64,000 bases of DNA from Arenimonas sp. (lineage in GTDB: Bacteria; Pseudomonadota; Gammaproteobacteria; Xanthomonadales; Xanthomonadaceae): the NCBI RefSeq assembly GCF_022842045.1, contig NZ_JALHQI010000001.1:78101-142100 (forward strand), written 5' to 3'. The notes under the pieces were generated by a model. The model had not been told where the DNA came from. It saw only the letters and a program-made list of their open reading frames with translations, and did not search any database. This document shows, one piece after another, positions 1 to 64,000 of this stretch (its first letter is position 1; every line of letters begins with the position of its first letter). The position numbers were made by a program, and so were the translations under genes.

Positions 1-77
1 AGCACGAGGCCGACGCCGCCGAGCCCGAGGACGACGCGCCCCGCCACGACGAACACGACCACGGAGACACGCCATGA
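1..77 (+). CDS. C-terminal end of a CDS cut by the window edge
   Basis: A reading frame open from base 3 ends at a TGA at 75-77, which overlaps the ATG of the multicopper oxidase gene (ATGA). The 24 visible residues are rich in His, Asp and Glu, as in metal-handling tails. Position and overlap say it is the upstream member of the same copper-resistance operon. In relatives this slot often holds a TolC-like outer membrane factor or a CopB-type protein, but the fragment is too short to decide. Confidence 0.6.
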   Translation, partial: HEADAAEPEDDAPRHDEHDHGDTP

Positions 78-1393
78 AGCTCACCCGCCGCAACCTGCTG
101 ATCGGCACCGGCGCGGGCCTGGTCGCCTCCGGCGCCACCGCCGCCTTCGCCCAGGACGCGCACGTCGACCACGCCACGCCCGAGGCCGCGCCGCCGGCGG
201 CCACCCGCCGCGGCGCCGGCCGCGTGCGCACGCTGAACGGCTGGTCCCTGCCCCACCGCATGAACGGGGGCGTCAAGGAATTCCACCTGGTCGCCGAGGA
301 GTTCGAGCACGAGTTCGCGTCCGGCTCGAAGGCCATCTGCTGGGGCTACAACGGCGGCACGCCCGGTCCGACCATCGAGGCGGTCGAGGGTGACCGCGTG
401 CGCATCTTCGTCACCAACCGCCTGCGCGAAGCCACGACCATCCACTGGCACGGCCTGCTGCTGCCCTCGGGCATGGACGGCGTCGGCGGCCTGAACCAGC
501 CGCAGATCCAGCCCGGCGAGACCTTCGCCTACGAGTTCACGCTGCGCCAGCACGGCACCCACATGTACCACCCGCACGCCGACGAGATGGTGCAGATGGC
601 GCAGGGCATGATGGGCCTGTTCATCATCCACCCGCGCGAGGCCGAGGCGGTGCCGGTGGACCGTGACTACGCCTTCCTGCTGCACAACTTCGCCCTGCAC
701 CCGGGCACGCGCCGCCCCGACCCGGCGGTGATGCAGGACTTCGACCTGTGGACCTTCAACTCGAAGGTGTTCCCGGCGATCGAGCCGATCGTGGCGCGCA
801 CCGGCGAGCGCGTGCGCATCCGCGTCGGCAACCTGAGCATGTGGAACCACCCGATCCACCTGCACGGCGTGCAGTTCGAGGTCACCGGCTCCGACGGCGG
901 CCGCTGGCCGCGCGGGCAGTGGCGGCGCGAGGTGACCGAGATCGTCGGCGTCGGACAGATGCGCGACATCGAGTTCACGGCGGTCGCCGGAGACTGGGCC
1001 TTCCACTGCCACATGTCGCACCACACGATGGGTCCCATGGGCCACGACATCCCCAATACGCTGGGCGTCGACCAGTCCGGCGTCGAGGAAAAGATCCGTC
1101 GCATGCTGCCCGGCTACATGGCCATGGGTGAGAACGGCATGGCCGAGCACCAGGACCACACCGACAGCGGCCACATGAAGGGCCCGGAGAACACGCTGGC
1201 GATGATGGCCGGCAAGGGTCCGTTCGGGAACATCGAGATGGGCGGCATGTTCACCGTGGTCAAGGTGCGCGACGATATCGCACCGGGCGATTTCAGCGAC
1301 CCGGGCTGGTACCGCAACCCGCCCGGCACCGTCGCCAGCCGCGTCAGCACCAACCCCGATTTCGGCGCACCCGTGCGCCGCAACGCAACCTGA
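74..1393 (+). CDS. Tat-exported multicopper oxidase (copper resistance)
   Basis: Periplasmic copper oxidase of 439 residues, probably detoxifying Cu(I) or oxidising substrates at a trinuclear copper centre. The N-terminus carries a twin-arginine signal (R5-R6 followed by NLLIG and a hydrophobic stretch to about residue 27). All four copper-binding motifs are visible: HWH at 124-126, HMYHPH at 163-168, HPIHLH at 259-264 and HCH-x3-H-x4-M at 311-322, which holds the type 1 Cys, His and Met ligands. It is shorter than CopA (about 600 residues) and has little Met-rich insert. The start overlaps the preceding stop, and the DUF411 gene follows 10 bases after its stop, so the three genes form an operon. 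The family is certain; the physiological substrate is not. Confidence 0.93.
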   Translation: MKLTRRNLLIGTGAGLVASGATAAFAQDAHVDHATPEAAPPAATRRGAGRVRTLNGWSLPHRMNGGVKEFHLVAEEFEHEFASGSKAICWGYNGGTPGPTIEAVEGDRVRIFVTNRLREATTIHWHGLLLPSGMDGVGGLNQPQIQPGETFAYEFTLRQHGTHMYHPHADEMVQMAQGMMGLFIIHPREAEAVPVDRDYAFLLHNFALHPGTRRPDPAVMQDFDLWTFNSKVFPAIEPIVARTGERVRIRVGNLSMWNHPIHLHGVQFEVTGSDGGRWPRGQWRREVTEIVGVGQMRDIEFTAVAGDWAFHCHMSHHTMGPMGHDIPNTLGVDQSGVEEKIRRMLPGYMAMGENGMAEHQDHTDSGHMKGPENTLAMMAGKGPFGNIEMGGMFTVVKVRDDIAPGDFSDPGWYRNPPGTVASRVSTNPDFGAPVRRNAT

Positions 1394-1403
1394 GGAGAAC
1401 GAG

Positions 1404-1886
1404 ATGAAGTTCCTGAAGATGATGCTTGCCGCGCTGCTGCTTTCCGCGGCCGGCGCCGGCTTCGCCGCCACGCCCAACACCAGCCCGGTCGAGCGCGCGC
1501 TGCCGCTGGTCACCGTGCACAAGAGCCCCTACTGCGGCTGCTGCGTGAAGTGGATCGAGCACATGCAGGCCGCGGGCTTCCAGGTCGAGGTGGTCGACAC
1601 CGACGACATGACGCCGGTGAAGCAGCGCGTCGGCATCCCGCCCGGCAAGGGCTCCTGCCACACGGCGGAGGTGGGCGGCTACTTCGTCGAGGGCCACGTG
1701 CCGGCCGATGACGTGAAGCGGATGCTGGCCGAGAAGCCCGCCGCCCGCGGCATCGCCGTGCCGGGCATGCCGATCGGTTCGCCCGGCATGGAGTCGCCGG
1801 ATGGCCGCGTGCAGGCCTACGAGGTGCAGCTGATCGACCAGAACGGCCTGAGCAGCACCTACTCCACCCACGCCGGGGCGGAGTGA
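1404..1886 (+). CDS. DUF411 family periplasmic metal-binding protein
   Basis: A 160-residue exported protein of the DUF411 family, commonly found beside copper oxidases and efflux systems and thought to bind or deliver metal. An N-terminal signal peptide (residues 1-21) precedes a thioredoxin-like beta strand ending in C44-G-C46-C47; a later GSCHTA segment and the GYFVEGHVP motif are typical of the family. A GGAG-like site lies a few bases before the ATG. Co-transcription with the multicopper oxidase supports a copper role. It converges with the aryl polyene cluster, whose last stop is only 9 bp away, with no obvious terminator between. Confidence 0.88.
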   Translation: MKFLKMMLAALLLSAAGAGFAATPNTSPVERALPLVTVHKSPYCGCCVKWIEHMQAAGFQVEVVDTDDMTPVKQRVGIPPGKGSCHTAEVGGYFVEGHVPADDVKRMLAEKPAARGIAVPGMPIGSPGMESPDGRVQAYEVQLIDQNGLSSTYSTHAGAE

Positions 1887-1895
1887 GCTGGAACG

Positions 1896-2588
1896 TCAGT
1901 CGGCGCCGGCGTATCGCCAGGCGCCGTCGGTCGTCGCCGCCGGCAGGGAGGCGATGACGGCGCCGGGCCAGGCCGCGATCGCCACGCAGCCGCCACCGTC
2001 GAGGTTCCAGTGCCAGGCCTCGGCATCGGAGGTATCCGCGGCGCGCGCAGTGACGCGCCGGGCCTGCGACGGCTGGAGGCCCTCACCGCCGCGCTTGCCA
2101 CGCGCTTCCTTCAGGGCCCAGAACAGATGGAAGACGCGCTCGCGCGCGGCGCCTTCGTCGGTCGCCGCGACCTGGTCGGCTTCCTCCTGCGAGAACAGGA
2201 AGCGCGCGATCGCCACGTAGTCGCGCGGCTTGCGCGGGCGCTCGAGGTCCAGCCCGACGGGGGCGGAAGCGATGGCCGCGGCCAGGTGTTCGCCGCTGTG
2301 GCTGAGGGACGCCCAAAGCCCGCGGCCGTCCGCATGGCGCAATCGCGGACGCGGGTCGGCATCGGTCTCGAAGCGCCAGTCGGCGGGCTCGCCGCCGTGC
2401 GCGTCGCTGGCCATCTCCCGCAGCAGCCAGTGGCCCGCAAGGTACTGGCGCCGGCGCAGCGCGGCGACGATGGCCTGCAGGCGCAGGTCCTCGCCCGCCG
2501 TCAGCCAGGCCGTGCCGGGGCCCGGCAGCCGGGCTTCGACCTCCGCGAGGGCCGCCAGCGCGATCCGGCAGTCGGCGGTGCCCGCCAC
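1896..2588 (-). CDS. 4'-phosphopantetheinyl transferase (Sfp-type) of the aryl polyene cluster
   Basis: Transfers the phosphopantetheine arm from CoA to the serine of the cluster's acyl carrier proteins. The 230-residue protein carries the magnesium-binding motif VGLDLE (D114, E116) and the second hallmark FWALKEARGKRGG (W157, K160, E161, K165). The start is a GTG; the 5' end lies one base beyond the stop of the preceding gene. It is the last gene of the 20-gene minus-strand cluster, which argues that it serves ACP1 and ACP2 there. It may also serve other carrier proteins of the cell. Confidence 0.9.
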   Translation of the reverse strand: MAGTADCRIALAALAEVEARLPGPGTAWLTAGEDLRLQAIVAALRRRQYLAGHWLLREMASDAHGGEPADWRFETDADPRPRLRHADGRGLWASLSHSGEHLAAAIASAPVGLDLERPRKPRDYVAIARFLFSQEEADQVAATDEGAARERVFHLFWALKEARGKRGGEGLQPSQARRVTARAADTSDAEAWHWNLDGGGCVAIAAWPGAVIASLPAATTDGAWRYAGAD

Positions 2589-2589
2589 G

Positions 2590-3042
2590 TCAGCGGTCGG
2601 CCACCTTGGCGTAGCTGCCCAGCAGCGCCACGCCCACCATCAGCCGGCCGGCCCCGCATTCGTACTGGGTGGCGCTGCTGAAGACCTGGCGCTTGAAGTT
2701 GCTGCGCACGCCGACGACGGCATTGGCGCCGCGGGCCTTGGCGGCCTCCTGCAGGGCCACCAGCGCGCCGAGCAGGGCCCAGTCGCAGGATTCCTGCTCC
2801 GACTTGCCCACGGCATTGGTCTTGCGGTTGGTGTTGGCGATGCCCAAGTCCTGGACCACGGCCGGCGTGGCCTGGCCTTCGAAGTAGAAGGTTACGCTGC
2901 CGTCCAGCACGCCCTGCGCCTTGCCCTGCGCGATGGCGCTGGCGATGTTGAACTGCACGCGCTTGTCGCGCGCTTCGGCCGGGGGTGCCAGCAGGGCGAG
3001 CAGGACGGCGAAGGCGGCGGCCAGGGCGGTGATGGGCTTCAT
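2590..3042 (-). CDS. Secreted small protein, YbjQ/heavy-metal-binding-like
   Basis: A 150-residue protein with a clear signal peptide (hydrophobic stretch ending AEA near residue 24). The mature part contains an ALLGALVALQEAAKARGANAVVGV segment split by turns, resembling the core of YbjQ/UPF0145-type proteins, in which small related domains assemble into rings. Homologues sit in aryl polyene clusters and are often mislabelled excinuclease subunit A. The biochemical role is unknown; the conserved place between the ketosynthase and the PPTase suggests a periplasmic part in pigment assembly or export. One Cys pair (C105-like and C127-like region) could be structural. Confidence 0.55.
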   Translation of the reverse strand: MKPITALAAAFAVLLALLAPPAEARDKRVQFNIASAIAQGKAQGVLDGSVTFYFEGQATPAVVQDLGIANTNRKTNAVGKSEQESCDWALLGALVALQEAAKARGANAVVGVRSNFKRQVFSSATQYECGAGRLMVGVALLGSYAKVADR

Positions 3043-3064
3043 GTGTCTTGTTTCCCTTGGAAGG

Positions 3065-4294
3065 TCAGGCGGACCAGCGGCGCAGCACCAGCGAGGTGTT
3101 GATGCCGCCGAAGGCGAAGTTGTTGCTCATGGCGTACTCGGCATCGATGGCGCGGCCATCGCCGGTGACGTAGTCGAGCGCGCCGCAGCGCGGGTCGACG
3201 TTCTTGAGGTTCAGCGTGGGATGGAACCAGCCCTCGCGCATCATCTCCAGGGTCACCCAGGCCTCGAGCGCGCCGCAGGCGCCCAGCGTGTGGCCGGTGT
3301 AGCTCTTGAGCGAGCTGATCGGCATGCGCTCGCCGAACACGGCGTGGGTGGCGGTGGTCTCGGCGATGTCGCCGTGGTCGGTGGCGGTGCCGTGGGCGTT
3401 GACGTAGGCGATGGCTTCCGGCGGCAGCCCGGCGTCTTCCAGCGCCAGCCGCATCGCCACCGCCATCGTGGTGGCATTGGGCTGGGTGACGTGCTGGCCG
3501 TCGCTGTTGGTGCCGAAGCCGACGATTTCGGCGTGGATGGTGGCGCCGCGCGCTTGCGCGTGCTCCAGGTCCTCCAGCACCAGGGTGCAGGCGCCCTCCC
3601 CCACCACCAGGCCGTCGCGGTCGCGATCGAAAGGCCGCGGGGTGAGCTCCGGCGTGTCGTTGAGCGTGCTGGTGGCGAACAGAGTGTCGAACACCGTGGC
3701 GTCGGTGACGTCGAGCTCCTCGCAGCCGCCGGCCAGCATCGCCACCTGCTTGCCGCTCTTGATGGCCTCGTAAGCGAAGCCAAGGCCCTGGCTGCCCGAG
3801 GTGCAGGCGCTGGAAGTGGTGATGATGCGGCCAGTGATGCCGAAGAACACACCGATGTTCACCGGCGCGGTGTGGCTCATCATCTTGATGTAGGTGGTGG
3901 CGTTGATGTACTGCGTGGTCAGCTCGGACAGCATGCGGCCGAAGTCGCCGATCGAGGACGGCGTGCCGGCCGACGAGCCGTAGGAGATGCCGACCCGGCC
4001 GGACTTGAGCACCGGGTCGCCGAGCAGGCCGGCGTCGGTCAGCGCGAGTTCGCTGGCGCGGGTGGCCAGCATCGCCACCCGGCCCATGCTGCGCAGAGTC
4101 TTGCGGTTGTAGTGGTCGGGCAGCTCGAACGGCGCACAGGGCACGCCCAGGCGCGTGTTCAGGCCCTTGTACTGGCCCCACTCGTCGAAGCGGCGCACGG
4201 CGTTGCGGCCGGAGCGAAGGTGCGCCAGCACGCTGGTCCAGTCGTGGCCGAGCGGGCTGATCGCGCCGCGGCCGGTGACGACGACACGGCGCAT
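3065..4294 (-). CDS. Beta-ketoacyl-ACP synthase II-like ketosynthase (aryl polyene elongation)
   Basis: A 409-residue FabF-like ketosynthase performing the decarboxylative condensation that lengthens the polyene chain. The thiolase-fold triad is intact: C164 in TTSSACTSGS, the first His in NAHGTATDHGD and the second in KSYTGHTLGACGA. The ATG was chosen because it overlaps the TGA of the ketoreductase gene by one base (TGATG); a longer upstream reading frame is a frame shadow of the neighbouring gene. With the second ketosynthase and the chain-length factor it fits the heterodimeric KS-CLF arrangement known for aryl polyenes. Which ketosynthase pairs with the CLF cannot be told from sequence alone. 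Confidence 0.93.
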   Translation of the reverse strand: MRRVVVTGRGAISPLGHDWTSVLAHLRSGRNAVRRFDEWGQYKGLNTRLGVPCAPFELPDHYNRKTLRSMGRVAMLATRASELALTDAGLLGDPVLKSGRVGISYGSSAGTPSSIGDFGRMLSELTTQYINATTYIKMMSHTAPVNIGVFFGITGRIITTSSACTSGSQGLGFAYEAIKSGKQVAMLAGGCEELDVTDATVFDTLFATSTLNDTPELTPRPFDRDRDGLVVGEGACTLVLEDLEHAQARGATIHAEIVGFGTNSDGQHVTQPNATTMAVAMRLALEDAGLPPEAIAYVNAHGTATDHGDIAETTATHAVFGERMPISSLKSYTGHTLGACGALEAWVTLEMMREGWFHPTLNLKNVDPRCGALDYVTGDGRAIDAEYAMSNNFAFGGINTSLVLRRWSA

Positions 4295-5022
4295 CAGACC
4301 ATGCCTCCGTTGACCGAGATCACCTGGCGGGTGACATACGAGGCCTCGTCCGACATCAGGAAAGACACCACGGCGGCCACTTCCTCCGGCCGGCCGACGC
4401 GGCGCAGCGGGATCATCTTCATCGCCTCGTCCACCACTTCGGCGGGCAGCATCTCGGTGTCCACCAGGCCGGGCGCGACGCAGTTGACCGTGATCTCGCG
4501 CTTGGCCAGCTCCAGCGCCAGCGCCTTGGTGGCGCCGATGATGCCGGCCTTGGCGGCGCTGTAGTTTGTCTGCCCGCGGTTGCCGGCGAGGCCCGACACC
4601 GAAGACAAGGTAACGATGCGGCCGGGCTTCCGGCGCCGCACCATCGGCATCACGACCGGCTGCAGCACGTTGTAAAAGCCGTCGAGGTTGGTGTGGATGA
4701 CGCTGTCCCACTCTTCGCCCGTCATCGCCGGGAAGGCGTTGTCGCGGGCGATGCCGGCGTTGCAGACCACGCCGTGGTAGGCACCGTGCGCCTCGATGTC
4801 GGCGTTGAGGGCGGCGGCGCAGGCGGCGCGGTCGGCGACGTCGAAGCAGAGCACGCGCGCGGCGCGGCCCATCGCGACGATCTCGGCGGCGACGGCTTCG
4901 GCTTCTTCGCGGCGGCTGCGGCAGTGCACGACGATGTCGAAGCCGTCGCGGGCCAGGCGCAGGGCGATGGCCTTGCCGATGCCGCGGCTGGCGCCGGTGA
5001 CCAGGAGGGTGCGTGAATTCAT
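4294..5022 (-). CDS. fabG: 3-oxoacyl-ACP reductase (FabG-like SDR) of the aryl polyene cluster
   Basis: NADPH-dependent ketoreductase reducing the beta-keto group after each condensation. The 242-residue short-chain dehydrogenase has the cofactor motif TGASRGIG at 9-16, NAG at 88-90, and the catalytic S-Y-K set with S141, Y154 and K158 (NYSAAKAG). Length and motifs match FabG. The ATG overlaps the TGA of the dehydratase gene by four bases (ATGA), implying translational coupling. It is a cluster copy; a housekeeping fabG is expected elsewhere. Confidence 0.93.
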   Translation of the reverse strand: MNSRTLLVTGASRGIGKAIALRLARDGFDIVVHCRSRREEAEAVAAEIVAMGRAARVLCFDVADRAACAAALNADIEAHGAYHGVVCNAGIARDNAFPAMTGEEWDSVIHTNLDGFYNVLQPVVMPMVRRRKPGRIVTLSSVSGLAGNRGQTNYSAAKAGIIGATKALALELAKREITVNCVAPGLVDTEMLPAEVVDEAMKMIPLRRVGRPEEVAAVVSFLMSDEASYVTRQVISVNGGMV

Positions 5023-5483
5023 GCGGAAACGGTTCCAAGGTAGGCGTCGGGATCCGGCGGCTCGAACACCGAGACGCTGGCGGTGGCCACCACGGCGTCC
5101 CCGACCAGGATGCGGCAGGCGAACAGGCCCAGGCCATTGTCGCCCATCAGTTCACAGTGCGCCTCGATGCGCAGCCGGGTACCGACCGGCAGCCGGTCCC
5201 AGTGCGCGTCGTAGCGGCGGGTGCCGAGCAGGAAGCCGGGCTTGACCGGTTCGTCGCGGGCCAGCGCGCGGCCGCCGGCCCAGGCGGCGATGGCCTGCGC
5301 CATGTACTCGATGCCGACCCAGGCCGGCACCGCCTCGCCGCCGTCCTCCAGCAGCAGGTGGTCGTCGCGCACCGTCGCCTCGGCGACCACGTCCTCGGCG
5401 TCCACCTGCAGCACGCAGTCAAGCCACAGCATGCCGCCGCGGTGCGGGACCAGGCGTTCGATGGCCTCTTCGCGCGGATCCAT
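5019..5483 (-). CDS. ApeP-like hotdog 3-hydroxyacyl-ACP dehydratase
   Basis: A single-hotdog dehydratase of 154 residues that removes water from 3-hydroxyacyl-ACP to form the double bonds of the polyene. The catalytic region LVPHRGGMLWLD (H14) and the central helix WVGIEYMAQAIAAWAG are typical of the ApeP/FabZ-like family in these clusters. The ATG at 5483 was preferred over the much longer upstream frame because it sits on the overlap with the ketosynthase stop and gives the family length. A second dehydratase domain lies at the C-terminus of the starter ligase at 15040-16722, so the cluster has two; in other aryl polyene systems two such proteins form a heterodimer. Confidence 0.88.
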   Translation of the reverse strand: MDPREEAIERLVPHRGGMLWLDCVLQVDAEDVVAEATVRDDHLLLEDGGEAVPAWVGIEYMAQAIAAWAGGRALARDEPVKPGFLLGTRRYDAHWDRLPVGTRLRIEAHCELMGDNGLGLFACRILVGDAVVATASVSVFEPPDPDAYLGTVSA

Positions 5484-6667
5484 CAGCCGGCCCCCAGCAC
5501 GAGCGCGGCGTTGCTGCCGCCGAAGGCGAAGGACTGGCTCAGCACGTGCGTCAGCGGTGCCGCGGCGCGCCGACCCGGTGCCACCAGGTCCAGCGCAGGC
5601 AGCGCCGGATCCTGCGCGCCGTCCCACCAGTGCGGCGGCAGGGCGTGGCGGGGATTGCGCGCCAGCGCCAGCCAGCAGAGGCCGGCTTCGACGGCGCCGG
5701 CGGCGCCCAGGGTGTGGCCCGTGAGCGGTTTGGTCGAACTGGCCGGCGTGTCGCCGCCGAACACGCGGTGCAGCACGGCGGCCTCCATCGCATCGTTCTG
5801 CGGCGTGGCGGTGCCGTGCAGGTTGACGTAGCCGATGTCCGACGGCGCCAGGCCGGCGCGCCGGAGCGCTTCGCGCAGCGCACGCTCGGGGCCGTGGCCC
5901 TCGGGCTCGGGGGCGGACATGTGGTGCGCATCGGAGCTCTCGCCCCACCCCGCCAGCCGCACCGCACCGGGCTCGCGCGTCATCAGGAACAGCGCCGCGC
6001 CCTCGCCGATGTTGATGCCGTTGCGGTGGCGCGAGAACGGATTGCAGCGCCCCTCCGACACCGAGCCCAGCGCGCTGAAGCCAGCGATGGTGAATTCGCA
6101 GATCGAATCCACGCCGCCGGCGATGACGGCATCCGCCAGCCCGGCGCGCAGCAGCCGCGCGCCGGAGGCCAGCGCCTTCGCGCTCGACGAGCAGGCAGTG
6201 GAAATGACGTGCGCGGGTCCGCGGGTGCCGAGCTGCTCGGCGAGGAAACGCGCCGGCATGCCCATCTCCTGCTGTGAATAATGGAACGAATCCGGCCACT
6301 GGCCGGTGCCGAGATGCTGGCGGTGCGCGCGTTCGCTCTCGCCCACGCCCGAGGTGCTGGTGCCGAGCACGATCGCGACGCGGTCCGGACCAAAACGCGC
6401 GATCACCGCGTCCACCGCGCCTCGGATCGGCGCCAGCGCCAGCGCGGCGAGCGCGTTGTTGCGTCCGTGCAGGGCGACCGGCAGCGCCGCCAGGTCGGGC
6501 AGTTCGCCCGGCACCAGGCCCAGCGCCAGCGGGCGGCCGGGCGTCACGGCCTCGGTGCTGGCCACGCCGCGGGGCGCATCGGCGGCGAACAGGTTGGCGG
6601 CGGCGCTGTCCGCATCGCGGCCGAGCGCGCAGCACAGGCCCAGTTCATTGAGGAAGACCGCACTCAT
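5483..6667 (-). CDS. Second beta-ketoacyl-ACP synthase of the aryl polyene cluster
   Basis: A 394-residue ketosynthase with an intact triad: C159 in ISTACSSSAKAL, His in NLHGTATPQND and His in KPLTGHTLGAAGA. It is more divergent than the copy at 3065-4294 and shorter at the N-terminus, which resembles the ketosynthase that accepts the aryl-ACP starter in related systems (inference). The ATG overlaps the TGA of the DUF3261 gene, and its own TGA shares bases with the dehydratase ATG, so it lies in the same translationally coupled string. Confidence 0.92.
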   Translation of the reverse strand: MSAVFLNELGLCCALGRDADSAAANLFAADAPRGVASTEAVTPGRPLALGLVPGELPDLAALPVALHGRNNALAALALAPIRGAVDAVIARFGPDRVAIVLGTSTSGVGESERAHRQHLGTGQWPDSFHYSQQEMGMPARFLAEQLGTRGPAHVISTACSSSAKALASGARLLRAGLADAVIAGGVDSICEFTIAGFSALGSVSEGRCNPFSRHRNGINIGEGAALFLMTREPGAVRLAGWGESSDAHHMSAPEPEGHGPERALREALRRAGLAPSDIGYVNLHGTATPQNDAMEAAVLHRVFGGDTPASSTKPLTGHTLGAAGAVEAGLCWLALARNPRHALPPHWWDGAQDPALPALDLVAPGRRAAAPLTHVLSQSFAFGGSNAALVLGAG

Positions 6668-7209
6668 GGCGTCACCGGCACGGAATCGATGCGCAGGCGG
6701 TAACGCAGCCGCACCTGGTCCAGCAAACGGGTGTCGGCGTCCTCGCGTTCAACCCGGGCAACGATGCCCTTCGCGTCCTTGAGCGTACGGCGCTCCCCCT
6801 GCTCGTCCAGCGTCCAGCCGGCGGGCAGCTGGGCGCGCAGCGCATCCACCGGCCAGAACACCAGCTGCAGGTCGGACAGTACGCGCGCGCCGTCCAGCGA
6901 CGCCGGCAGGCCGGGCATGCGCTTCTGCGCAAGCCGCTCGCCGTCCCAGTCCAGGCGCAGTGCCACCTGGCCCTGGGTGTGGATCACCAGCCGCACGGTG
7001 TCAGCGTCGGCCTGCACCATCGCGTCGACCGTATCGCGGCGGTCGCCATGTTCGAACGACAGGCGCTGCTGCTCGACCAGCCCGCCCAGCAGCGTCGACG
7101 GCGCCAGCGCGAACAGCGGCGCGCCGTCGGCCGGCGGGCGCGTGGCATTCGGCGTGCAGGCGGCCAGCGCCAGCGACGCGGCGGCGATGGCGGCGATCAG
7201 GCGGAGCAC
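6664..7209 (-). CDS. DUF3261 lipoprotein of the aryl polyene cluster
   Basis: A 181-residue predicted outer membrane lipoprotein. A GTG start at 7209 with a GGAG ribosome site gives a short signal with the lipobox LAAC near residue 17; the reading frame upstream of it belongs to the halogenase gene shadow. The mature part is beta-rich and matches the DUF3261 family, which is restricted mostly to aryl polyene clusters. With the LolA-like protein and the MMPL exporter it probably receives or inserts the pigment lipid at the outer membrane, analogous to LolB (inference). It overlaps the halogenase by 13 bases. Confidence 0.8.
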   Translation of the reverse strand: MLRLIAAIAAASLALAACTPNATRPPADGAPLFALAPSTLLGGLVEQQRLSFEHGDRRDTVDAMVQADADTVRLVIHTQGQVALRLDWDGERLAQKRMPGLPASLDGARVLSDLQLVFWPVDALRAQLPAGWTLDEQGERRTLKDAKGIVARVEREDADTRLLDQVRLRYRLRIDSVPVTP

Positions 7210-8438
7210 AACTGCTCCAGCACCGCGAGGCGGCGCTTGTTCTCGGCCACGTAGGGATTGGTCTTGTCCCAGGCGTAGCCGGCCAGGATCGAGCAGATCA
7301 TCTCGCGGATGTCCGGGCTGGGGTTGGGGTGGAAGATGATCTTCTGGAAGCCGCCCGCGTACCAAGCCTCGACGAAGCAGCGGAAGGTGTCGACGCCGGC
7401 GCGCAGCGGCTTGCCGTAGTCGGCCTCCCAGTCCACGACCTCGCCCGCGAACTCGCGCGCCAGGCAGGCCGAGGCCAGGCTGGCCGACTTGAAGGCTATG
7501 GTGACGCCCGAAGAGAACACCGGGTCCAGGAACTCGCCGGCGTTGCCCAGCAACGCGTAGTTCTTGCCCCACAGCGACTTCACGTTGGCCGAGTAGCCGA
7601 CGATCTGGCGCGCGGGCGTGTCCCACTCGGCATGGGCCAGCAGCGCGCTCAGGCCCGGATCCTCGCCAACGATCGCCTTCAGGCGCTCGGTCTCGGTGCC
7701 TTCGTACTGCGCCAGGAAGCCGGTTTCCGCGACCACGCCCAGCGAGCAGCGGCCGTTCGAGAACGGGATGGTCCAGTACCACACGTCCTGGTGCCCGGGA
7801 TGCACGGTGATCAGGATCTTGTTGCGGTCGAAGGCCGCCGAGCCCGGGGCAACGCGATCAGCGACGTGGGTGAAGATCGCGCCGCGGGCCGGGAAGCCCG
7901 ACGGACTCTCGAGCTGCAGCAGCCGCGGCAGGATCCGCGCGAAGCCGCTGGCGTCTAGCAGGAAGCGCGCCTGCACCCGGTAGGTCTCGCCCTCCGGGCT
8001 GCGCACGGTCACCACCGGCTGGTCGCCGTCCACGTCCACCGACAGGACTTCATGGCGGAAGCGCACGGTCGCGCCCATGCGCGCGGCCTCGTCGGCCAGC
8101 ACCTTGTCGAAGTCGGCGCGCTGCACCTGGTAGGTGGTGCCCCAGCCCTTGCTGAACTTCTGGCGGAAGTCGAACTGCGTGCGCTTGTCGCCGCAGGCGA
8201 AGGCGGCGCCGTTCTTGTACTGGAAGCCGGCCTCGACCACGGCCTTGAGCATGCCCGCGGCCTCGATGTATTCCATGCTCTGGGGCAGCAGGCTCTCGCC
8301 GATCGAGAAGCGCGGGAACTGCTCCTTCTCCAGGATCAGCACCTCGCGCCCCTGCTGGCGCAGCATGCCGGCCGCCACCGACCCCGCGGGGCCGGCGCCG
8401 ATGATCAGGATTTCGGTGGTTTCGGTGCGCATGTCCAT
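7197..8438 (-). CDS. Flavin-dependent halogenase-family oxidoreductase
   Basis: A 413-residue FAD enzyme. The dinucleotide motif IGAGPAGS lies at 13-20 and RFSIGESLLP at 43-52. Two residues that separate halogenases from plain monooxygenases are present: K75 in GFQYKNGAAF, at the place of the lysine that carries the hypohalous intermediate, and the WxWxIP motif at W220, W222, I224 and P225. Xanthomonadins are brominated aryl polyenes, so this enzyme is the prime candidate for adding bromine or chlorine to the aryl head group. The substrate is probably carrier-bound or a free aryl acid; regiochemistry and halide cannot be read from sequence. Confidence 0.85.
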   Translation of the reverse strand: MDMRTETTEILIIGAGPAGSVAAGMLRQQGREVLILEKEQFPRFSIGESLLPQSMEYIEAAGMLKAVVEAGFQYKNGAAFACGDKRTQFDFRQKFSKGWGTTYQVQRADFDKVLADEAARMGATVRFRHEVLSVDVDGDQPVVTVRSPEGETYRVQARFLLDASGFARILPRLLQLESPSGFPARGAIFTHVADRVAPGSAAFDRNKILITVHPGHQDVWYWTIPFSNGRCSLGVVAETGFLAQYEGTETERLKAIVGEDPGLSALLAHAEWDTPARQIVGYSANVKSLWGKNYALLGNAGEFLDPVFSSGVTIAFKSASLASACLAREFAGEVVDWEADYGKPLRAGVDTFRCFVEAWYAGGFQKIIFHPNPSPDIREMICSILAGYAWDKTNPYVAENKRRLAVLEQLCSA

Positions 8439-8466
8439 GTCGATGCAATCCGTGCGGAATTCGGGC

Positions 8467-10773
8467 TCAGGTCGCCGCCGGCGCGGCGGGTCGGAAACAG
8501 GGGGTGATCAGCCAGACCAGGCCGATGCCCAGCAGCAGCGTCAGGCCGAAGCTGTGCAGGGCCGGCGTGGCCGACAGCGCCAGCAGGCCGAAGGCGAGCA
8601 GCGTGCTGGCCGCGCCCAGCGACACCGCCAGCCAGCTGGCGGGGTCGTCGCGATGTTCCAGCAGGAAGATGCCGTAGTCCACGCCCACGCCCAGCAGCAG
8701 CAGCTGCGCCAGCACGCCGAACAGCTGCAGCGGCACGCCCAGCCAGCCCAGCAGCGCCAGGCTCAGCGCCGCGGCCAGTGCGGTGGGCATCCAGGCGCGC
8801 CACGCGCGGCGCCCGAAGCGCAGCCACAGCGCCAGCGCGACCGCGGCATAGCCGGCCAGCAGCCAGGCCGACATCTGGTGGCGGTAGTGCGCCAGCACGC
8901 GGGAAATGGTCGCGCTGCGATCCACCCAGCGCACGCCGGGCAGGCCGTCGGCGGCCGCTGCCAGCGCTGGCAGCCGACTGGGGTCCAGGCCTTCGAGCAG
9001 CACCATGGTGCCCCATCGACCCTCCACCGCGCCGAGCCAGAGCGGCCGCAGCGGTTCCGACACCGGGTGCGCCAGCCATGCGGCGAGGGGCAGCGGGGTC
9101 GCGGCGGGCTCCGGCGGCGGGGGCGCTTCGCCGAGCAGTTCGGCGGCGCGCGCCAGCACCCGGCCCTCGATGGCCTGCACCCGCGCGGCGTCCTCGCGTT
9201 GGCGCGCCGACGACGGCAGCCAGTCGGTCACCGCGCGCCAACCGCCCAGGCGGTCGCGCGCCACCAGGTGCGCCAGGCGATCGGTGAGCGCCTCTTCGCG
9301 CTCGCGCACCTGCTCGGCGTCGTCGCCCTCGACCAGGAAATACTGCGCGGGGCTGGGCAGCCCCAGCACCCGCCCCAGCCGCGCTTCCTGCGCCAACAGT
9401 GCCGGTGGCGAAGCCTGCAGGCTGCGCAGGTCGTCGTTGACGGCCAGTTTCGGCAGGCCGGTGGCCAGCACCGCCGCCAGGGCGGCGACGCCCAGCCAGG
9501 TCGGCCAGCGGTTCGACAGCCGCGGCCACCGCGCCAGGCTGCGACCAACCGCGCCGGCAATCGTGCTGGTGCGGGGCGCGGCGCGGTCCAGCCACGGGAA
9601 CCAGAGCACGACCGTGAGGAAGGCGGCGGCCAGGCCGGCGGCCGAGAACACCGCCATCTGCCGCAGGCCGGGGAACGGCGCGATGCCGAGCGCGAGATAG
9701 GCCAGCGCGCTGGTGACCAGCGCCAGCGCCAGCGCGGGCAGCAGGCGCTGCATCATCGTGCGGGGCGGCAGCGCGGGCTGGGCCTGGCGGCTGGCGAACC
9801 AATGGATGCCGTAGTCCTCGGCCACGCCGACCAGGCTGGCGCCGAACACGAGCGTGAGCAGGTGCACCTGGCCGAACACCAGCGCGGTGACCGACACGCC
9901 GGCCGCGCAGCCGACCAGCAGCGAGGCCGACACCATCAGGATCGGCCGCGGGCTGCGGAAGGCCAGCCAGACCAAAGCCACCACCGCCAGCAGCGAGCCC
10001 AGGCCGATGGTGCCGACCTCGGTGCGTGCGCGCACCGCGGCGGCCTCGGCGTGCAGCGGCACGCCGCCGGCGATGACTTCGACTTCGCCCGCCGCGGCCT
10101 CGGCGGCAGCGGCGCGGGCGGCGTCGAGCGCCTCGCGCAGGTGCTGCTCGCCGTCGAGCTGGAAGGCCGGCACGCGGCTTTCCAGCCGCAGCAGCACCCA
10201 ATCGCGGGACGCCTCGCGCACGGCCAGATGTCCATCGCGGCTGGAGAGCCCGTTGCCCGCGCGCGCCTGCCACCACGCCGGCCACAGGCCCAGCGGATCC
10301 TCGCGCCAGGCGCCGAAGCCGCCGGCGCCGGGCGAGTAAAGCCGCGCGAGCGCCAGCTCGACGGTGCCGGGATCCTCCAGTTGCGCCCGCTGCGCCGGGG
10401 TCAGCAATCCCCGGCGGTGCCCGGCGTAGAAGCCGAGCGCACTGGCGAGCGCGTCGTCATCGCCGGCCATCACGGTGAAGGGAGAATCCGCTTCTGCCAG
10501 GCGGGCTTCGAAGGCGTCCGCCGCGCGGCGCGTGCGCGCCCAGTCCGGCGCGCCGACCAGCACCACCACCTGCCGGGTCGCGCCGCCGGCCAGGCGTGCG
10601 TTCGCCGCCTGCTGCAGCGCGTCCTCGGTTTCGCCCGGCAGCAACGCCATCACGTCGCTGTCCAGCCGTGCCTCGCGCCAGAAGCCGGCCTGGTGCACGG
10701 CCAGCGCGGCCACCGCCAGCAGCCAGGCCCAGGCCAGCGCCTTCCAGTGCGCGGTGTGCGCGGCTTCAGTCAA
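8467..10773 (-). CDS. MMPL/RND-type exporter of the aryl polyene cluster
   Basis: A 768-residue inner membrane transporter. The topology is the MMPL/SSD pattern: one N-terminal helix (about 12-30), a large periplasmic domain, a five- to six-helix bundle (about 255-400), a second periplasmic domain, and a second bundle near the C-terminus (about 620-760). Such proteins move lipids out of the inner membrane using the proton gradient. Together with the LolA-like neighbour it should hand the aryl polyene lipid to the periplasm. The start is a TTG at 10773, overlapping the LolA-like stop by eight bases; a slightly different start is possible. Confidence 0.88.
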   Translation of the reverse strand: MTEAAHTAHWKALAWAWLLAVAALAVHQAGFWREARLDSDVMALLPGETEDALQQAANARLAGGATRQVVVLVGAPDWARTRRAADAFEARLAEADSPFTVMAGDDDALASALGFYAGHRRGLLTPAQRAQLEDPGTVELALARLYSPGAGGFGAWREDPLGLWPAWWQARAGNGLSSRDGHLAVREASRDWVLLRLESRVPAFQLDGEQHLREALDAARAAAAEAAAGEVEVIAGGVPLHAEAAAVRARTEVGTIGLGSLLAVVALVWLAFRSPRPILMVSASLLVGCAAGVSVTALVFGQVHLLTLVFGASLVGVAEDYGIHWFASRQAQPALPPRTMMQRLLPALALALVTSALAYLALGIAPFPGLRQMAVFSAAGLAAAFLTVVLWFPWLDRAAPRTSTIAGAVGRSLARWPRLSNRWPTWLGVAALAAVLATGLPKLAVNDDLRSLQASPPALLAQEARLGRVLGLPSPAQYFLVEGDDAEQVREREEALTDRLAHLVARDRLGGWRAVTDWLPSSARQREDAARVQAIEGRVLARAAELLGEAPPPPEPAATPLPLAAWLAHPVSEPLRPLWLGAVEGRWGTMVLLEGLDPSRLPALAAAADGLPGVRWVDRSATISRVLAHYRHQMSAWLLAGYAAVALALWLRFGRRAWRAWMPTALAAALSLALLGWLGVPLQLFGVLAQLLLLGVGVDYGIFLLEHRDDPASWLAVSLGAASTLLAFGLLALSATPALHSFGLTLLLGIGLVWLITPCFRPAAPAAT

Positions 10774-11422
10774 AGCGGGCCGCCTCGTCGGGCGTCGGTG
10801 CGCTGGGTTCGTCGGCCAGCGCCACGAAGCGAAGCGTGGTCACGTCGCCGCCCGCTTCCTCGATCACGACCTGGCGCACGAAGCGATCGCCGGCCAGCGT
10901 GATCCGGGTGAAGGCCTGCCGCAGCCCCGCCTCCTCCGGCGTCAGCAGCAACTGCCAGCGGCCATCCGCCGCCAGCGTTTCCTCCAGCGCGAAGCGTTCG
11001 GCCAGCGCCGGCAGGTCGCCGGCCACCAGCGCCAGCAGCAGCGCGTTCACCGCGGCCATGCCTGGCGATTCCGCGGCGTCCAGCAGCACCCGCTGGCTGC
11101 CGTCGGGCAGCCGGGTCAGCAGGCGCTCGCGGGTCAGCAGCGTGGTCGAGGCGAAGGGCTCGCGGGTGTCCCAGGCCACGCCGCGGTCGCGCACCAGCAG
11201 GAAATCGCCGCGCGACACCAGCGGCTGCCGGAATCCCTCGAGCTGCTTGCTCTGCTCGAACTGGCCGCGCAGCACCGCCGGCTGCGCCAGCCGCGCGCGC
11301 ACGCTGTCGCCCTCGCCCGCCGGGGCCGGCGAGGGGGTGGCCGCTCGCGCAGGCGCTTGTGGCGACGCCAGCACCGGCAACGCCAGCGCCACGCCCAGCA
11401 GCGCGACCAGCCAGCACCTCAC
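10766..11422 (-). CDS. LolA-like outer membrane carrier protein of the aryl polyene cluster
   Basis: A 218-residue periplasmic protein with a signal peptide (residues 1 to about 18) and an LolA-type beta-barrel pattern: LRGQFEQSKQLEGF, then GDFLLVRDRGVAWDT, then a long half-barrel. LolA carries lipoproteins across the periplasm; cluster-specific homologues probably carry the polyene lipid. A GTG at 11422 was chosen because it overlaps the thioesterase TGA in a GTGA arrangement and starts directly at the signal peptide; a longer frame upstream lacks a signal. An Ala/Pro-rich linker follows the signal. Confidence 0.82.
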   Translation of the reverse strand: MRCWLVALLGVALALPVLASPQAPARAATPSPAPAGEGDSVRARLAQPAVLRGQFEQSKQLEGFRQPLVSRGDFLLVRDRGVAWDTREPFASTTLLTRERLLTRLPDGSQRVLLDAAESPGMAAVNALLLALVAGDLPALAERFALEETLAADGRWQLLLTPEEAGLRQAFTRITLAGDRFVRQVVIEEAGGDVTTLRFVALADEPSAPTPDEAARFD

Positions 11423-11838
11423 GGCGCGATCCCCAGCCGCTCGAACAGCACGGGTGGCGAGGCGAAACACATCTCGCCCGTGCCCAGGTCCACGGCTACC
11501 TGGATGGTGTGCGCGCGGTGGATGGTTTCCCCGGTCACCGCATCGCGCACCAGGTAGTCCATCCGCAGCCGGTTCTCCCACTCGGTGATGGTGGCGCGCA
11601 CGAGGATGCGCTGGCCGTAGCGCACCGGACGCACGTACTTGCAGCGCATGTCCACCACCGGCCAGGCGTAGCCGGAATCGCGCATCTGCGGGTAGTCGTA
11701 GTCGATCTTCTGCAGCAGCGCGCAGCGCGCCAGCTCCAGGTAGCGCACGTAGTTGCCATGCCAGACGATGTCCATCGGGTCCAGGTCGTGGAAGCCCGGG
11801 CTCAGTTCGATCTCGAGGCTGTGCTCAGGCGTCGGCAT
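11419..11838 (-). CDS. Acyl-CoA/ACP thioesterase (4-hydroxybenzoyl-CoA thioesterase family)
   Basis: A 139-residue hotdog thioesterase. The motif DLDPMDIVWHGNYVRYLE places the catalytic Asp and the H-G-N-Y turn of the 4HBT family. In the cluster it probably frees the aryl polyene chain from the carrier protein or edits stalled intermediates. It overlaps the ammonia-lyase gene by 14 bases at its 5' end and the LolA-like gene by four at its 3' end. Confidence 0.88.
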   Translation of the reverse strand: MPTPEHSLEIELSPGFHDLDPMDIVWHGNYVRYLELARCALLQKIDYDYPQMRDSGYAWPVVDMRCKYVRPVRYGQRILVRATITEWENRLRMDYLVRDAVTGETIHRAHTIQVAVDLGTGEMCFASPPVLFERLGIAP

Positions 11839-13381
11839 ACAGGCTCCAGGCTTCGGCGCGCACGGCCGCCAGCAGCTCGCGCAGCTCGACGTCGAGGGCG
11901 CGGTCTTCTGTGACCAGCGGCAGGCGTTCGCACAGGTCGCCGTGCATCGCGGCCAGCGCCGGCGACAGCTTCAGCTCGCCCGACACCGCCTCGCGCAGCG
12001 TGATGCCCTGGCGCGCGGTGACCAGCAGCGCCACCACCACCTGCTCGGTCAGCTCGATGATGCGCAGCGCATCGCGCGCCGCGATCGTGCCCATGCTGAC
12101 CTTGTCCTGGTTGTGGCACTCGGTGGAGCGCGAGAACACCGAGGCCGGCATGGTCAGCTTCAGCGCCTCCGCGGTCCACGCCGAGGCGCTGATCTGCAGC
12201 GCCTTGAGGCCGTGGTTGAGGGCGGCGCGCTCGCCCTGCGCCGCCGACAGGTTGGCCGGCAGGCCGTGGCTGTAGCGGGCGTCCACCACCAGCGCCATCT
12301 GCCGGTCCAGCAGGTCGGCCAGGTTGGCCACGGCGTTCTTCATCGAATCCATGGCGAAGGCGATGTGGCCGCCGTAGAAGTGGCCGCCGTGCAGCACCCG
12401 CTCCTCGACCGCGTCGATGATCGGGTTGTCGTTGGCCGAGTTCAGCTCGTCCTCGATGTTGGTGCGCAGCCAGGGCAGCGCGTCCTCGAGCACGCCGACC
12501 ACGTGCGGCGCGCAGCGCAGCGAATAGCGGTCCTGCAGGCGCTGCTCGTTGCGCGGCGGGCGGTCCGAGGCCAGGTCGGCGCGCAGGCGCGCGGCGACGC
12601 GCTGCTGGCCCTTGTGCGGCTTCACCGCGAACAGGGTCTGGTCGAAATGGTGGGCGTTGCCGGCGCTGGCCAGCACGTTGAAGGCGGTGATGCGGGTGGC
12701 GAGGCGGCCCAGGTAGTCGGCGCGGCGCCAGGCCAGGCAGGCCAGCGCGGTCATCACCGCGGTGCCGTTCATGATCGCCAGGCCTTCCTTCGGGCGTAGC
12801 CGCAGCGGCTGCAGGCCGTGCAGCGCCAGCGCCTCGGCGGCGGGCATCACCCGGCCCTGGTGCCAGACCTCGCGTTCGCCGCACAGCGCGGCCGCGACGT
12901 AGGACAGCGGCGTCAGGTCGCCGCTGGCGCCAACCGAACCTTCGGCCGGGATCATCGGCAGGATGTCGTGCGCCAGCAGCGCCTCGAGCTGGCGCAGCAG
13001 GCCCAGGCTGACGCCCGACACGCCCTGCGCCAGCGACTGCAGGCGCACCAGCAGCACGGCGCGGGTTTCCTGCGGGTCGAGGAAGCGGCCCAGGCCGCAG
13101 CCGTGGTAGGCGTAGAGGTGGTGCGGCAGCTCCGCGACCAGCGAGGGCGGGATCGCCACCGTGCAGGAATCGCCGTAGCCGGTGCTGACGCCGTAGACCA
13201 CGCCGTCCTCGGCGATCAGCCGGTCGACGAAATCGGCGCCGCGGTTGATGCGCGCCTCGAAGGCCGGCTCGCGCGACAGCACCACGCGCCCCTCGGCGCG
13301 GGCGACGGCGACGACGTCCTCGATCCGCAGCGGGCGGCCGTCGACGAGGAGGGAAGGGGCGTCAGGCGGGGCGGCGGTCAT
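11825..13381 (-). CDS. MIO-type aromatic amino acid ammonia-lyase (HAL/TAL family)
   Basis: A 518-residue lyase that eliminates ammonia from an aromatic amino acid. The MIO prosthetic group forms from A152-S153-G154 inside GSVGASGDLTPLS, and the catalytic tyrosine is in the YGVSTGYG loop (Y63). The substrate-selectivity pair, Ser-His in histidine lyases and His-Leu in tyrosine lyases, reads Y92-H93 here, so specificity is open. Its place between thioesterase and acyltransferase suggests that it makes an aryl acrylate starter or precursor rather than working in histidine breakdown; no hut genes are nearby. Annotation as plain HutH would probably be misleading. Confidence 0.88.
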   Translation of the reverse strand: MTAAPPDAPSLLVDGRPLRIEDVVAVARAEGRVVLSREPAFEARINRGADFVDRLIAEDGVVYGVSTGYGDSCTVAIPPSLVAELPHHLYAYHGCGLGRFLDPQETRAVLLVRLQSLAQGVSGVSLGLLRQLEALLAHDILPMIPAEGSVGASGDLTPLSYVAAALCGEREVWHQGRVMPAAEALALHGLQPLRLRPKEGLAIMNGTAVMTALACLAWRRADYLGRLATRITAFNVLASAGNAHHFDQTLFAVKPHKGQQRVAARLRADLASDRPPRNEQRLQDRYSLRCAPHVVGVLEDALPWLRTNIEDELNSANDNPIIDAVEERVLHGGHFYGGHIAFAMDSMKNAVANLADLLDRQMALVVDARYSHGLPANLSAAQGERAALNHGLKALQISASAWTAEALKLTMPASVFSRSTECHNQDKVSMGTIAARDALRIIELTEQVVVALLVTARQGITLREAVSGELKLSPALAAMHGDLCERLPLVTEDRALDVELRELLAAVRAEAWSLYADA

Positions 13382-14300
13382 GCGGGGCGTCCCAGAAGGG
13401 GAAGAAGTTGAACCAATCGTAGGGCGATTGTCGCAGGCAGGCGGTCATCCAGGCGGCGAAGCGCGCCGCGTGTTCAGCCAGGCCCGCCTCGCGGTCGCCG
13501 CGCGGCAGCACGATGCGCTCGCTGAACGGCAGGATGTCGGCGCGGTAGCCCTCGCCGTGGTGCAGGCAGGACAACAGCCACACCGGGCAACGCAGCACCG
13601 AGGCGATCAGGTAAGGCCCGGCCGGCAGCGGCGCCCGGTGGCCCAGGAAGGCGGCCTGCACCACGCGGTCGCCGCGCACCGGCACCCGGTCGCCGGCGAT
13701 GGCGATGAATTCGCCCGCGGCCACGCGGTCGGCCAGCAGCATCGCCGTGGTCGGCGAGAAATCGGTCACCTGCATCAGCCGCACGCTGGCCTTGGGGTTG
13801 ATGCGCTCGAGGATGCGGTTGAAGCGCGGCGCGTGCGCGGTGTGCACCAGGATCGTGACGCGCAGGCCCTCGCGCCAGCTGGCCGCCATCTGCATCAGCT
13901 CCAGGCAGCCCATGTGCGCGGTGATGATCACCCCGCCCTGCCCCGCCTGCGACGAGGCCAGCATCGCTTCGTGGCCGGTGAACGCGACCCGCGCGCGTGG
14001 GTAGCGGCCGCCGATCGCCAGCATCTTGTCGAGCAGCGTTTCGGCGAACATGAAGAAATGCCGCAGGCTTTCGCGAATGCCCGGCTCGCGCGTGAACACC
14101 TGTTCGGCCGCCTGCAGCCGCGCCAGGTACTGGCGCGAGGCGCGGCGCGCCACGCCGCTGCCCAGCCAGTACACCGCCACCACGGGATACAGGCAGAGCC
14201 GGAACGGCAGTCGGCCCAGCAGCCGGTACACGCCATAAAGCAGCCAGGTGCCGCCCACGAAGGTGGTTTCGCCTAGGTCGGCCCAGTGCCGGCGGTTCAT
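13362..14300 (-). CDS. LpxL/HtrB-type lysophospholipid acyltransferase
   Basis: A 312-residue membrane-associated acyltransferase with one N-terminal hydrophobic helix (about 13-50) and the catalytic HX4E motif in TAHMGCLELM; IAGDRVPVRG is the downstream substrate-binding block. It probably acylates the lipid or sugar anchor of the aryl polyene. The ATG at 14300 was chosen over an ATG four codons upstream because it overlaps the glycosyltransferase TGA in an ATGA coupling. The 3' end overlaps the ammonia-lyase start by 20 bases. Confidence 0.85.
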   Translation of the reverse strand: MNRRHWADLGETTFVGGTWLLYGVYRLLGRLPFRLCLYPVVAVYWLGSGVARRASRQYLARLQAAEQVFTREPGIRESLRHFFMFAETLLDKMLAIGGRYPRARVAFTGHEAMLASSQAGQGGVIITAHMGCLELMQMAASWREGLRVTILVHTAHAPRFNRILERINPKASVRLMQVTDFSPTTAMLLADRVAAGEFIAIAGDRVPVRGDRVVQAAFLGHRAPLPAGPYLIASVLRCPVWLLSCLHHGEGYRADILPFSERIVLPRGDREAGLAEHAARFAAWMTACLRQSPYDWFNFFPFWDAPHDRRPA

Positions 14301-15043
14301 CGGCGGCTCCATTTGCGCGCCAGCAGGCGCGGCAGCCGCCACAGCATCCCGAAGAACAGCCGGGTATGCATGGCCGAGATCAGCACGTTGTCGCGCCAGA
14401 CCTGGAAGTGCGACACGCCGTCGGCTGGGTAGCGCACGCGGGTGTCGAGGTTGCGCACGCGCAGGCCGTCCCAGTAAAGCCGCACCAGGATTTCGGTGTC
14501 GAAATCCATGCGCCGGCCGATGCGCACGCGGTCGAGCAGCGCCAGCGTCGGCGCCAGCGGGTAGACGCGGAAGCCGCACATCGAATCGATGATCTCGAGC
14601 GACAGCGTGTTGATCCAGACCCAGACGTGGGTGGCGTAGCGGCCATATAGCCGCGCCTTCGGCACCGACGCATCGAAGATGGGCCTGCCGTTGATCACCG
14701 CCGCGGGATGGGCGCGCGCCTCGGCCAGGAATTGCGGCACGTCATCGGCGTCGTGCTGGCCGTCGGCATCGATCTGCAGGGCGTGGCTGTGGCCGCGGCG
14801 CGCCGCCTCGCGCAGGCCGGCGATGACCGCCCCGCCCTTGCCCTGGTTCACGGGCAGGCGCAGCAGCGACACGCCGGGCCGTGTCGCCAGCTGGTCGAGC
14901 ACCGCGGCGCAGGCCGGCGACGAGCCGTCGTCCACCAGCAGGCAGGGCACGCCATGGCCGCGCACCCGCGCCACCACGTCGCCGATGGCATGTTCGTGGT
15001 CGAACACCGGGATCACCACCAGCGGATCGAAGGCGCTGCTCAT
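14297..15043 (-). CDS. Family 2 glycosyltransferase of the aryl polyene cluster
   Basis: A 248-residue inverting GT-A glycosyltransferase, without transmembrane segments apart from an amphipathic C-terminus. The nucleotide-sugar site shows VVIPVFDHEHAIGD near the N-terminus, LLVDDGSS, and the metal-binding DAD triad in QIDADGQHD. Homologues in xanthomonad clusters belong to the lipid-tailoring set and probably attach a sugar to the anchor of the pigment. The ATG overlaps the TGA of the ligase gene. Confidence 0.87.
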   Translation of the reverse strand: MSSAFDPLVVIPVFDHEHAIGDVVARVRGHGVPCLLVDDGSSPACAAVLDQLATRPGVSLLRLPVNQGKGGAVIAGLREAARRGHSHALQIDADGQHDADDVPQFLAEARAHPAAVINGRPIFDASVPKARLYGRYATHVWVWINTLSLEIIDSMCGFRVYPLAPTLALLDRVRIGRRMDFDTEILVRLYWDGLRVRNLDTRVRYPADGVSHFQVWRDNVLISAMHTRLFFGMLWRLPRLLARKWSRR

Positions 15044-16722
15044 GCCGCGTCCCCGCCCGCGAAGCGCAGGCGACCGCTGGAATGCACGCCGGTGTCGGAC
15101 TGGAAACGGAAGCCGAGCGCGCCGGTGTCCGGATGCCAGTCCAGGCGCGCATCGAGCCGGGCGCCGGGGCGCACCAGGTGCATGAACTTCACTGCCTCCA
15201 TGCGCAGGAAGCGCGCCTCGATGCCGAAGGCCGTCCGGCCCAGCCGCACGGCCCAGTCGATCATCGCGACGCCAGGCAGAATGGTGGCGCCCGGGAAATG
15301 CCCTTCGAACGCGGCCAGTTCGGCCAGGACCTCCAGCCGGGCGTGCGCCGCGGTCGGCGTGCGCTCCAGCCATTCGGGCTCGGGCAGCAGCGGCCGGAAC
15401 AATGCGGCCAGGGCGCGCTCGCTGGTCTTGCCCTGGGCGTCGGCCGGCAGTGCGTCGAGGAAGCGCCAGCGGCGCGGCAGCGCGATCGCGTCGGCGTGGT
15501 CGGCCAGCCAGGCGCGAAGCGCCGCGACCAGCGCGGCCTTTCCGTCGCTTTCGAGCATCGCCCGGCCCTCGGCGCTGGGCACGGCGGCCACGGCGAGCAG
15601 GATGCGGTGGCCCGGCAGCGGCAGCAGCCGTGCCTCGTCCAGCAGCGGCGAGGCCTGCAGGCGGCGCTCGATCGCGCCCAACGGTATGCGGCGCTCCTCG
15701 AGCTTGAGGATGCGGTCCACCCGGCCGCGCAGCTCGAAACCGCCGCCGGCCGTGGCCAGGGCACGGTCGGCGGTGGCGTGCCAGTCGTCGGTGGCCAGAT
15801 GCGGCGAGCGGATCGCCAGCACGCCGTCCTGCACCCGCCACTGCACGCCCGGCAGTGGCTGCCAGGGCTTGGGCGCGCCACCGGACTGTCGCCACGCGAT
15901 GCCGCCGGTCTCGGTGCTGCCGAACACTTCGATCGCGGCCTGGCCCCAGAGCTTCCTCACCGCGTGGGCCGCGTCCGCAGGCAGCGGCCCGCCGGACGAG
16001 AAGGCCGCGCGCAGGCTGCGCGCCAGCGGGCCCCAGTCCTGGTTCTCGGGCAGCCGCTTGAGGTGCGCCGGGCTGGCCACCAGCACCAGCGGCGTGTCGC
16101 CCAGCGCGACCAGCTGTTCATTGAAACCGACCCGTCGCCGCCCGAACGGGCGGCCCGCCGACAGCGGCCACAGCAGCCGGAACAGCAGGCCATAGATGTG
16201 CTGGTGCGAGACCGTGCCCTGCACCACCGCGTCGCCCAGCGCGGCGCCGAACTGGGCCTCCAGCGCGGCCACTTCGTTGTCGAGCTGGCGCAGCGTCTTG
16301 CGGATTGCGCCCGGCTCCCCCGTGGAGCCGGAGGTGAACAGCACGACCGCGCAGTCGTCGGGATCCAGCGCGCCATGGGCCGGCGGCGGCGCGTCCAGCC
16401 CGGCGACATAGCCCCCGGGAAGTTCGCCCGCGCAGGTGGAGGCGTGGCGATCCAGTCCGGCCAGCGTCGCCGGCAGGCGATCGCCGGGCAGCCACGGGGT
16501 CTTGCCCGCCAGCCAGGCGCCGAACAGCGCGGCGGCGAACTCCAGGCCATCGTCGAGGTAGAGGGCAAGGTCGTGGCCCCCGCGCGCGGCGTGCGCGTCG
16601 CGCCATGCCCCGACGCGGGCCAGGAAGCCGGCGTTGTCCACGTCGGTCGCCACCCGGGCCTGGCCCGGCAGCGACCCGGCCAGGCGCTGGCCCAGCGGGA
16701 TGCGGGTCCGGCTAACGGCCAT
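15040..16722 (-). CDS. Aryl acid:ACP ligase fused to a FabA/FabZ-like dehydratase domain (XanA2-like)
   Basis: A 560-residue fusion. The N-terminal ANL-type ligase activates a carboxylic acid as an adenylate and loads it on ACP: LFTSGSTGEPGAIRK is the AMP-binding loop and FGSTETGGIAWR the acyl pocket motif. From about residue 455 a hotdog domain follows, with GHFPGATILPGVAMIDWA (H475), the FabA/FabZ signature. XanA2 of Xanthomonas loads 3-hydroxybenzoate as starter; this is the equivalent by content and place. The hotdog domain may pair with the free dehydratase at 5019-5483. The chosen ATG at 16722 overlaps the upstream membrane gene by 11 bases. Confidence 0.88.
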   Translation of the reverse strand: MAVSRTRIPLGQRLAGSLPGQARVATDVDNAGFLARVGAWRDAHAARGGHDLALYLDDGLEFAAALFGAWLAGKTPWLPGDRLPATLAGLDRHASTCAGELPGGYVAGLDAPPPAHGALDPDDCAVVLFTSGSTGEPGAIRKTLRQLDNEVAALEAQFGAALGDAVVQGTVSHQHIYGLLFRLLWPLSAGRPFGRRRVGFNEQLVALGDTPLVLVASPAHLKRLPENQDWGPLARSLRAAFSSGGPLPADAAHAVRKLWGQAAIEVFGSTETGGIAWRQSGGAPKPWQPLPGVQWRVQDGVLAIRSPHLATDDWHATADRALATAGGGFELRGRVDRILKLEERRIPLGAIERRLQASPLLDEARLLPLPGHRILLAVAAVPSAEGRAMLESDGKAALVAALRAWLADHADAIALPRRWRFLDALPADAQGKTSERALAALFRPLLPEPEWLERTPTAAHARLEVLAELAAFEGHFPGATILPGVAMIDWAVRLGRTAFGIEARFLRMEAVKFMHLVRPGARLDARLDWHPDTGALGFRFQSDTGVHSSGRLRFAGGDAA

Positions 16723-17248
16723 GGCGCGGCCGGAACAGGAAACGCTCGCCCAGGAACATGGCGGCGATGAGGAGGTAGGCGATGAGCCCGTTGTAAACCG
16801 CCCACGCCGCATCGCTGGCGCGCAGCGCGGTGTAGAGCGCGATGCCGCCGTTGAGGACGAAGAACACGCACCAGGCCCCGGTCACCTTGCGCAGGTAGGG
16901 AATCGATTCCGGCGGAAGGTCCGGATGCTGCAGTCGCGCTAGCCGTTCGATCACCGTGGGCGGGCGCCGCAGGCTGGTCGCAAATACGACCAGGAAAGCC
17001 GCGTTCACCAGCACCGGGTAGAGCTTGAGCGGCAGGCCGTCGTTGCTGAGCATGCTGGCCAGCACCAGGCCGCCGGCGCAGGCTGCCGCGGCCAGCCACA
17101 CCGCCTCGCGCGAGACCGCGGCGCGCAGCAGCGCCATTGCCAACAAGAGGAGCGCCAGCCAGCGCGGCTCGAAATGGGCCAGGCCCAGCCAGATCGCCAG
17201 CGGGTACAGCAGGGTCGCCAGCCAGGCCAGCGCCTTCGCGGCGCGCAT
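16712..17248 (-). CDS. COG4648-type integral membrane protein
   Basis: A 178-residue protein with about five or six hydrophobic segments (near residues 8-25, 30-46, 50-66, 76-92, 123-143 and 150-170). It belongs to the COG4648 group, found almost only in aryl polyene clusters next to the ACP and ligase genes. Function is unknown; an anchoring or transfer role at the inner membrane is a guess. The gene starts two bases after the ACP1 stop and overlaps the ligase start. Confidence 0.75.
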   Translation of the reverse strand: MRAAKALAWLATLLYPLAIWLGLAHFEPRWLALLLLAMALLRAAVSREAVWLAAAACAGGLVLASMLSNDGLPLKLYPVLVNAAFLVVFATSLRRPPTVIERLARLQHPDLPPESIPYLRKVTGAWCVFFVLNGGIALYTALRASDAAWAVYNGLIAYLLIAAMFLGERFLFRPRHGR

Positions 17249-17250
17249 GT

Positions 17251-17532
17251 TCAGGCGCCCGCGGCGGATTCGTCGCTGCCGTGCATCATGGCGTGCAGCG
17301 CGTCCACCACGTCCTGCACGCTGCGCACCGACTTGAAGGCCTCCGGCTTGAGGTTGCCGCCCAGCAGCGGCTTGAGCTGCACGATCAGGTCGACGGCATC
17401 GATGCTGTCGATGTCGAGGTCTTCGCCCAGCTTCGAATCGAGCCTCACCTTTTCCGGGTCGATGCCGAAGGTGTCGTGGAGGATGGCGACGATGCGCTGG
17501 AAAAGCTGGTCCTTGGTCATGGTCTTGCTCAT
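17251..17532 (-). CDS. Acyl carrier protein 1 of the aryl polyene cluster
   Basis: A 93-residue carrier protein. S43 in GEDLDIDSIDAVDL is the phosphopantetheine attachment site; the surrounding helices and acidic helix II are typical of type II ACPs. The N-terminal MSKTMT offers a second ATG three codons in. It follows ACP2 by 19 bp. XanC of Xanthomonas is the functional counterpart. One of the two ACPs probably carries the aryl starter and the other the extender chain, but sequence does not say which. Confidence 0.92.
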   Translation of the reverse strand: MSKTMTKDQLFQRIVAILHDTFGIDPEKVRLDSKLGEDLDIDSIDAVDLIVQLKPLLGGNLKPEAFKSVRSVQDVVDALHAMMHGSDESAAGA

Positions 17533-17551
17533 GCGGTGCGGCGGCTTGGCC

Positions 17552-17812
17552 TTACTGCTTGCGGTTGGCCGCCACGAAGGCGCTGAGCGCGCGGACGGAG
17601 GCGAAATGCTGGCGGGTTTCCTCGGAGTCGGCGGCGAGCGTCACGCCGTAGCGCTTCTGCAGGGCCAGGCCGAGTTCCAGGGCGTCGATGGAGTCCAGGC
17701 CCAGGCCCTCGTTGAACAGCGGGGCCTCGGCGTCGATGTCGTCGGCGGCGATGTCCTCCAGCGACATCGTGGTGATGATCAGTTCCTTGATTTCAGCTTC
17801 CAGCGCCAGCAC
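17552..17812 (-). CDS. Acyl carrier protein 2 of the aryl polyene cluster
   Basis: An 86-residue carrier protein with S41 in NEGLGLDSIDALELG as the phosphopantetheine site. It differs clearly from ACP1, so it is a functional partner rather than a recent duplicate. The start is a GTG at 17812 that lies 20 bases inside the acyltransferase gene; TAA stop at 17552. Confidence 0.9.
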   Translation of the reverse strand: MLALEAEIKELIITTMSLEDIAADDIDAEAPLFNEGLGLDSIDALELGLALQKRYGVTLAADSEETRQHFASVRALSAFVAANRKQ

Positions 17813-18575
17813 GGTGCAGCTCCGTCTTGAAGGTCGTTTCCAGGTGTTCGGTCAGCCGGCGGGCCGCCAGGGCCTCGGCGCTTCCGGCCAGGAACGGGGC
17901 CACCGGGATGTCCGGCAGGACCTCTATTCTCATGTGAAACCGGCGTGACGGGACACGATACCATTTCTCACCCTTTCCCAGCGTCGGCGGGGTGCACCGG
18001 ATGGTGACCGGAGTCACGTCCAGCGCGCCCCGGATGGCGATGTTCGCGGCCCCGCGCTGCAGGGGTCCGAGTACCTCGCCGCGCGGCGTGCGGGTGCCTT
18101 CGGGAAAGATCACCAGGTTCTTGCCCGACCGCACAGAATCGATGCAGTCCTGGATCAGCCCGGCGCCGTTGTCGTTGAAGATGTAGCCCGCCGCCCGCAG
18201 TGGCCCGCGCGTGAAAGGATTGGTGGCAAGGCGCGATTTCACCACGCAGTCGGCCTCCTCGATCATGCCGATCAGGCAGACCACGTCGATCAGGGTCGGA
18301 TGGTTGGCCAGCACCAGCAGGCCCGGGCGGCGCAGGCGCTCGGCGCCGTGGATTTCCCAGCTCATCACCCCCAGTCGCCGCATCAGCCAGACATGGCCGG
18401 CGAAACTGGCCTGCACCAGTCGCCGCGCCAGCCGCCCGAGCCGCGCCCGGTCACGCACGCCCAGGCGCAGCAGCGGGAACACCAGCAGGCCCAGCAGCAC
18501 CCCGCCCAGGCCGAAGGCCGCGAACGACAGCGCGGTGCCGAAGACCCGCCAGGCGTGGCCAAGCCTTTCAAGCAT
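17793..18575 (-). CDS. PlsC-like 1-acyl-glycerol-phosphate acyltransferase
   Basis: A 260-residue acyltransferase with an N-terminal hydrophobic helix (about 13-40), the catalytic HX4D motif in NHPTLIDVV and the glycerophosphate-binding FPEGTRT motif. Cluster copies of this family are thought to transfer the finished aryl polyene or a fatty acid onto a glycerol-type lipid (the xanthomonadin anchor); this is inference from place. The ATG at 18575 lies eight bases inside the chain-length factor gene. A longer in-frame extension upstream is a shadow of that gene. Confidence 0.86.
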   Translation of the reverse strand: MLERLGHAWRVFGTALSFAAFGLGGVLLGLLVFPLLRLGVRDRARLGRLARRLVQASFAGHVWLMRRLGVMSWEIHGAERLRRPGLLVLANHPTLIDVVCLIGMIEEADCVVKSRLATNPFTRGPLRAAGYIFNDNGAGLIQDCIDSVRSGKNLVIFPEGTRTPRGEVLGPLQRGAANIAIRGALDVTPVTIRCTPPTLGKGEKWYRVPSRRFHMRIEVLPDIPVAPFLAGSAEALAARRLTEHLETTFKTELHRAGAGS

Positions 18576-19293
18576 GCCGGTGCCAGCAGCGGGTGCCAGA
18601 GGGCGAGACCAGGCGACCCTTGCCTGCCAGCGCGAAGCGCAGCACGTCCAGGCCGTGCGGCAGCGGTGCGGGCGGCGCCGGCGGGCCCGCATGGGCCAGC
18701 AGTGAAAACCGCGGCGCGTCGGCCCGCGGCGCGGCGATCCGCCAGGCCCAGGCCCAGGCGGCTTCCGGCTCGTCGCGGTATTCGGCATAGGGCTCGGGCG
18801 TGGGGCCGTCGTACAGCGCCACCAACACCTCCGGCGCACCGTCGGCCAGCAGTGCCAGCGCCTCGGTCACGGCCGCTTCCGGCGATTCCACGCCGCCCGA
18901 GACCGCCAGGTAGTTGTCGGTCAGCCCGCGCGTGATCGAGTACTGGGCCGCGATGGCGTTGTGCGTCGACAGTCCGAAATGCGTCGGCGACAGCGGCTCG
19001 CCGCGGGCCAGCCCGGCCAGCATTTCATAGGTGCGGGCGACGTCGCCATGGCGGGAAGCGAACACCATCGGCAGTCCCGGCGAGGCCTCGGGCTGGACGC
19101 GCCAGGCTACCTGCAGCGCCATGCGGCCGAGCGGTTCGAGCCGGCGTCGCTGCATGGCGGGCATCTCGGCCAGCGCCGGGGTGGCAGAGCCGGCCGGCAG
19201 CGTGGGCGCCCGGGCCCAGGCCTGCCAGTCCTCGGCGGTTTCCAGGCCAGCCGCGAAGGCCGACCAGCCGAGCAGGCTGAATTGTCCGTCCAA
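18568..19293 (-). CDS. Beta-ketoacyl synthase chain-length factor (truncated KS-like)
   Basis: A 241-residue protein of the ketoacyl-synt_2 family: a half-size ketosynthase homologue without an active-site cysteine or the catalytic histidine loops. It should dimerise with a cluster ketosynthase and set polyene length. The segment STHNAIAAQYSITRGLTDNY aligns with the region around the lost nucleophile. The start is a TTG at 19293, preceded by GGAGG about ten bases upstream. It is the first gene of the 20-gene cluster; only 47 bp separate it from the terminator of the tRNA operon. Confidence 0.85.
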   Translation of the reverse strand: MDGQFSLLGWSAFAAGLETAEDWQAWARAPTLPAGSATPALAEMPAMQRRRLEPLGRMALQVAWRVQPEASPGLPMVFASRHGDVARTYEMLAGLARGEPLSPTHFGLSTHNAIAAQYSITRGLTDNYLAVSGGVESPEAAVTEALALLADGAPEVLVALYDGPTPEPYAEYRDEPEAAWAWAWRIAAPRADAPRFSLLAHAGPPAPPAPLPHGLDVLRFALAGKGRLVSPSGTRCWHRHA

Positions 19294-19340
19294 GTCCTCG
19301 CCTCCCGTGTCCGGCCGCCATCATCCCGTGCCGGCCGCCA
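19294..19340 (-). promoter_or_regulatory. Short leader of the aryl polyene cluster with a 20 bp-spaced direct repeat
   Basis: The only DNA between the tRNA-operon terminator and the first cluster gene. It holds two copies of CCGGCCGCCA about 20 bp apart and a GGAGG ribosome site. No convincing -10 or -35 pair is visible, so the cluster promoter is either unusual, lies inside the terminator, or transcription reads through from the tRNA genes. Confidence 0.35.
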
Positions 19341-19370
19341 AAAGAAAAAGCCCGGCGTCAGCCGGGCTTT
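19341..19370 (-). terminator. Rho-independent terminator of the tRNA-Ala/tRNA-Glu operon
   Basis: On the minus strand a perfect ten-base stem (AAAGCCCGGC with GCCGGGCTTT) with a four-base loop is followed by a T-rich run. It lies 16 bp beyond the tRNA-Glu CCA end. Confidence 0.85.
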
Positions 19371-19385
19371 CCTGGAGGCTTGAAC

Positions 19386-19461
19386 TGGCGTCCCCACGGG
19401 GATTCGAACCCCGGTCGCTACCGTGAAAGGGTAATGTCCTAGGCCTCTAGACGATGGGGAC
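19386..19461 (-). tRNA. tRNA-Glu (anticodon TTC)
   Basis: A 76-base tRNA on the minus strand. The acceptor stem GTCCCCA pairs with TGGGGAC, the discriminator is G and CCA is encoded. The anticodon loop reads CTTTCAC with anticodon TTC. It is the second gene of the Ala-Glu operon. Confidence 0.97.
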
Positions 19462-19494
19462 TTGGAACTTTTTTTGAAGCGTGGCGCGAATAAG

Positions 19495-19570
<76 letters not shown>

Positions 19571-19588
19571 ACCGAAGGAAGAAGCGGA

Positions 19589-19617
19589 AGTTTAGACATC
19601 CGCCTTTGGCCCGTCAA
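19589..19617 (-). promoter_or_regulatory. Sigma-70 type promoter of the tRNA-Ala/tRNA-Glu operon
   Basis: The -35 TTGACG (19612-19617) and -10 TAAACT (19589-19594) are separated by exactly 17 bp on the minus strand, placing the start about 12 bases before tRNA-Ala. The -35 overlaps the stop codon of the DUF1249 gene. Confidence 0.7.
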
Positions 19618-20114
19618 GCACAGGCCGCGTTTTTTTCTCCGGCCGTCTCCGCTTCCAGGCCGGACAGGGTGTGGGGGCCGTGTCCCTGGCCATCCAGATA
19701 GTCCAGCCACTTGTTGAGGAAGCTGTTCATCCGCAGGCGGTGGCTGAGCATCGCCTGCACGCTGGGGCGCAGGCCGAGCACGTCCTGCCAGTGGCGGCCG
19801 ACGTAGCAGTGGGTGACCTCGGCCTGGCGGGCGTCGCGGTAAAGCCGCACGTAGGCCGAGGGATCGGGCTGGCCGGTCTGGGCGTCCTGCAGCTGGTAGC
19901 TCAGGCGCAACTCGACGGTGTATGGATGCTGCTCCAGCACGTCCACCACCAGCGCCAGGCCACCCGGCACGCGCGACACGTAGCGCCCTGCGGGCAGCGA
20001 CTGCGGCTGGAACATGCGGGTGAGCCGCTGGAAATTCTCGCCGTACAGTCCCATCAGCCACGCGAAGCGGCTGAGGCGGGGCAAGGCGTTGCGGTCGTGG
20101 GCGGGCGCTTGCAT
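19614..20114 (-). CDS. DUF1249 family protein (YqiB-like)
   Basis: A 166-residue cytosolic protein of the DUF1249/YqiB family, of unknown function. The family blocks RFAWLMGLYGENFQRL near the N-terminus and SHRLRMNSFLNKWLDYL near the C-terminus are present. It has a common proteobacterial length and no signal peptide or membrane segment. In enterobacteria the family gene sits near cpdA and nudF; here it lies alone between ppsR and the tRNA genes. Confidence 0.82.
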   Translation of the reverse strand: MQAPAHDRNALPRLSRFAWLMGLYGENFQRLTRMFQPQSLPAGRYVSRVPGGLALVVDVLEQHPYTVELRLSYQLQDAQTGQPDPSAYVRLYRDARQAEVTHCYVGRHWQDVLGLRPSVQAMLSHRLRMNSFLNKWLDYLDGQGHGPHTLSGLEAETAGEKNAACA

Positions 20115-20152
20115 GGCCCGATGCTAGCACGCGCAAGGCCGCGCCCCGGGGC

Positions 20153-20974
20153 TCAGAACATGTGCCGGTGGATGCCCTGGTGGGCCAGCACCTTGCCGGC
20201 GATTTCCTCGATCGAGGTGTGGGTGGTGCTCAGCACCGGGATGTTCTCCTGGCGGAACAGCGCCTCGGCCTGCACTACCTCGGCGCGGCAGGTCTCCAGC
20301 GTCGCGTAGCGGGAATTCGGGCGGCGCTCGTTGCGGATCTGCTGCAGGCGCTCGGGGTCGATGGTCAGGCCGAACAGCTTGCGGCGGTGCGCGCGCAGGC
20401 GGCGCGGCAGCTCGCGGCCCTCGAGGTCTTCCTCGGTGAGCGGGTAGTTCGCGGCCTTCACGCCGTAGTGCAGCGCCATGTAAAGGCAGGTGGGCGTCTT
20501 GCCCGAGCGCGACACGCCGACCAGGATCACGTCGGCATCGTCGTAGTGGATGTCCATGCCGTCGTCGTGGGTCAGCGCGTAGTTGGTGGCGTTGATGCGC
20601 GCCTCGTAGGCCTTGAAGTCGACCATGCCGTGGGCGTGGCCGACCCGGGATTCGCGCCGCAGGCCCAGCTCCTGCTCCAGCGGGCTGATGAAGGGCGCGA
20701 ATACGTCCAGCATCAGCGCGCCGCTTTCGGCCAGCAGGATGTTCAGGTCGGGGTCGACCACGGTGTTCACCACCACCGGCCGGCAGCCGGCCTGCTCGCC
20801 GGCGCGGCGGATCTCGGCAATGGCGGCCTCGGCCTTCTCGACGCTGTCGACGAAGGCGATGCGGCGGGTTTCGAATTCGATCCCGGAGAACTGGGTCAGC
20901 AGGCTGTGGCCGATGGTTTCGGCGGTGATGCCGGTGCCGTCGGAAACATAGAAAACCGGTCTTGCCGCCGCCAT
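20153..20974 (-). CDS. ppsR: Phosphoenolpyruvate synthase regulatory protein (kinase/pyrophosphorylase)
   Basis: A bifunctional regulator of 273 residues that inactivates PEP synthase by ADP-dependent threonine phosphorylation and reactivates it by phosphorolysis. The DUF299 hallmarks are visible: [16 protein letters not shown] at the N-terminus and the P-loop-like [13 protein letters not shown] in the middle. The ATG at 20974 has a GAGGGC ribosome site; an in-frame ATG 17 codons upstream would add a poorly conserved arginine-rich extension. It is divergent from its target ppsA across a 159 bp promoter region, the usual pairing in gammaproteobacteria. Confidence 0.93.
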
Positions 20975-21133
20975 GCCCTGCCCTCGCCTCGCGCGCCGGG
21001 GCCCGACGCATGATTCCCCAGCCAATTCAAGCTTGTATGGGGTAGCCCCGGGGTCGCATCATACGCAGCTTGGGCCCCATCCACAGCGGGCCCGCCGCCT
21101 GGCCGCCCCCTTCCCGAGCCCACGGAGACCCCC

Positions 21134-23505
<2,372 letters not shown>

Positions 23506-23506
<1 letters not shown>

Positions 23507-24405
23507 TGGCGATCGCCAGCTTCCTCGCCGCCCCCGCCGACACCGCCCGCGACCTGGCCGTCCAGGTCGCCCAATCCGACTGGCTCTGGCGCATCGCCGT
23601 GGCCCTGCTGATCGCGCTGGTCGGCCTGTGGCTGGCGCGGATGCTGTCCAAGGGCCTCGATCGCGTGATGCAGCGGGCCGGGCTGGACCAGATCCTGCGC
23701 GATTTCCTGCGCAACATCGCCTACGCCATCGGCCTGGTGGTGGTGTTCGTGGCGGCGCTGGACGCGCTGGGCGTGCCCACCACCTCGATGCTGGCGGTGC
23801 TGGGTGCCGCGGGCCTGGCGATTGGCCTGGCGCTGAAAGATTCACTGTCGAACATCGCCTCGGGCGTGATGCTGATCGTGCTGCGGCCGTTCCGCGCCGG
23901 CGACGCGGTGCAGATCGCCGGGCAGGAAGGCATCGTTGAGCGCGTCGGCATCTTCCAGACCGTGCTGCGCGCCTACCAGAACCACGACATCACCCTGCCC
24001 AACAGCGAGGTCACGACTTCGCCGATCGTCAACTTCACCGCCCGCGGCGAGCGCCGCGTGGATGTCACCGTCGGGGTCGGTTATGGCGACGACATCCGCC
24101 GGGCGCGCGAGGTGCTGTTGGGCATCGCCAAGGCCAACGACAAGGTGCTCGACGCCCCGGAAACCGACGTGCTGGTCACGGGCCTGGGGGAAAGCAGCGT
24201 CGACCTGGTGCTGCGCGCCTGGGTGAAGACGCCGGACTTCGTGCCCGCCCGCAGCGAGCTGACCGAGGCGATCCACCGCGACTTCGCGCAGGCCGGGGTG
24301 TCCATCCCATTCCCGCAGCGCGACCTGCACGTCTACCACCACGACGCCGACGGCCGCCCGCTGCCGCAGGTCACCGCCGCCGTGGACGATCCCGACCGCG
24401 GCTGA
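23506..24405 (+). CDS. mscS: Small-conductance mechanosensitive channel
   Basis: A 299-residue MscS-family channel releasing solutes under hypo-osmotic shock. Three transmembrane helices (about 27-45, 66-85 and 88-110) end in the pore-lining glycine- and alanine-rich TM3 with AVLGAAGLAIGLALKDSLSN. The beta domain follows with FRAGDAVQIAG and LPNSEVTTSPIVNFT. The ATG shares one base with the ppsA TGA (TGATG), so the two are coupled. The gene was started there, although the frame is open upstream within ppsA. Confidence 0.93.
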
Positions 24406-24500
24406 GCCGGGGGGCGGAATTTTCGCTGTGGCCGCGGCCCACCGGGCTGGGCATACTCGTGCGAACGGGGCCCGAAACCCCGACACGGGGCGACGGAGGC

Positions 24501-27500
24501 ATGCGAAAGCGGCACCGGATGGCGATGATCCTGGCCGGCGGGCTGGCGCTGGCCCCGGCGTTGGCCCTCGAGCCCCGCCCCCCGTTCCTCAGCCTCGAGC
24601 GCTACGGCCTCGACGAGGGGCTGTCGCAGCTGTCGGTCACCTCGATCGTGCAGGACGACACCGGCTTCCTCTGGATCGGCACCCAAGAGGGCCTGAACCG
24701 CTTCGACGGCCAGCGCTTCGTGGTCCAGCGCCGCCGGCCCGACCAGGAGGCCGGCCCGGTCAGCAGCAGCGTGGACACCCTCGCCCACGACGGTCGCGAC
24801 CGCCTGTGGATCGGCACCAATGATGCCGGCCTGGAAGTCCTCGACCTGCGTTCCGGGCAGCGCCTGCGCCTGGGCACTGGCCAAGGCCTCTCGCACCCGA
24901 CCGTGGGCGAGTTGCTGGTGGACGGCGATGCCGGCGCGTGGCTAGGCACCGAGCGCGGCATTGATTACGTGGACGCCGGGCTGTCGGGTGCGCAAACCCT
25001 GGCGGTCGATGTCCGCATCGTCGCCATGGCCCGGGCCGGCGGCGACCCCTACGCGCTGGGGGCGGACTGCCGCTTGTGGCGGCTGTGGCCCAAGCGCATC
25101 GACCCGCTGCCGCCGCTCGCCGAGGGGCTGGCCGATTGCGTCGCCCTGCAGGGCTCGGCCGAAGGGCTCTGGCTCGCCACGGCCCAGGGTGACGTCGTGC
25201 TGGCCTCGCCCGGCGGCAACCTGCTGCAGCGATTCGCCACCGCCGGGGTCGCGCCGGCGGGCGCCAGCGTCACCAGCCTGCTGCAGCGGCCGGGCGGTGA
25301 ACTCCTGCTGGGCCACGACGACGGTAGCGTGCTGCGGCTGGACGTGCGCGGCGACGGCGGTGCGCAGCGCCTGGCCTTCGACCAGCGCATCGAAGGGGCC
25401 GTCCAGGTGCTCACCCAGGACCGCGATGGTGTGCTCTGGATCGGCACCCACACCCGCGGCCTGTTCCGGGGCCGCCCGCTGTCCGCGGCGATCCGGCGCG
25501 ACCTGGTCACGCCCGGCGATATCGCCGCCTGGCCAGTCCGCAGCGTGCGCTCGGTCTGGCGCCGCGACGGTGTCGAACTGGTGGGCACCGATGCCGGCCT
25601 GGCCTGGCGTCCGGCGCCGGATGCGCCCTGGCGTGGCGTACCCGAACTGGGCAACACCTCGATTCGTGCGATCGCCGCGGCGGCGGACGGCGGCTGGTGG
25701 CTGGGCACGCATCGCGGCCTGTGGCGCATGGATGCGGAGGGCAAGGCCCGCCCGCACTCGCCCCTGCCCGACCCGCGCGTGACCGACCTGCTGGTCGAAG
25801 GCGCCGACGTCTGGATCGCCACCCGCGGCGGGCTGGCGCACGTGCGCGACGGCGTGCTGACGTCGGCCGGCGTGCCGCCCGAACTGGCCGGCGAATTCCT
25901 CACCAGCCTCAAGCGCGACGTGCGCGGCCGGCTCTGGATCGGCAGCAACGAGCGCGGTCTTTACCGGCTCTGGCCCGACGGCCGGCTGGAGCACCTGCAT
26001 CCGGGCAACGGCCGTCTGCCGCACAACTCGATCTGGTCGCTGCATGCCAGCCCGGACGCCTACTGGGTCGGTACCTTCGCCGGCGGCCTGCTGCGGCTTG
26101 ACCGCGACGACGACGCGGTGCGCGTCTACACCAGCGCCGACGGGCTCTCGAACGACGTCATCTACCGCATCCTGCCAGACCGCCGCGGGCGGCTGTGGCT
26201 GAGCACGAACAACGGCCTGAACGTGCTCGATCCCGCCAGCGGCGTGATCCAGCCATTGGGTCCAGGGGACGGGCTGGGCAACCGCGAATACAACAGCGGC
26301 GCCGGATGGGTGGATGCCGAAGGCCACCTGTTCTTCGGCGGCACCGAGGGCCTGGACGTGGTCGATCCCGACGCGCTGGAGTTCACCAGCCCGCCGGCGA
26401 CCCCGGTGGTCGCCGGGCTGCAGGTGATCGGCGTGCGCCGGGGCGGCGCGCCCGCGCCCGACGGCCGGCGCTTCGACACGCTCTACGCCGATCGCGTGGC
26501 CCTCGATCCGCGCGACGCAGTGCTGGCGATCGACCTGGTGGCGATCGATTTCTCGGCCCCCGCGGCCGCGCGGCTGCGCTATCGCATCGGCGGCATCCAC
26601 GACGACTGGGTGCGCACGCGCGGCCCCCAGGCCGAGCTGATGCTCAGCCACCTCGCCCCCGGCGACTACCCGCTGGAGCTGGCGGCCGCCGGCCGCGACG
26701 GCCGTTTCGGCCCGGCGCGAACGCTAATGTTGGAGGTACCACCGCCCATCTGGCGCCATCCCCTCGCCTACCTCGGGTATGTCCTGCTCGGTTTCGCGCT
26801 GCTGGGCTGGGGTTACTCGCGCATCGGCGCCCGGAGCCGCGAGCGCGAAGCGCGCATCGCCCTGCTCCACCGCACCGTGGCCGAGCGCACGGCCGAACTC
26901 GAGCGCGCCAACCGCCAGCTGCAGGCGAACAACCGGGAGCTCGAGGTCGCCACCCGCACCGATCCGCTCACGCACGTGTCCAACCGCCGCGACCTGCAGC
27001 AGTGGCTGTCGCGCGAAGGCCTGCAAATCGTGCGCGAGGCCGCCGCCGCCGGCGACGATCGCGGCGGGCTGGTGTTCTTCATGATCGACATCGACGACTT
27101 CAAGCCGGTCAACGACAAGCACGGGCACCCGGTCGGCGACGAGGTCCTGGTGGCCTTCGCGGCGCGCCTGAGCAGCCTGAGCCGCGGCCACGACGTGGTG
27201 GTGCGCTGGGGCGGCGAGGAGTTCCTGTGGATGCTGCGCGAGCTGCACATGCACGATGCGCCGGCCGTGGCCGAGCGCATCCGCCGCGTGATCGCCGACC
27301 AGCCCTTCGTGCTGCCCTCGGGGCTGTCGCTGTCGGTCACCTGCTCGATCGGCTTCGCGCCCTGGCCGTTCTCGGCCCGCCATGCGGTGGTCGGCGACTG
27401 GGAGCAGAGCGTGGCCCTGGCCGACCGTGCGCTTTACGCGGCCAAGGCCGCCGGGAAGAACGCCTGGGTCGGGCTGGCGCCGGGCACCGCGCTGGGGCCG

Positions 27501-27608
27501 ATGGGGCTGGAGGCGCTGCTGATGGGGCAAGCGCCGGAAGCGCTGGCACCCGGCAGCGTGCGGGTGTTGCACTCGACGCCGACGGCGCCCCGCTTCCCCG
27601 CGCGCTGA
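24501..27608 (+). CDS. Propeller-sensor diguanylate cyclase (Reg_prop, Y_Y_Y, TM, GGDEF) with intact I-site
   Basis: A predicted periplasmic sensor and cytosolic c-di-GMP synthase of about 1035 residues. The signal or anchor is at the N-terminus. Two seven-bladed beta-propellers follow, built from two-component-regulator repeats such as DTGFLWIGTQEGLNRFDG and GRLWIGSNERGLYRL, then a Y_Y_Y domain, one transmembrane helix (LAYLGYVLLGFALLGWGY), a coiled coil and the GGDEF domain. The signature is GGEEF at 904-908, with an RxxD inhibitory site (RGHD, 895-898) five residues before it, predicting feedback inhibition by c-di-GMP. Start uncertain: ATG 24501, ATG 24519 or GTG 24459. It converges with a second protein of the same architecture. 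Confidence 0.88.
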   Translation: MRKRHRMAMILAGGLALAPALALEPRPPFLSLERYGLDEGLSQLSVTSIVQDDTGFLWIGTQEGLNRFDGQRFVVQRRRPDQEAGPVSSSVDTLAHDGRDRLWIGTNDAGLEVLDLRSGQRLRLGTGQGLSHPTVGELLVDGDAGAWLGTERGIDYVDAGLSGAQTLAVDVRIVAMARAGGDPYALGADCRLWRLWPKRIDPLPPLAEGLADCVALQGSAEGLWLATAQGDVVLASPGGNLLQRFATAGVAPAGASVTSLLQRPGGELLLGHDDGSVLRLDVRGDGGAQRLAFDQRIEGAVQVLTQDRDGVLWIGTHTRGLFRGRPLSAAIRRDLVTPGDIAAWPVRSVRSVWRRDGVELVGTDAGLAWRPAPDAPWRGVPELGNTSIRAIAAAADGGWWLGTHRGLWRMDAEGKARPHSPLPDPRVTDLLVEGADVWIATRGGLAHVRDGVLTSAGVPPELAGEFLTSLKRDVRGRLWIGSNERGLYRLWPDGRLEHLHPGNGRLPHNSIWSLHASPDAYWVGTFAGGLLRLDRDDDAVRVYTSADGLSNDVIYRILPDRRGRLWLSTNNGLNVLDPASGVIQPLGPGDGLGNREYNSGAGWVDAEGHLFFGGTEGLDVVDPDALEFTSPPATPVVAGLQVIGVRRGGAPAPDGRRFDTLYADRVALDPRDAVLAIDLVAIDFSAPAAARLRYRIGGIHDDWVRTRGPQAELMLSHLAPGDYPLELAAAGRDGRFGPARTLMLEVPPPIWRHPLAYLGYVLLGFALLGWGYSRIGARSREREARIALLHRTVAERTAELERANRQLQANNRELEVATRTDPLTHVSNRRDLQQWLSREGLQIVREAAAAGDDRGGLVFFMIDIDDFKPVNDKHGHPVGDEVLVAFAARLSSLSRGHDVVVRWGGEEFLWMLRELHMHDAPAVAERIRRVIADQPFVLPSGLSLSVTCSIGFAPWPFSARHAVVGDWEQSVALADRALYAAKAAGKNAWVGLAPGTALGPMGLEALLMGQAPEALAPGSVRVLHSTPTAPRFPAR

Positions 27609-27667
27609 CGGTTTACGCCCGGCCGGTTCGCCGGTGGGCCGCGCCACCGCCGCGTGGCTCGCCTGCG

Positions 27668-30613
27668 TCAGCGGCTGACGCGATTCCTGCCCGCGCGCTT
27701 GGCTTCGTACAGGCGCTCGTCGGCGTGCGTGACCAGGCGCTCGTGGTGGCCCAGCCCGGTACGCTCGCACAGGCCGATGCTGGCCGTGATCTTCAGGCCC
27801 GCCGCGAAGTCGCTGCAGTCGATCGCCTCGATCGCCGCCCGCAGCTGCTCGGCCACCGCCGCCGCTTCGTCCGGGCCTGCGCCGGGGAACAGCAGCGCGA
27901 ACTCTTCGCCGCCCCAGCGCGCCACCCGCTGTTCGGTGGTCCAGCCCGCCACCGGGTGCTTCGCCACCTGCTTGATCATGGCCCGCGCGACGCGCCGGAG
28001 GGCCTCGTCGCCGACGTCGTGCGAGTAGCCGTCGTTGATGCGCTTGAAGTGGTCGATGTCCAGCAGGCCAAAGCACAGCGGCTGGTCGTTCGCCACGGCG
28101 TCCTGGTAGGCCCGGGCCAGGCCTTCGTCCATGCTTCGGCGGTTCGGCAGGCCGGTCAGCGCGTCGGTGCGCGAGAGCAGCTCGAACACCTCGGACTGCT
28201 TGCGGATGGTCTCGTTCTTGAGCTCGAGCTCGCCGTTCTTCTCGCTCAGCGCCCGCGTGCGATCGTCGACGATGCGGCTGAGCTGCGCCTCGCGCGCCTT
28301 GAGCTGGTTCACCCGGGCGCGGTACAGCGAGTACAGGAACAGCGCCAGCAGCGAGCCCGCCACCGGCAGGAACCAGGCCCGCTGGTAGAAGCGCGGCTGG
28401 ATCTCGAAGTTGACCGAGGCCGTTTCCGGGCTCCAGCCGCTGCCGCGCTGGGCGGCGCTGACCTGGAAGCGGTACTGGCCCGGCGGCAGGTTGGTGTACT
28501 GCGCATTGCGGCGGGTGTTGCGCTCGACCCAGCCGTTGTCGAAGCCTTCGAGCCGGTAGCGGTAGCGGATCTGCTCGGGCGTGCGGTAGCTCAGGCTCAC
28601 GTAGTCGAGCTCGAGCTTGCGGGTGCCGGGCGGCAGCACCAGGCTGCCGGTGGCGCTGGTGCTGGCGTCGTCCACGCGCAGGCCTTCGATCACCACCGGC
28701 GGCGGCGCCAGCTGGTAGCGCGGCAGCTGGTCGGGCTGGACCACGGCCACGCCCTTGGCGGTGGCGACCCAGATGCTGCCGTCGGTGGCGCGCAGCGCGG
28801 CCGGGCCAGCGCCACCGTTGCACTGGGCGCTGCCCATGCCGTCGGCTTCGGCGAACTGCTGGTAGTCCAGGCGATCACCGGTGCCATTGGCCACCGCCTC
28901 CATGTCGTCGCGGCGGATGTACACCACGCCGGCGTTGGAGCTGAGCCAGAAATTGCCGTAGCTGTCGACGACCACCTGGAACACCGCGTCCACCGGCAGC
29001 CCCTGTCGGCCACCGACGATGCTCAGTTCGCCGCTGCGCAGGCGCCGCACCAGGCCGCGGTCGGTGGCGAACCAAAGCGTGCCGTCGGGGTCCTCGTGCA
29101 TGCCGAACACGTCCTGGGCGCCGTCCATCGCCGACAGGTCGACCGCGGTGATCTCGTCGCCGCGGATGCGGCCGGCGCCGTTGGACGTGCCGACCCAGAG
29201 GCTGTCGTCGGAGGCCTCGAACAGGCTGAGCACGAACTCGCGCGGCAGCCCGTCCTTCTCGCCCAGCACGAGGCTGGTGCCGTCCTTGCGCCGCAGCAGG
29301 CCGCGCGAGGTGCCGATCCAAAGCGTGCCGTCGCGGCTCTCGTGCACGGCGCGCACCTGGTTCGCCGGCAGGCCGTCGCCGGCCGTCATCTGCTCGAGCA
29401 GCACGCCGTCGCGCCAGCGCAGCAGGCCGGTGGAATAGGTGCCCATCCAGATGTCGCCGGCCTGGTCCTGGGCGATGCTCAGCACCGAGTGCGCGGAGAG
29501 TTCCGGAGAATTGGTGACCTGCTCGTCGCGCCAGCGGTCCATGCCGCGGCTGGTGCCGATCAGGATTTCTCCCTCGCGGGTTTGCAGCAGCGCGCGTACG
29601 TAGTCATCGGCCAGCCCCTGGTGGCTGTCGATGGTGACGAAGGGCGTGTCGGCGAAGCGCATCAGGCCGGCATTGGTGCCCACCCACAGGCTGCCCTCGC
29701 GGTCGGCGAACAGTGAAGCGACGCGGTTGTTGGGCAAGCCGTCGGAGACATCGAAGTGCTCGAGCCCACGGTCGCCGAGCCGGAACAGGCCGCGGCTGAC
29801 CGTGCCGATCCACAGGCTGCCCTGCTGGTCCACCTGCAGGCTGGCCACCGCCACCGCCGGGAACCCGGCGCCGACCGGTTCGAAGCGGCCGCCGCGGCCC
29901 TTGTACAGGCCCTCTTCGGTGCCGACGTACAGCTGGCCGTCGGGCGCCAGCGCCAGGCTGAACACCGCGCCCGCCGGCAGGCCGGCGTCGATGCTGAAGT
30001 TCTGGACGCGGTCGCCCTCGATGCGCGCGACGCCGAGGCCGGTGGCGGTCCAGATCGCGCCGGAGCCGTCCTCGACGATGGCGTAGCCGACGTCCGAGCC
30101 CAGGCCATTGCCGGTGTTGAAGAGGGTCGCGCCTTCGGGATCGAGCCGGGTGACGCCGCGGCTTTCGGAAGCCACCCAGATGCGGCCGTTGCGGTCCTCG
30201 ATCGCCGCGAAGGTCTCGTCCTGCGCCAGGCCTTGCTTCGTGGTGTAGGTGGTCCATTCCTCGCCGCGCAGCACGCTGACGCCGCCGCGCGAAGTGGACA
30301 CCACCAGGCTGCCGGTGGGCCCGACGCTGACCGCGCGGATGCCGCTGTCCTGCAGCGCCGGCACGTTGTTGCGGCCGAAGCTGCGGAACTCCTGGCCGTT
30401 GTAGCGCACCACGCCTTCCCAGGTCGCGAACCACAGGTAGCCCTCGGGCGTCTGCGCGATCGAGTTGACCTGGTTGTGCGGCAGGCCGTCGCGGGTGGTC
30501 CACACTTCGCGTGCGTAGGCATCCAGCGCCTTCTGCTCCTGCGCCTGGGCCATCGCGGCCGGGGCGGCCACCAGCAGCAGCGTCGCTGCCAGGATGCGGG
30601 CAAGGGCGCGCAT
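27668..30613 (-). CDS. Propeller-sensor diguanylate cyclase (Reg_prop, Y_Y_Y, TM, GGDEF) lacking the I-site
   Basis: A 981-residue homologue of the convergent gene, with a cleavable-looking signal peptide (to about residue 24, ending AMAQA). Periplasmic two-component propeller repeats (TPEGYLWFATWEGVVRYNG, DQQGSLWIGTVSRGLFRL and others) lead to a Y_Y_Y domain, one membrane helix (FLPVAGSLLALFLYSLY), a coiled coil and GGDEF. The signature GGEEF is at 901-905, so cyclase activity is expected. The residues at the I-site position read TTEQ instead of RxxD, so product inhibition should be weak or absent. Its ATG lies two bases after the orn stop, so it is probably co-transcribed with oligoribonuclease. 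Confidence 0.9.
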   Translation of the reverse strand: MRALARILAATLLLVAAPAAMAQAQEQKALDAYAREVWTTRDGLPHNQVNSIAQTPEGYLWFATWEGVVRYNGQEFRSFGRNNVPALQDSGIRAVSVGPTGSLVVSTSRGGVSVLRGEEWTTYTTKQGLAQDETFAAIEDRNGRIWVASESRGVTRLDPEGATLFNTGNGLGSDVGYAIVEDGSGAIWTATGLGVARIEGDRVQNFSIDAGLPAGAVFSLALAPDGQLYVGTEEGLYKGRGGRFEPVGAGFPAVAVASLQVDQQGSLWIGTVSRGLFRLGDRGLEHFDVSDGLPNNRVASLFADREGSLWVGTNAGLMRFADTPFVTIDSHQGLADDYVRALLQTREGEILIGTSRGMDRWRDEQVTNSPELSAHSVLSIAQDQAGDIWMGTYSTGLLRWRDGVLLEQMTAGDGLPANQVRAVHESRDGTLWIGTSRGLLRRKDGTSLVLGEKDGLPREFVLSLFEASDDSLWVGTSNGAGRIRGDEITAVDLSAMDGAQDVFGMHEDPDGTLWFATDRGLVRRLRSGELSIVGGRQGLPVDAVFQVVVDSYGNFWLSSNAGVVYIRRDDMEAVANGTGDRLDYQQFAEADGMGSAQCNGGAGPAALRATDGSIWVATAKGVAVVQPDQLPRYQLAPPPVVIEGLRVDDASTSATGSLVLPPGTRKLELDYVSLSYRTPEQIRYRYRLEGFDNGWVERNTRRNAQYTNLPPGQYRFQVSAAQRGSGWSPETASVNFEIQPRFYQRAWFLPVAGSLLALFLYSLYRARVNQLKAREAQLSRIVDDRTRALSEKNGELELKNETIRKQSEVFELLSRTDALTGLPNRRSMDEGLARAYQDAVANDQPLCFGLLDIDHFKRINDGYSHDVGDEALRRVARAMIKQVAKHPVAGWTTEQRVARWGGEEFALLFPGAGPDEAAAVAEQLRAAIEAIDCSDFAAGLKITASIGLCERTGLGHHERLVTHADERLYEAKRAGRNRVSR

Positions 30614-30615
30614 GG

Positions 30616-31170
30616 TCAGAGCCCGCCCAGCTTGCCCATGTGCTGGCGGTAGTGCGCCAGCTCCTTCACCGACTCGCGGATGTCGGACAGCGCAGTGTGC
30701 GCGCCAACCTTGCTGAAGCTGGCCAGCACGTCCGGCGCCCAGCGGCGCGCGAGCTCCTTGAGGGTCGAGACATCGAGGTTGCGATAGTGGAAATAGCGCT
30801 CGAGCCGGGGCATGTGCCGCACCAGGAAGCGGCGGTCCTGGCCGATGGAGTTGCCGCAGATCGGCGACTTGCCGGCCGGCACCCAGTGGGTAAGGAACTC
30901 CACCGTCAGCGCCTCGGCCCGGGCCAGGTCCACCTCGCTGTCGAGCACGCGCTGCCACAGGCCCGAGCGTGAATGGGTGTTGCGGTTCCAGTCGTCCATG
31001 GCCTCGAGCCGCGCCAGCGGGTGGCGGATGGCGAGTTCAGGACCCTCGGCGAGCACGTTGAGCTGGCTGTCGGTGACGAGGGTCGCGATCTCGAGGATCG
31101 TGTCCGTATCCGGATCCAGGCCGGTCATCTCCAGGTCGATCCAGATCAGGTTCTGCTCGTGGCTGGGCAT
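30616..31170 (-). CDS. orn: Oligoribonuclease
   Basis: A 3'-5' exoribonuclease of 184 residues that finishes RNA decay by cutting diribonucleotides, including pGpG, the product of c-di-GMP hydrolysis. The DEDDh catalytic residues are visible: [10 protein letters not shown] (Asp, Glu) near residue 11, the middle Asp of the [12 protein letters not shown] block, and [10 protein letters not shown] with the C-terminal His and Asp. The length matches the family. It is divergent from the DUF2721 gene (65 bp) and sits directly upstream of a diguanylate cyclase gene. Confidence 0.96.
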
Positions 31171-31235
31171 GCGCGGCTGGCGGCAGTGGGGATGGCCGCA
31201 TCATACTTCAGCCCTGCCCCGCCCGAGATGACGCC

Positions 31236-31697
31236 GTGAACCCGCAGGACGCCCTGGACCATTACCGCATCCTCACCTCGATGCTGGCGCCAGCGCTGCT
31301 GATGGCGGCCACCGGCTCGCTGCTGATCTCGGCCAACAACCGGCTGGCCCGGGTGGTTGACCGGCTCCGTTCGATCATCGCCTCGCTCGAGGGCGGCGAC
31401 GAGATGAGCCGGCCCGAGCTGGAGGCCCAGATCGCGCGGCACCGCCGCCGCGCCCACCTGGTGCTCAAGGCCTGCCAGATGCTCTACCTCGGGCTGTGCG
31501 CCTTCGTAGGCACCAGCCTGGCGCTGGCGGTGGATGCGTTCGCGGGTTTCCGCCTGCCCTACCTGCCCACCGGCCTGGCGGTGGTGGGCGTGATCGGCCT
31601 GCTGGTGGCCAGCGTGAACCTGGGGCGCGAAGTGGTGCTGTCGGTGCGCAGCTTCGACCGGGAACTCGACGCCGAACTGGCTCGTCGGCGGCGCTGA
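31236..31697 (+). CDS. DUF2721 membrane protein
   Basis: A 153-residue inner membrane protein of the DUF2721 family, function unknown. Three hydrophobic helices are visible (about 15-32, 84-104 and 112-130), with a cytosolic amphipathic stretch NNRLARVVDRLRSIIASL after the first, typical of the family. The start is a GTG at 31236. It is divergent from orn and converges with tadA, 46 bp away. Confidence 0.82.
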   Translation: MNPQDALDHYRILTSMLAPALLMAATGSLLISANNRLARVVDRLRSIIASLEGGDEMSRPELEAQIARHRRRAHLVLKACQMLYLGLCAFVGTSLALAVDAFAGFRLPYLPTGLAVVGVIGLLVASVNLGREVVLSVRSFDRELDAELARRRR

Positions 31698-31743
31698 GCC
31701 CGGCGGCGCCGGCCCGCGCGCGCTTGCCGCGGCCGTTGCCCGG

Positions 31744-33809
<2,066 letters not shown>

Positions 33810-33943
33810 TAGGGCAGGAACTAGTGAAGAGGAAATAGGAACTAGTAAGAGCGGGAAGGTCGCGATGGTGGGGTCAGCGCGAGTTGCGCCTTTACTAGTT
33901 CCTAGTTCCTAGTTCCTAGTTCCTAGTTTCCAGCCCCCACCCT
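33810..33943 (-). repeat. Heptamer tandem repeat and inverted-repeat element between guaB and guaA
   Basis: Five tandem copies of TAGTTCC (four exact at 33896-33923, one with an extra T at 33924-33931) lie just after guaB. An 18-base segment at 33831-33848 is the reverse complement of 33892-33909 with one mismatch, and a further GGAACTAGT copy is at 33818-33826. The whole could fold into a long hairpin with a 43-base loop upstream of guaA on the shared transcript. Base composition is far more AT-rich than the surroundings. No protein is coded. Confidence 0.85.
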
Positions 33944-36758
<2,815 letters not shown>

Positions 36759-36762
<4 letters not shown>

Positions 36763-37253
36763 GGACCGCCCTCGCCCATCACGGCGTGCACCGGTGTCGG
36801 CAGCGCGGCGGCCACCAGGAAGCGAAGCCCCATCAGCCCGAAGCCGACCGGCAGCGCCAGCATCGGCACCCAGCTCGGGATGCCGGCGACGAAGGGTACC
36901 GGTGCCTCGCGTTCCAGCCCGACCAGGCCCCAACCGAGCCAGGCCAGCCAAAGCGCCACCACCGCGGCGGCCAGCTGGGCAATGACCCAGAGCACGCGCT
37001 GGGCGCCGGCCGGCAGCGCCCGCGGCAGCGCATCAATGGCGATGTGCTTGCCGGTGCGGGTGGCGCCCAGCGCGCCCAGCAGCGCCAGCCACAGGACGCC
37101 GGCGCGGCTCACCGGCTCGGCCCAGTCGAGCCCGGAATCGAACACCAGCCGAAGTGCTATCTGCGCGACCGAAAGCAGCAGCAGCGCGCCCAGCAGGCTC
37201 GCCAGCAGCGCGTCCTCGACCCGGTGCAGGCGGCCCAGCCAGCGCTGGAGCAT
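36759..37253 (-). CDS. dctQ: TRAP transporter small permease (DctQ family)
   Basis: A 164-residue membrane subunit with four hydrophobic helices (about 15-35, 47-65, 85-108 and 122-150). It joins DctM to form the membrane part of the transporter. The family motif ATRTGKHIAIDAL lies after the second helix. The ATG at 37253 shares bases with the dctP stop and the 3' end overlaps dctM, so all three are coupled. Confidence 0.9.
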
Positions 37254-38254
37254 CAGCGCGCCCGGTACTCGGCCAGCGCGCGGCGCACCGCGGCAAGGAC
37301 TTCGGGCGAAATCTTCTGCTGCGCCTCCAGCTCGGTGACCAGCTTCGCGCCTAGCGCCTGCCAGCGGCGGGCCTCGGCCGGATCCATCGGCGACACCTTC
37401 AGGCCCTGCTTCTTCATCGCCTCTAGCGCCGCGGCGTCGTCGCGGCGGGTGTTCACGTCCATGCGCCGGCCGGCCTCGGCGAAGGCCTTGGACAGCACCG
37501 CCTGGTCGGCCGGGGCGATCTTCTTCCAGGCCTTGTCGTCCACCACCAGGTAGCCGACCACGAAGGTCAGCGGCAGGTCGACCATGTGCTTCATCTTGCC
37601 GTGCCACTGCAGCACCACCGCGCCGCTGGGCGTGTTGACCACGGTGTCCACCAGACCCGTCTGCAGGCTGGTGAACACGTCGCCGATCGGCAGCGGGATG
37701 GTGCTGACGCCGCCCATCTCGAAGATGCGCGCGGCCACCGTGTCGTTCTGTGGCACCCAGAGCTTGCGGCCGCCCAGCTCGCCCGAACTTCCCAGCGGCT
37801 TGTCGCCCATCAGGTAGGCGAAGCCGAGGCCGGACACGCCCAGCATGCGGATGCCGCGCTCCTCGAAGCCCTTGGCAAGCATCGGGTCGACGGTCTTGCG
37901 CACGTGCTCGATCTCGTCCCAGGACGACACCAGGAACGGCAGGCTGTAGACCGGCGCGTCGGGATAGACCAGCGACAGCTCGCTCGAGGTCAGGATGCCG
38001 CCCTGCAGCTGGCCCAGGCGCATCTTGCGCAGCACCACGGCGTCGTTGCCCATCACGCCGCCGGGGTAGAACTTGACGTCGACGCGGCCGTCGGTGCCGG
38101 CCTTGACCTCGGCGGCGGCGGCGCGCAGCTCCCGCATCCAGGCCGAGCCGTCGGGCGCCAACGTGGCGATCTTGATCGTCTGCGCGGCCGCCGGCGCGGC
38201 GAAGGCGAAGGCCAGCCCGAAGGCGAGCATGACGCGGGCGAGTCGGGCGTGCAT
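37253..38254 (-). CDS. dctP: TRAP transporter periplasmic binding protein (DctP family) without the usual arginine
   Basis: A 333-residue periplasmic protein with a signal peptide cleaved after about residue 24 (AAAQ). Family features are FYPGGVMGND, the long helix and PIGDVFTSLQTGLVDTVVNTP. Most DctP proteins bind a carboxylate through an arginine in a K-[IL]-R-x-P motif; here the segment reads GRKLWVPQND, with W166 in that place. Together with the adjacent TatT-like lipoprotein this points to a non-acidic, perhaps hydrophobic ligand (inference). It lies 13 bp after the tatT-like stop. Confidence 0.9.
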   Translation of the reverse strand: MHARLARVMLAFGLAFAFAAPAAAQTIKIATLAPDGSAWMRELRAAAAEVKAGTDGRVDVKFYPGGVMGNDAVVLRKMRLGQLQGGILTSSELSLVYPDAPVYSLPFLVSSWDEIEHVRKTVDPMLAKGFEERGIRMLGVSGLGFAYLMGDKPLGSSGELGGRKLWVPQNDTVAARIFEMGGVSTIPLPIGDVFTSLQTGLVDTVVNTPSGAVVLQWHGKMKHMVDLPLTFVVGYLVVDDKAWKKIAPADQAVLSKAFAEAGRRMDVNTRRDDAAALEAMKKQGLKVSPMDPAEARRWQALGAKLVTELEAQQKISPEVLAAVRRALAEYRAR

Positions 38255-38267
38255 CAGGGGCGGATCC

Positions 38268-39152
38268 TCAGAAATAGTCCTTGCCGCTTTCCACCAGCGC
38301 CTCAGCGCGCTGTTGGGCCAGCACATTCATCAACGTAAAGCCGGGCTCGACGGGGTCGGCTGCCAGCACTTCCTCCAGCAGGCGGTCGTGCAGTGCCTGG
38401 TCGAACAGCAGGCGCGCGAAGTACTCGGCCATCAGGGTCTTGGCGTAGAGGTTGCGGCCGCCGGAGAGCGCCTGCGCCTGCTCGAAGTGCTGGCGGCCGC
38501 GCGCCGGCTGGCCGCCGATGGCCTCCGGGCGCAGCGAGTGCAAGACGCCGAGGTAGACGTGCGGCATGCCGCGGGCGTGGCCCGGGTCGGTGGCCACCAC
38601 CTTGTCCAGCAGCGCCTGCACCTTGGGCAGATCGGCGATCGCACCCCAGTCCTCGCTGTTGGCCTGCAGGAAGCCGACCCAAGCGGCGGCCAGCGCATAG
38701 TGGCCGGCGACGTCCTTGGCCGGCGCGGCCGCGAGCGCGGCGTTGAAGGTCCCGATGTCGGCGTCGATGGCCTCGCACAGGCGCGCATCCTGCGCGCAGG
38801 TGCCACGGCGGGCGTAATCCATCGCCTTGGCGGCCAGCCGGCGGGAGCGCGCCTTGTCGTCGCCGGTGAAGTTGCCGGCGTAGGCGCCGTTGAGTTCGGC
38901 GGCGGCGAACAGCAGGCCGGCGTTGCGGCGGTCACCGGGCGCCTGGCCTTCCACCAGGCCGTCGATCAGCAGCAGGTAGGCCGGCAGGCCGTCGCGCACC
39001 GTGGCCGGGTCGTTGCTGTTGGTGATGGCGCTGCCCAGTTGGGCCGCCAGCTGGTCGCTGGCGCGGCCGACCAGCGTGGCGCAGCCGGCGAGCAACAGCG
39101 CGGCGGCGCTCAGGACCAGCAGCTTGGGCGCAAGGCGTCGGGTCATGGCCAT
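38268..39152 (-). CDS. TatT-like TRAP-associated lipoprotein with TPR helices
   Basis: A 294-residue predicted lipoprotein: signal with lipobox LLAGC (Cys about 24), then an all-helical domain with TPR-like repeats. It matches the TRAP-transporter T-component (TatT, Tp0956-type), which forms a trimer with its DctP partner in Treponema and is thought to pass hydrophobic ligands. It is the first gene of the TRAP operon and directly precedes dctP. Start uncertain between ATG 39152 and 39146. Confidence 0.8.
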   Translation of the reverse strand: MAMTRRLAPKLLVLSAAALLLAGCATLVGRASDQLAAQLGSAITNSNDPATVRDGLPAYLLLIDGLVEGQAPGDRRNAGLLFAAAELNGAYAGNFTGDDKARSRRLAAKAMDYARRGTCAQDARLCEAIDADIGTFNAALAAAPAKDVAGHYALAAAWVGFLQANSEDWGAIADLPKVQALLDKVVATDPGHARGMPHVYLGVLHSLRPEAIGGQPARGRQHFEQAQALSGGRNLYAKTLMAEYFARLLFDQALHDRLLEEVLAADPVEPGFTLMNVLAQQRAEALVESGKDYF

Positions 39153-39174
39153 GAGTCTCGATGCTCGGGCGTCA

Positions 39175-40047
39175 TCATGACGCGACGGTGGCATCGGAGG
39201 CGTCGGCGGCCTCGAGCGTGTTCTGCATCAAGGTGGCCACGGTCATCGGCCCCACCCCGCCCGGCACCGGCGTGATCCAGGAGGCGCGCTCGAAGGCGGC
39301 GTCGAAACCAACGTCGCCGACCAGCCGGCCGTCGTCGAGGCGATTGATGCCGACATCGATGACCACCGCGCCCGGTTTCACCCATTCACCCGGGACCAGG
39401 CCCGGGCGGCCGACCGCGACCACCAGGATGTCGGCCTCGCGCACGTGGCGCTCGAGCACCTCGCGCGGCGTGAACTTGTGGCAGCTGGTGGTGGTGCAGC
39501 CGGCGATCAGCAGCTCCAGCGCCATGGGCCGGCCGACGTGGTTGCTGACGCCAACGATGGTGGCGCTTTGCCCGCGCACGGGCCGGTCGGTGTAGGCCAG
39601 CAGCGTGGTGATGCCGCGCGGCGTGCAGGGCCGCAGGCCGAACTGGCGCAGCGCCAGGTGGCCGACGTTCTCCGGGTGGAAGCCGTCGACGTCCTTGCGC
39701 GGGTCGATGCGGTGGATCAACCAGGTGGCGTCGCGGTTCCCGGGCAGCGGCAGCTGCACCAGGATGCCGTGGATGGCCGGGTCGGCGTTGAGGCGGTCGA
39801 TCAGCGCGGCCAATTCGGCGTCGGTGGTCTCCGCGGGCAGGTCGTAGTCGATGGCGCGGATGCCGACCTTCTTGGCGGCGCGGCGCTTGTTGCGCACGTA
39901 CACGGCGGAGGCCGGGTCCTGGCCCACCAGCACCACGGCCAGGCCGGGGGCGGGCTTGCCGGCCGCGATTCGGGCCTGCACCCGGCGGGCGAGGTCGTCG
40001 AGCAGGGCGTCGGCGATGCCTTTGCCGTCGAGGATGCGGGCGGTCAT
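39175..40047 (-). CDS. folD: Bifunctional methylene-tetrahydrofolate dehydrogenase/cyclohydrolase
   Basis: Interconverts 5,10-methylene-THF and 10-formyl-THF for purine and formyl-Met synthesis. The 290-residue protein has the catalytic Y-x3-K block in [13 protein letters not shown], the ILVQLPLPG loop and the Rossmann segment [15 protein letters not shown]. The latter reads GVSNHVGRP where many FolD proteins have GRSxxVGxP. It is divergent from the DUF1244 gene and ends 22 bp upstream of the tatT-like start. Confidence 0.95.
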
Positions 40048-40142
40048 GGCGCTCCGGGGACAGTGGGGGCGGCCCCGCGCGGGCGGGTCCGGGTCGCGAA
40101 GTGCGATTATCCCCGAACCCTTCCCTGCCCGGCTACCGGAAA

Positions 40143-40436
40143 ATGACCGACACCACCGCTTTCGAGGCCGCCGCGTTCCGCCGGCTGGTCGCCCACCTTC
40201 GGCAGCGCACCGACGTGCAGAACATCGACCTGATGATCCTCGCGGGCTTTTGCCGCAACTGCCTGTCGAACTGGTACGAGGAAGCCGCCGCGGCCGCCGG
40301 CACTCCGATCGGCAAGGACGCCGCCCGCGAGGCCATCTACGGCATGCCCTTCCCCGAGTGGAAGGCGAAGTACCAGCCCGAGGCCACGCCCGAACAGCTC
40401 GCCGCCTTCGAAGCCGCCCGCCGCGCGCATCCCTGA
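40143..40436 (+). CDS. DUF1244 family protein
   Basis: A 97-residue cytosolic protein of the DUF1244 family, found as a single small gene in many proteobacteria. Its core [21 protein letters not shown] split by [11 protein letters not shown] and [13 protein letters not shown] is diagnostic. Function unknown. The ATG at 40143 gives the family length; an open frame 14 codons upstream shows no ribosome site. It is followed by a REP-like hairpin and a terminator that belongs to the opposite gene. Confidence 0.88.
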
Positions 40437-40445
40437 TGACACCCT

Positions 40446-40469
40446 GTGGGAGGGACTAAAGTCCCTACC
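40446..40469. repeat. GTAG-type REP hairpin
   Basis: GTGGGAGGGACT and AGTCCCTACC form an imperfect palindrome around AA. This matches the head-plus-hairpin form of short GTAG REP elements common in xanthomonads and pseudomonads. A second copy closes the window at 63959-63980. Confidence 0.7.
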
Positions 40470-40501
40470 AAAAAAAACGCCCCGGCCAATCGACCGGGGC
40501 G
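40470..40501 (-). terminator. Rho-independent terminator of the basic-protein gene
   Basis: An eight-base perfect GC stem (40478-40485 with 40494-40501) followed on the minus strand by eight T, 33 bp beyond the stop of the gene at 40534-40842. Confidence 0.88.
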
Positions 40502-40533
40502 GTAAATCCCACTGACGGGAGAGAGATCTCGGA

Positions 40534-40842
40534 TCAGGCGCGCTTGCGCGACCGGGTCGGGGCGCGCTTGGCGCGGGCCTTGCGCTTGGCCGGGGCACGC
40601 TTTACGCCCAGCTTCACCAGCACCGGCGCCAGCGCGGTTTCGACCTGGGCACGGGCCTGGCGTACGAAGGTCTCGGCCTGGGCGCGGGCCTGGCAGGCAA
40701 TGGTTTCGGCCTGGCCGAGCTTGGCCTGGGCCTGCTTGCGGCCCAGCGAGACCGCACCGATGCCGGCCAGGATGACGGCACGCGGGCTGATCGGGGTCTT
40801 GCGGGCGGAGCTGCGACGGCGGGTCGGGGTCGAGCGGGTCAT
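40534..40842 (-). CDS. Small basic protein with histone H1-like Lys/Arg/Ala tail
   Basis: A 102-residue protein, not recognised as a named family. The first 20 residues are Arg/Thr/Ser-rich, a short hydrophobic stretch AVILAGIGAV follows, then a helix with repeated AQA-type heptads (QARAQAETFVRQARAQVETA), and a C-terminal tail almost wholly of Lys, Arg, Ala and Pro. The tail suggests nucleic-acid binding; the heptad helix resembles phasins or apolipoprotein-like coils. A ribosome site and a strong dedicated terminator support a real, well-expressed gene. Confidence 0.7.
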   Translation of the reverse strand: MTRSTPTRRRSSARKTPISPRAVILAGIGAVSLGRKQAQAKLGQAETIACQARAQAETFVRQARAQVETALAPVLVKLGVKRAPAKRKARAKRAPTRSRKRA

Positions 40843-40978
40843 GGGACACCTCGTGGCGATGGCCGGGATGGCCGTTCGCCCTTGAGTCTGTTCCGCCGCA
40901 CCCGAGCAATCACACTAGCCGCGCTTGCGGCCCGCCGGGCCCCGCGACATGCTGGCCTCCCCTGCACGGAGACCCGCC

Positions 40979-41836
40979 ATGGCTGCGAAGAAATCGACCT
41001 GGGCCAAGTTCCCGCACGAGGCCAAGGCCTTTGACCAGGCCGGCGACAAGCTGAAAAAGGCCTGGCCGTCGCTGCATGCCGGGGACTGCGAGCCCTTCCC
41101 CGACGACAAGCGTGCCGCCGCCCTGATCAAGGCGGCCGGCAAGGCCGCGCCGAAGGGGCTGGACGCCGCCGCGCTGTCCGAAGCGCTGCAGGACGCGTGG
41201 CGCGCCTTCCACCGCGGTGATTTCCAGCAGGCGTTCGAAGCGGGCTCGGCCCTCGGCCCGGTCGGCGCCTCTGTCGCCTGCAAGGCGCTGGCCATCCACG
41301 CGACGCACCTGGTCGAGGACGAGGACGAGCAGCTCGCGCGCTACGAGCAGGCCGGGAAGCTGGCCGAGGCCGCGGTGGCGGCGCTGCCGGACGAGGCCAA
41401 CAGCCACTACCGCTATGCCCACGCAATGGGCCGCTACAGCCAGGGCATCTCGATCGCCAAGGCCCTGAAGATGGGCCTGGCCACGAAGGTCAGGAAAGCG
41501 CTTGAAGCGACGCTCGAGCTCGCGCCCAAGCACGCCGAGGCGCACACCGCGCTGGGCCTCTACCACGCCGAGATCATCAGCAAGATCGGCGCCCTGGTCG
41601 GCGGCATGACCTACGGCGCCAAGGCCAGCGAGGCCGAGAAGCACCTGGCCACGGCGCTCAAACTGACGCCCGACTCCCCCATCGCCCACTTCGAGCACGG
41701 CAACCTGCTGCTGCTCCTGCACGGCGACAAGAAGGAAGACGCCGCCGCCACTGCGTACGAAAAGGCCGGCAAGCTCAAGCCCAAGGACGCGATGGAAAAG
41801 CTCGACGCCGAGTTCGCCAAGGCCCAGCTCGAATAA
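40979..41836 (+). CDS. TPR-like helical protein of unknown function
   Basis: A 285-residue soluble protein with no signal peptide. It is almost entirely alpha-helical; the second half contains TPR-like pairs (LEATLELAPKHAEAHTALGL, AEKHLATALKLTPDSPIAHF). Lys and Ala are very common, and it starts MAAKKSTWAKFPHE. A GGAGA site lies eight bases before the ATG. The family appears in xanthomonads as a hypothetical or tetratricopeptide protein. Function not recognised; protein-protein scaffolding is likely. Confidence 0.75.
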   Translation: MAAKKSTWAKFPHEAKAFDQAGDKLKKAWPSLHAGDCEPFPDDKRAAALIKAAGKAAPKGLDAAALSEALQDAWRAFHRGDFQQAFEAGSALGPVGASVACKALAIHATHLVEDEDEQLARYEQAGKLAEAAVAALPDEANSHYRYAHAMGRYSQGISIAKALKMGLATKVRKALEATLELAPKHAEAHTALGLYHAEIISKIGALVGGMTYGAKASEAEKHLATALKLTPDSPIAHFEHGNLLLLLHGDKKEDAAATAYEKAGKLKPKDAMEKLDAEFAKAQLE

Positions 41837-41844
41837 TCCGGCGC

Positions 41845-41874
41845 AAAAAAATGGCCACCCGGAGGTGGCCATTT
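41845..41874 (-). terminator. Terminator of tRNA-Val, possibly bidirectional
   Basis: A nine-base stem (41851-41859 with 41864-41872) is followed by seven T on the minus strand, just past tRNA-Val. On the plus strand only three T follow, but it may also stop the TPR-like gene. Confidence 0.82.
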
Positions 41875-41883
41875 CCCTGAAAC

Positions 41884-41958
41884 TGGTGGGCGGTACAGGG
41901 CTTGAACCTGTGACCCTCGCCGTGTGAAAGCGATGCTCTACCGCTGAGCTAACCGCCC
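41884..41958 (-). tRNA. tRNA-Val (anticodon CAC)
   Basis: A 75-base tRNA on the minus strand. The acceptor stem GGGCGGT pairs with ACCGCCC; discriminator A; CCA encoded. The anticodon loop TTCACAC gives CAC, reading GUG. A single gene with its own promoter and terminator. Confidence 0.97.
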
Positions 41959-41972
41959 GGAAGAGAGCGCGA

Positions 41973-42002
41973 ATCTTACGTGTCCCGCCCCCGGGCGGTC
42001 AA
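41973..42002 (-). promoter_or_regulatory. Promoter of tRNA-Val
   Basis: TTGACC (41997-42002) and TAAGAT (41973-41978) with an 18 bp spacer on the minus strand; the start would lie about eight bases before the tRNA. Confidence 0.7.
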
Positions 42003-42011
42003 GAACGCGGC

Positions 42012-43640
42012 TCACTGCTGCTTGCTGGCCTGCATTTCCGAGGCCTTGGCGGGGGGTGAGAAGGATTCCGCCCGGGCCTGGTCCCAGAACACCTGGAACA
42101 CCGGGTGCTCGGGCACGGCCTCGAGCAGCTGCCCCGGCGGCACGAAGTGGTGCAGCTTCGCCAGCGCGCGCACCTCGGTGGACGAGACCCGGCGGATGAT
42201 GTGCTCCGGCCCGATCTCCAGCGGGTGGCGCAGGCCGGCGGCGGCCAGCAGCTCCTTCAGCGCCGCCAGCGTGTTGCGGTGGAAATTGGCCACGCGAACC
42301 GCCTTGCCGTCCGGGTCCAGCGCCGCCTGCCGGTTCGGGTCCTGGGTGGCGATGCCGGTCGGGCAGCGGTCGGTGTGGCAGCTCTGCGATTGGATGCAGC
42401 CCAGCGCGAACATGAAGCCGCGCGCCGCGTTCACCCAGTCCGCGCCCAGCGCCAGCGTGCGGGCGATGTCGAAGGCGGTGACGATCTTGCCGGCCGCGCC
42501 GATCCTGATCTTCGAGCGCAGGTCGAGGCCGACCAGGGTGTTGTGCACCAGCAGCAGCGCCTCGCGCATCGGCGCACCCACGTGGTCGGTGAACTCCAGC
42601 GGCGCCGCCCCGGTGCCGCCCTCGCCGCCGTCCACCACGATGAAATCGGGCAGGATGCCGGTCTGCTTCATTGCCTTGGCGATCGCGAACCACTCCCACG
42701 GGTGGCCTATGGCCAGCTTGAAGCCGGTGGGCTTGCCGCCCGAGAGCGTGCGCAGCCGGTCGATGAACTGCAGCAGTTCGACCGGCGTCGAGAACGCCGA
42801 ATGCGCCGCCGGCGAATGGCACTCCACGCCTTGCGGCACGCCGCGCGCCGCGGCGATTTCGGCGCTGACCTTGGCCGCCGGCAGGATGCCGCCCTGCCCC
42901 GGCTTGGCGCCCTGGCTGAGCTTGAGCTCGATCATCTTCACCTGCGGGTCGCAGGCATTGATGCGGAACTTCTCCTCGTCGAAGCCGCCTTCTGCGTTGC
43001 GGCAGCCGAAGTAGCCGGAGCCGATCTCCCACACCAGGTCGCCGCCGTGCTCGCGGTGGTAGCGCGATATCGAGCCTTCGCCGGTGTCATGGTAGAAGCC
43101 ACCGAGCTTCGCGCCCTGGTTCAGCGCACGGATCGCGTTGGCCGACAGCGAGCCGAAGCTCATCGCCGAGATGTTGAACACGCTGGCCGAATACGGCTGC
43201 GCGCGGCCCTCGCCGATGGTGATGCGGAAGTCGTGCGAGTCGATGCGCGTGGGCTGCAGCGAGTGGTTCATCCACTCGTACTTGTCGCCGTAGACATCGC
43301 GCTGGGTGCCGAACGGCCGCTTGTCCAGCACGTCCTTCGCCCGCTGGTAAATGATGGCGCGCTGCTGCCGCGAGAAGGGAAGCTCGACCGTGTCCGACTC
43401 GATGAAGTACTGCCGAATCTCCGGCCCGATCGATTCCAGCCCGTAGCGAAAGTGCGCCGTGACCGGGAAATTGCGCCGCAGGGCCTGCTTGCGCTGCAGC
43501 AGGTCCCAGGTTCCCAGCAGTGAAAGCCCACCGAAGATGGCCAGCCCCCAGCCTGCGATCGGCGTCAGCGTCACCGCATAGCCGAAGGCGATCGTCAGGA
43601 GCAGGCAGGCAGCGAACGGCCAATAGCGGGAAGGCAGCAT
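42012..43640 (-). CDS. FMN-binding glutamate synthase family protein
   Basis: A 542-residue protein with one or two N-terminal membrane helices (about 5-45) and a glutamate-synthase-type TIM barrel. FMN-binding and barrel blocks are AMSFGSLSANAIRALNQGA, GGILPAAKVSAEIAAARG and DGGEGGTGAAPLEF; the [3Fe-4S] cluster ligands are in CIQSQSCHTDRCPTG. It lacks the N-terminal amidotransferase of GltB, so it is not a complete glutamate synthase. The substrate is unknown. The ATG lies 13 bp after the small membrane gene. Confidence 0.88.
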   Translation of the reverse strand: MLPSRYWPFAACLLLTIAFGYAVTLTPIAGWGLAIFGGLSLLGTWDLLQRKQALRRNFPVTAHFRYGLESIGPEIRQYFIESDTVELPFSRQQRAIIYQRAKDVLDKRPFGTQRDVYGDKYEWMNHSLQPTRIDSHDFRITIGEGRAQPYSASVFNISAMSFGSLSANAIRALNQGAKLGGFYHDTGEGSISRYHREHGGDLVWEIGSGYFGCRNAEGGFDEEKFRINACDPQVKMIELKLSQGAKPGQGGILPAAKVSAEIAAARGVPQGVECHSPAAHSAFSTPVELLQFIDRLRTLSGGKPTGFKLAIGHPWEWFAIAKAMKQTGILPDFIVVDGGEGGTGAAPLEFTDHVGAPMREALLLVHNTLVGLDLRSKIRIGAAGKIVTAFDIARTLALGADWVNAARGFMFALGCIQSQSCHTDRCPTGIATQDPNRQAALDPDGKAVRVANFHRNTLAALKELLAAAGLRHPLEIGPEHIIRRVSSTEVRALAKLHHFVPPGQLLEAVPEHPVFQVFWDQARAESFSPPAKASEMQASKQQ

Positions 43641-43653
43641 GGGCAGCTCCGGT

Positions 43654-43956
43654 TCAGGCGGTGGGGCGTGACTTGAGCACGCGGTAGACGTCCCAGAAAC
43701 CAACGACGGCGATGCCCGCGATCACCAGGTAGACCGACTGCACGACGAGGCTCGCCGCCCAGGCCATGTCGCCGTCGCCCATGTCCACGGCCCGGTAGAC
43801 CCACGGCACCGTCCAGCGCGCGAGGATGCCGGCGACGAAGCTGGCGGCCACGATGGCGAACCCAAGGATGCGCGTTCGCTGCCAGCACGCCGCCAGAAGC
43901 AGCACCGCCGCCAGGTCCACCGCGAAATACAGCAACCCCATCAGCCACATCGACAT
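43654..43956 (-). CDS. Small membrane protein downstream of tRNA-Leu
   Basis: A 100-residue protein with three hydrophobic helices (about 4-24, 30-50 and 68-90) and no recognised family. GGGAG lies about ten bases before the ATG. It begins 24 bp after the tRNA-Leu CCA end with no terminator between, so it may be transcribed by read-through from the tRNA operon, and the glutamate-synthase-like gene follows. A short-chain membrane partner of that enzyme is possible. Confidence 0.7.
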   Translation of the reverse strand: MSMWLMGLLYFAVDLAAVLLLAACWQRTRILGFAIVAASFVAGILARWTVPWVYRAVDMGDGDMAWAASLVVQSVYLVIAGIAVVGFWDVYRVLKSRPTA

Positions 43957-43980
43957 CGCCGCGCTACTCCCCTGCGTGCG

Positions 43981-44067
43981 TGGTGCCCGGGGTGGGGGTC
44001 GAACCCACATGGCCTCGCGGCCGGGGGATTTTAAGTCCCATGCGTCTACCAGTTTCGCCACCCGGGC
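43981..44067 (-). tRNA. tRNA-Leu (anticodon TAA)
   Basis: An 87-base class II tRNA on the minus strand with a long variable arm. Acceptor stem GCCCGGG/CCCGGGC, discriminator A, CCA encoded; the anticodon loop CTTAAAA gives TAA. Last tRNA of the Gly-Cys-Leu group. Confidence 0.97.
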
Positions 44068-44112
44068 GTCTCGCGATGGTGCCGCATGCGGGCGTGCGTC
44101 GCCAGCGCGGGC

Positions 44113-44140
44113 AAAAAAAAGCCCCGCCAGAGCGGGGCTT
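44113..44140 (-). terminator. Hairpin with T-run between tRNA-Cys and tRNA-Leu
   Basis: A nine-base stem (44119-44127 with 44132-44140) followed by a run of T on the minus strand, eight bp after tRNA-Cys. It should end most transcripts, yet no clear promoter for tRNA-Leu is seen downstream. Confidence 0.8.
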
Positions 44141-44147
44141 TGAACAC

Positions 44148-44221
44148 TGGAGGCCGAGGTCGGAATTGAACCGGCGTACGCGGATTTGCAGTCCGCTGCA
44201 TAACCACTCTGCCACCCGGCC
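44148..44221 (-). tRNA. tRNA-Cys (anticodon GCA)
   Basis: A 74-base tRNA on the minus strand. Acceptor GGCCGGG/CTCGGCC with one G-U pair, the U discriminator typical of tRNA-Cys, CCA encoded, anticodon GCA. A weak promoter-like pair (TGGCAA, TAAGCT, 16 bp apart) lies upstream between the Gly terminator and this gene. Confidence 0.97.
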
Positions 44222-44270
44222 GGATAGCGTTGCCGGAAGCTTAGCGCGTCCGACGGCGGTTGCCACCGCC

Positions 44271-44303
44271 TTAAAAAACAAAACCCCGGCGGGCGGGGTT
44301 TTG
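44271..44303 (-). terminator. Hairpin with T-run between tRNA-Gly and tRNA-Cys
   Basis: A ten-base stem (44279-44288 with 44294-44303) followed by six T on the minus strand, eight bp after tRNA-Gly. Confidence 0.8.
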
Positions 44304-44311
44304 TCTGGAAC

Positions 44312-44387
<76 letters not shown>

Positions 44388-44398
44388 AAGAGACGCGC

Positions 44399-44427
44399 AT
44401 TTTGGGGGAAGGCCCGGAGGGTGTCAA
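44399..44427 (-). promoter_or_regulatory. Promoter of the tRNA-Gly-Cys-Leu group
   Basis: A perfect -35 TTGACA (44422-44427) and -10 CAAAAT (44399-44404), 17 bp apart on the minus strand, in the gap between the pgsA stop and tRNA-Gly. The start would fall about five bases before the tRNA. Confidence 0.78.
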
Positions 44428-44441
44428 CACCCTTTTTCAAT

Positions 44442-45002
44442 TCAGCCCTTCTTCCGCATGGTCGGCCAGGCCGCGTGCAGGTAGTCGAAGCCCGACCACA
44501 GGGTCAGGGCCGCCGCGATCGCCAGCAGCCACTCGCCGATCCGGAACACCGGCAGGCCCAGCAGGTCTTCCTGGAACAGCAGGCAGCTGATGGCCACCAT
44601 CTGCACGATGGTCTTGAGCTTGCCCAGCGCCGCGACCTTGACCAGGCCGTGCGCGCCTACCTGCGCCATCCACTCGCGCAGGGCCGAGATGGTGATCTCG
44701 CGGCCGATGATCACGGCGCTGAGCAGGGCCATCCACGGGGTGTCGTGCCGCTCCACGACCAGCAGCAGCGCGAAGGCCACCGTCAGTTTGTCGGCCACGG
44801 GGTCGAGGAAGGCGCCGAAGGCCGAGTACATGCCGTAGCGCCGGGCGATCCAGCCGTCGAGCCAGTCGGTGAGCGCGCCGAAGATGAAGATGCCGGCGAC
44901 CGCGAGGTTGGTCCAGCCGTACGGCAGGTAGAACACGACCACCATCACCGGGATCAGCAGGATCCGCATCAGCGTCAGCATGGTGGGGATGGTGAGGGTC
45001 AC
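44442..45002 (-). CDS. pgsA: CDP-diacylglycerol-glycerol-3-phosphate 3-phosphatidyltransferase
   Basis: Makes phosphatidylglycerol phosphate, the first step to phosphatidylglycerol and cardiolipin. The 186-residue inner membrane enzyme carries the CDP-alcohol transferase motif DG-x2-AR-x8-G-x3-D-x3-D across DWLDGWIARR and GAFLDPVADK. A GTG at 45002 was chosen: it gives the standard TLTIPTMLTLMRILLIP start and has AGGA five bases upstream, ten bases after the uvrC stop. Confidence 0.94.
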   Translation of the reverse strand: MTLTIPTMLTLMRILLIPVMVVVFYLPYGWTNLAVAGIFIFGALTDWLDGWIARRYGMYSAFGAFLDPVADKLTVAFALLLVVERHDTPWMALLSAVIIGREITISALREWMAQVGAHGLVKVAALGKLKTIVQMVAISCLLFQEDLLGLPVFRIGEWLLAIAAALTLWSGFDYLHAAWPTMRKKG

Positions 45003-45012
45003 GGTGTCCTGC

Positions 45013-46881
45013 TCAGGCTTCGTTCCGGGGCGATTGTGCCTCAAGACCGTGCAGGGCGGCGTAGATGCGCTGGGCCAGCGCGTCGTTGACGCCCTCGACG
45101 CGGGCGATTTCCTCGGCGCCCGCGGCCTTGAGACCGGCCAGGCCGCCGAAGTGCTTGAGCAGGCTGGCGCGCCGGCGCGGGCCGATGCCGGGGATGTCCT
45201 CGAGCCGGCTGGTCTCGCGTGTTTTCTGGCGCTTGCCGCGGTGGCCAGTGATGGCGAAGCGGTGGGCCTCGTCGCGAACCTGCTGCACCAACTGCAGGCC
45301 CGGCGACGCCGCGCCCGGACGCAGCTCGCGGCCGTCGGGCAGCACCAGCGCCTCGTGGCCGGCGCGGCGCGCCTCGCCCTTGGCCACCCCGACCATGGCC
45401 ACGCCCTGCACGCCCAGTTCGTCCAGCACCGCGCGGGCCTGGGCCAACTGGCCGGCGCCACCGTCGATCAGCAGCAGGTCGGGCAGCACCCCCTCTTCCA
45501 CGCCGCGACGGAACCGGCGCTCCAGCGCCTGGTGCATGGCCGCGTAGTCGTCGCCGGGCTCGATGCCGGTGATGTTGTAGCGCCGGTACTGCCCGCGCAC
45601 CGGCCCTTCGCCGTCGAACACCACGCACGAGGCCACGGTGGCCTCGCCCATCGTGTGGCTGATGTCGAAGCATTCGATGCGCGTGGGCGGCTCGCCCAGG
45701 CCAAGCAGCTCCTGCAGCGACAGCAGCCGCGCGCGTTGGCTGGCGCTGCTGGCGGCCTCGGTGGCCAGGGCCAGGGCCGCGTTCTGTCGGGCAATCTCGA
45801 GGTAGCGCGCACGTTCGCCGCGCACCGACGACTTCAGCTCGACCTTGCGCCCGGCCTGCGCACTGAAGACCTCCTGCAGCAGCGCCTCGTCGGCGATGGC
45901 GTGGCTGAGCACGATCTCGCGCGGCGGCCGCTGTTCCAGGTAGTACTGCGCCACGAACGCACCCAGCACTTCCTCCGGGCTCTCGGCGCCATTGGGCCGC
46001 GGGAAGAAGCTGCGCGTGCCCTGGTTCAGGCCGTTGCGGAAGGCCATCAGCAGCACGCAGGCCGCGCCCTGCTCCATCGCCAGCGCCAGTACGTCCATCT
46101 CGACCTGCTCGCCCTCGACGTACTGGCGGGCCTGGATCTTGCGGATGCCGGCGATCTGGTCGCGCAGCACCGCGGCCTGCTCGAACTCGAGCCGCTGGCT
46201 GGCCTCGTCCATCGCCCTGCCCAGTTCGTCCACCAGCTCGCTGCTGCGGCCCTCCAGGAACAGCACGGCGCGGCGCACGGTGGCGTCGTACTCGCGGGTG
46301 GGCACCAGGCCGACGCAGGGCGCGCTGCAGCGGCCGATCTGGTGCTGCAGGCAGGGCCGGCTGCGGTTGCGGAACACGCTGTCCTCGCAGCTGCGCAGCT
46401 TGAACAGCTTGAACATCAGGTCCAGCGTCTCGCGCACCGCACCCGAGCTCGGATAAGGCCCGAAGTAGCGGCCCGCCATCGCCCGCGGCCCGCGGTGGTA
46501 GCCCAGCTTCGGCCAGGTCTCGTCGGTGAGCAGGATGTGCGGGTAACTCTTGTCGTCGCGCAGCAGCACGTTGTAGCGCGGGCGCAGCGACTTGATCAGC
46601 TGGTTCTCGAGGATCAGCGCCTCGCTCTCGGTGCGCGTCACCGTCACTTCGATGCGGGCGATCTGCGCCACCATCAGCGCGATCCGCCGCGACGGCAACT
46701 CCTTGAGGAAATAGCTGCCGACGCGCTTCTTCAGCGACAGCGCCTTGCCGATGTAGAGCACCTGCCCGTCCGCGCCGTACATGCGATAGACGCCGGGCGC
46801 GGGGGTCAGGTCGCGGACGAAGGCCTTGCCGTCGAACGGGGCCGGCGCCTCGCCGGCGGGCGGTTTCGCCTCGGCGGTCAT
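45013..46881 (-). CDS. uvrC: Excinuclease ABC subunit C
   Basis: Makes both incisions in nucleotide excision repair. The 622-residue protein has the N-terminal GIY-YIG nuclease (PGVYRMYGADGQVLYIGKA), a UVR UvrB-binding helix near residue 215, the RNase H-like second nuclease (ECFDISHTMG region) and C-terminal helix-hairpin-helix motifs (IPGIGPRRRASLLKHFGG). The ATG overlaps the TGA of the thioredoxin-NHL gene by four bases. Upstream in-frame codons are shadow. Confidence 0.96.
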   Translation of the reverse strand: MTAEAKPPAGEAPAPFDGKAFVRDLTPAPGVYRMYGADGQVLYIGKALSLKKRVGSYFLKELPSRRIALMVAQIARIEVTVTRTESEALILENQLIKSLRPRYNVLLRDDKSYPHILLTDETWPKLGYHRGPRAMAGRYFGPYPSSGAVRETLDLMFKLFKLRSCEDSVFRNRSRPCLQHQIGRCSAPCVGLVPTREYDATVRRAVLFLEGRSSELVDELGRAMDEASQRLEFEQAAVLRDQIAGIRKIQARQYVEGEQVEMDVLALAMEQGAACVLLMAFRNGLNQGTRSFFPRPNGAESPEEVLGAFVAQYYLEQRPPREIVLSHAIADEALLQEVFSAQAGRKVELKSSVRGERARYLEIARQNAALALATEAASSASQRARLLSLQELLGLGEPPTRIECFDISHTMGEATVASCVVFDGEGPVRGQYRRYNITGIEPGDDYAAMHQALERRFRRGVEEGVLPDLLLIDGGAGQLAQARAVLDELGVQGVAMVGVAKGEARRAGHEALVLPDGRELRPGAASPGLQLVQQVRDEAHRFAITGHRGKRQKTRETSRLEDIPGIGPRRRASLLKHFGGLAGLKAAGAEEIARVEGVNDALAQRIYAALHGLEAQSPRNEA

Positions 46882-48302
46882 TCGCCGATCGGCAGGCGGC
46901 CGAGCTTGCCGCTGGCCAGGTCGAAGCGCAGCACTTCGTGTGCGCCGGTGTTGGCGATCCACAGCGAACCGGCGCCGGCGGCGAGCGCGGCCGGCTGGTC
47001 CAGCGGCTGCGGCAGGTCGTGCGTGCTCATGTCGCCCCCGCCCAGGCGCAGCCTGCGCAGGCTGCCGTTGTAGCTGTCGGCGACCCACAGCACCGGCGAG
47101 CCCGGATCAAGCGCCAGCGCCATCGGCAGCTGCATGCGGGCCTCGCGGCGCTGGCCGTCGTGCTCGCCGAATTCATACAGCCCCTGCCCGACCAGCGTCT
47201 GCACCTGGCCCTGCGCGACCTGGATGGCGCGGATGGCGGAGGTGGCCGAATCGGCGACGTACAGCGTCTGCTGCACCAGGGCCAGCCCGGTCGGGTGCGC
47301 GAACATCGCGCTGCGCACCGGGCCATCGACGATGCCCAGCTCGCCGGTGCCGGCCAGCAGGCGCAGGCGGGCCTGGGCCAGGTCGTATTCCCAGACCTGG
47401 TTGCTGCCGGCCATGGCCAGGTACAGGCGGTCCAGGGTGCCGGTGACGTCGCACGGCTGGTTCAATGACAGCGTGGCGTCGCCGACCTGCTGGCCTTCGC
47501 GCACCGGGCCGGGGCGGCCGTTGCCGAGCACGGTCTCAACCGCGCCGTCGAGCAGGCGGATGCGGCGCAGGGCGTGGTTGCCGGCGTCGGCGACGTAAAG
47601 CGATTCGCGGACGAGGCACATGCCGCGCGGATTCCGGAACGCGGCGATGTCGGCCGGACCGTCGAGGTAGTCGCCGTGCCCGGTGCCGAACTCGCGCAGC
47701 ACCCGCCCCGAGTGCGTGCACTCGAGGATGCGGTGGTGGCTGGTATCGGCGACGTAAAGATGGTTTTCGCCCACGGCCAGGCCGGCCGGAAAGGCCAGCG
47801 GCAGCCGCGATTCGCCACCCGTGCGGCGCGGCGGTTCGACCGGGCGCACGGCGCCACCCACTTCATCGATCAGGCCGGCGATGGCGGCGTCCAGCGCCGG
47901 GCCCTGGTGGTCGCCGGCCAGCACCTGGCGCAGGCGGCCGCGGGTATCCACCAGCGCCACCGACGGCCAGGACTGGATGCCGTAGTGCTGCCACGCGCTC
48001 CAAGCGCGGTCGTTGGCTACCGGGAAGGTCAGGCCAAGGCGATTGGCGGCCTTGAGCACCAGCCGGCCATCAAGCTCGGAGTCGAACTTGGGCTGGTGGA
48101 TGCCCAGCACCGACAGCGCCACCGGGTAGCGCGCCTGCAGGCGCATCAGCTCGTCGAGCAGGTTGTGGCAGTACGCCGAAGCGGCGTTCCAGAACACCAG
48201 CGCCAGCACGTGTCCCTGCTGCGCGGCGACCGACTGGCGGTCGGCGTTGAGCCACTGCAGGCTCGGCGACAGTTCGGGAGCGGCTTGCTGGGCCTGCGAC
48301 AT
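46878..48302 (-). CDS. Thioredoxin-like domain fused to an NHL-repeat beta-propeller (NHLRC2-like)
   Basis: A 474-residue cytosolic protein: an N-terminal thioredoxin fold (about 15-150) and a six-bladed NHL propeller with repeats such as ENHLYVADTSHHRILE, ESLYVADAGNHALRRI and QTLYVADSATSAIRAI. At the active-site position the sequence is ASAYCHNLL with a single cysteine (C45), where thioredoxins have CxxC and NHLRC2 relatives have CCINC, so disulfide exchange is probably lost or monothiol. It sits between the LMW phosphatase and uvrC. Function unknown. Confidence 0.85.
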   Translation of the reverse strand: MSQAQQAAPELSPSLQWLNADRQSVAAQQGHVLALVFWNAASAYCHNLLDELMRLQARYPVALSVLGIHQPKFDSELDGRLVLKAANRLGLTFPVANDRAWSAWQHYGIQSWPSVALVDTRGRLRQVLAGDHQGPALDAAIAGLIDEVGGAVRPVEPPRRTGGESRLPLAFPAGLAVGENHLYVADTSHHRILECTHSGRVLREFGTGHGDYLDGPADIAAFRNPRGMCLVRESLYVADAGNHALRRIRLLDGAVETVLGNGRPGPVREGQQVGDATLSLNQPCDVTGTLDRLYLAMAGSNQVWEYDLAQARLRLLAGTGELGIVDGPVRSAMFAHPTGLALVQQTLYVADSATSAIRAIQVAQGQVQTLVGQGLYEFGEHDGQRREARMQLPMALALDPGSPVLWVADSYNGSLRRLRLGGGDMSTHDLPQPLDQPAALAAGAGSLWIANTGAHEVLRFDLASGKLGRLPIGE

Positions 48303-48330
48303 GGGGGGCTTCCGTCCGGGGGTCGCGGCA

Positions 48331-48795
48331 TTATGCCTGCGGCGCGAGTTTGCGCAGCAGGCCTTGCGCGGCGGCGCGCGCGAGGTGGCAGGTGGCGTCG
48401 AAGCCTGCGGCATTGCCGTAGTAAGGATCGGGCACGTCTTCATCCGCTACCCCGCACCAGGCCAGGGCCAGGTGGAGTTCAGCGCGGTTGTCGGCAGGGG
48501 CGTGCTGGTGCAGCCAGCGCAGGTTGTCGCGGTCGGCGGCAAGGATCAGGTCGAAGGCGTGGAAATCCCCGGGCTGCACGGCGCGGGCCCGCTGCCCCCG
48601 GATGTCGATGCCATGGCGGGCGGCGGCCGCGATGGCGCGCGGGTCCGGTGGTTCACCCGCGTGCCAGCCGCCGGTACCGGCGGAATCGAGGCGAACGCGA
48701 TGCCCCTGCCCGGCCGTCGCCAGGACGTGGCGCGCCCAGCCTTCCAGCAGCGGCGAGCGGCAAATATTCCCCATGCAAACAAACAATATATTCAA
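48331..48795 (-). CDS. Low molecular weight protein-tyrosine phosphatase
   Basis: A 154-residue phosphatase. The nucleophile loop C-x5-R is in VCMGNICRSP at residues 6-15 and the general acid in PDPYYG. Such enzymes remove phosphate from tyrosine kinases of polysaccharide export or from arginine. The start is a TTG at 48795, the only start giving the complete family N-terminus; no Shine-Dalgarno site is visible and the first codons are very AT-rich. It lies 17 bp after kdsB, the usual gamma-proteobacterial neighbour. Confidence 0.9.
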   Translation of the reverse strand: MNILFVCMGNICRSPLLEGWARHVLATAGQGHRVRLDSAGTGGWHAGEPPDPRAIAAAARHGIDIRGQRARAVQPGDFHAFDLILAADRDNLRWLHQHAPADNRAELHLALAWCGVADEDVPDPYYGNAAGFDATCHLARAAAQGLLRKLAPQA

Positions 48796-48812
48796 TAGGA
48801 TAGGTTAACTAT

Positions 48813-49586
48813 CTAATCTAAATTATTGGAAAGGGCGCGACGCTCGGCCCGGGCCAGGTCGGCCTCGGTATCCACGCCCGGCGGGAACGGAACCGGGGCC
48901 AGGCCGACCGCGATGCGGTGGCCGGCCTCGAGCACACGCAGCTGTTCCAGCGCCTCGAGCTGTTCCAGCCGGCCCGGCGGCAGCGCGGCGAAGCGGCGCA
49001 GGAAGCCGGCGCGGTAGGCGTAGATGCCGATATGCCGCAGTGCCGCGGACGGATCGGCGCCCAGGCGATCACGTGCAAACTGGTCGCGCTGCCAGGGAAT
49101 CGGCGCGCGACTGAAGTACATCGCGAGGCCATTCGCATCCCGCACCAGCTTCACCGCATTGGAGTCGAACAGCGTGTCGCTGTCTTCGACCGGCGTGCCG
49201 AGCGTGGCCATCTCGACGGTGGATGCGGCCAGGGTCTCGGCCACGGCGCGGATGCCCTCGGGCGGCGCGAAGGGCTCGTCGCCCTGCAGGTTCACCACGA
49301 TCTGGTCGTCGGCCCAGCCGAGCTGGTCGGCGCACTCGGCGAGGCGATCGGTGCCGGAGGCGTGGTCGGCGCGGGTCATGCACACCCGCAGCGGCTCGCC
49401 GGCCAGGGCGTCGGCGACACGGGCGTCATCGGTGGCGACGACCACCTCGCGGGCGCCGGCGGCGAGTGCCCGACGGGCCACGTGCACGACCATCGGCACG
49501 CCAGCGATCAGGCGCAGCGGCTTGCCTGGCAGGCGACTGGCGCCGAAGCGGGCCGGGATGGCGACGATGAAATCAGGCGGGGTCAT
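48813..49586 (-). CDS. kdsB: 3-deoxy-manno-octulosonate cytidylyltransferase
   Basis: Activates Kdo as CMP-Kdo for lipopolysaccharide core assembly. The 257-residue enzyme shows [19 protein letters not shown] at the N-terminus and [10 protein letters not shown] with the metal-binding Asp. The ATG overlaps lpxK by 14 bases. The last dozen codons run into an AT-rich patch. Confidence 0.95.
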
Positions 49587-50571
49587 GGGGCGGGCTCCAA
49601 TCGGCCAAGCGCTGCTGCAGGGTGGTGAACAAGGCATCGGGGAGCGCGGCGCGGACCGGCACGGCCCAAGCATCCGGCAGGTCGAAGGCGGCGCACTTCA
49701 CCGCATCCTTCTCGGTCATCAGGCGCGGGGCCGGTGGCTCGAAGGCCAGCTCGGCCGCGCTGAAACCGTGGTGGTCCGGGAACGGGTGTTCGACCGGCGC
49801 GAGCCCTTCGGCGCGCAGCGCGTCGAAGAAGCGCGCCGGGTGGCCGATGCCGGCGATGGCGTGCACCGGCTGAGCGGCGAATTCGGCCAGCGGGCGCGAT
49901 GCGCCGCCGGCCAGCGGAACCGCCTCGCCCAGCGCCAGCTGCATCGGCCATTCGCCGGGTGCGGCCTGGCCGCCGTTGGCGATGCGATGGTCGACGCGAC
50001 GACCGGCGGGTTCGCGCAGCGGCCCGGCGGGAATGAGGCGGCCATTGCCGTGCCGGCGTTCGCCGTCCACGACCTCGATCTCGATGTCGCGGCCAAGGCG
50101 AAGGTGCTGCAGGCCGTCGTCGGCGATCACCAGGTTGCAGCCCTCGGCCAGCAGGCGCTTGGCCGCGGCCACGCGGTCGCGGTCCACGAATACCGGCAGC
50201 CCGGTCTGGCGCGCGATCAGCAGTGGTTCGTCGCCGCATTCGGAAGCGGCCATGCCCGGCGTGACGCGCACCGGGGCGCGCGAGCGGCGGCCGTAGCCGC
50301 GGCTGACGATGCCGGGACGCCAGCCGCGCTCGGCCAGGCCGCGCGCCAACGCGATGGTGAGCGGCGTCTTGCCGCTGCCGCCGGCCACCAGGTTGCCCAC
50401 CACGATCACCGGCACCGGCAGCCGGTGCACGCGCTTCCAGCCGCGCCGGTAAAGCCAGGCACGCAGCGACACGAGGCTCCCGTACAGCAGCGCCAGCGCA
50501 CGCAGGCCGGGGCCCGGCGCCACGCCGCCGTACCAGCGCCGCAGCAGCCAGTCCGCCAGCGCGGCCTTCAC
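49573..50571 (-). CDS. lpxK: Tetraacyldisaccharide 4'-kinase
   Basis: Phosphorylates the 4' position of the lipid A disaccharide. The 332-residue kinase has an N-terminal membrane-associated helix and the Walker A segment [14 protein letters not shown] at about 59-72. The GTG start overlaps the msbA stop (GTGA). Membrane-peripheral enzyme, next to the lipid A flippase that exports its downstream product. Confidence 0.95.
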
Positions 50572-52325
50572 CCGGCCTCCGTCTCGCGGAACTGCATGCG
50601 GTGCAGGTGGGCGTACAGGCCGCCGCGCGCCAGCAGTTCGGCGTGGGTGCCCTGCTCCACCAGCTTGCCGGCGTCGAGCACCAGGACCTGGTCGGCATGC
50701 TCGACGGTGGACAGGCGGTGCGCGATCACCAGCGTGGTGTGCTCGGGGATCAGGCGGTTGAGCGCATCCTGCACCAGCCGCTCGGACTCGGTGTCGAGCG
50801 CGGCGGTCGCTTCGTCCAGGATCAGGATCGGCGCGTCCTTGAGGATGGCGCGGGCGATGGCGAGGCGCTGGCGCTGGCCTCCCGAGAGCAGGCCGCCGTT
50901 CTCGCCGATGCGCGCGTCCATGCCGCCCGGCAGGCGGTCGATGAACTCGGCGGCGTTGGCGGCCTCGGCGGCCGCGCGGATCCTGGCCGGATCACCGCCC
51001 GCGGCCTGGCCGTAGGCGATGTTGGCGGCGATGCTGTCGTCGAACAGCATCACCCGCTGGCCGACGACGGCGATCTGTCGGCGCAGGTCGACCAGGCGGT
51101 ACTGTTCGACCGGCACGCCGTCCACCAGCACGGCGCCGGCCGTGGGTTCGTAGAAGCGCGGCAGCAGGCGGATCAGGGTGGACTTTCCGCTGCCCGACCG
51201 GCCCACGATCGCCGTGACCGTGCCCGGCCGTGCGCGGAAGGAGATGCCCGACAGCGCCGGCGCCTCCTGGCCCGGGTAGCTGACCGACACGTCGCGGAAC
51301 TCGATCTCGCCGCGGGCGTGCAGCAGCGGCATCGTGCCGCGGTCGGGTTCGTCGGGTTCATCGAGGATGGCGAACAGGCGGTCGGCGGCGGCCACGCCGC
51401 GCTGCACGAGGCTCTGCACGTTGGTGATGCGCTTTAGCGAAGGCAGCATCGCCATCATCGCCGTGAGCATGGCGACGAAGCTGCCGGCGTCCATCCGGCC
51501 CTTGGCGGCTTCGCTGCCGGCCACCAGCAGGATCACCGCCAACGCGGTGGCGGCCAGCACCTGCACCACCGAGGAGGCCGCCGCGCGGGTGGACTCGACC
51601 TTGATGCTCAGGCCCAGGTTGCGGTTGATCAGCGCGGTGTAGCGCGCCAGCTCCGACGCCTGCGCGCCGTAGACCTTCACTTCCTGCTGGGCCGACAGCG
51701 CCTGTTCGGCCGACTGCGCCATGTTGGCGACGCCGTCCTGGATGCCGCGGTTGATCTGCCGGTACCGGCGGCCGACCACGCCGGAGATGGCGGCGATCAG
51801 CGGCGCCACCACCAGCATCACCAGGGTCACCCGCGGGCTGTACCAGAACATCACGCCCAGCAGGCCGATGATGGTGAGGCTGTCGGTGAGGATGACCTTG
51901 ATGGCGTCGGAGCTGGCCTGGGTCACCTGCTCGGTGTCGTAGTTCAGGCGCGAGACCATCGAGGGCACCGGCTCGGCGTCGAAGCGCGAACTGGGCAGGC
52001 GCAGGTACTTCTCGAGCACCTCGGCGCGCAGGTCGCGCACCACGCTGCGGCCGGCGCGGGCCATGCCGTAGTCGGTGCAGAACGTGGCCAGGCCGCGCAG
52101 CACGAACAGGCCGATGATGACCAGCGGCAGCGTCCAGCGCACCCCGGGGTCGCGATCGACGAAGGTGCCGTTGATCATGGGCTCCATCAGCCAGGTGAAG
52201 GCCGAGGCCGCGGCCGCCTCCAGCACCATGCCGACGCCGGCGGCGCCCAGGAAGAACGAATACTTTTTCGCCCGCCCCAGCAGGCGGCGGTAGACGGCCC
52301 AGGCCGAGGTCTCGGGCTGGCTCAA
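50568..52325 (-). CDS. msbA: Lipid A export ABC transporter, ATP-binding/permease protein
   Basis: Flips the lipid A core across the inner membrane. The 585-residue half-transporter has six transmembrane helices in the first 320 residues and a nucleotide-binding domain with Walker A GRSGSGKSTL, signature LLSGGQRQRLAIAR and Walker B LILDEATAALD. The start is TTG at 52325, overlapping the exbD TGA (TTGA). Confidence 0.95.
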   Translation of the reverse strand: MSQPETSAWAVYRRLLGRAKKYSFFLGAAGVGMVLEAAAASAFTWLMEPMINGTFVDRDPGVRWTLPLVIIGLFVLRGLATFCTDYGMARAGRSVVRDLRAEVLEKYLRLPSSRFDAEPVPSMVSRLNYDTEQVTQASSDAIKVILTDSLTIIGLLGVMFWYSPRVTLVMLVVAPLIAAISGVVGRRYRQINRGIQDGVANMAQSAEQALSAQQEVKVYGAQASELARYTALINRNLGLSIKVESTRAAASSVVQVLAATALAVILLVAGSEAAKGRMDAGSFVAMLTAMMAMLPSLKRITNVQSLVQRGVAAADRLFAILDEPDEPDRGTMPLLHARGEIEFRDVSVSYPGQEAPALSGISFRARPGTVTAIVGRSGSGKSTLIRLLPRFYEPTAGAVLVDGVPVEQYRLVDLRRQIAVVGQRVMLFDDSIAANIAYGQAAGGDPARIRAAAEAANAAEFIDRLPGGMDARIGENGGLLSGGQRQRLAIARAILKDAPILILDEATAALDTESERLVQDALNRLIPEHTTLVIAHRLSTVEHADQVLVLDAGKLVEQGTHAELLARGGLYAHLHRMQFRETEAG

Positions 52326-52744
52326 GGCGTGGCCTCGGGGGTGGTGGCGATCGAGATCTTGCGGAAGCCGGCCTGGCCCAGCGCGTCCATCGCCGTCACC
52401 ACCGACTGGTGCGGTGTGCGGGCGTCGGCGCGCAGCACCACCGGCCGCTCGCGGTCCTCGCCGGCGACGCGGGTGATGGCTTCGCGCAGCGAACCGACGT
52501 CACGCTTGAGCACCTCGTCGTTGCCGATGAAGAAGCGCCCCTCGGCGTCCACCAGGATCGTCAGCGGCTCGCCCGGGTCGATCTCGGAGTTCGCCTGCGA
52601 CTGCGGCAACACCAGCTTCAACGCCGAGCGCTGGTCGAAGGTGGTGGTGACCACCAGGAAGATGATCAGGCAGAAGACGACGTCGATCAGGGAGACCAGG
52701 TTGATCTCCGGCTCGTCCGGAACCCGGCCGGTGCTCAGCCTCAT
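52322..52744 (-). CDS. exbD: ExbD/TolR family proton-channel subunit
   Basis: A 140-residue protein with one N-terminal transmembrane helix containing the essential Asp in LVSLIDVVFCLIIFLVV, followed by a periplasmic domain. Works with ExbB to use the proton gradient. The ATG overlaps the exbB TGA. The place between comEC and msbA is typical of this ExbBD pair in pseudomonads and xanthomonads; it is not next to a tonB gene. Confidence 0.92.
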   Translation of the reverse strand: MRLSTGRVPDEPEINLVSLIDVVFCLIIFLVVTTTFDQRSALKLVLPQSQANSEIDPGEPLTILVDAEGRFFIGNDEVLKRDVGSLREAITRVAGEDRERPVVLRADARTPHQSVVTAMDALGQAGFRKISIATTPEATP

Positions 52745-53391
52745 GCTTCGCTCCGCTTCGCGCGCGGGGCCTTCGCCGGCGGCGGCGCCGAGCCCTCGTC
52801 GAGCGCGTCGAGCAGCGCGGTGGCCTGCTTCTCCATGTCCACCACGTAGCCGGTGACGCGACCGCGCAGGTAGCGGTGGAACATCACGGCCGGGATCGCC
52901 ACGCACAGGCCCGCCGCGGTGCTGATCAGGGCCTGGCCGATGCCGCCGGCGAGGCGGTTGGCATCGCCCACGCCGGCGGTGAGGATGTCCAGGAACATCT
53001 CGATCATGCCGAACACGGTGCCCAGCAGGCCCAGCAGCGGCGTGACGGCGGCGATGGTGCCGAGCGTGTTGAGGAAGCGCTCCATGCGGTGGGCGACGTG
53101 GCGGCCGACGTCCTCGATGCGCTCCTTGATCAGTTCGCGCGGGCGGTGGCGGACGTCGAGGCCGGCGGCCAGCAGCTCGCCCAGCGGGGAATTCTTGCGC
53201 AGCACGTCGATGTGCTTGGGATCCAGCGCCCGGCCCCGGGCCCAGTCGCGCACTTCCTCGCCCAGGCCGGGCGGCAGCACTTCCTTGCGACGCAGGCTCC
53301 AGAATCGCTCCAGGATGATGGCCAGGGCCAGCACCGCCAGGAGGATGATCGGCAGCATCACCCAGCCGCCCGCTTTGATCAGTTCCAGCAC
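52741..53391 (-). CDS. exbB: ExbB/TolQ/MotA family proton-channel subunit
   Basis: A 216-residue inner membrane protein with three transmembrane helices (about 10-30, 100-125 and 145-170) and the conserved TPLLGLLGTVFGMIEMF and ISTAAGLCVAIPAVM segments. The GTG start follows the comEC stop by three bases. Partner of the downstream ExbD. Confidence 0.92.
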   Translation of the reverse strand: MLELIKAGGWVMLPIILLAVLALAIILERFWSLRRKEVLPPGLGEEVRDWARGRALDPKHIDVLRKNSPLGELLAAGLDVRHRPRELIKERIEDVGRHVAHRMERFLNTLGTIAAVTPLLGLLGTVFGMIEMFLDILTAGVGDANRLAGGIGQALISTAAGLCVAIPAVMFHRYLRGRVTGYVVDMEKQATALLDALDEGSAPPPAKAPRAKRSEA

Positions 53392-53394
53392 GCC

Positions 53395-55815
53395 TCACCT
53401 TTCGGGTTCTTGCCTGGCGATAGCATAGCCTGCCCCGACGGGACCGGCATGGCGCCAGTAGCGCGGGCGGTCCTGGCGCCGGCGTTCACGAAGCTGCACC
53501 CCGCCCTCGCCCAGCCGCAGCGCGATCGCACCGCTGCCGGCGCTGTCGTGCAGCGCCACGCCATAGCGGGCGTAGCGGGCCAGCACGAGCGGCTTGGGCA
53601 GGCCGAAGCGGTTGCCCTCGCCCACCGCCAGCAAGCCGGTGCCCGGCCGAACGGCGGCGAGGAAGTCGAGGCTCGAGGACGTGTCGCTGCCATGGTGCGG
53701 CACCAGCAGCACGTCGGCGCGGATCCGCGCAGGCGGCAGCTTGGCCAGGCGCGCTTCGACGTGGCGGCCGATGTCGCCAGCCAGCAGCGCGTGGTGGCCG
53801 CCGGCGCTGATGCGCAGCACGCAGGAGCTGTCGTTGCGCAGGTAGGGAAAGTGCGGCGTCGGATGCAGCACTTCGAAATCCACGCCATCCCATCGCCACC
53901 GTTGCCCGGCCACACAGGCCTGCATGCCGGCGCCGGCCCAGCCTTCGGGCGCCATCACCACGGGCGGCGCGTAGGCGCGCCGGACCGCGGGGGCGCCGCC
54001 GGCGTGGTCGTTGTCCCCGTGGCTGAGCACCAGGCGGTCGAGTTGCGAAACGCCCAGGGCCCGCAGCGCGGGCACCACCGCGGCTTCGCCCAGGTCAAGG
54101 CCATGCGGCGGCGCCGGGCCGGCGTCGTAGAGCAGTGCGTGGTGGCGCGTGCGCACCAGCAGCGCCAGGCCTTGGCCGACGTCGAGCAGGTGCAGGTCGA
54201 CCTCGCCCGGGGCGGGCTTGTCCAGCGCGGGCCAGAGCAGCGGCAGCAGCACGAGCGCGGCCAGCGGCTTGCCGGGGACCGTTCGCGGCAGCAGCAGCCA
54301 GAACGCGCCCAGCAAGGCGAGCGCCGTGGCGGCCAACCCCGGTTCGGGCAGCCAGGCCAGGGCCGGCGGCCAGCGCGAAACCCACTCCAGCGCGTGCCAA
54401 AGCCACTGCATCAGGTCCGCGGCCAACTGCCAGCACAGGTCGGCGGCCGCCGGCAGCAGCGGTTCGAAAGCGAGGCCGAGCAAGGCCAGCGGCACCACGA
54501 CCAGGCTGATCCACGGTATGCCGACCAGGTTCACCAGCGGGCCCGGCAGCGAGGCCTGGCTGAAGAACCACACGCTCAGCGGCAGCAGCCCCAGCATCGC
54601 CACCACCTGCGACGCGAGGAAGGGCCGCAGCCACCCTTCGCCCGGACGAAACGGCAGGCACCAGGCCAGCCAGGCGACCCCGAGGAAGCTGAGCCAGAAA
54701 CCCGGCGCGAGCACGCTGGCCGGATCCGCCACCAGCACGCCGACTGCGGCCAATGCCAGCGACTGCGCCAGGGTTTGCGGCCGGCGCGCCAGGCGGGCCA
54801 GCACCACCGCGGCGATCATCAGCAGCGTGCGCACGGTGGGCAGTGCGAACCCGGCGAGCGCGGTGTAGGCGCCCGCCAGCAGCAGGGCGACGAACGCGCT
54901 GCCTTGCGGGCGTGGCCACCGGCGCCCCAGCGCGGGGAACATCGCGTAAAGCAGGCGGCCCAGTCCCGCGCCGAAGCCGGCCACGAGGCCGACATGGAAT
55001 CCCGAGATCGCGATCAGGTGGGTGAGACCGGTGGCGCGCAGCACCTGCCAGTCGTGGTCGTCGAGCCCGCGCGTATCGCCGAGCGCCAACGCCGCGACGA
55101 ACCGCGCCGCGGGTCCGGGCACTGCGGTGGCGATGCGCTCCGACAGCCCGGCGCGCAACCGGTCGAGGCCACCGCCGGGACCGAGCTGCCGGGCGGCCCC
55201 GGCGTCGACGACGTAGCCGGTGGCGGCGATGCGTTGCTCGATGGCGCGCCGCTCGAAGTCGAAGCCGCCGGGATTGAGCAGGCCGCGCGGCGCACGCAGC
55301 CGCACCGGCAGTTGCCAGCGGCTGCCGGGTTCGATGACCGGCAGCGCCTGGCCCGGGCGCACGAACCAGCCGAGGCGAAGCTTGCTGCCGGCCGCGAGTC
55401 CCGCGGGACCAGCTTCGACCTCGAACTCGAAGCGCACGGCGTCGGACGCCGATACGGGCAGCCCGCGCACCTGTCCAACGACGACCGCGTCCTCGCCCGA
55501 GCGCGTCGCCGGCCATTGCGCCTCCAGCGTGGCCCGCCCCTGCAGGCAGGCCAGCGCCAGGCCGATGAGCAAGGCACCGAACAGGCGCGATGGACCCGGC
55601 CGCCACCAGGTCCAGAGTCCAAGGCCAAGCACGGCGACCGACGCCGCGTTGCCCGGCAGTCCGGGGAAGCGCTGCACCAGCAGGACGCCTGCGAGCAGGC
55701 AGGCGGCCACCGCCGGTCCGCAGCGCGACGGCGCGGCGTCGATGCGGGACGGTTCCTCGCAGGGAACTGGCGGCGCGCGGGGCGACGCCGGCGGTGGCGG
55801 CGCACGGCCGCGCAA
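53395..55815 (-). CDS. comEC: DNA internalisation competence protein ComEC/Rec2
   Basis: Inner membrane channel that takes up single-stranded DNA in natural transformation. The roughly 806-residue protein has a DUF4131 region, the competence domain with many helices (about 205-480; includes LTHLIAISGFHVGLVAG), and a C-terminal metallo-beta-lactamase domain with LSHGDNDHAGG and PHHGSDTSSS. The start at TTG 55815 is uncertain; the first 30 residues are low-complexity Pro/Ala/Arg. It lies between lolD and exbB. Confidence 0.9.
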   Translation of the reverse strand: MRGRAPPPPASPRAPPVPCEEPSRIDAAPSRCGPAVAACLLAGVLLVQRFPGLPGNAASVAVLGLGLWTWWRPGPSRLFGALLIGLALACLQGRATLEAQWPATRSGEDAVVVGQVRGLPVSASDAVRFEFEVEAGPAGLAAGSKLRLGWFVRPGQALPVIEPGSRWQLPVRLRAPRGLLNPGGFDFERRAIEQRIAATGYVVDAGAARQLGPGGGLDRLRAGLSERIATAVPGPAARFVAALALGDTRGLDDHDWQVLRATGLTHLIAISGFHVGLVAGFGAGLGRLLYAMFPALGRRWPRPQGSAFVALLLAGAYTALAGFALPTVRTLLMIAAVVLARLARRPQTLAQSLALAAVGVLVADPASVLAPGFWLSFLGVAWLAWCLPFRPGEGWLRPFLASQVVAMLGLLPLSVWFFSQASLPGPLVNLVGIPWISLVVVPLALLGLAFEPLLPAAADLCWQLAADLMQWLWHALEWVSRWPPALAWLPEPGLAATALALLGAFWLLLPRTVPGKPLAALVLLPLLWPALDKPAPGEVDLHLLDVGQGLALLVRTRHHALLYDAGPAPPHGLDLGEAAVVPALRALGVSQLDRLVLSHGDNDHAGGAPAVRRAYAPPVVMAPEGWAGAGMQACVAGQRWRWDGVDFEVLHPTPHFPYLRNDSSCVLRISAGGHHALLAGDIGRHVEARLAKLPPARIRADVLLVPHHGSDTSSSLDFLAAVRPGTGLLAVGEGNRFGLPKPLVLARYARYGVALHDSAGSGAIALRLGEGGVQLRERRRQDRPRYWRHAGPVGAGYAIARQEPER

Positions 55816-55852
55816 TCCCGCTCAGCCGCGGGCGGGCGCCGTCCGGAGGGAA

Positions 55853-56566
55853 TCAGGCGATGACATCGTCCCCGAGCGGCTGCAGTCGTCCCCGGGTCAG
55901 TTCCAGGGTCCGATCCAGTCGCCGCGCCAGGCGGCGATCGTGGGTCACCATGACCAGGGCGGTGCCCAGGTCGCGGTTGAGCTCCAGCATCAAATCGAAG
56001 ACCGAGGCGGCGGTCTTCTCGTCGAGGTTGCCGGTGGGCTCGTCGCCCAGCACGCAGGCCGGGCGCGTCACCAGGGCGCGCGCGACCGCGGCGCGCTGGC
56101 GCTCGCCGCCGGAGAGTTCGCCCGGCTTGTGGCCGAGGCGATGGCCCAGGCCGACGCGCTCGAGCAGCCGCTGCGCGGGTTCCCTCGCCTTTTCGACCGC
56201 GTCGCCGCGGATCAGCAGCGGCATCATCACGTTCTCGAGCGCGGTGAACTCCGGCAGCAGGTGGTGGAACTGGTACACGAAGCCCAGGGTCCGGTTGCGC
56301 AGCTCGCCACGCTGGCGCTCGCCGAGCGAGAACATGGCTTCCCCGGCGACATGCACCTCGCCCGACGTGGCGTGGTCCAGCCCGCCGAGCAGGTGCAGCA
56401 GGGTGCTCTTGCCGGCGCCCGAGGCGCCGACGATGGCCACGGTTTCCCCGCGGCGCACCTCGAGGTCGAGGCCGTCGAAGACCGGCGTGCGCAAGTCGCC
56501 CTCTTCGTAGGTCTTGCCCAGCTTCGAGCAGCGGATGACGACGTCCATGCCGGGAACCTTATTCAT
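55853..56566 (-). CDS. lolD: Lipoprotein-releasing system ATP-binding protein
   Basis: The ATPase subunit of the complex that extracts lipoproteins from the inner membrane. The 237-residue protein has Walker [19 protein letters not shown], the signature [16 protein letters not shown] and Walker [13 protein letters not shown], and the LolD-type [19 protein letters not shown] segment. Start ATG 56566 overlaps the lolC TAA by eight bases; ATG 56548 with an AAGG site is an alternative. Confidence 0.94.
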
Positions 56567-57803
56567 AGCGAAGCGCCGTGGCCGGGTCGGTGCGCGAGGC
56601 GCGCCAGGCCGGGTAGATGGTGGCCAGCAGGCAGAGCACGAAGGCCACGGCGACCACCATGGCGACGTCCGAGGCCTGCACCAGGGTCGGCACGCCGCTG
56701 ATGTAGTAGACGTCGGACGGCATCAGCTCGGCGCCCAGCAGGCCTTCGAAGAAACGCACCACGTGCGAGAGGTTGCTGGCCAGCAGCACCCCGCCCACCG
56801 TGCCCACGGCGATGCCGACGACGCCGATCACCAGCCCCTGCACGATGAAGACCCGCATCACCGCTCCGGGCGACATGCCCAGCGTGCGCAGGATGGCGAT
56901 ATCGGACTGCTTGTCCTGCACCAGCATCACCAGCGACGACACCAGGTTGAAGGCGGCGATGGCGATGACCAGCGTGAGCAGGATGAACATCACCGTCTTC
57001 TCCATCTTCAGCGCGCGGAAGAAGTTGGCGTTGTCGCGCATCCAGTCGCGCACCCGGTAATAGCCGTCCATCTTGTCGGACAGGTCGCGCGCCACCGGCC
57101 AGGCCTCCCAGAGGTCGTCCAGCTTCAGGCGTACGCCGGTGACGCCCTCGCCCATCCGGCCCAGCCGCTGCGCGTCCTGCAGGTGCACCAGCGCCATGCC
57201 GAGGTCGTATTCCTGCGCGCCGGCCTCGAAGATGCCGACCACGTTGAAGCGTTTGGCCCGCGGCAGCGCGCCCAGCGGCGTCACGGTGGATTCGGAAATG
57301 AACACATTGACCGCATCGCCCGGGCCCACGCCGAGCAGGATGGCCAGCTCGCGCCCGAGGATGATGTTGAACTCGCCCGGCTGCAGCTGGTCGAGCGAGC
57401 CCTGCTTCATCATGCCGGCGATTTCGGACACCTTGGGCTCATGCGACGGCAGCACGCCACGGACGATGGCGCCGCGCCGCTGGCGCCCCTGCAGCAACGC
57501 CTCGGTTTCGATGTAGGGCGCGGCGCCGACCACGCGCGGGTCGGCATCGGCCAGCGCGACGGCGCGCGGCCAGTCCTGCAGCGGCCCGTCCACGCCCGAG
57601 ACGGTGGCGTGCGCCACCATGCCGAGGATGCGGTCGCGCAGTTCCTGCTGGAAGCCGCTCATCACCGAGATGGTGGTGATCAGCGCGATGACGCCGATGA
57701 TGATGCCCAGGATGGACGCCATCGAGATGAAGGAGATGAAGCCGTTGCGCCGCTTGGCGCGCAGGTAGCGAAGGCCGATCGAGAATGGCAGGGGCTGGAA
57801 CAT
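56559..57803 (-). CDS. lolC: Lipoprotein-releasing ABC transporter permease (LolC/E family)
   Basis: A 414-residue FtsX-like permease with four transmembrane helices (about 25-50, 270-295, 318-340 and 378-398) and a large periplasmic domain after the first. The N-terminal [21 protein letters not shown] is the LolC/E hallmark. Only this one permease lies beside lolD, so the complex may be the LolDF type with two identical permeases; a separate lolE elsewhere is not excluded. It lies six bases after ygfX. Confidence 0.92.
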
Positions 57804-57809
57804 GGGGTC

Positions 57810-58253
57810 CTAGGCGGGCCAACGGGCCAGCGGGTGTCCGGTGAGGGGGCCGGCCGCCGCCGCCAGCACGAGCTGGCGACGCAGGCCAGGCGACAGGGTA
57901 TCCGGCCACCAGCAAAAACGCTGCAACCTTCCATGAACGTCGCGCGCCGTCAGCACGGCGAGGGGGCCGCGCAGGTGCAGGCGTGGCGCATGCAGGACCT
58001 GGCCGCCGGCCTCGAGCGGGGCGTCCCCGCCGGCCCAGGCGAGCACGCAGGGCGCCCTGCCCGCCTCCCGTTGCGCCAGGCGCAAGGCCTGGGCCAGCGC
58101 CAGCGTCGCGGCGGGGAACTTCAACGGTGGGGGAAAGCGGCTCGCCAGCACCGATGCGGCGGCCAGCAGCCCCAGCATCACCAGCGCGATGCCGAGGACG
58201 CGCGAGGGACGCCAGTCAAGGCGGAAGATCGAGGATGCGGGTGACGAGGCCAT
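57810..58253 (-). CDS. YgfX-like small inner membrane protein
   Basis: A 147-residue protein with one or two N-terminal hydrophobic segments (about 20-45) and a small basic beta-rich domain with [14 protein letters not shown] and [18 protein letters not shown]. This matches YgfX (CptA), the partner of SdhE in enterobacteria, reported as a toxin acting on FtsZ and MreB there. It overlaps the sdhE gene by 38 bases, the same neighbour. Sequence similarity is weak, so the call leans on context. Confidence 0.6.
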
Positions 58254-58482
58254 CGAGCGAGGCGTCCTCCGGCCGTTCCCGGCCCATGAACCATCGCCAG
58301 AGCTTATCGTCCTCGGTGTCGAGCAGCCGCAAGAAAACCGCCCGTTCCGCGTCGGAAGCCGCCGGCCAGCGGGCGTCGAGATAGCGCAGCATCAGCTGGT
58401 CGAGCTCGCGCATGCCGCGCCGGCAGCGCCAGCGAAGCCGCCGCAGCTCGGCGGCTTCGCGTTCCGGGTCGCGGGCTTCCAC
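58216..58482 (-). CDS. sdhE: Succinate dehydrogenase assembly factor SdhE (FAD insertion)
   Basis: An 88-residue protein that helps attach FAD covalently to SdhA. The family motif RRGMRELD lies near residues 21-28 and the closing [14 protein letters not shown] near 57-70. It starts five bases after sdhB, so assembly factor and enzyme share a transcript. Confidence 0.94.
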
Positions 58483-58487
58483 GGGGC

Positions 58488-59270
58488 TCAGGCACCCCGG
58501 CGCTGCAGCATCAGCTTCTTGATCTCGCCGATCGCCTTGGCCGGGTTCAGCCCCTTCGGGCAGGTGCGGGCGCAGTTCATGATGGTGTGGCAGCGGTAGA
58601 GCTTGAACGGGTCTTCAAGCTCATCCAGGCGCGCACCGGTGTCCTCGTCGCGCGAGTCGATGATCCAGCGGTAGGCCTGCAGCAGCACGGCCGGGCCAAG
58701 GTAGCGCTCGCCGTTCCACCAGTAGCTCGGGCAGCTGGTCGAGCAGCAGGCGCACAGGATGCACTCGTAAAGACCGTCGAGCTTGGCGCGGTCCTCCTTC
58801 GACTGCAGGCGCTCCTTGGCCGGCGCCGGGCTCTGCGTGCGCAGCCAGGGCTTGATGGACGCGTACTGGGCGTAGAAGTGGCTCAGGTCCGGCACCAGGT
58901 CCTTGATGACCGGCATGTGCGGCAGCGGGTAGATCGGCACTTCCTTCTTGCCGCACTCGTCGATGCCCTTGGTGCAGGCCAGGGTGTTGGTGCCGTCGAT
59001 GTTCATCGCGCACGATCCGCAGATGCCCTCGCGGCAGCTGCGCCGGAAGGTGAGCGTAGGGTCGATCTCGTTCTTGATCTTGATCAGCGCGTCCAGGACC
59101 ATCGGGCCGCAGCTGTCCAGGTCCACTTCGTACGTGTCGGTACGCGGGTTGGCGCTGTCGTCCGGGTTCCAGCGGTAGATCTTGAAGGTCCGCACGTTCT
59201 TCGCGCCGGCGGCGGCGAAATGCTTGCCCTTGGTGACCTTTGAATTCTTGGGGAGGGTGAACTCAGCCAT
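58488..59270 (-). CDS. sdhB: Succinate dehydrogenase iron-sulfur subunit
   Basis: A 260-residue electron-transfer subunit. Ligands of the three clusters are visible: [16 protein letters not shown] with a later LAC for [2Fe-2S], [12 protein letters not shown] for [4Fe-4S], and [14 protein letters not shown] for [3Fe-4S]. Cytosolic face of the inner membrane. It starts 19 bp after sdhA. Confidence 0.97.
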
Positions 59271-59289
59271 TGTCAGGTGTCCTGGGCGA

Positions 59290-61080
59290 TCAGTAGGTGC
59301 GGGCCTTGAGCGGGACCACGTCGACGTCCTTGCTCAGCGTGTACATGTGCACCGGGCGGTAGTCGATGGTGGTATTGCCCGCGTCGTCCACCCAGCACAG
59401 CGTGTGCTTGTGCCAGTTGACGTCGTCGCGGTCCTTGAAGTCCTCGCGGGCGTGGGCGCCGCGCGATTCCTTGCGGTTCTCGGCCGAGACCAGGGTGGCG
59501 ACGGCCTGGCCGAGCAGGTTCTGCAGCTCCAGGGTCTCGACCAGGTCGGAGTTCCAGACCAGCGAGCGGTCGGAAACGCGCACGTCCTCGAACGACTTCA
59601 CGACCTCGCGGATCTTGTCCACGCCGTGCTTGAGCGTCTCGCCGGTGCGGAACACCGCGGCGTCGTTCTGCATGGTCTGCTGCATGGCGTCGCGGATCTG
59701 GGCGGTCGGGGTGCCACCGTTGGCGTGGCGCAGCTTGTCGAGGTTGGCCAGCGACTTGTCGCAGGCCGAGGCAGGCAGCGACTTGTGCGGCGCGCCCGGC
59801 TTGATGGTCTCGGCGCAGCGGTTGGCCACCGCGCGGCCGAACACCACCAGGTCGAGCAGCGAGTTCGAGCCCAGGCGGTTGGCGCCGTGCACCGACACGC
59901 AGGCCGCTTCGCCGATGGCGTACAGGCCCGGCACCACGGAATCGGGGTTGCCGTTCTTCAGCGTGACCACTTCGCCGTGGTAGTTGGTCTGCAGGCCGCC
60001 CATGTTGTAGTGCACGGTCGGCAGCACCGGGATCGGCTGCTTGGTGACGTCGACGCCGGCGAAGATCTTCGCGGTCTCGGCGATGCCCGGCAGCTTCTCG
60101 TGGATGTCGGCCGGGTTGAGGTGGGTCAGGTCGAGGTGGATGTGGTCCTTCTTCGGGCCCACGCCGCGGCCTTCGCGGATCTCGATGGTCATCGAGCGCG
60201 ACACCACGTCGCGCGAAGCCAGGTCCTTGGCGTTGGGCGCGTAGCGCTCCATGAAGCGCTCGCCGGCCGAGTTGCGCAGGATGCCGCCTTCGCCGCGCAC
60301 GCCCTCGGTGATCAGGCAGCCGGCGCCGTAGACGCCGGTCGGGTGGAACTGCACGAACTCCATATCCTGCAGCGGCAGGCCCGCGCGCAGCGCCATGCCG
60401 CCACCGTCGCCGGTGCAGGTATGGGCCGAGGTAGCGCTGAAGTAGGCGCGGCCGTAGCCGCCGGTGGCCAGCACGGTGCCCTGGGCGCGGAACAGGTGCA
60501 GTTCGCCCGAGGCCATGTCGAGCGCGAGCACGCCGCGGCAGGCGCCCTCCTCGTCCATGATCAGGTCGAGCGCGAAGTACTCGATGAAGAACTCGGCCTG
60601 GTGCGCCAGCGACTGCTGGTACAGCGTGTGCAGGATGGCGTGGCCGGTGCGGTCGGCGGCGGCGCAGGTGCGCTGGGCGGTGCCCTGGCCGTAGTGCGTG
60701 GTCATGCCGCCGAACGGGCGCTGGTAGATCTTGCCGTCCTCGGTGCGCGAGAACGGCACGCCCTGGTGCTCGAGCTCGATGATGGCCGGGATGGCTTCGC
60801 GGCACATGTACTCGATGGCGTCCTGGTCGCCCAGCCAGTCCGAGCCCTTGATGGTGTCGTAGAAGTGGAAGCGCCAGTCGTCCTCGCCCATGTTGCCCAG
60901 CGCGGCCGAGATGCCGCCCTGCGCCGCCACGGTGTGCGAACGGGTCGGGAACACCTTGGAAATGCAGGCGGTGCGCAGGCCCTTCTGGGCCAGGCCGAAG
61001 GTCGCGCGCAGGCCGGCGCCGCCGGCGCCGACCACGACCATGTCGTAGGTGTGCTCGTGGATCTTGTAGGCAGAAGTCAT
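59290..61080 (-). CDS. sdhA: Succinate dehydrogenase flavoprotein subunit
   Basis: The 596-residue catalytic subunit that oxidises succinate to fumarate. FAD-binding [12 protein letters not shown] is at about 15-26, the His for covalent FAD in [11 protein letters not shown], and substrate residues in [12 protein letters not shown] and the [10 protein letters not shown] loop. The ATG at 61080 gives the standard start. Seven bases after sdhD. Confidence 0.97.
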
Positions 61081-61087
61081 GGCGGGC

Positions 61088-61465
61088 TCAGGCAGTGAAG
61101 ACGATGCGGCCGATGGCCAGCAGGGAGGCGATGGCCGCCAGCGCGAAGACGAACTTGATGGCGACCTGCAGCGCGATCTCCAGCCAGCCGTGCACGTAGT
61201 CCTCGACCACGACCTGCAGGCCCAGGCGGGCATGCCAGAACAGCGACAGCACGAAGGCCGCCAGCAGCGTGGCGGTGACTGGATGACCGATGGCGCCGCG
61301 CACGGCCACGTGGCTGGCGCCGATCAGGCTCACGGCGAACATCACGAACCACGGCGTCAGCAGGGCGAGTGCAATGGCGGTGAGGCGCTGGTGCCACCAG
61401 TGCGAGGTGCCGTCCTTGGCCGAACCCAGGCCCTTGGCGCGGGCAAGCGGATTGCGCAGGCTCAT
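61088..61465 (-). CDS. sdhD: Succinate dehydrogenase membrane anchor subunit
   Basis: A 125-residue membrane subunit with three helices (about 28-50, 62-82 and 98-120). The His in [19 protein letters not shown] is in the place of the haem b ligand of this family. It helps form the quinone site. The ATG overlaps the sdhC stop. Confidence 0.93.
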
Positions 61466-61857
61466 GCCACGCCTCCCAGGCCGCACCACCATAGCACCGC
61501 GGTGATGACCACCGACAGGGCCAGCACGGCGTAGCCGCTGGCGTAGGCCTTCGGGATCGAGAAGCCGTGGCCGGCGTCCCAGAACAGGTGCCGGATGCCG
61601 TTGAGGAAGTGGTAGACCAGGCTGGCCGAGAACGCGAACAGGGCGATCTTGCCGGGCAGCGAGCCCAGCAGCGCGCTGAAGCCACCGTAGATCATGGCGT
61701 TCTCGGACGCGGCCACCAGCCACGCCGCCAGCACCAGCGAACCCAGCGCCAGGATCACGCCGGTGGCGCGGTGGGCGATGGACATCATGCTGGTCAGCTG
61801 CGGCCGGTAATACGGGCCGATCATGAAGGGGGACAGCGGTCGTTTTGGCGTGGCCAT
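61462..61857 (-). CDS. sdhC: Succinate dehydrogenase cytochrome b556 subunit
   Basis: A 131-residue membrane subunit with three helices. SIAHRATGVIL holds the quinone-site Ser and Arg, and SLVYHFLNGIRHLFWD the axial haem His. It follows the small assembly-factor gene after 57 bp and overlaps sdhD by four bases. Confidence 0.95.
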   Translation of the reverse strand: MATPKRPLSPFMIGPYYRPQLTSMMSIAHRATGVILALGSLVLAAWLVAASENAMIYGGFSALLGSLPGKIALFAFSASLVYHFLNGIRHLFWDAGHGFSIPKAYASGYAVLALSVVITAVLWWCGLGGVA

Positions 61858-61914
61858 GGGCTGCGCTCGTCTGGTTATGAGGGGGAGTGTGCTCGCCGCG
61901 CTGTGTTCGCGGCG

Positions 61915-62094
61915 TCAGAAATCGATGCAGCGGCCGTTCTTTTCCCAGTCGCCGAAGCGGGTGGGCTCGGGCCCGTCGCGACCGCCGACCTCGGCGGGCA
62001 GCGGTGGCGCCACGGCGCCGGCCGGTTCGGACGGGCGGTCGTCCGCCGCGGCGGGACCCACGGTTTGGCCTATGATTCGAGGCTCGTCTGGCAT
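61915..62094 (-). CDS. SdhAF4-type succinate dehydrogenase assembly factor (DUF1674)
   Basis: A 59-residue protein. The last 20 residues carry the DUF1674 signature: Gly-Pro-Glu-Pro-Thr-Arg-Phe-Gly-Asp-Trp, then NGRCIDF at the C-terminus. In mitochondria and bacteria SdhAF4 binds flavinylated SdhA before it meets SdhB. It is the first gene of the sdh operon. The promoter at 62101-62129 places the transcript start on or next to its ATG, so it may be leaderless; no Shine-Dalgarno site is possible in the space available. Confidence 0.9.
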   Translation of the reverse strand: MPDEPRIIGQTVGPAAADDRPSEPAGAVAPPLPAEVGGRDGPEPTRFGDWEKNGRCIDF

Positions 62095-62098
62095 CCGG

Positions 62099-62104
62099 TA
62101 ATGT
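62099..62104 (+). promoter_or_regulatory. Probable -10 of ygfZ, part of a symmetric bidirectional element
   Basis: TAATGT on the plus strand, overlapping the minus-strand TAACAT at 62101-62106. The start would lie about eight bases before the ygfZ ATG. The -35 region is poor. Confidence 0.5.
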
Positions 62105-62129
62105 TAAGTCCCACCCCCATGGCGTTCAA
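62101..62129 (-). promoter_or_regulatory. Promoter of the sdhAF4-sdhCDAB operon
   Basis: On the minus strand -35 TTGAAC (62124-62129, inside the first ygfZ codons) and -10 TAACAT (62101-62106) are 17 bp apart. The transcript would begin at about 62094, the first base of the assembly-factor ATG. Confidence 0.6.
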
Positions 62130-62991
62130 GACAAATCTGCCCGCGGCGTCCTGCCCTGCCCTCGCCAGCTACGGCGTGATCGCGGTTTCCGGCCCCGATG
62201 CGAGCAAGTTCCTGCAGGCGCAGCTGATGAACGACGTGCTGGCGCTGGCGCCCGGCCACTGGCACTGGAGCGGCTGGCTGACCCCGAAAGGCCGCGTGAT
62301 TGCGCTGCTGGCGCTGCTCCGCCTGGCCGATGACCGCTTCCTGCTGCTGGTGCCCGACCATCCGGTCGCGGCGCTGAAGGCGGCGCTGCAGCGCTTCGTT
62401 TTCCGCAGCAAGCTGGCGCTCGACGATGCCACGGGCTGGATCGCCGCGGCTGGCCCGCACCACGCCACCCCGGCCCCGGATCGCTTCGAAGGCGGCCCGG
62501 CGCCGCCGTTGGCGCTGGACATGGGCGACCCCGCGCACCCGCGCACGCTCTGGCTGCTGCCCGTGGGCGACCCGGCGCTGGCGCCCGCCGACGCCGCGCT
62601 GGACCAGCGCTGGCTGGCCACCGACCTCGCCTATGGCCTGCCCCGGCTGCCGGAGGACCAGCGCGAGGCCTGGACGCCGCAAATGCTGTCGCTCGGGCGA
62701 CTGGCCGCCTTCAGCCTCAGGAAAGGCTGCTATCCCGGGCAGGAGATCGTCGCGCGCACCCATTACCTCGGCCAGGCAAAGCGTGAACTGGTTCGCATCC
62801 TTGGCGAGGGCCTGGCCCCCGGCCAGGGCCTGAAGGCCGGCGACGCGGCGGTCGGTACCCTGGTCTGCGCCACGGCGGACGGGCGTGAGGGCCTCGCGGT
62901 GCTCACGGCCGGCGAGCATCCGGCGCTCGCCGTCGATGGCCGCCCCTGCCGCCTCGCCGGGCTGAACGAAGGCCTTGCACGGCAGCCCTGA
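62119..62991 (+). CDS. ygfZ: Tetrahydrofolate-dependent iron-sulfur protein maintenance factor YgfZ
   Basis: A 290-residue member of the GcvT-like folate-binding family that helps maintain certain iron-sulfur enzymes. The signature KGCYPGQEIVARTHYLGQ is near residue 203, with its essential Cys. The ATG at 62119 was chosen for the family N-terminus; the frame is open further upstream through the divergent assembly-factor gene. It is divergent from the sdh operon, whose SdhB needs Fe-S clusters; in E. coli it instead adjoins sdhE. Confidence 0.93.
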   Translation: MAFKTNLPAASCPALASYGVIAVSGPDASKFLQAQLMNDVLALAPGHWHWSGWLTPKGRVIALLALLRLADDRFLLLVPDHPVAALKAALQRFVFRSKLALDDATGWIAAAGPHHATPAPDRFEGGPAPPLALDMGDPAHPRTLWLLPVGDPALAPADAALDQRWLATDLAYGLPRLPEDQREAWTPQMLSLGRLAAFSLRKGCYPGQEIVARTHYLGQAKRELVRILGEGLAPGQGLKAGDAAVGTLVCATADGREGLAVLTAGEHPALAVDGRPCRLAGLNEGLARQP

Positions 62992-63005
62992 AAGCCGCGC
63001 CAGCA

Positions 63006-63035
63006 TTGGCCAAAGCCCGGGATGTCTGCTATACC
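63006..63035 (+). promoter_or_regulatory. Candidate promoter of the PhnD-like gene
   Basis: TTGGCC (63006-63011) and TATACC (63030-63035) with an 18 bp spacer, 24 bp before the ATG; a GGGAGG ribosome site follows. Confidence 0.55.
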
Positions 63036-63058
63036 GCCGACACAGGGAGGAACACCAC

Positions 63059-63940
63059 ATGACGCTCAAAAAGGGCTTTGCTGCCTTTGTTTTTTCGCTG
63101 GTCGCGACGCCGGCGCTCGCCGCCGAGTACATCCTCGCGGTCGAACCCAACTATCCGCCGGCCCAGGCCGAACAGGTCTACAAGCCGCTGCTTGATTACC
63201 TTTCCAAGAGCACCGGCCATACCTTCCGCCTGAAGGCCGCCACCAACTACCACGTGTACTGGCGCGACCTTCGCTCCGGCTCGAAGACCGACTTCGCGTT
63301 CGAGGAAGCACACTTCACCGACTACCGCGTCAACCGCCTCGGCTTCACGCCGCTGGTGCGGGTGGCCGAGAGCACGCGCTACTCGCTGATGGCGGATGCC
63401 TCCATCGCCGAAGGCGGCTCGCGCGGCCTGATCGGCTACCGCGTGGTCAGCATGCCGGCGCCCAGCATGGGCTACCTGCTGCTCGGCGACCTGTACAAGA
63501 ACCCGATCGCGCAGCCCGAGATCATGTCGGTGGCCGCGAACTGGCGCGACGGCGTCGAGATGGTGTTCTCGCAGGAGACCGAGGCGGCGATGGTGCCCAA
63601 CTACATCGCGCAGCTGTATCCGAACCTGGTGTCGGTGTCCGACTCGCGCGAGTTCACCGGCCGCGCCCTCAGCGCCGGCGGCACCGTGCCGTCCGACGTC
63701 CGCCAGGCGGTGGCCGACGCCATGCTGAAGCTGCACGAGGACGACACGCTGTACGAGGTGCTGGTCGAGCTCGGCGCCAGCCAGTTCGTCGCCACCAATG
63801 CCTCCGAGTACGCGGGCAGCGAGAACCTCCTGCGCGGCGTGTTCGGTTACAAGGCCATTCCGAAGGCGGCCGAGCCCGTCTTCGAGGAAGACGTCGAGCC
63901 CGAGATCACCGGCGGCATCCAGGTCGAAGCCGACGACTAA
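63059..63940 (+). CDS. PhnD-like periplasmic phosphate/phosphonate-type binding protein
   Basis: A 293-residue exported protein: signal peptide to about residue 21 (ALAAE), then a type II binding fold. The N-terminal YILAVEPNYPPAQAEQVYKPL and the SGSKTDFAFEEAHFTDYRV segment match the PhnD/transferrin-like-binding family. The last 20 residues are strongly acidic. No ABC permease or ATPase lies in the window, so it may work with a sensor or with genes beyond the right edge. The ligand cannot be deduced. Confidence 0.82.
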   Translation: MTLKKGFAAFVFSLVATPALAAEYILAVEPNYPPAQAEQVYKPLLDYLSKSTGHTFRLKAATNYHVYWRDLRSGSKTDFAFEEAHFTDYRVNRLGFTPLVRVAESTRYSLMADASIAEGGSRGLIGYRVVSMPAPSMGYLLLGDLYKNPIAQPEIMSVAANWRDGVEMVFSQETEAAMVPNYIAQLYPNLVSVSDSREFTGRALSAGGTVPSDVRQAVADAMLKLHEDDTLYEVLVELGASQFVATNASEYAGSENLLRGVFGYKAIPKAAEPVFEEDVEPEITGGIQVEADD

Positions 63941-63958
63941 GCGCCGGCCGCGGTTCCT

Positions 63959-63980
63959 GTAGGAGGGGCTTCAGCCCCGA
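63959..63980. repeat. GTAG-type REP hairpin
   Basis: GTAGGAGGGGCT and AGCCCC around TC form the classic GTAG REP palindrome, 19 bp after the PhnD-like stop. Such elements are dispersed in xanthomonad genomes by RAYT transposases; none is coded in this window. Confidence 0.78.
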
Positions 63981-64000
63981 AGCTTTTCGCCAGGAAGCTT

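Follow-up and report, generated by a model that had tools for sequence, protein, structure and literature searches.

Aryl polyene (APE) clusters are widespread pigment gene clusters of Gram-negative bacteria, and the origin of the aromatic ring decides how feeding experiments and mass spectra of their products are interpreted. Such a cluster occupies positions 1896–19293 of the window, the whole 64,000-nucleotide stretch of Arenimonas DNA analysed here, and the question it raises is which compound would start the polyene. The best reading, and on the sequence evidence a probable one, is a tyrosine-derived p-coumarate starter, that is, a flexirubin-like initiation on an APE chassis that would yield a 4-hydroxyphenyl head.

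A twenty-gene aryl polyene cluster

Coding-frame analysis and Pfam searches delimited 20 genes, all on the minus strand, from a chain-length-factor (CLF)-like ketosynthase (KS) at 19293 to the stop codon of a phosphopantetheinyl transferase at 1896, in agreement with the block and the functions proposed in the first-pass annotation. Both of its dehydratases were recovered, but the second is a domain fused to the ligase ORF and is not a separate gene. The genes are as follows, in order of transcription, with the names ApeG to ApeR assigned after the table in PMC8253772.

18568..19293, minus: KS/chain-length-factor-like protein (ApeC equivalent), first in the collinear order; PF13723 (Ketoacyl-synt_2 type), 200.8 bits
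17793..18575, minus: acyltransferase (positional ApeD equivalent); PF01553, 64.5 bits
17552..17812, minus: acyl carrier protein 1; PF00550, 36.8 bits
17251..17532, minus: acyl carrier protein 2; PF00550, 36.7 bits
16712..17248, minus: membrane protein in the ApeG position (COG4648), placed by position only against the PMC8253772 table
15040..16722, minus (ATG at 16722 or 16812): starter AMP-ligase fused to an ApeI-type dehydratase domain (ApeH+ApeI); PF00501, 74.8 bits, and PF22818, 41.2 bits
14297..15043, minus: family 2 glycosyltransferase (half of ApeJ); PF00535, 60.2 bits
13362..14300, minus: lipid A-type acyltransferase (other half of ApeJ); PF03279, 27.9 bits
11825..13381, minus: MIO aromatic amino acid ammonia-lyase, predicted tyrosine ammonia-lyase (Gln motif, Tyr-His pair, clade members in PYP operons); PF00221 (Lyase_aromatic), 534 bits
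11419..11838, minus: 4HBT thioesterase (ApeK equivalent); PF13279, 50.9 bits
10766..11422, minus: LolA-like carrier (ApeL equivalent); PF19574, 34.6 bits
8467..10773, minus: MMPL/RND exporter (ApeM equivalent); PF03176, 26 bits
7197..8438, minus: flavin-dependent halogenase; PF04820 (Trp_halogenase), 92.4 bits, cut-off 21
6664..7209, minus: DUF3261 protein (ApeN equivalent); PF11659, 104.5 bits
5483..6667, minus: ketosynthase (ApeO equivalent); PF02801/PF00109
5019..5483, minus: ApeP-type dehydratase; PF22817, 69 bits
4294..5022, minus: ketoreductase (ApeQ equivalent); PF13561, 194.6 bits
3065..4294, minus: ketosynthase (ApeR equivalent); NF006587, 708.9 bits, above the cut-off of 470
2590..3042, minus: small exported-looking protein, found at the same cluster end in many related clusters
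1896..2588, minus: 4'-phosphopantetheinyl transferase (PPTase); PF01648, 34.3 bits

Two of the 20 products (16712–17248 and 2590–3042) had no match in Pfam or NCBIfam. With the core type II polyketide synthase (PKS), ligase and export genes present in ape order, this is a complete APE gene cluster of the APE_Ec/APE_Vf type, predicted to yield a yellow membrane pigment of a kind already known in many bacteria. It shares the genes and gene order of the E. coli APE_Ec-type cluster (apeA-R) from the CLF through the last KS. The E. coli cluster used for this comparison, however, is without the lyase, halogenase and PPTase genes, all three of which accompany the small ORF here; it carries a methyltransferase upstream, keeps the ligase and ApeI as separate genes, and, unlike the window cluster, has no separate lipid A-type acyltransferase gene after the glycosyltransferase. 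An ammonia-lyase inside the cluster, as found here, is a criterion of the APE_Vf subtype (PMC8719888, PMC5851621), and the APE_Vf cluster of Aliivibrio fischeri (MIBiG BGC0000837), likened by description, is characterized by an ammonia-lyase and an acyltransferase, as is the window cluster (PMC8719888). Among the 80 best matches to the window lyase, a set biased toward near kin, 68 of the 69 well-covered loci were collinear with the window cluster, which is the common form within that set.

Substrate signature of the ammonia-lyase

According to the published rule for motif 2, Glu denotes histidine ammonia-lyases (HAL) and Gln denotes tyrosine or phenylalanine ammonia-lyases (TAL/PAL), the latter two not being separated (PMC3992019). 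The motif is Gln in 81/81 lyases of the clade, including that of the window, and Glu in all 12 HutH-type lyases from 12 genomes. The best NCBIfam model for the window lyase is a HAL family, and yet both HAL models remain below their cut-offs (NF006871, 413.9 of 524 bits; TIGR01225, 408.4 of 539), whereas the ten HutH-type controls run of the 12 all exceeded the former cut-off and nine exceeded the latter. The Gln and the sub-threshold HAL scores both speak against a HutH-type histidine ammonia-lyase. Against a tyrosine ammonia-lyase, in turn, the window lyase reached no NCBIfam TAL cut-off either, with 319.7 of 700 bits for FlxA (NF053541) and 407.9 of 1000 for BagA/FevW.

At motif 1, where the classical selectivity switch is His-Leu with the His first, the clade reads Tyr-His in 77 of 81 lyases and Phe-His in three, with a gap in one; the second-position His (H93) is invariant in a 20-row alignment. 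FlxA, a proven TAL, likewise deviates from the motif 1 rule (PMC3992019). The MIO-forming ASG is replaced by DSG in a single lyase of the 81. Structure prediction gave a mean pLDDT of 35.9 from the single sequence and 83.8 from the 20-row alignment, but in the latter model residues 64–75, 151–154, 279–283 and 419–421, which include or border active-site loops, fall under 50, so no argument about the substrate pocket is drawn from it.

Indirect support for activity on tyrosine comes from photoactive yellow protein (PYP), which requires p-coumarate. Five PYPs above cut-off were found in 399 genomes, and three of them adjoin a clade lyase. One of these loci, L022, is a lyase-PYP-4-coumarate ligase operon in which the PYP and the ligase both exceed their NCBIfam cut-offs and the lyase, 73% identical to that of the window, falls inside the APE-lyase clade; in the other two genomes the adjoining lyase is the sole MIO lyase found. 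The remaining two PYP loci are without a nearby clade lyase, one in a genome whose sole MIO lyase is distant (35%), the other in a genome that has none, and no clade lyase was seen near any of 15 weaker, below-cut-off PYP-like loci in the stretches fetched, some of which end at contig ends. The product of the PYP operon lyase serves a photoreceptor and not a polyketide, but the place of clade members in operons that need p-coumarate points indirectly to this product for the lyase clade.

Tyrosine or chorismate as the source of the ring

From gene content, gene order, motifs and co-occurrence, which were observed, we infer the catalytic steps of the pathway. The MIO lyase would deaminate L-tyrosine to p-coumarate, the ligase domain would load this onto an ACP, and chain extension by the KS/CLF, ketoreductase and two dehydratases would give a 4-hydroxyphenyl polyene acid. 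The phenol ring would receive Cl or Br from the flavin halogenase, probably at a position adjacent to the hydroxyl group; the acyltransferases and glycosyltransferase would join the polyene to a lipid; and the MMPL, LolA and DUF3261 proteins, by homology to apeL/M/N, may transfer it to the outer membrane. An aryl-acrylate head, as proposed in the first-pass annotation, would have a precedent in flexirubins, which likewise start from coumarate and finish as 4-hydroxyphenyl polyenes (PMC3992019). In the flexirubin cluster of Chitinophaga pinensis, the TAL FlxA and a coumarate ligase initiate the polyene, and the rings can be chlorinated or methylated (PMC3992019). The window lyase, by contrast, lies outside the FlxA model, and a search of the genome for the dialkylresorcinol gene darB returned four weak matches, none above cut-off (best 32.8 of 550).

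The main alternative, which we regard as unlikely though deserving of attention, is a hydroxybenzoate starter, with 4- or 3-hydroxybenzoate supplied by an unlinked chorismatase and loaded by the ligase as in E. coli or Xanthomonas, and with the lyase in a side role. The first-pass annotation had reported no chorismatase and proposed a genome search for xanB2; for the genome as a whole the claim was overturned, with one chorismatase (PF21168) match on contig C61, the cluster being on C1. The window ligase is also related to E. coli ApeH, to which 4-hydroxybenzoate has been assigned (PMC8253772). The two ligases share the same best NCBIfam model, TIGR02372, far under its cut-off (88.5 bits for the window ligase and 77.1 for ApeH, of 334.7), so NCBIfam cannot tell the ligase substrate. 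Physical linkage occurs elsewhere: a chorismatase lies divergently beside the cluster in 5 of the 80 loci, all Stenotrophomonas. In 6 of the 17 family genomes that carry both genes (G055, G088, G100, G120, G121 and G144), chorismatase and lyase share a contig and are no more than 25 kb apart, which suggests a pigment role there.

Against a hydroxybenzoate starter, the chorismatase is away from the cluster in the window genome and in most of those 17, and it is equally common without the lyase. Within the family, a chorismatase is found in 17 of the 20 genomes that carry the lyase and in 96 of the 99 that do not (Fisher p 0.059), and the three lyase genomes lacking it all belong to one genus; mutual exclusion of lyase and chorismatase was thus not found. 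A second argument concerns three known chorismate-to-hydroxybenzoate families (chorismatase, UbiC and the Rv2949c family). In a set of 50 genomes, chorismatase and UbiC never occurred together (15 genomes with the former, 20 with the latter, 0 with both and 15 with neither; Fisher p 8e-5), and the 15 genomes with neither were also without the Rv2949c family. The cluster is carried by 14 of these 15, six being myxobacteria, although 2 of the 14 are MAGs and possibly incomplete. The unlinked chorismatase of the window genome would then mainly supply ubiquinone, and whether a genome has a chorismatase would, by itself, be a misleading guide to the starter.

A hydroxybenzoate starter could also mean, as a decidedly improbable special case, that the pigment is a brominated xanthomonadin of the Xanthomonas kind, headed by 3-hydroxybenzoate. 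The xanthomonadin clusters of Xanthomonas and Lysobacter likewise encode type II PKS aryl polyenes, with a halogenase in Xanthomonas as here (PMC3691225), and the nearest named relatives are Lysobacteraceae. The gene order, however, is that of the E. coli APE cluster; the XanB2 chorismatase lies inside the clusters of Xanthomonas and Lysobacter enzymogenes and outside that of the window (PMC3691225, PMC3838355); and the descriptions of those clusters in the same two sources name no ammonia-lyase. The TAL/PAL-type Gln, the PYP operons and the 14 cluster genomes without any of the three hydroxybenzoate families support two proposals of the first-pass annotation, namely that the starter comes from an aromatic amino acid and that the cluster is distinct from that of classical xanthomonadin.

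Phenylalanine as that amino acid, with the lyase a PAL and the ring an unsubstituted phenyl or one hydroxylated later, is highly improbable: motif 2 is indeed blind to the TAL/PAL difference, but the PYP operons of the clade, the invariant H93 and the usual need of this halogenase type for a phenol or similarly activated ring all speak against it.

Ring tailoring and spread of the lyase lineage

The nearest solved chain to the halogenase is 3nix (388 bits), and WxWxIP and a conserved Lys, which we take to be flavin-dependent halogenase motifs, are intact in 52/52 halogenases. Judged by sequence, chlorination or bromination of the ring is the most likely activity of the window enzyme; phenol halogenases in general act next to the hydroxyl. 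Of the 19 loci without the halogenase, 15 have a methyltransferase, as against 1 of the 51 loci that have the halogenase (p 8e-11, raw table), and a phylogeny-corrected test, with few pairs available, gave four pairs against co-occurrence, none with it and four with no difference (p 0.125).

Whether these loci form a single cross-phylum lineage of lyase-bearing APE clusters, including Lysobacteraceae, Burkholderiales, myxobacteria and others, is evenly poised in our judgement. Such a lineage would draw its head group from tyrosine via a TAL distinct from FlxA and independently of chorismate, with ring halogenation and methylation swapped as alternative tailoring modules, and its members would for the most part produce halogenated 4-hydroxyphenyl polyenes, intermediate as a pigment class between flexirubins and the aryl polyenes of the E. 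coli type. Among open-licence papers, no title or abstract was found that identifies the lyases of this lineage as the TAL of APE clusters. The lyase motif, the PYP operons and the alternation of halogenase and methyltransferase yield testable predictions about the pigment. That the pairing of lyase and halogenase, singled out in the first-pass annotation, is special finds no support: of the 70 loci in the near-kin set in which this part of the cluster is covered, 51 have both, and the lyase is a standard component of APE clusters, already in use as a marker for them (PMC8719888).

Gene content and kinship of the cluster

By codon-position GC, reading frames and Pfam, the stretch between 19293 and 1896 of the window (G000:C1:78101-142100) carries 20 genes, all on the minus strand. 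The window belongs to a host genome, G000, of 3.08 Mb in 126 contigs; its lyase shares 87% identity with the Arenimonas daejeonensis one, which makes the host Arenimonas-like. Both the gene list and the limits claimed in the first-pass annotation (20 genes, 1896-19293) are correct by frames and Pfam.

Cluster genes in order from 19293 (reading frames and Pfam)
Genes 1-8, from 19293, minus strand: CLF-like KS, acyltransferase, two ACPs, membrane protein, ligase fused to an ApeI dehydratase domain, glycosyltransferase, lipid-A-type acyltransferase
Genes 9-14, minus strand: MIO lyase (11825-13381), thioesterase, LolA, MMPL, halogenase (7197-8438), DUF3261
Genes 15-20, ending at 1896, minus strand: KS, ApeP, KR, KS, small ORF, PPTase

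By its gene content and order, the cluster belongs to the APE_Ec/Vf family of aryl polyene (APE) clusters. It shares its order with an E. coli APE cluster (methyltransferase, CLF, acyltransferase, two ACPs, hypothetical, ligase, ApeI, glycosyltransferase, thioesterase, LolA, MMPL, DUF3261, KS, ApeP, KR and KS), which, however, has neither lyase nor halogenase; matches to window DNA at 3065-7000 turn up in 809 complete genomes of E. coli out of 5426. Initiation is predicted to work like that of flexirubin, but this is not a flexirubin cluster, because the host genome has no darB match over the cut-off. Unlike xanthomonadin clusters, it has no in-cluster chorismatase.

Species genomes were scanned with the window lyase, and the best 80 of at least 578 relative-encoding stretches were kept, so that locus counts describe near kin. 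These 80 loci span Stenotrophomonas, Pseudoxanthomonas, many Burkholderiales, Iodobacter, Aestuariicella, six myxobacteria and others, and 68 of the 69 that contain 14 or more of the 18 ordered window genes are collinear with the window cluster. Among the 70 of these best 80 in which MMPL and the KS after it are both present, the halogenase is present in 51 and absent from 19. Ammonia-lyase is counted as a characteristic APE gene in PMC8719888, and such genes are listed in PMC5851621 among those in common with the Vibrio fischeri cluster. Near kin thus commonly combine a lyase with a halogenase, and the idea that the pairing is special is not supported; the cluster adds a member to an already known kind.

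A tRNA-Glu/tRNA-Ala pair lies immediately upstream of the cluster (19386-19570), at an equivalent place in the Arenimonas daejeonensis locus (L074) and in opposite orientation in five Pseudoxanthomonas loci; four further loci scanned had none. In L074:1-21520, several cluster genes, including the lyase, each match in two separate parts, a pattern suggestive of frameshifts or of errors in the sequence. Elsewhere in the window, the adjoining, oppositely oriented genes at 24459-27608 and 27668-30958 encode two-component-regulator-propeller proteins with a GGDEF domain.

The lyase and the probable starter

At the second of two selectivity motifs, histidine ammonia-lyases (HAL) are stated to have Glu, and tyrosine (TAL) and phenylalanine (PAL) ammonia-lyases Gln (PMC3992019). 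Motif 2 reads STECHNQDKVSMG, with Gln, in 81/81 lyases (the window's and those of the best 80 of at least 578 loci), and has Glu in all 12 HAL-like (HutH-type) lyases, which were taken from 12 genomes and include the second lyase of the host. Motif 1 in the same 81 is Tyr-His (77), Phe-His (3) or a gap (1); HutH-type lyases have Ser-His or Thr-His. FlxA, whose TAL activity is proven, combines a HAL-like motif 1 with a TAL-like motif 2 (PMC3992019). The MIO ASG is retained in 80 of the 81, the remaining one being DSG. Ten HutH-type lyases were run against two HAL models, NF006871 (passed by 10) and TIGR01225 (passed by 9), and the window lyase fell below the cut-off for both. In a quick-method tree of 93 rows, the 12 HutH-type lyases form a group apart (support 100).

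The strongest context for lyase function is an array in a Methylibium MAG (L022), where a lyase of the window clade (73% identity) is followed by photoactive yellow protein (PYP; TIGR02373 182.6 bits, cut-off 143; PDB PYP match E 3e-55) and then 4-coumarate-CoA ligase (TIGR02372 362.7 bits, cut-off 334.7). PYP carries p-coumarate. The L022 lyase sits beside Paucibacter APE lyases in the same tree (SH-aLRT 98). Over-cut-off PYPs number five in 399 genomes, and a clade lyase adjoins three, L022 among them; in the other two of these it is the only MIO lyase found. Of the two PYP genomes without such adjacency, one has a distant MIO lyase only, and none was found in the other. Another case of a clade lyase beside ligase and carrier is L050:7412-17486 (Xanthomonas bonasiae), which reads thioesterase, AMP-ligase, clade lyase, ACP and type I PKS. 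The window lyase quite probably has TAL activity, and p-coumarate is a reasonably likely pigment starter.

In the proposed pathway, the lyase would convert tyrosine to p-coumarate, which the ligase would load on ACP; KS/CLF, KS, KR, ApeP and ApeI would then extend and dehydrate the chain. Ring halogenation would follow, with attachment to lipid and then export coming last.

The host's second MIO lyase (L001, on G000:C58; ORF 1192-3090) is HutH-type with the HAL-type Glu. It is unusually long (632 aa), has an insertion and adjoins a histidyl-tRNA-synthetase-like ORF; long frames resembling it look common in the family.

Halogenase and methyltransferase

The halogenase WxWxIP motif and conserved Lys are present in 52/52 sequences (the window and 51 loci), and the nearest solved chain is 3nix (388 bits; next chain 148 bits). 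An ApeB-like methyltransferase (40-48% identity to the E. coli one in the seven compared) occurs in 15 of the 19 loci without halogenase versus 1 of the 51 with it, among the 70 loci holding MMPL and the following KS. Across the best 80 of at least 578 loci, it occupies the halogenase slot in 8; in another 8 it falls between ligase and glycosyltransferase, and in 1 it lies upstream. The raw association in this alternation is strong; allowing for relatedness leaves four informative pairs, all as expected (p 0.125). Ring methylation and chlorination are described as varying among flexirubins (PMC3992019).

Chorismatase in the host and its relatives

The starter proposal had begun from a missing chorismatase, a premise that fails: genome search found an FkbO/Hyg5-type enzyme of 317 aa at G000:C61 (L003:1360-2313; PF21168 109 bits, cut-off 27). 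It reaches 182.8 of 325 bits against TIGR04444, and its nearest solved chain is 5ag3. UbiC was not found in the host genome.

In a selection of 50 genomes from the 80 loci, chorismatase is present in 15, UbiC in 20, both in none and neither in 15; the cluster is present in 14 of the last 15, of which six are myxobacteria and two are MAGs that may be incomplete. The Rv2949c-type family was found in 0/16 (these 15 and the host). In the host's taxonomic family (119 genomes with completeness of 90% or more, the host counted), chorismatase occurs in 113. A clade lyase (identity of 67% or more) occurs in 20, and one of these has an in-frame stop. Chorismatase is never found with UbiC (0/50) and is equally common with and without the lyase (17/20 versus 96/99); it thus acts like a stand-in for UbiC. 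According to the title of a work cited in PMC3949708, XanB2 yields 3- as well as 4-hydroxybenzoate, serving xanthomonadin and ubiquinone. Against the stand-in reading, chorismatase divergently adjoins the cluster in five Stenotrophomonas loci, and of the 17 family genomes that have chorismatase and lyase, 6 show the two less than 25 kb apart on a single contig.

Five Stenotrophomonas genomes (G003, G004, G005, G008 and G015; loci L007, L008, L009, L012 and L021) had no match to chorismatase, UbiC or Rv2949c-type chorismate lyase, and p-coumarate from the pigment lyase would be one candidate source of their ubiquinone ring.
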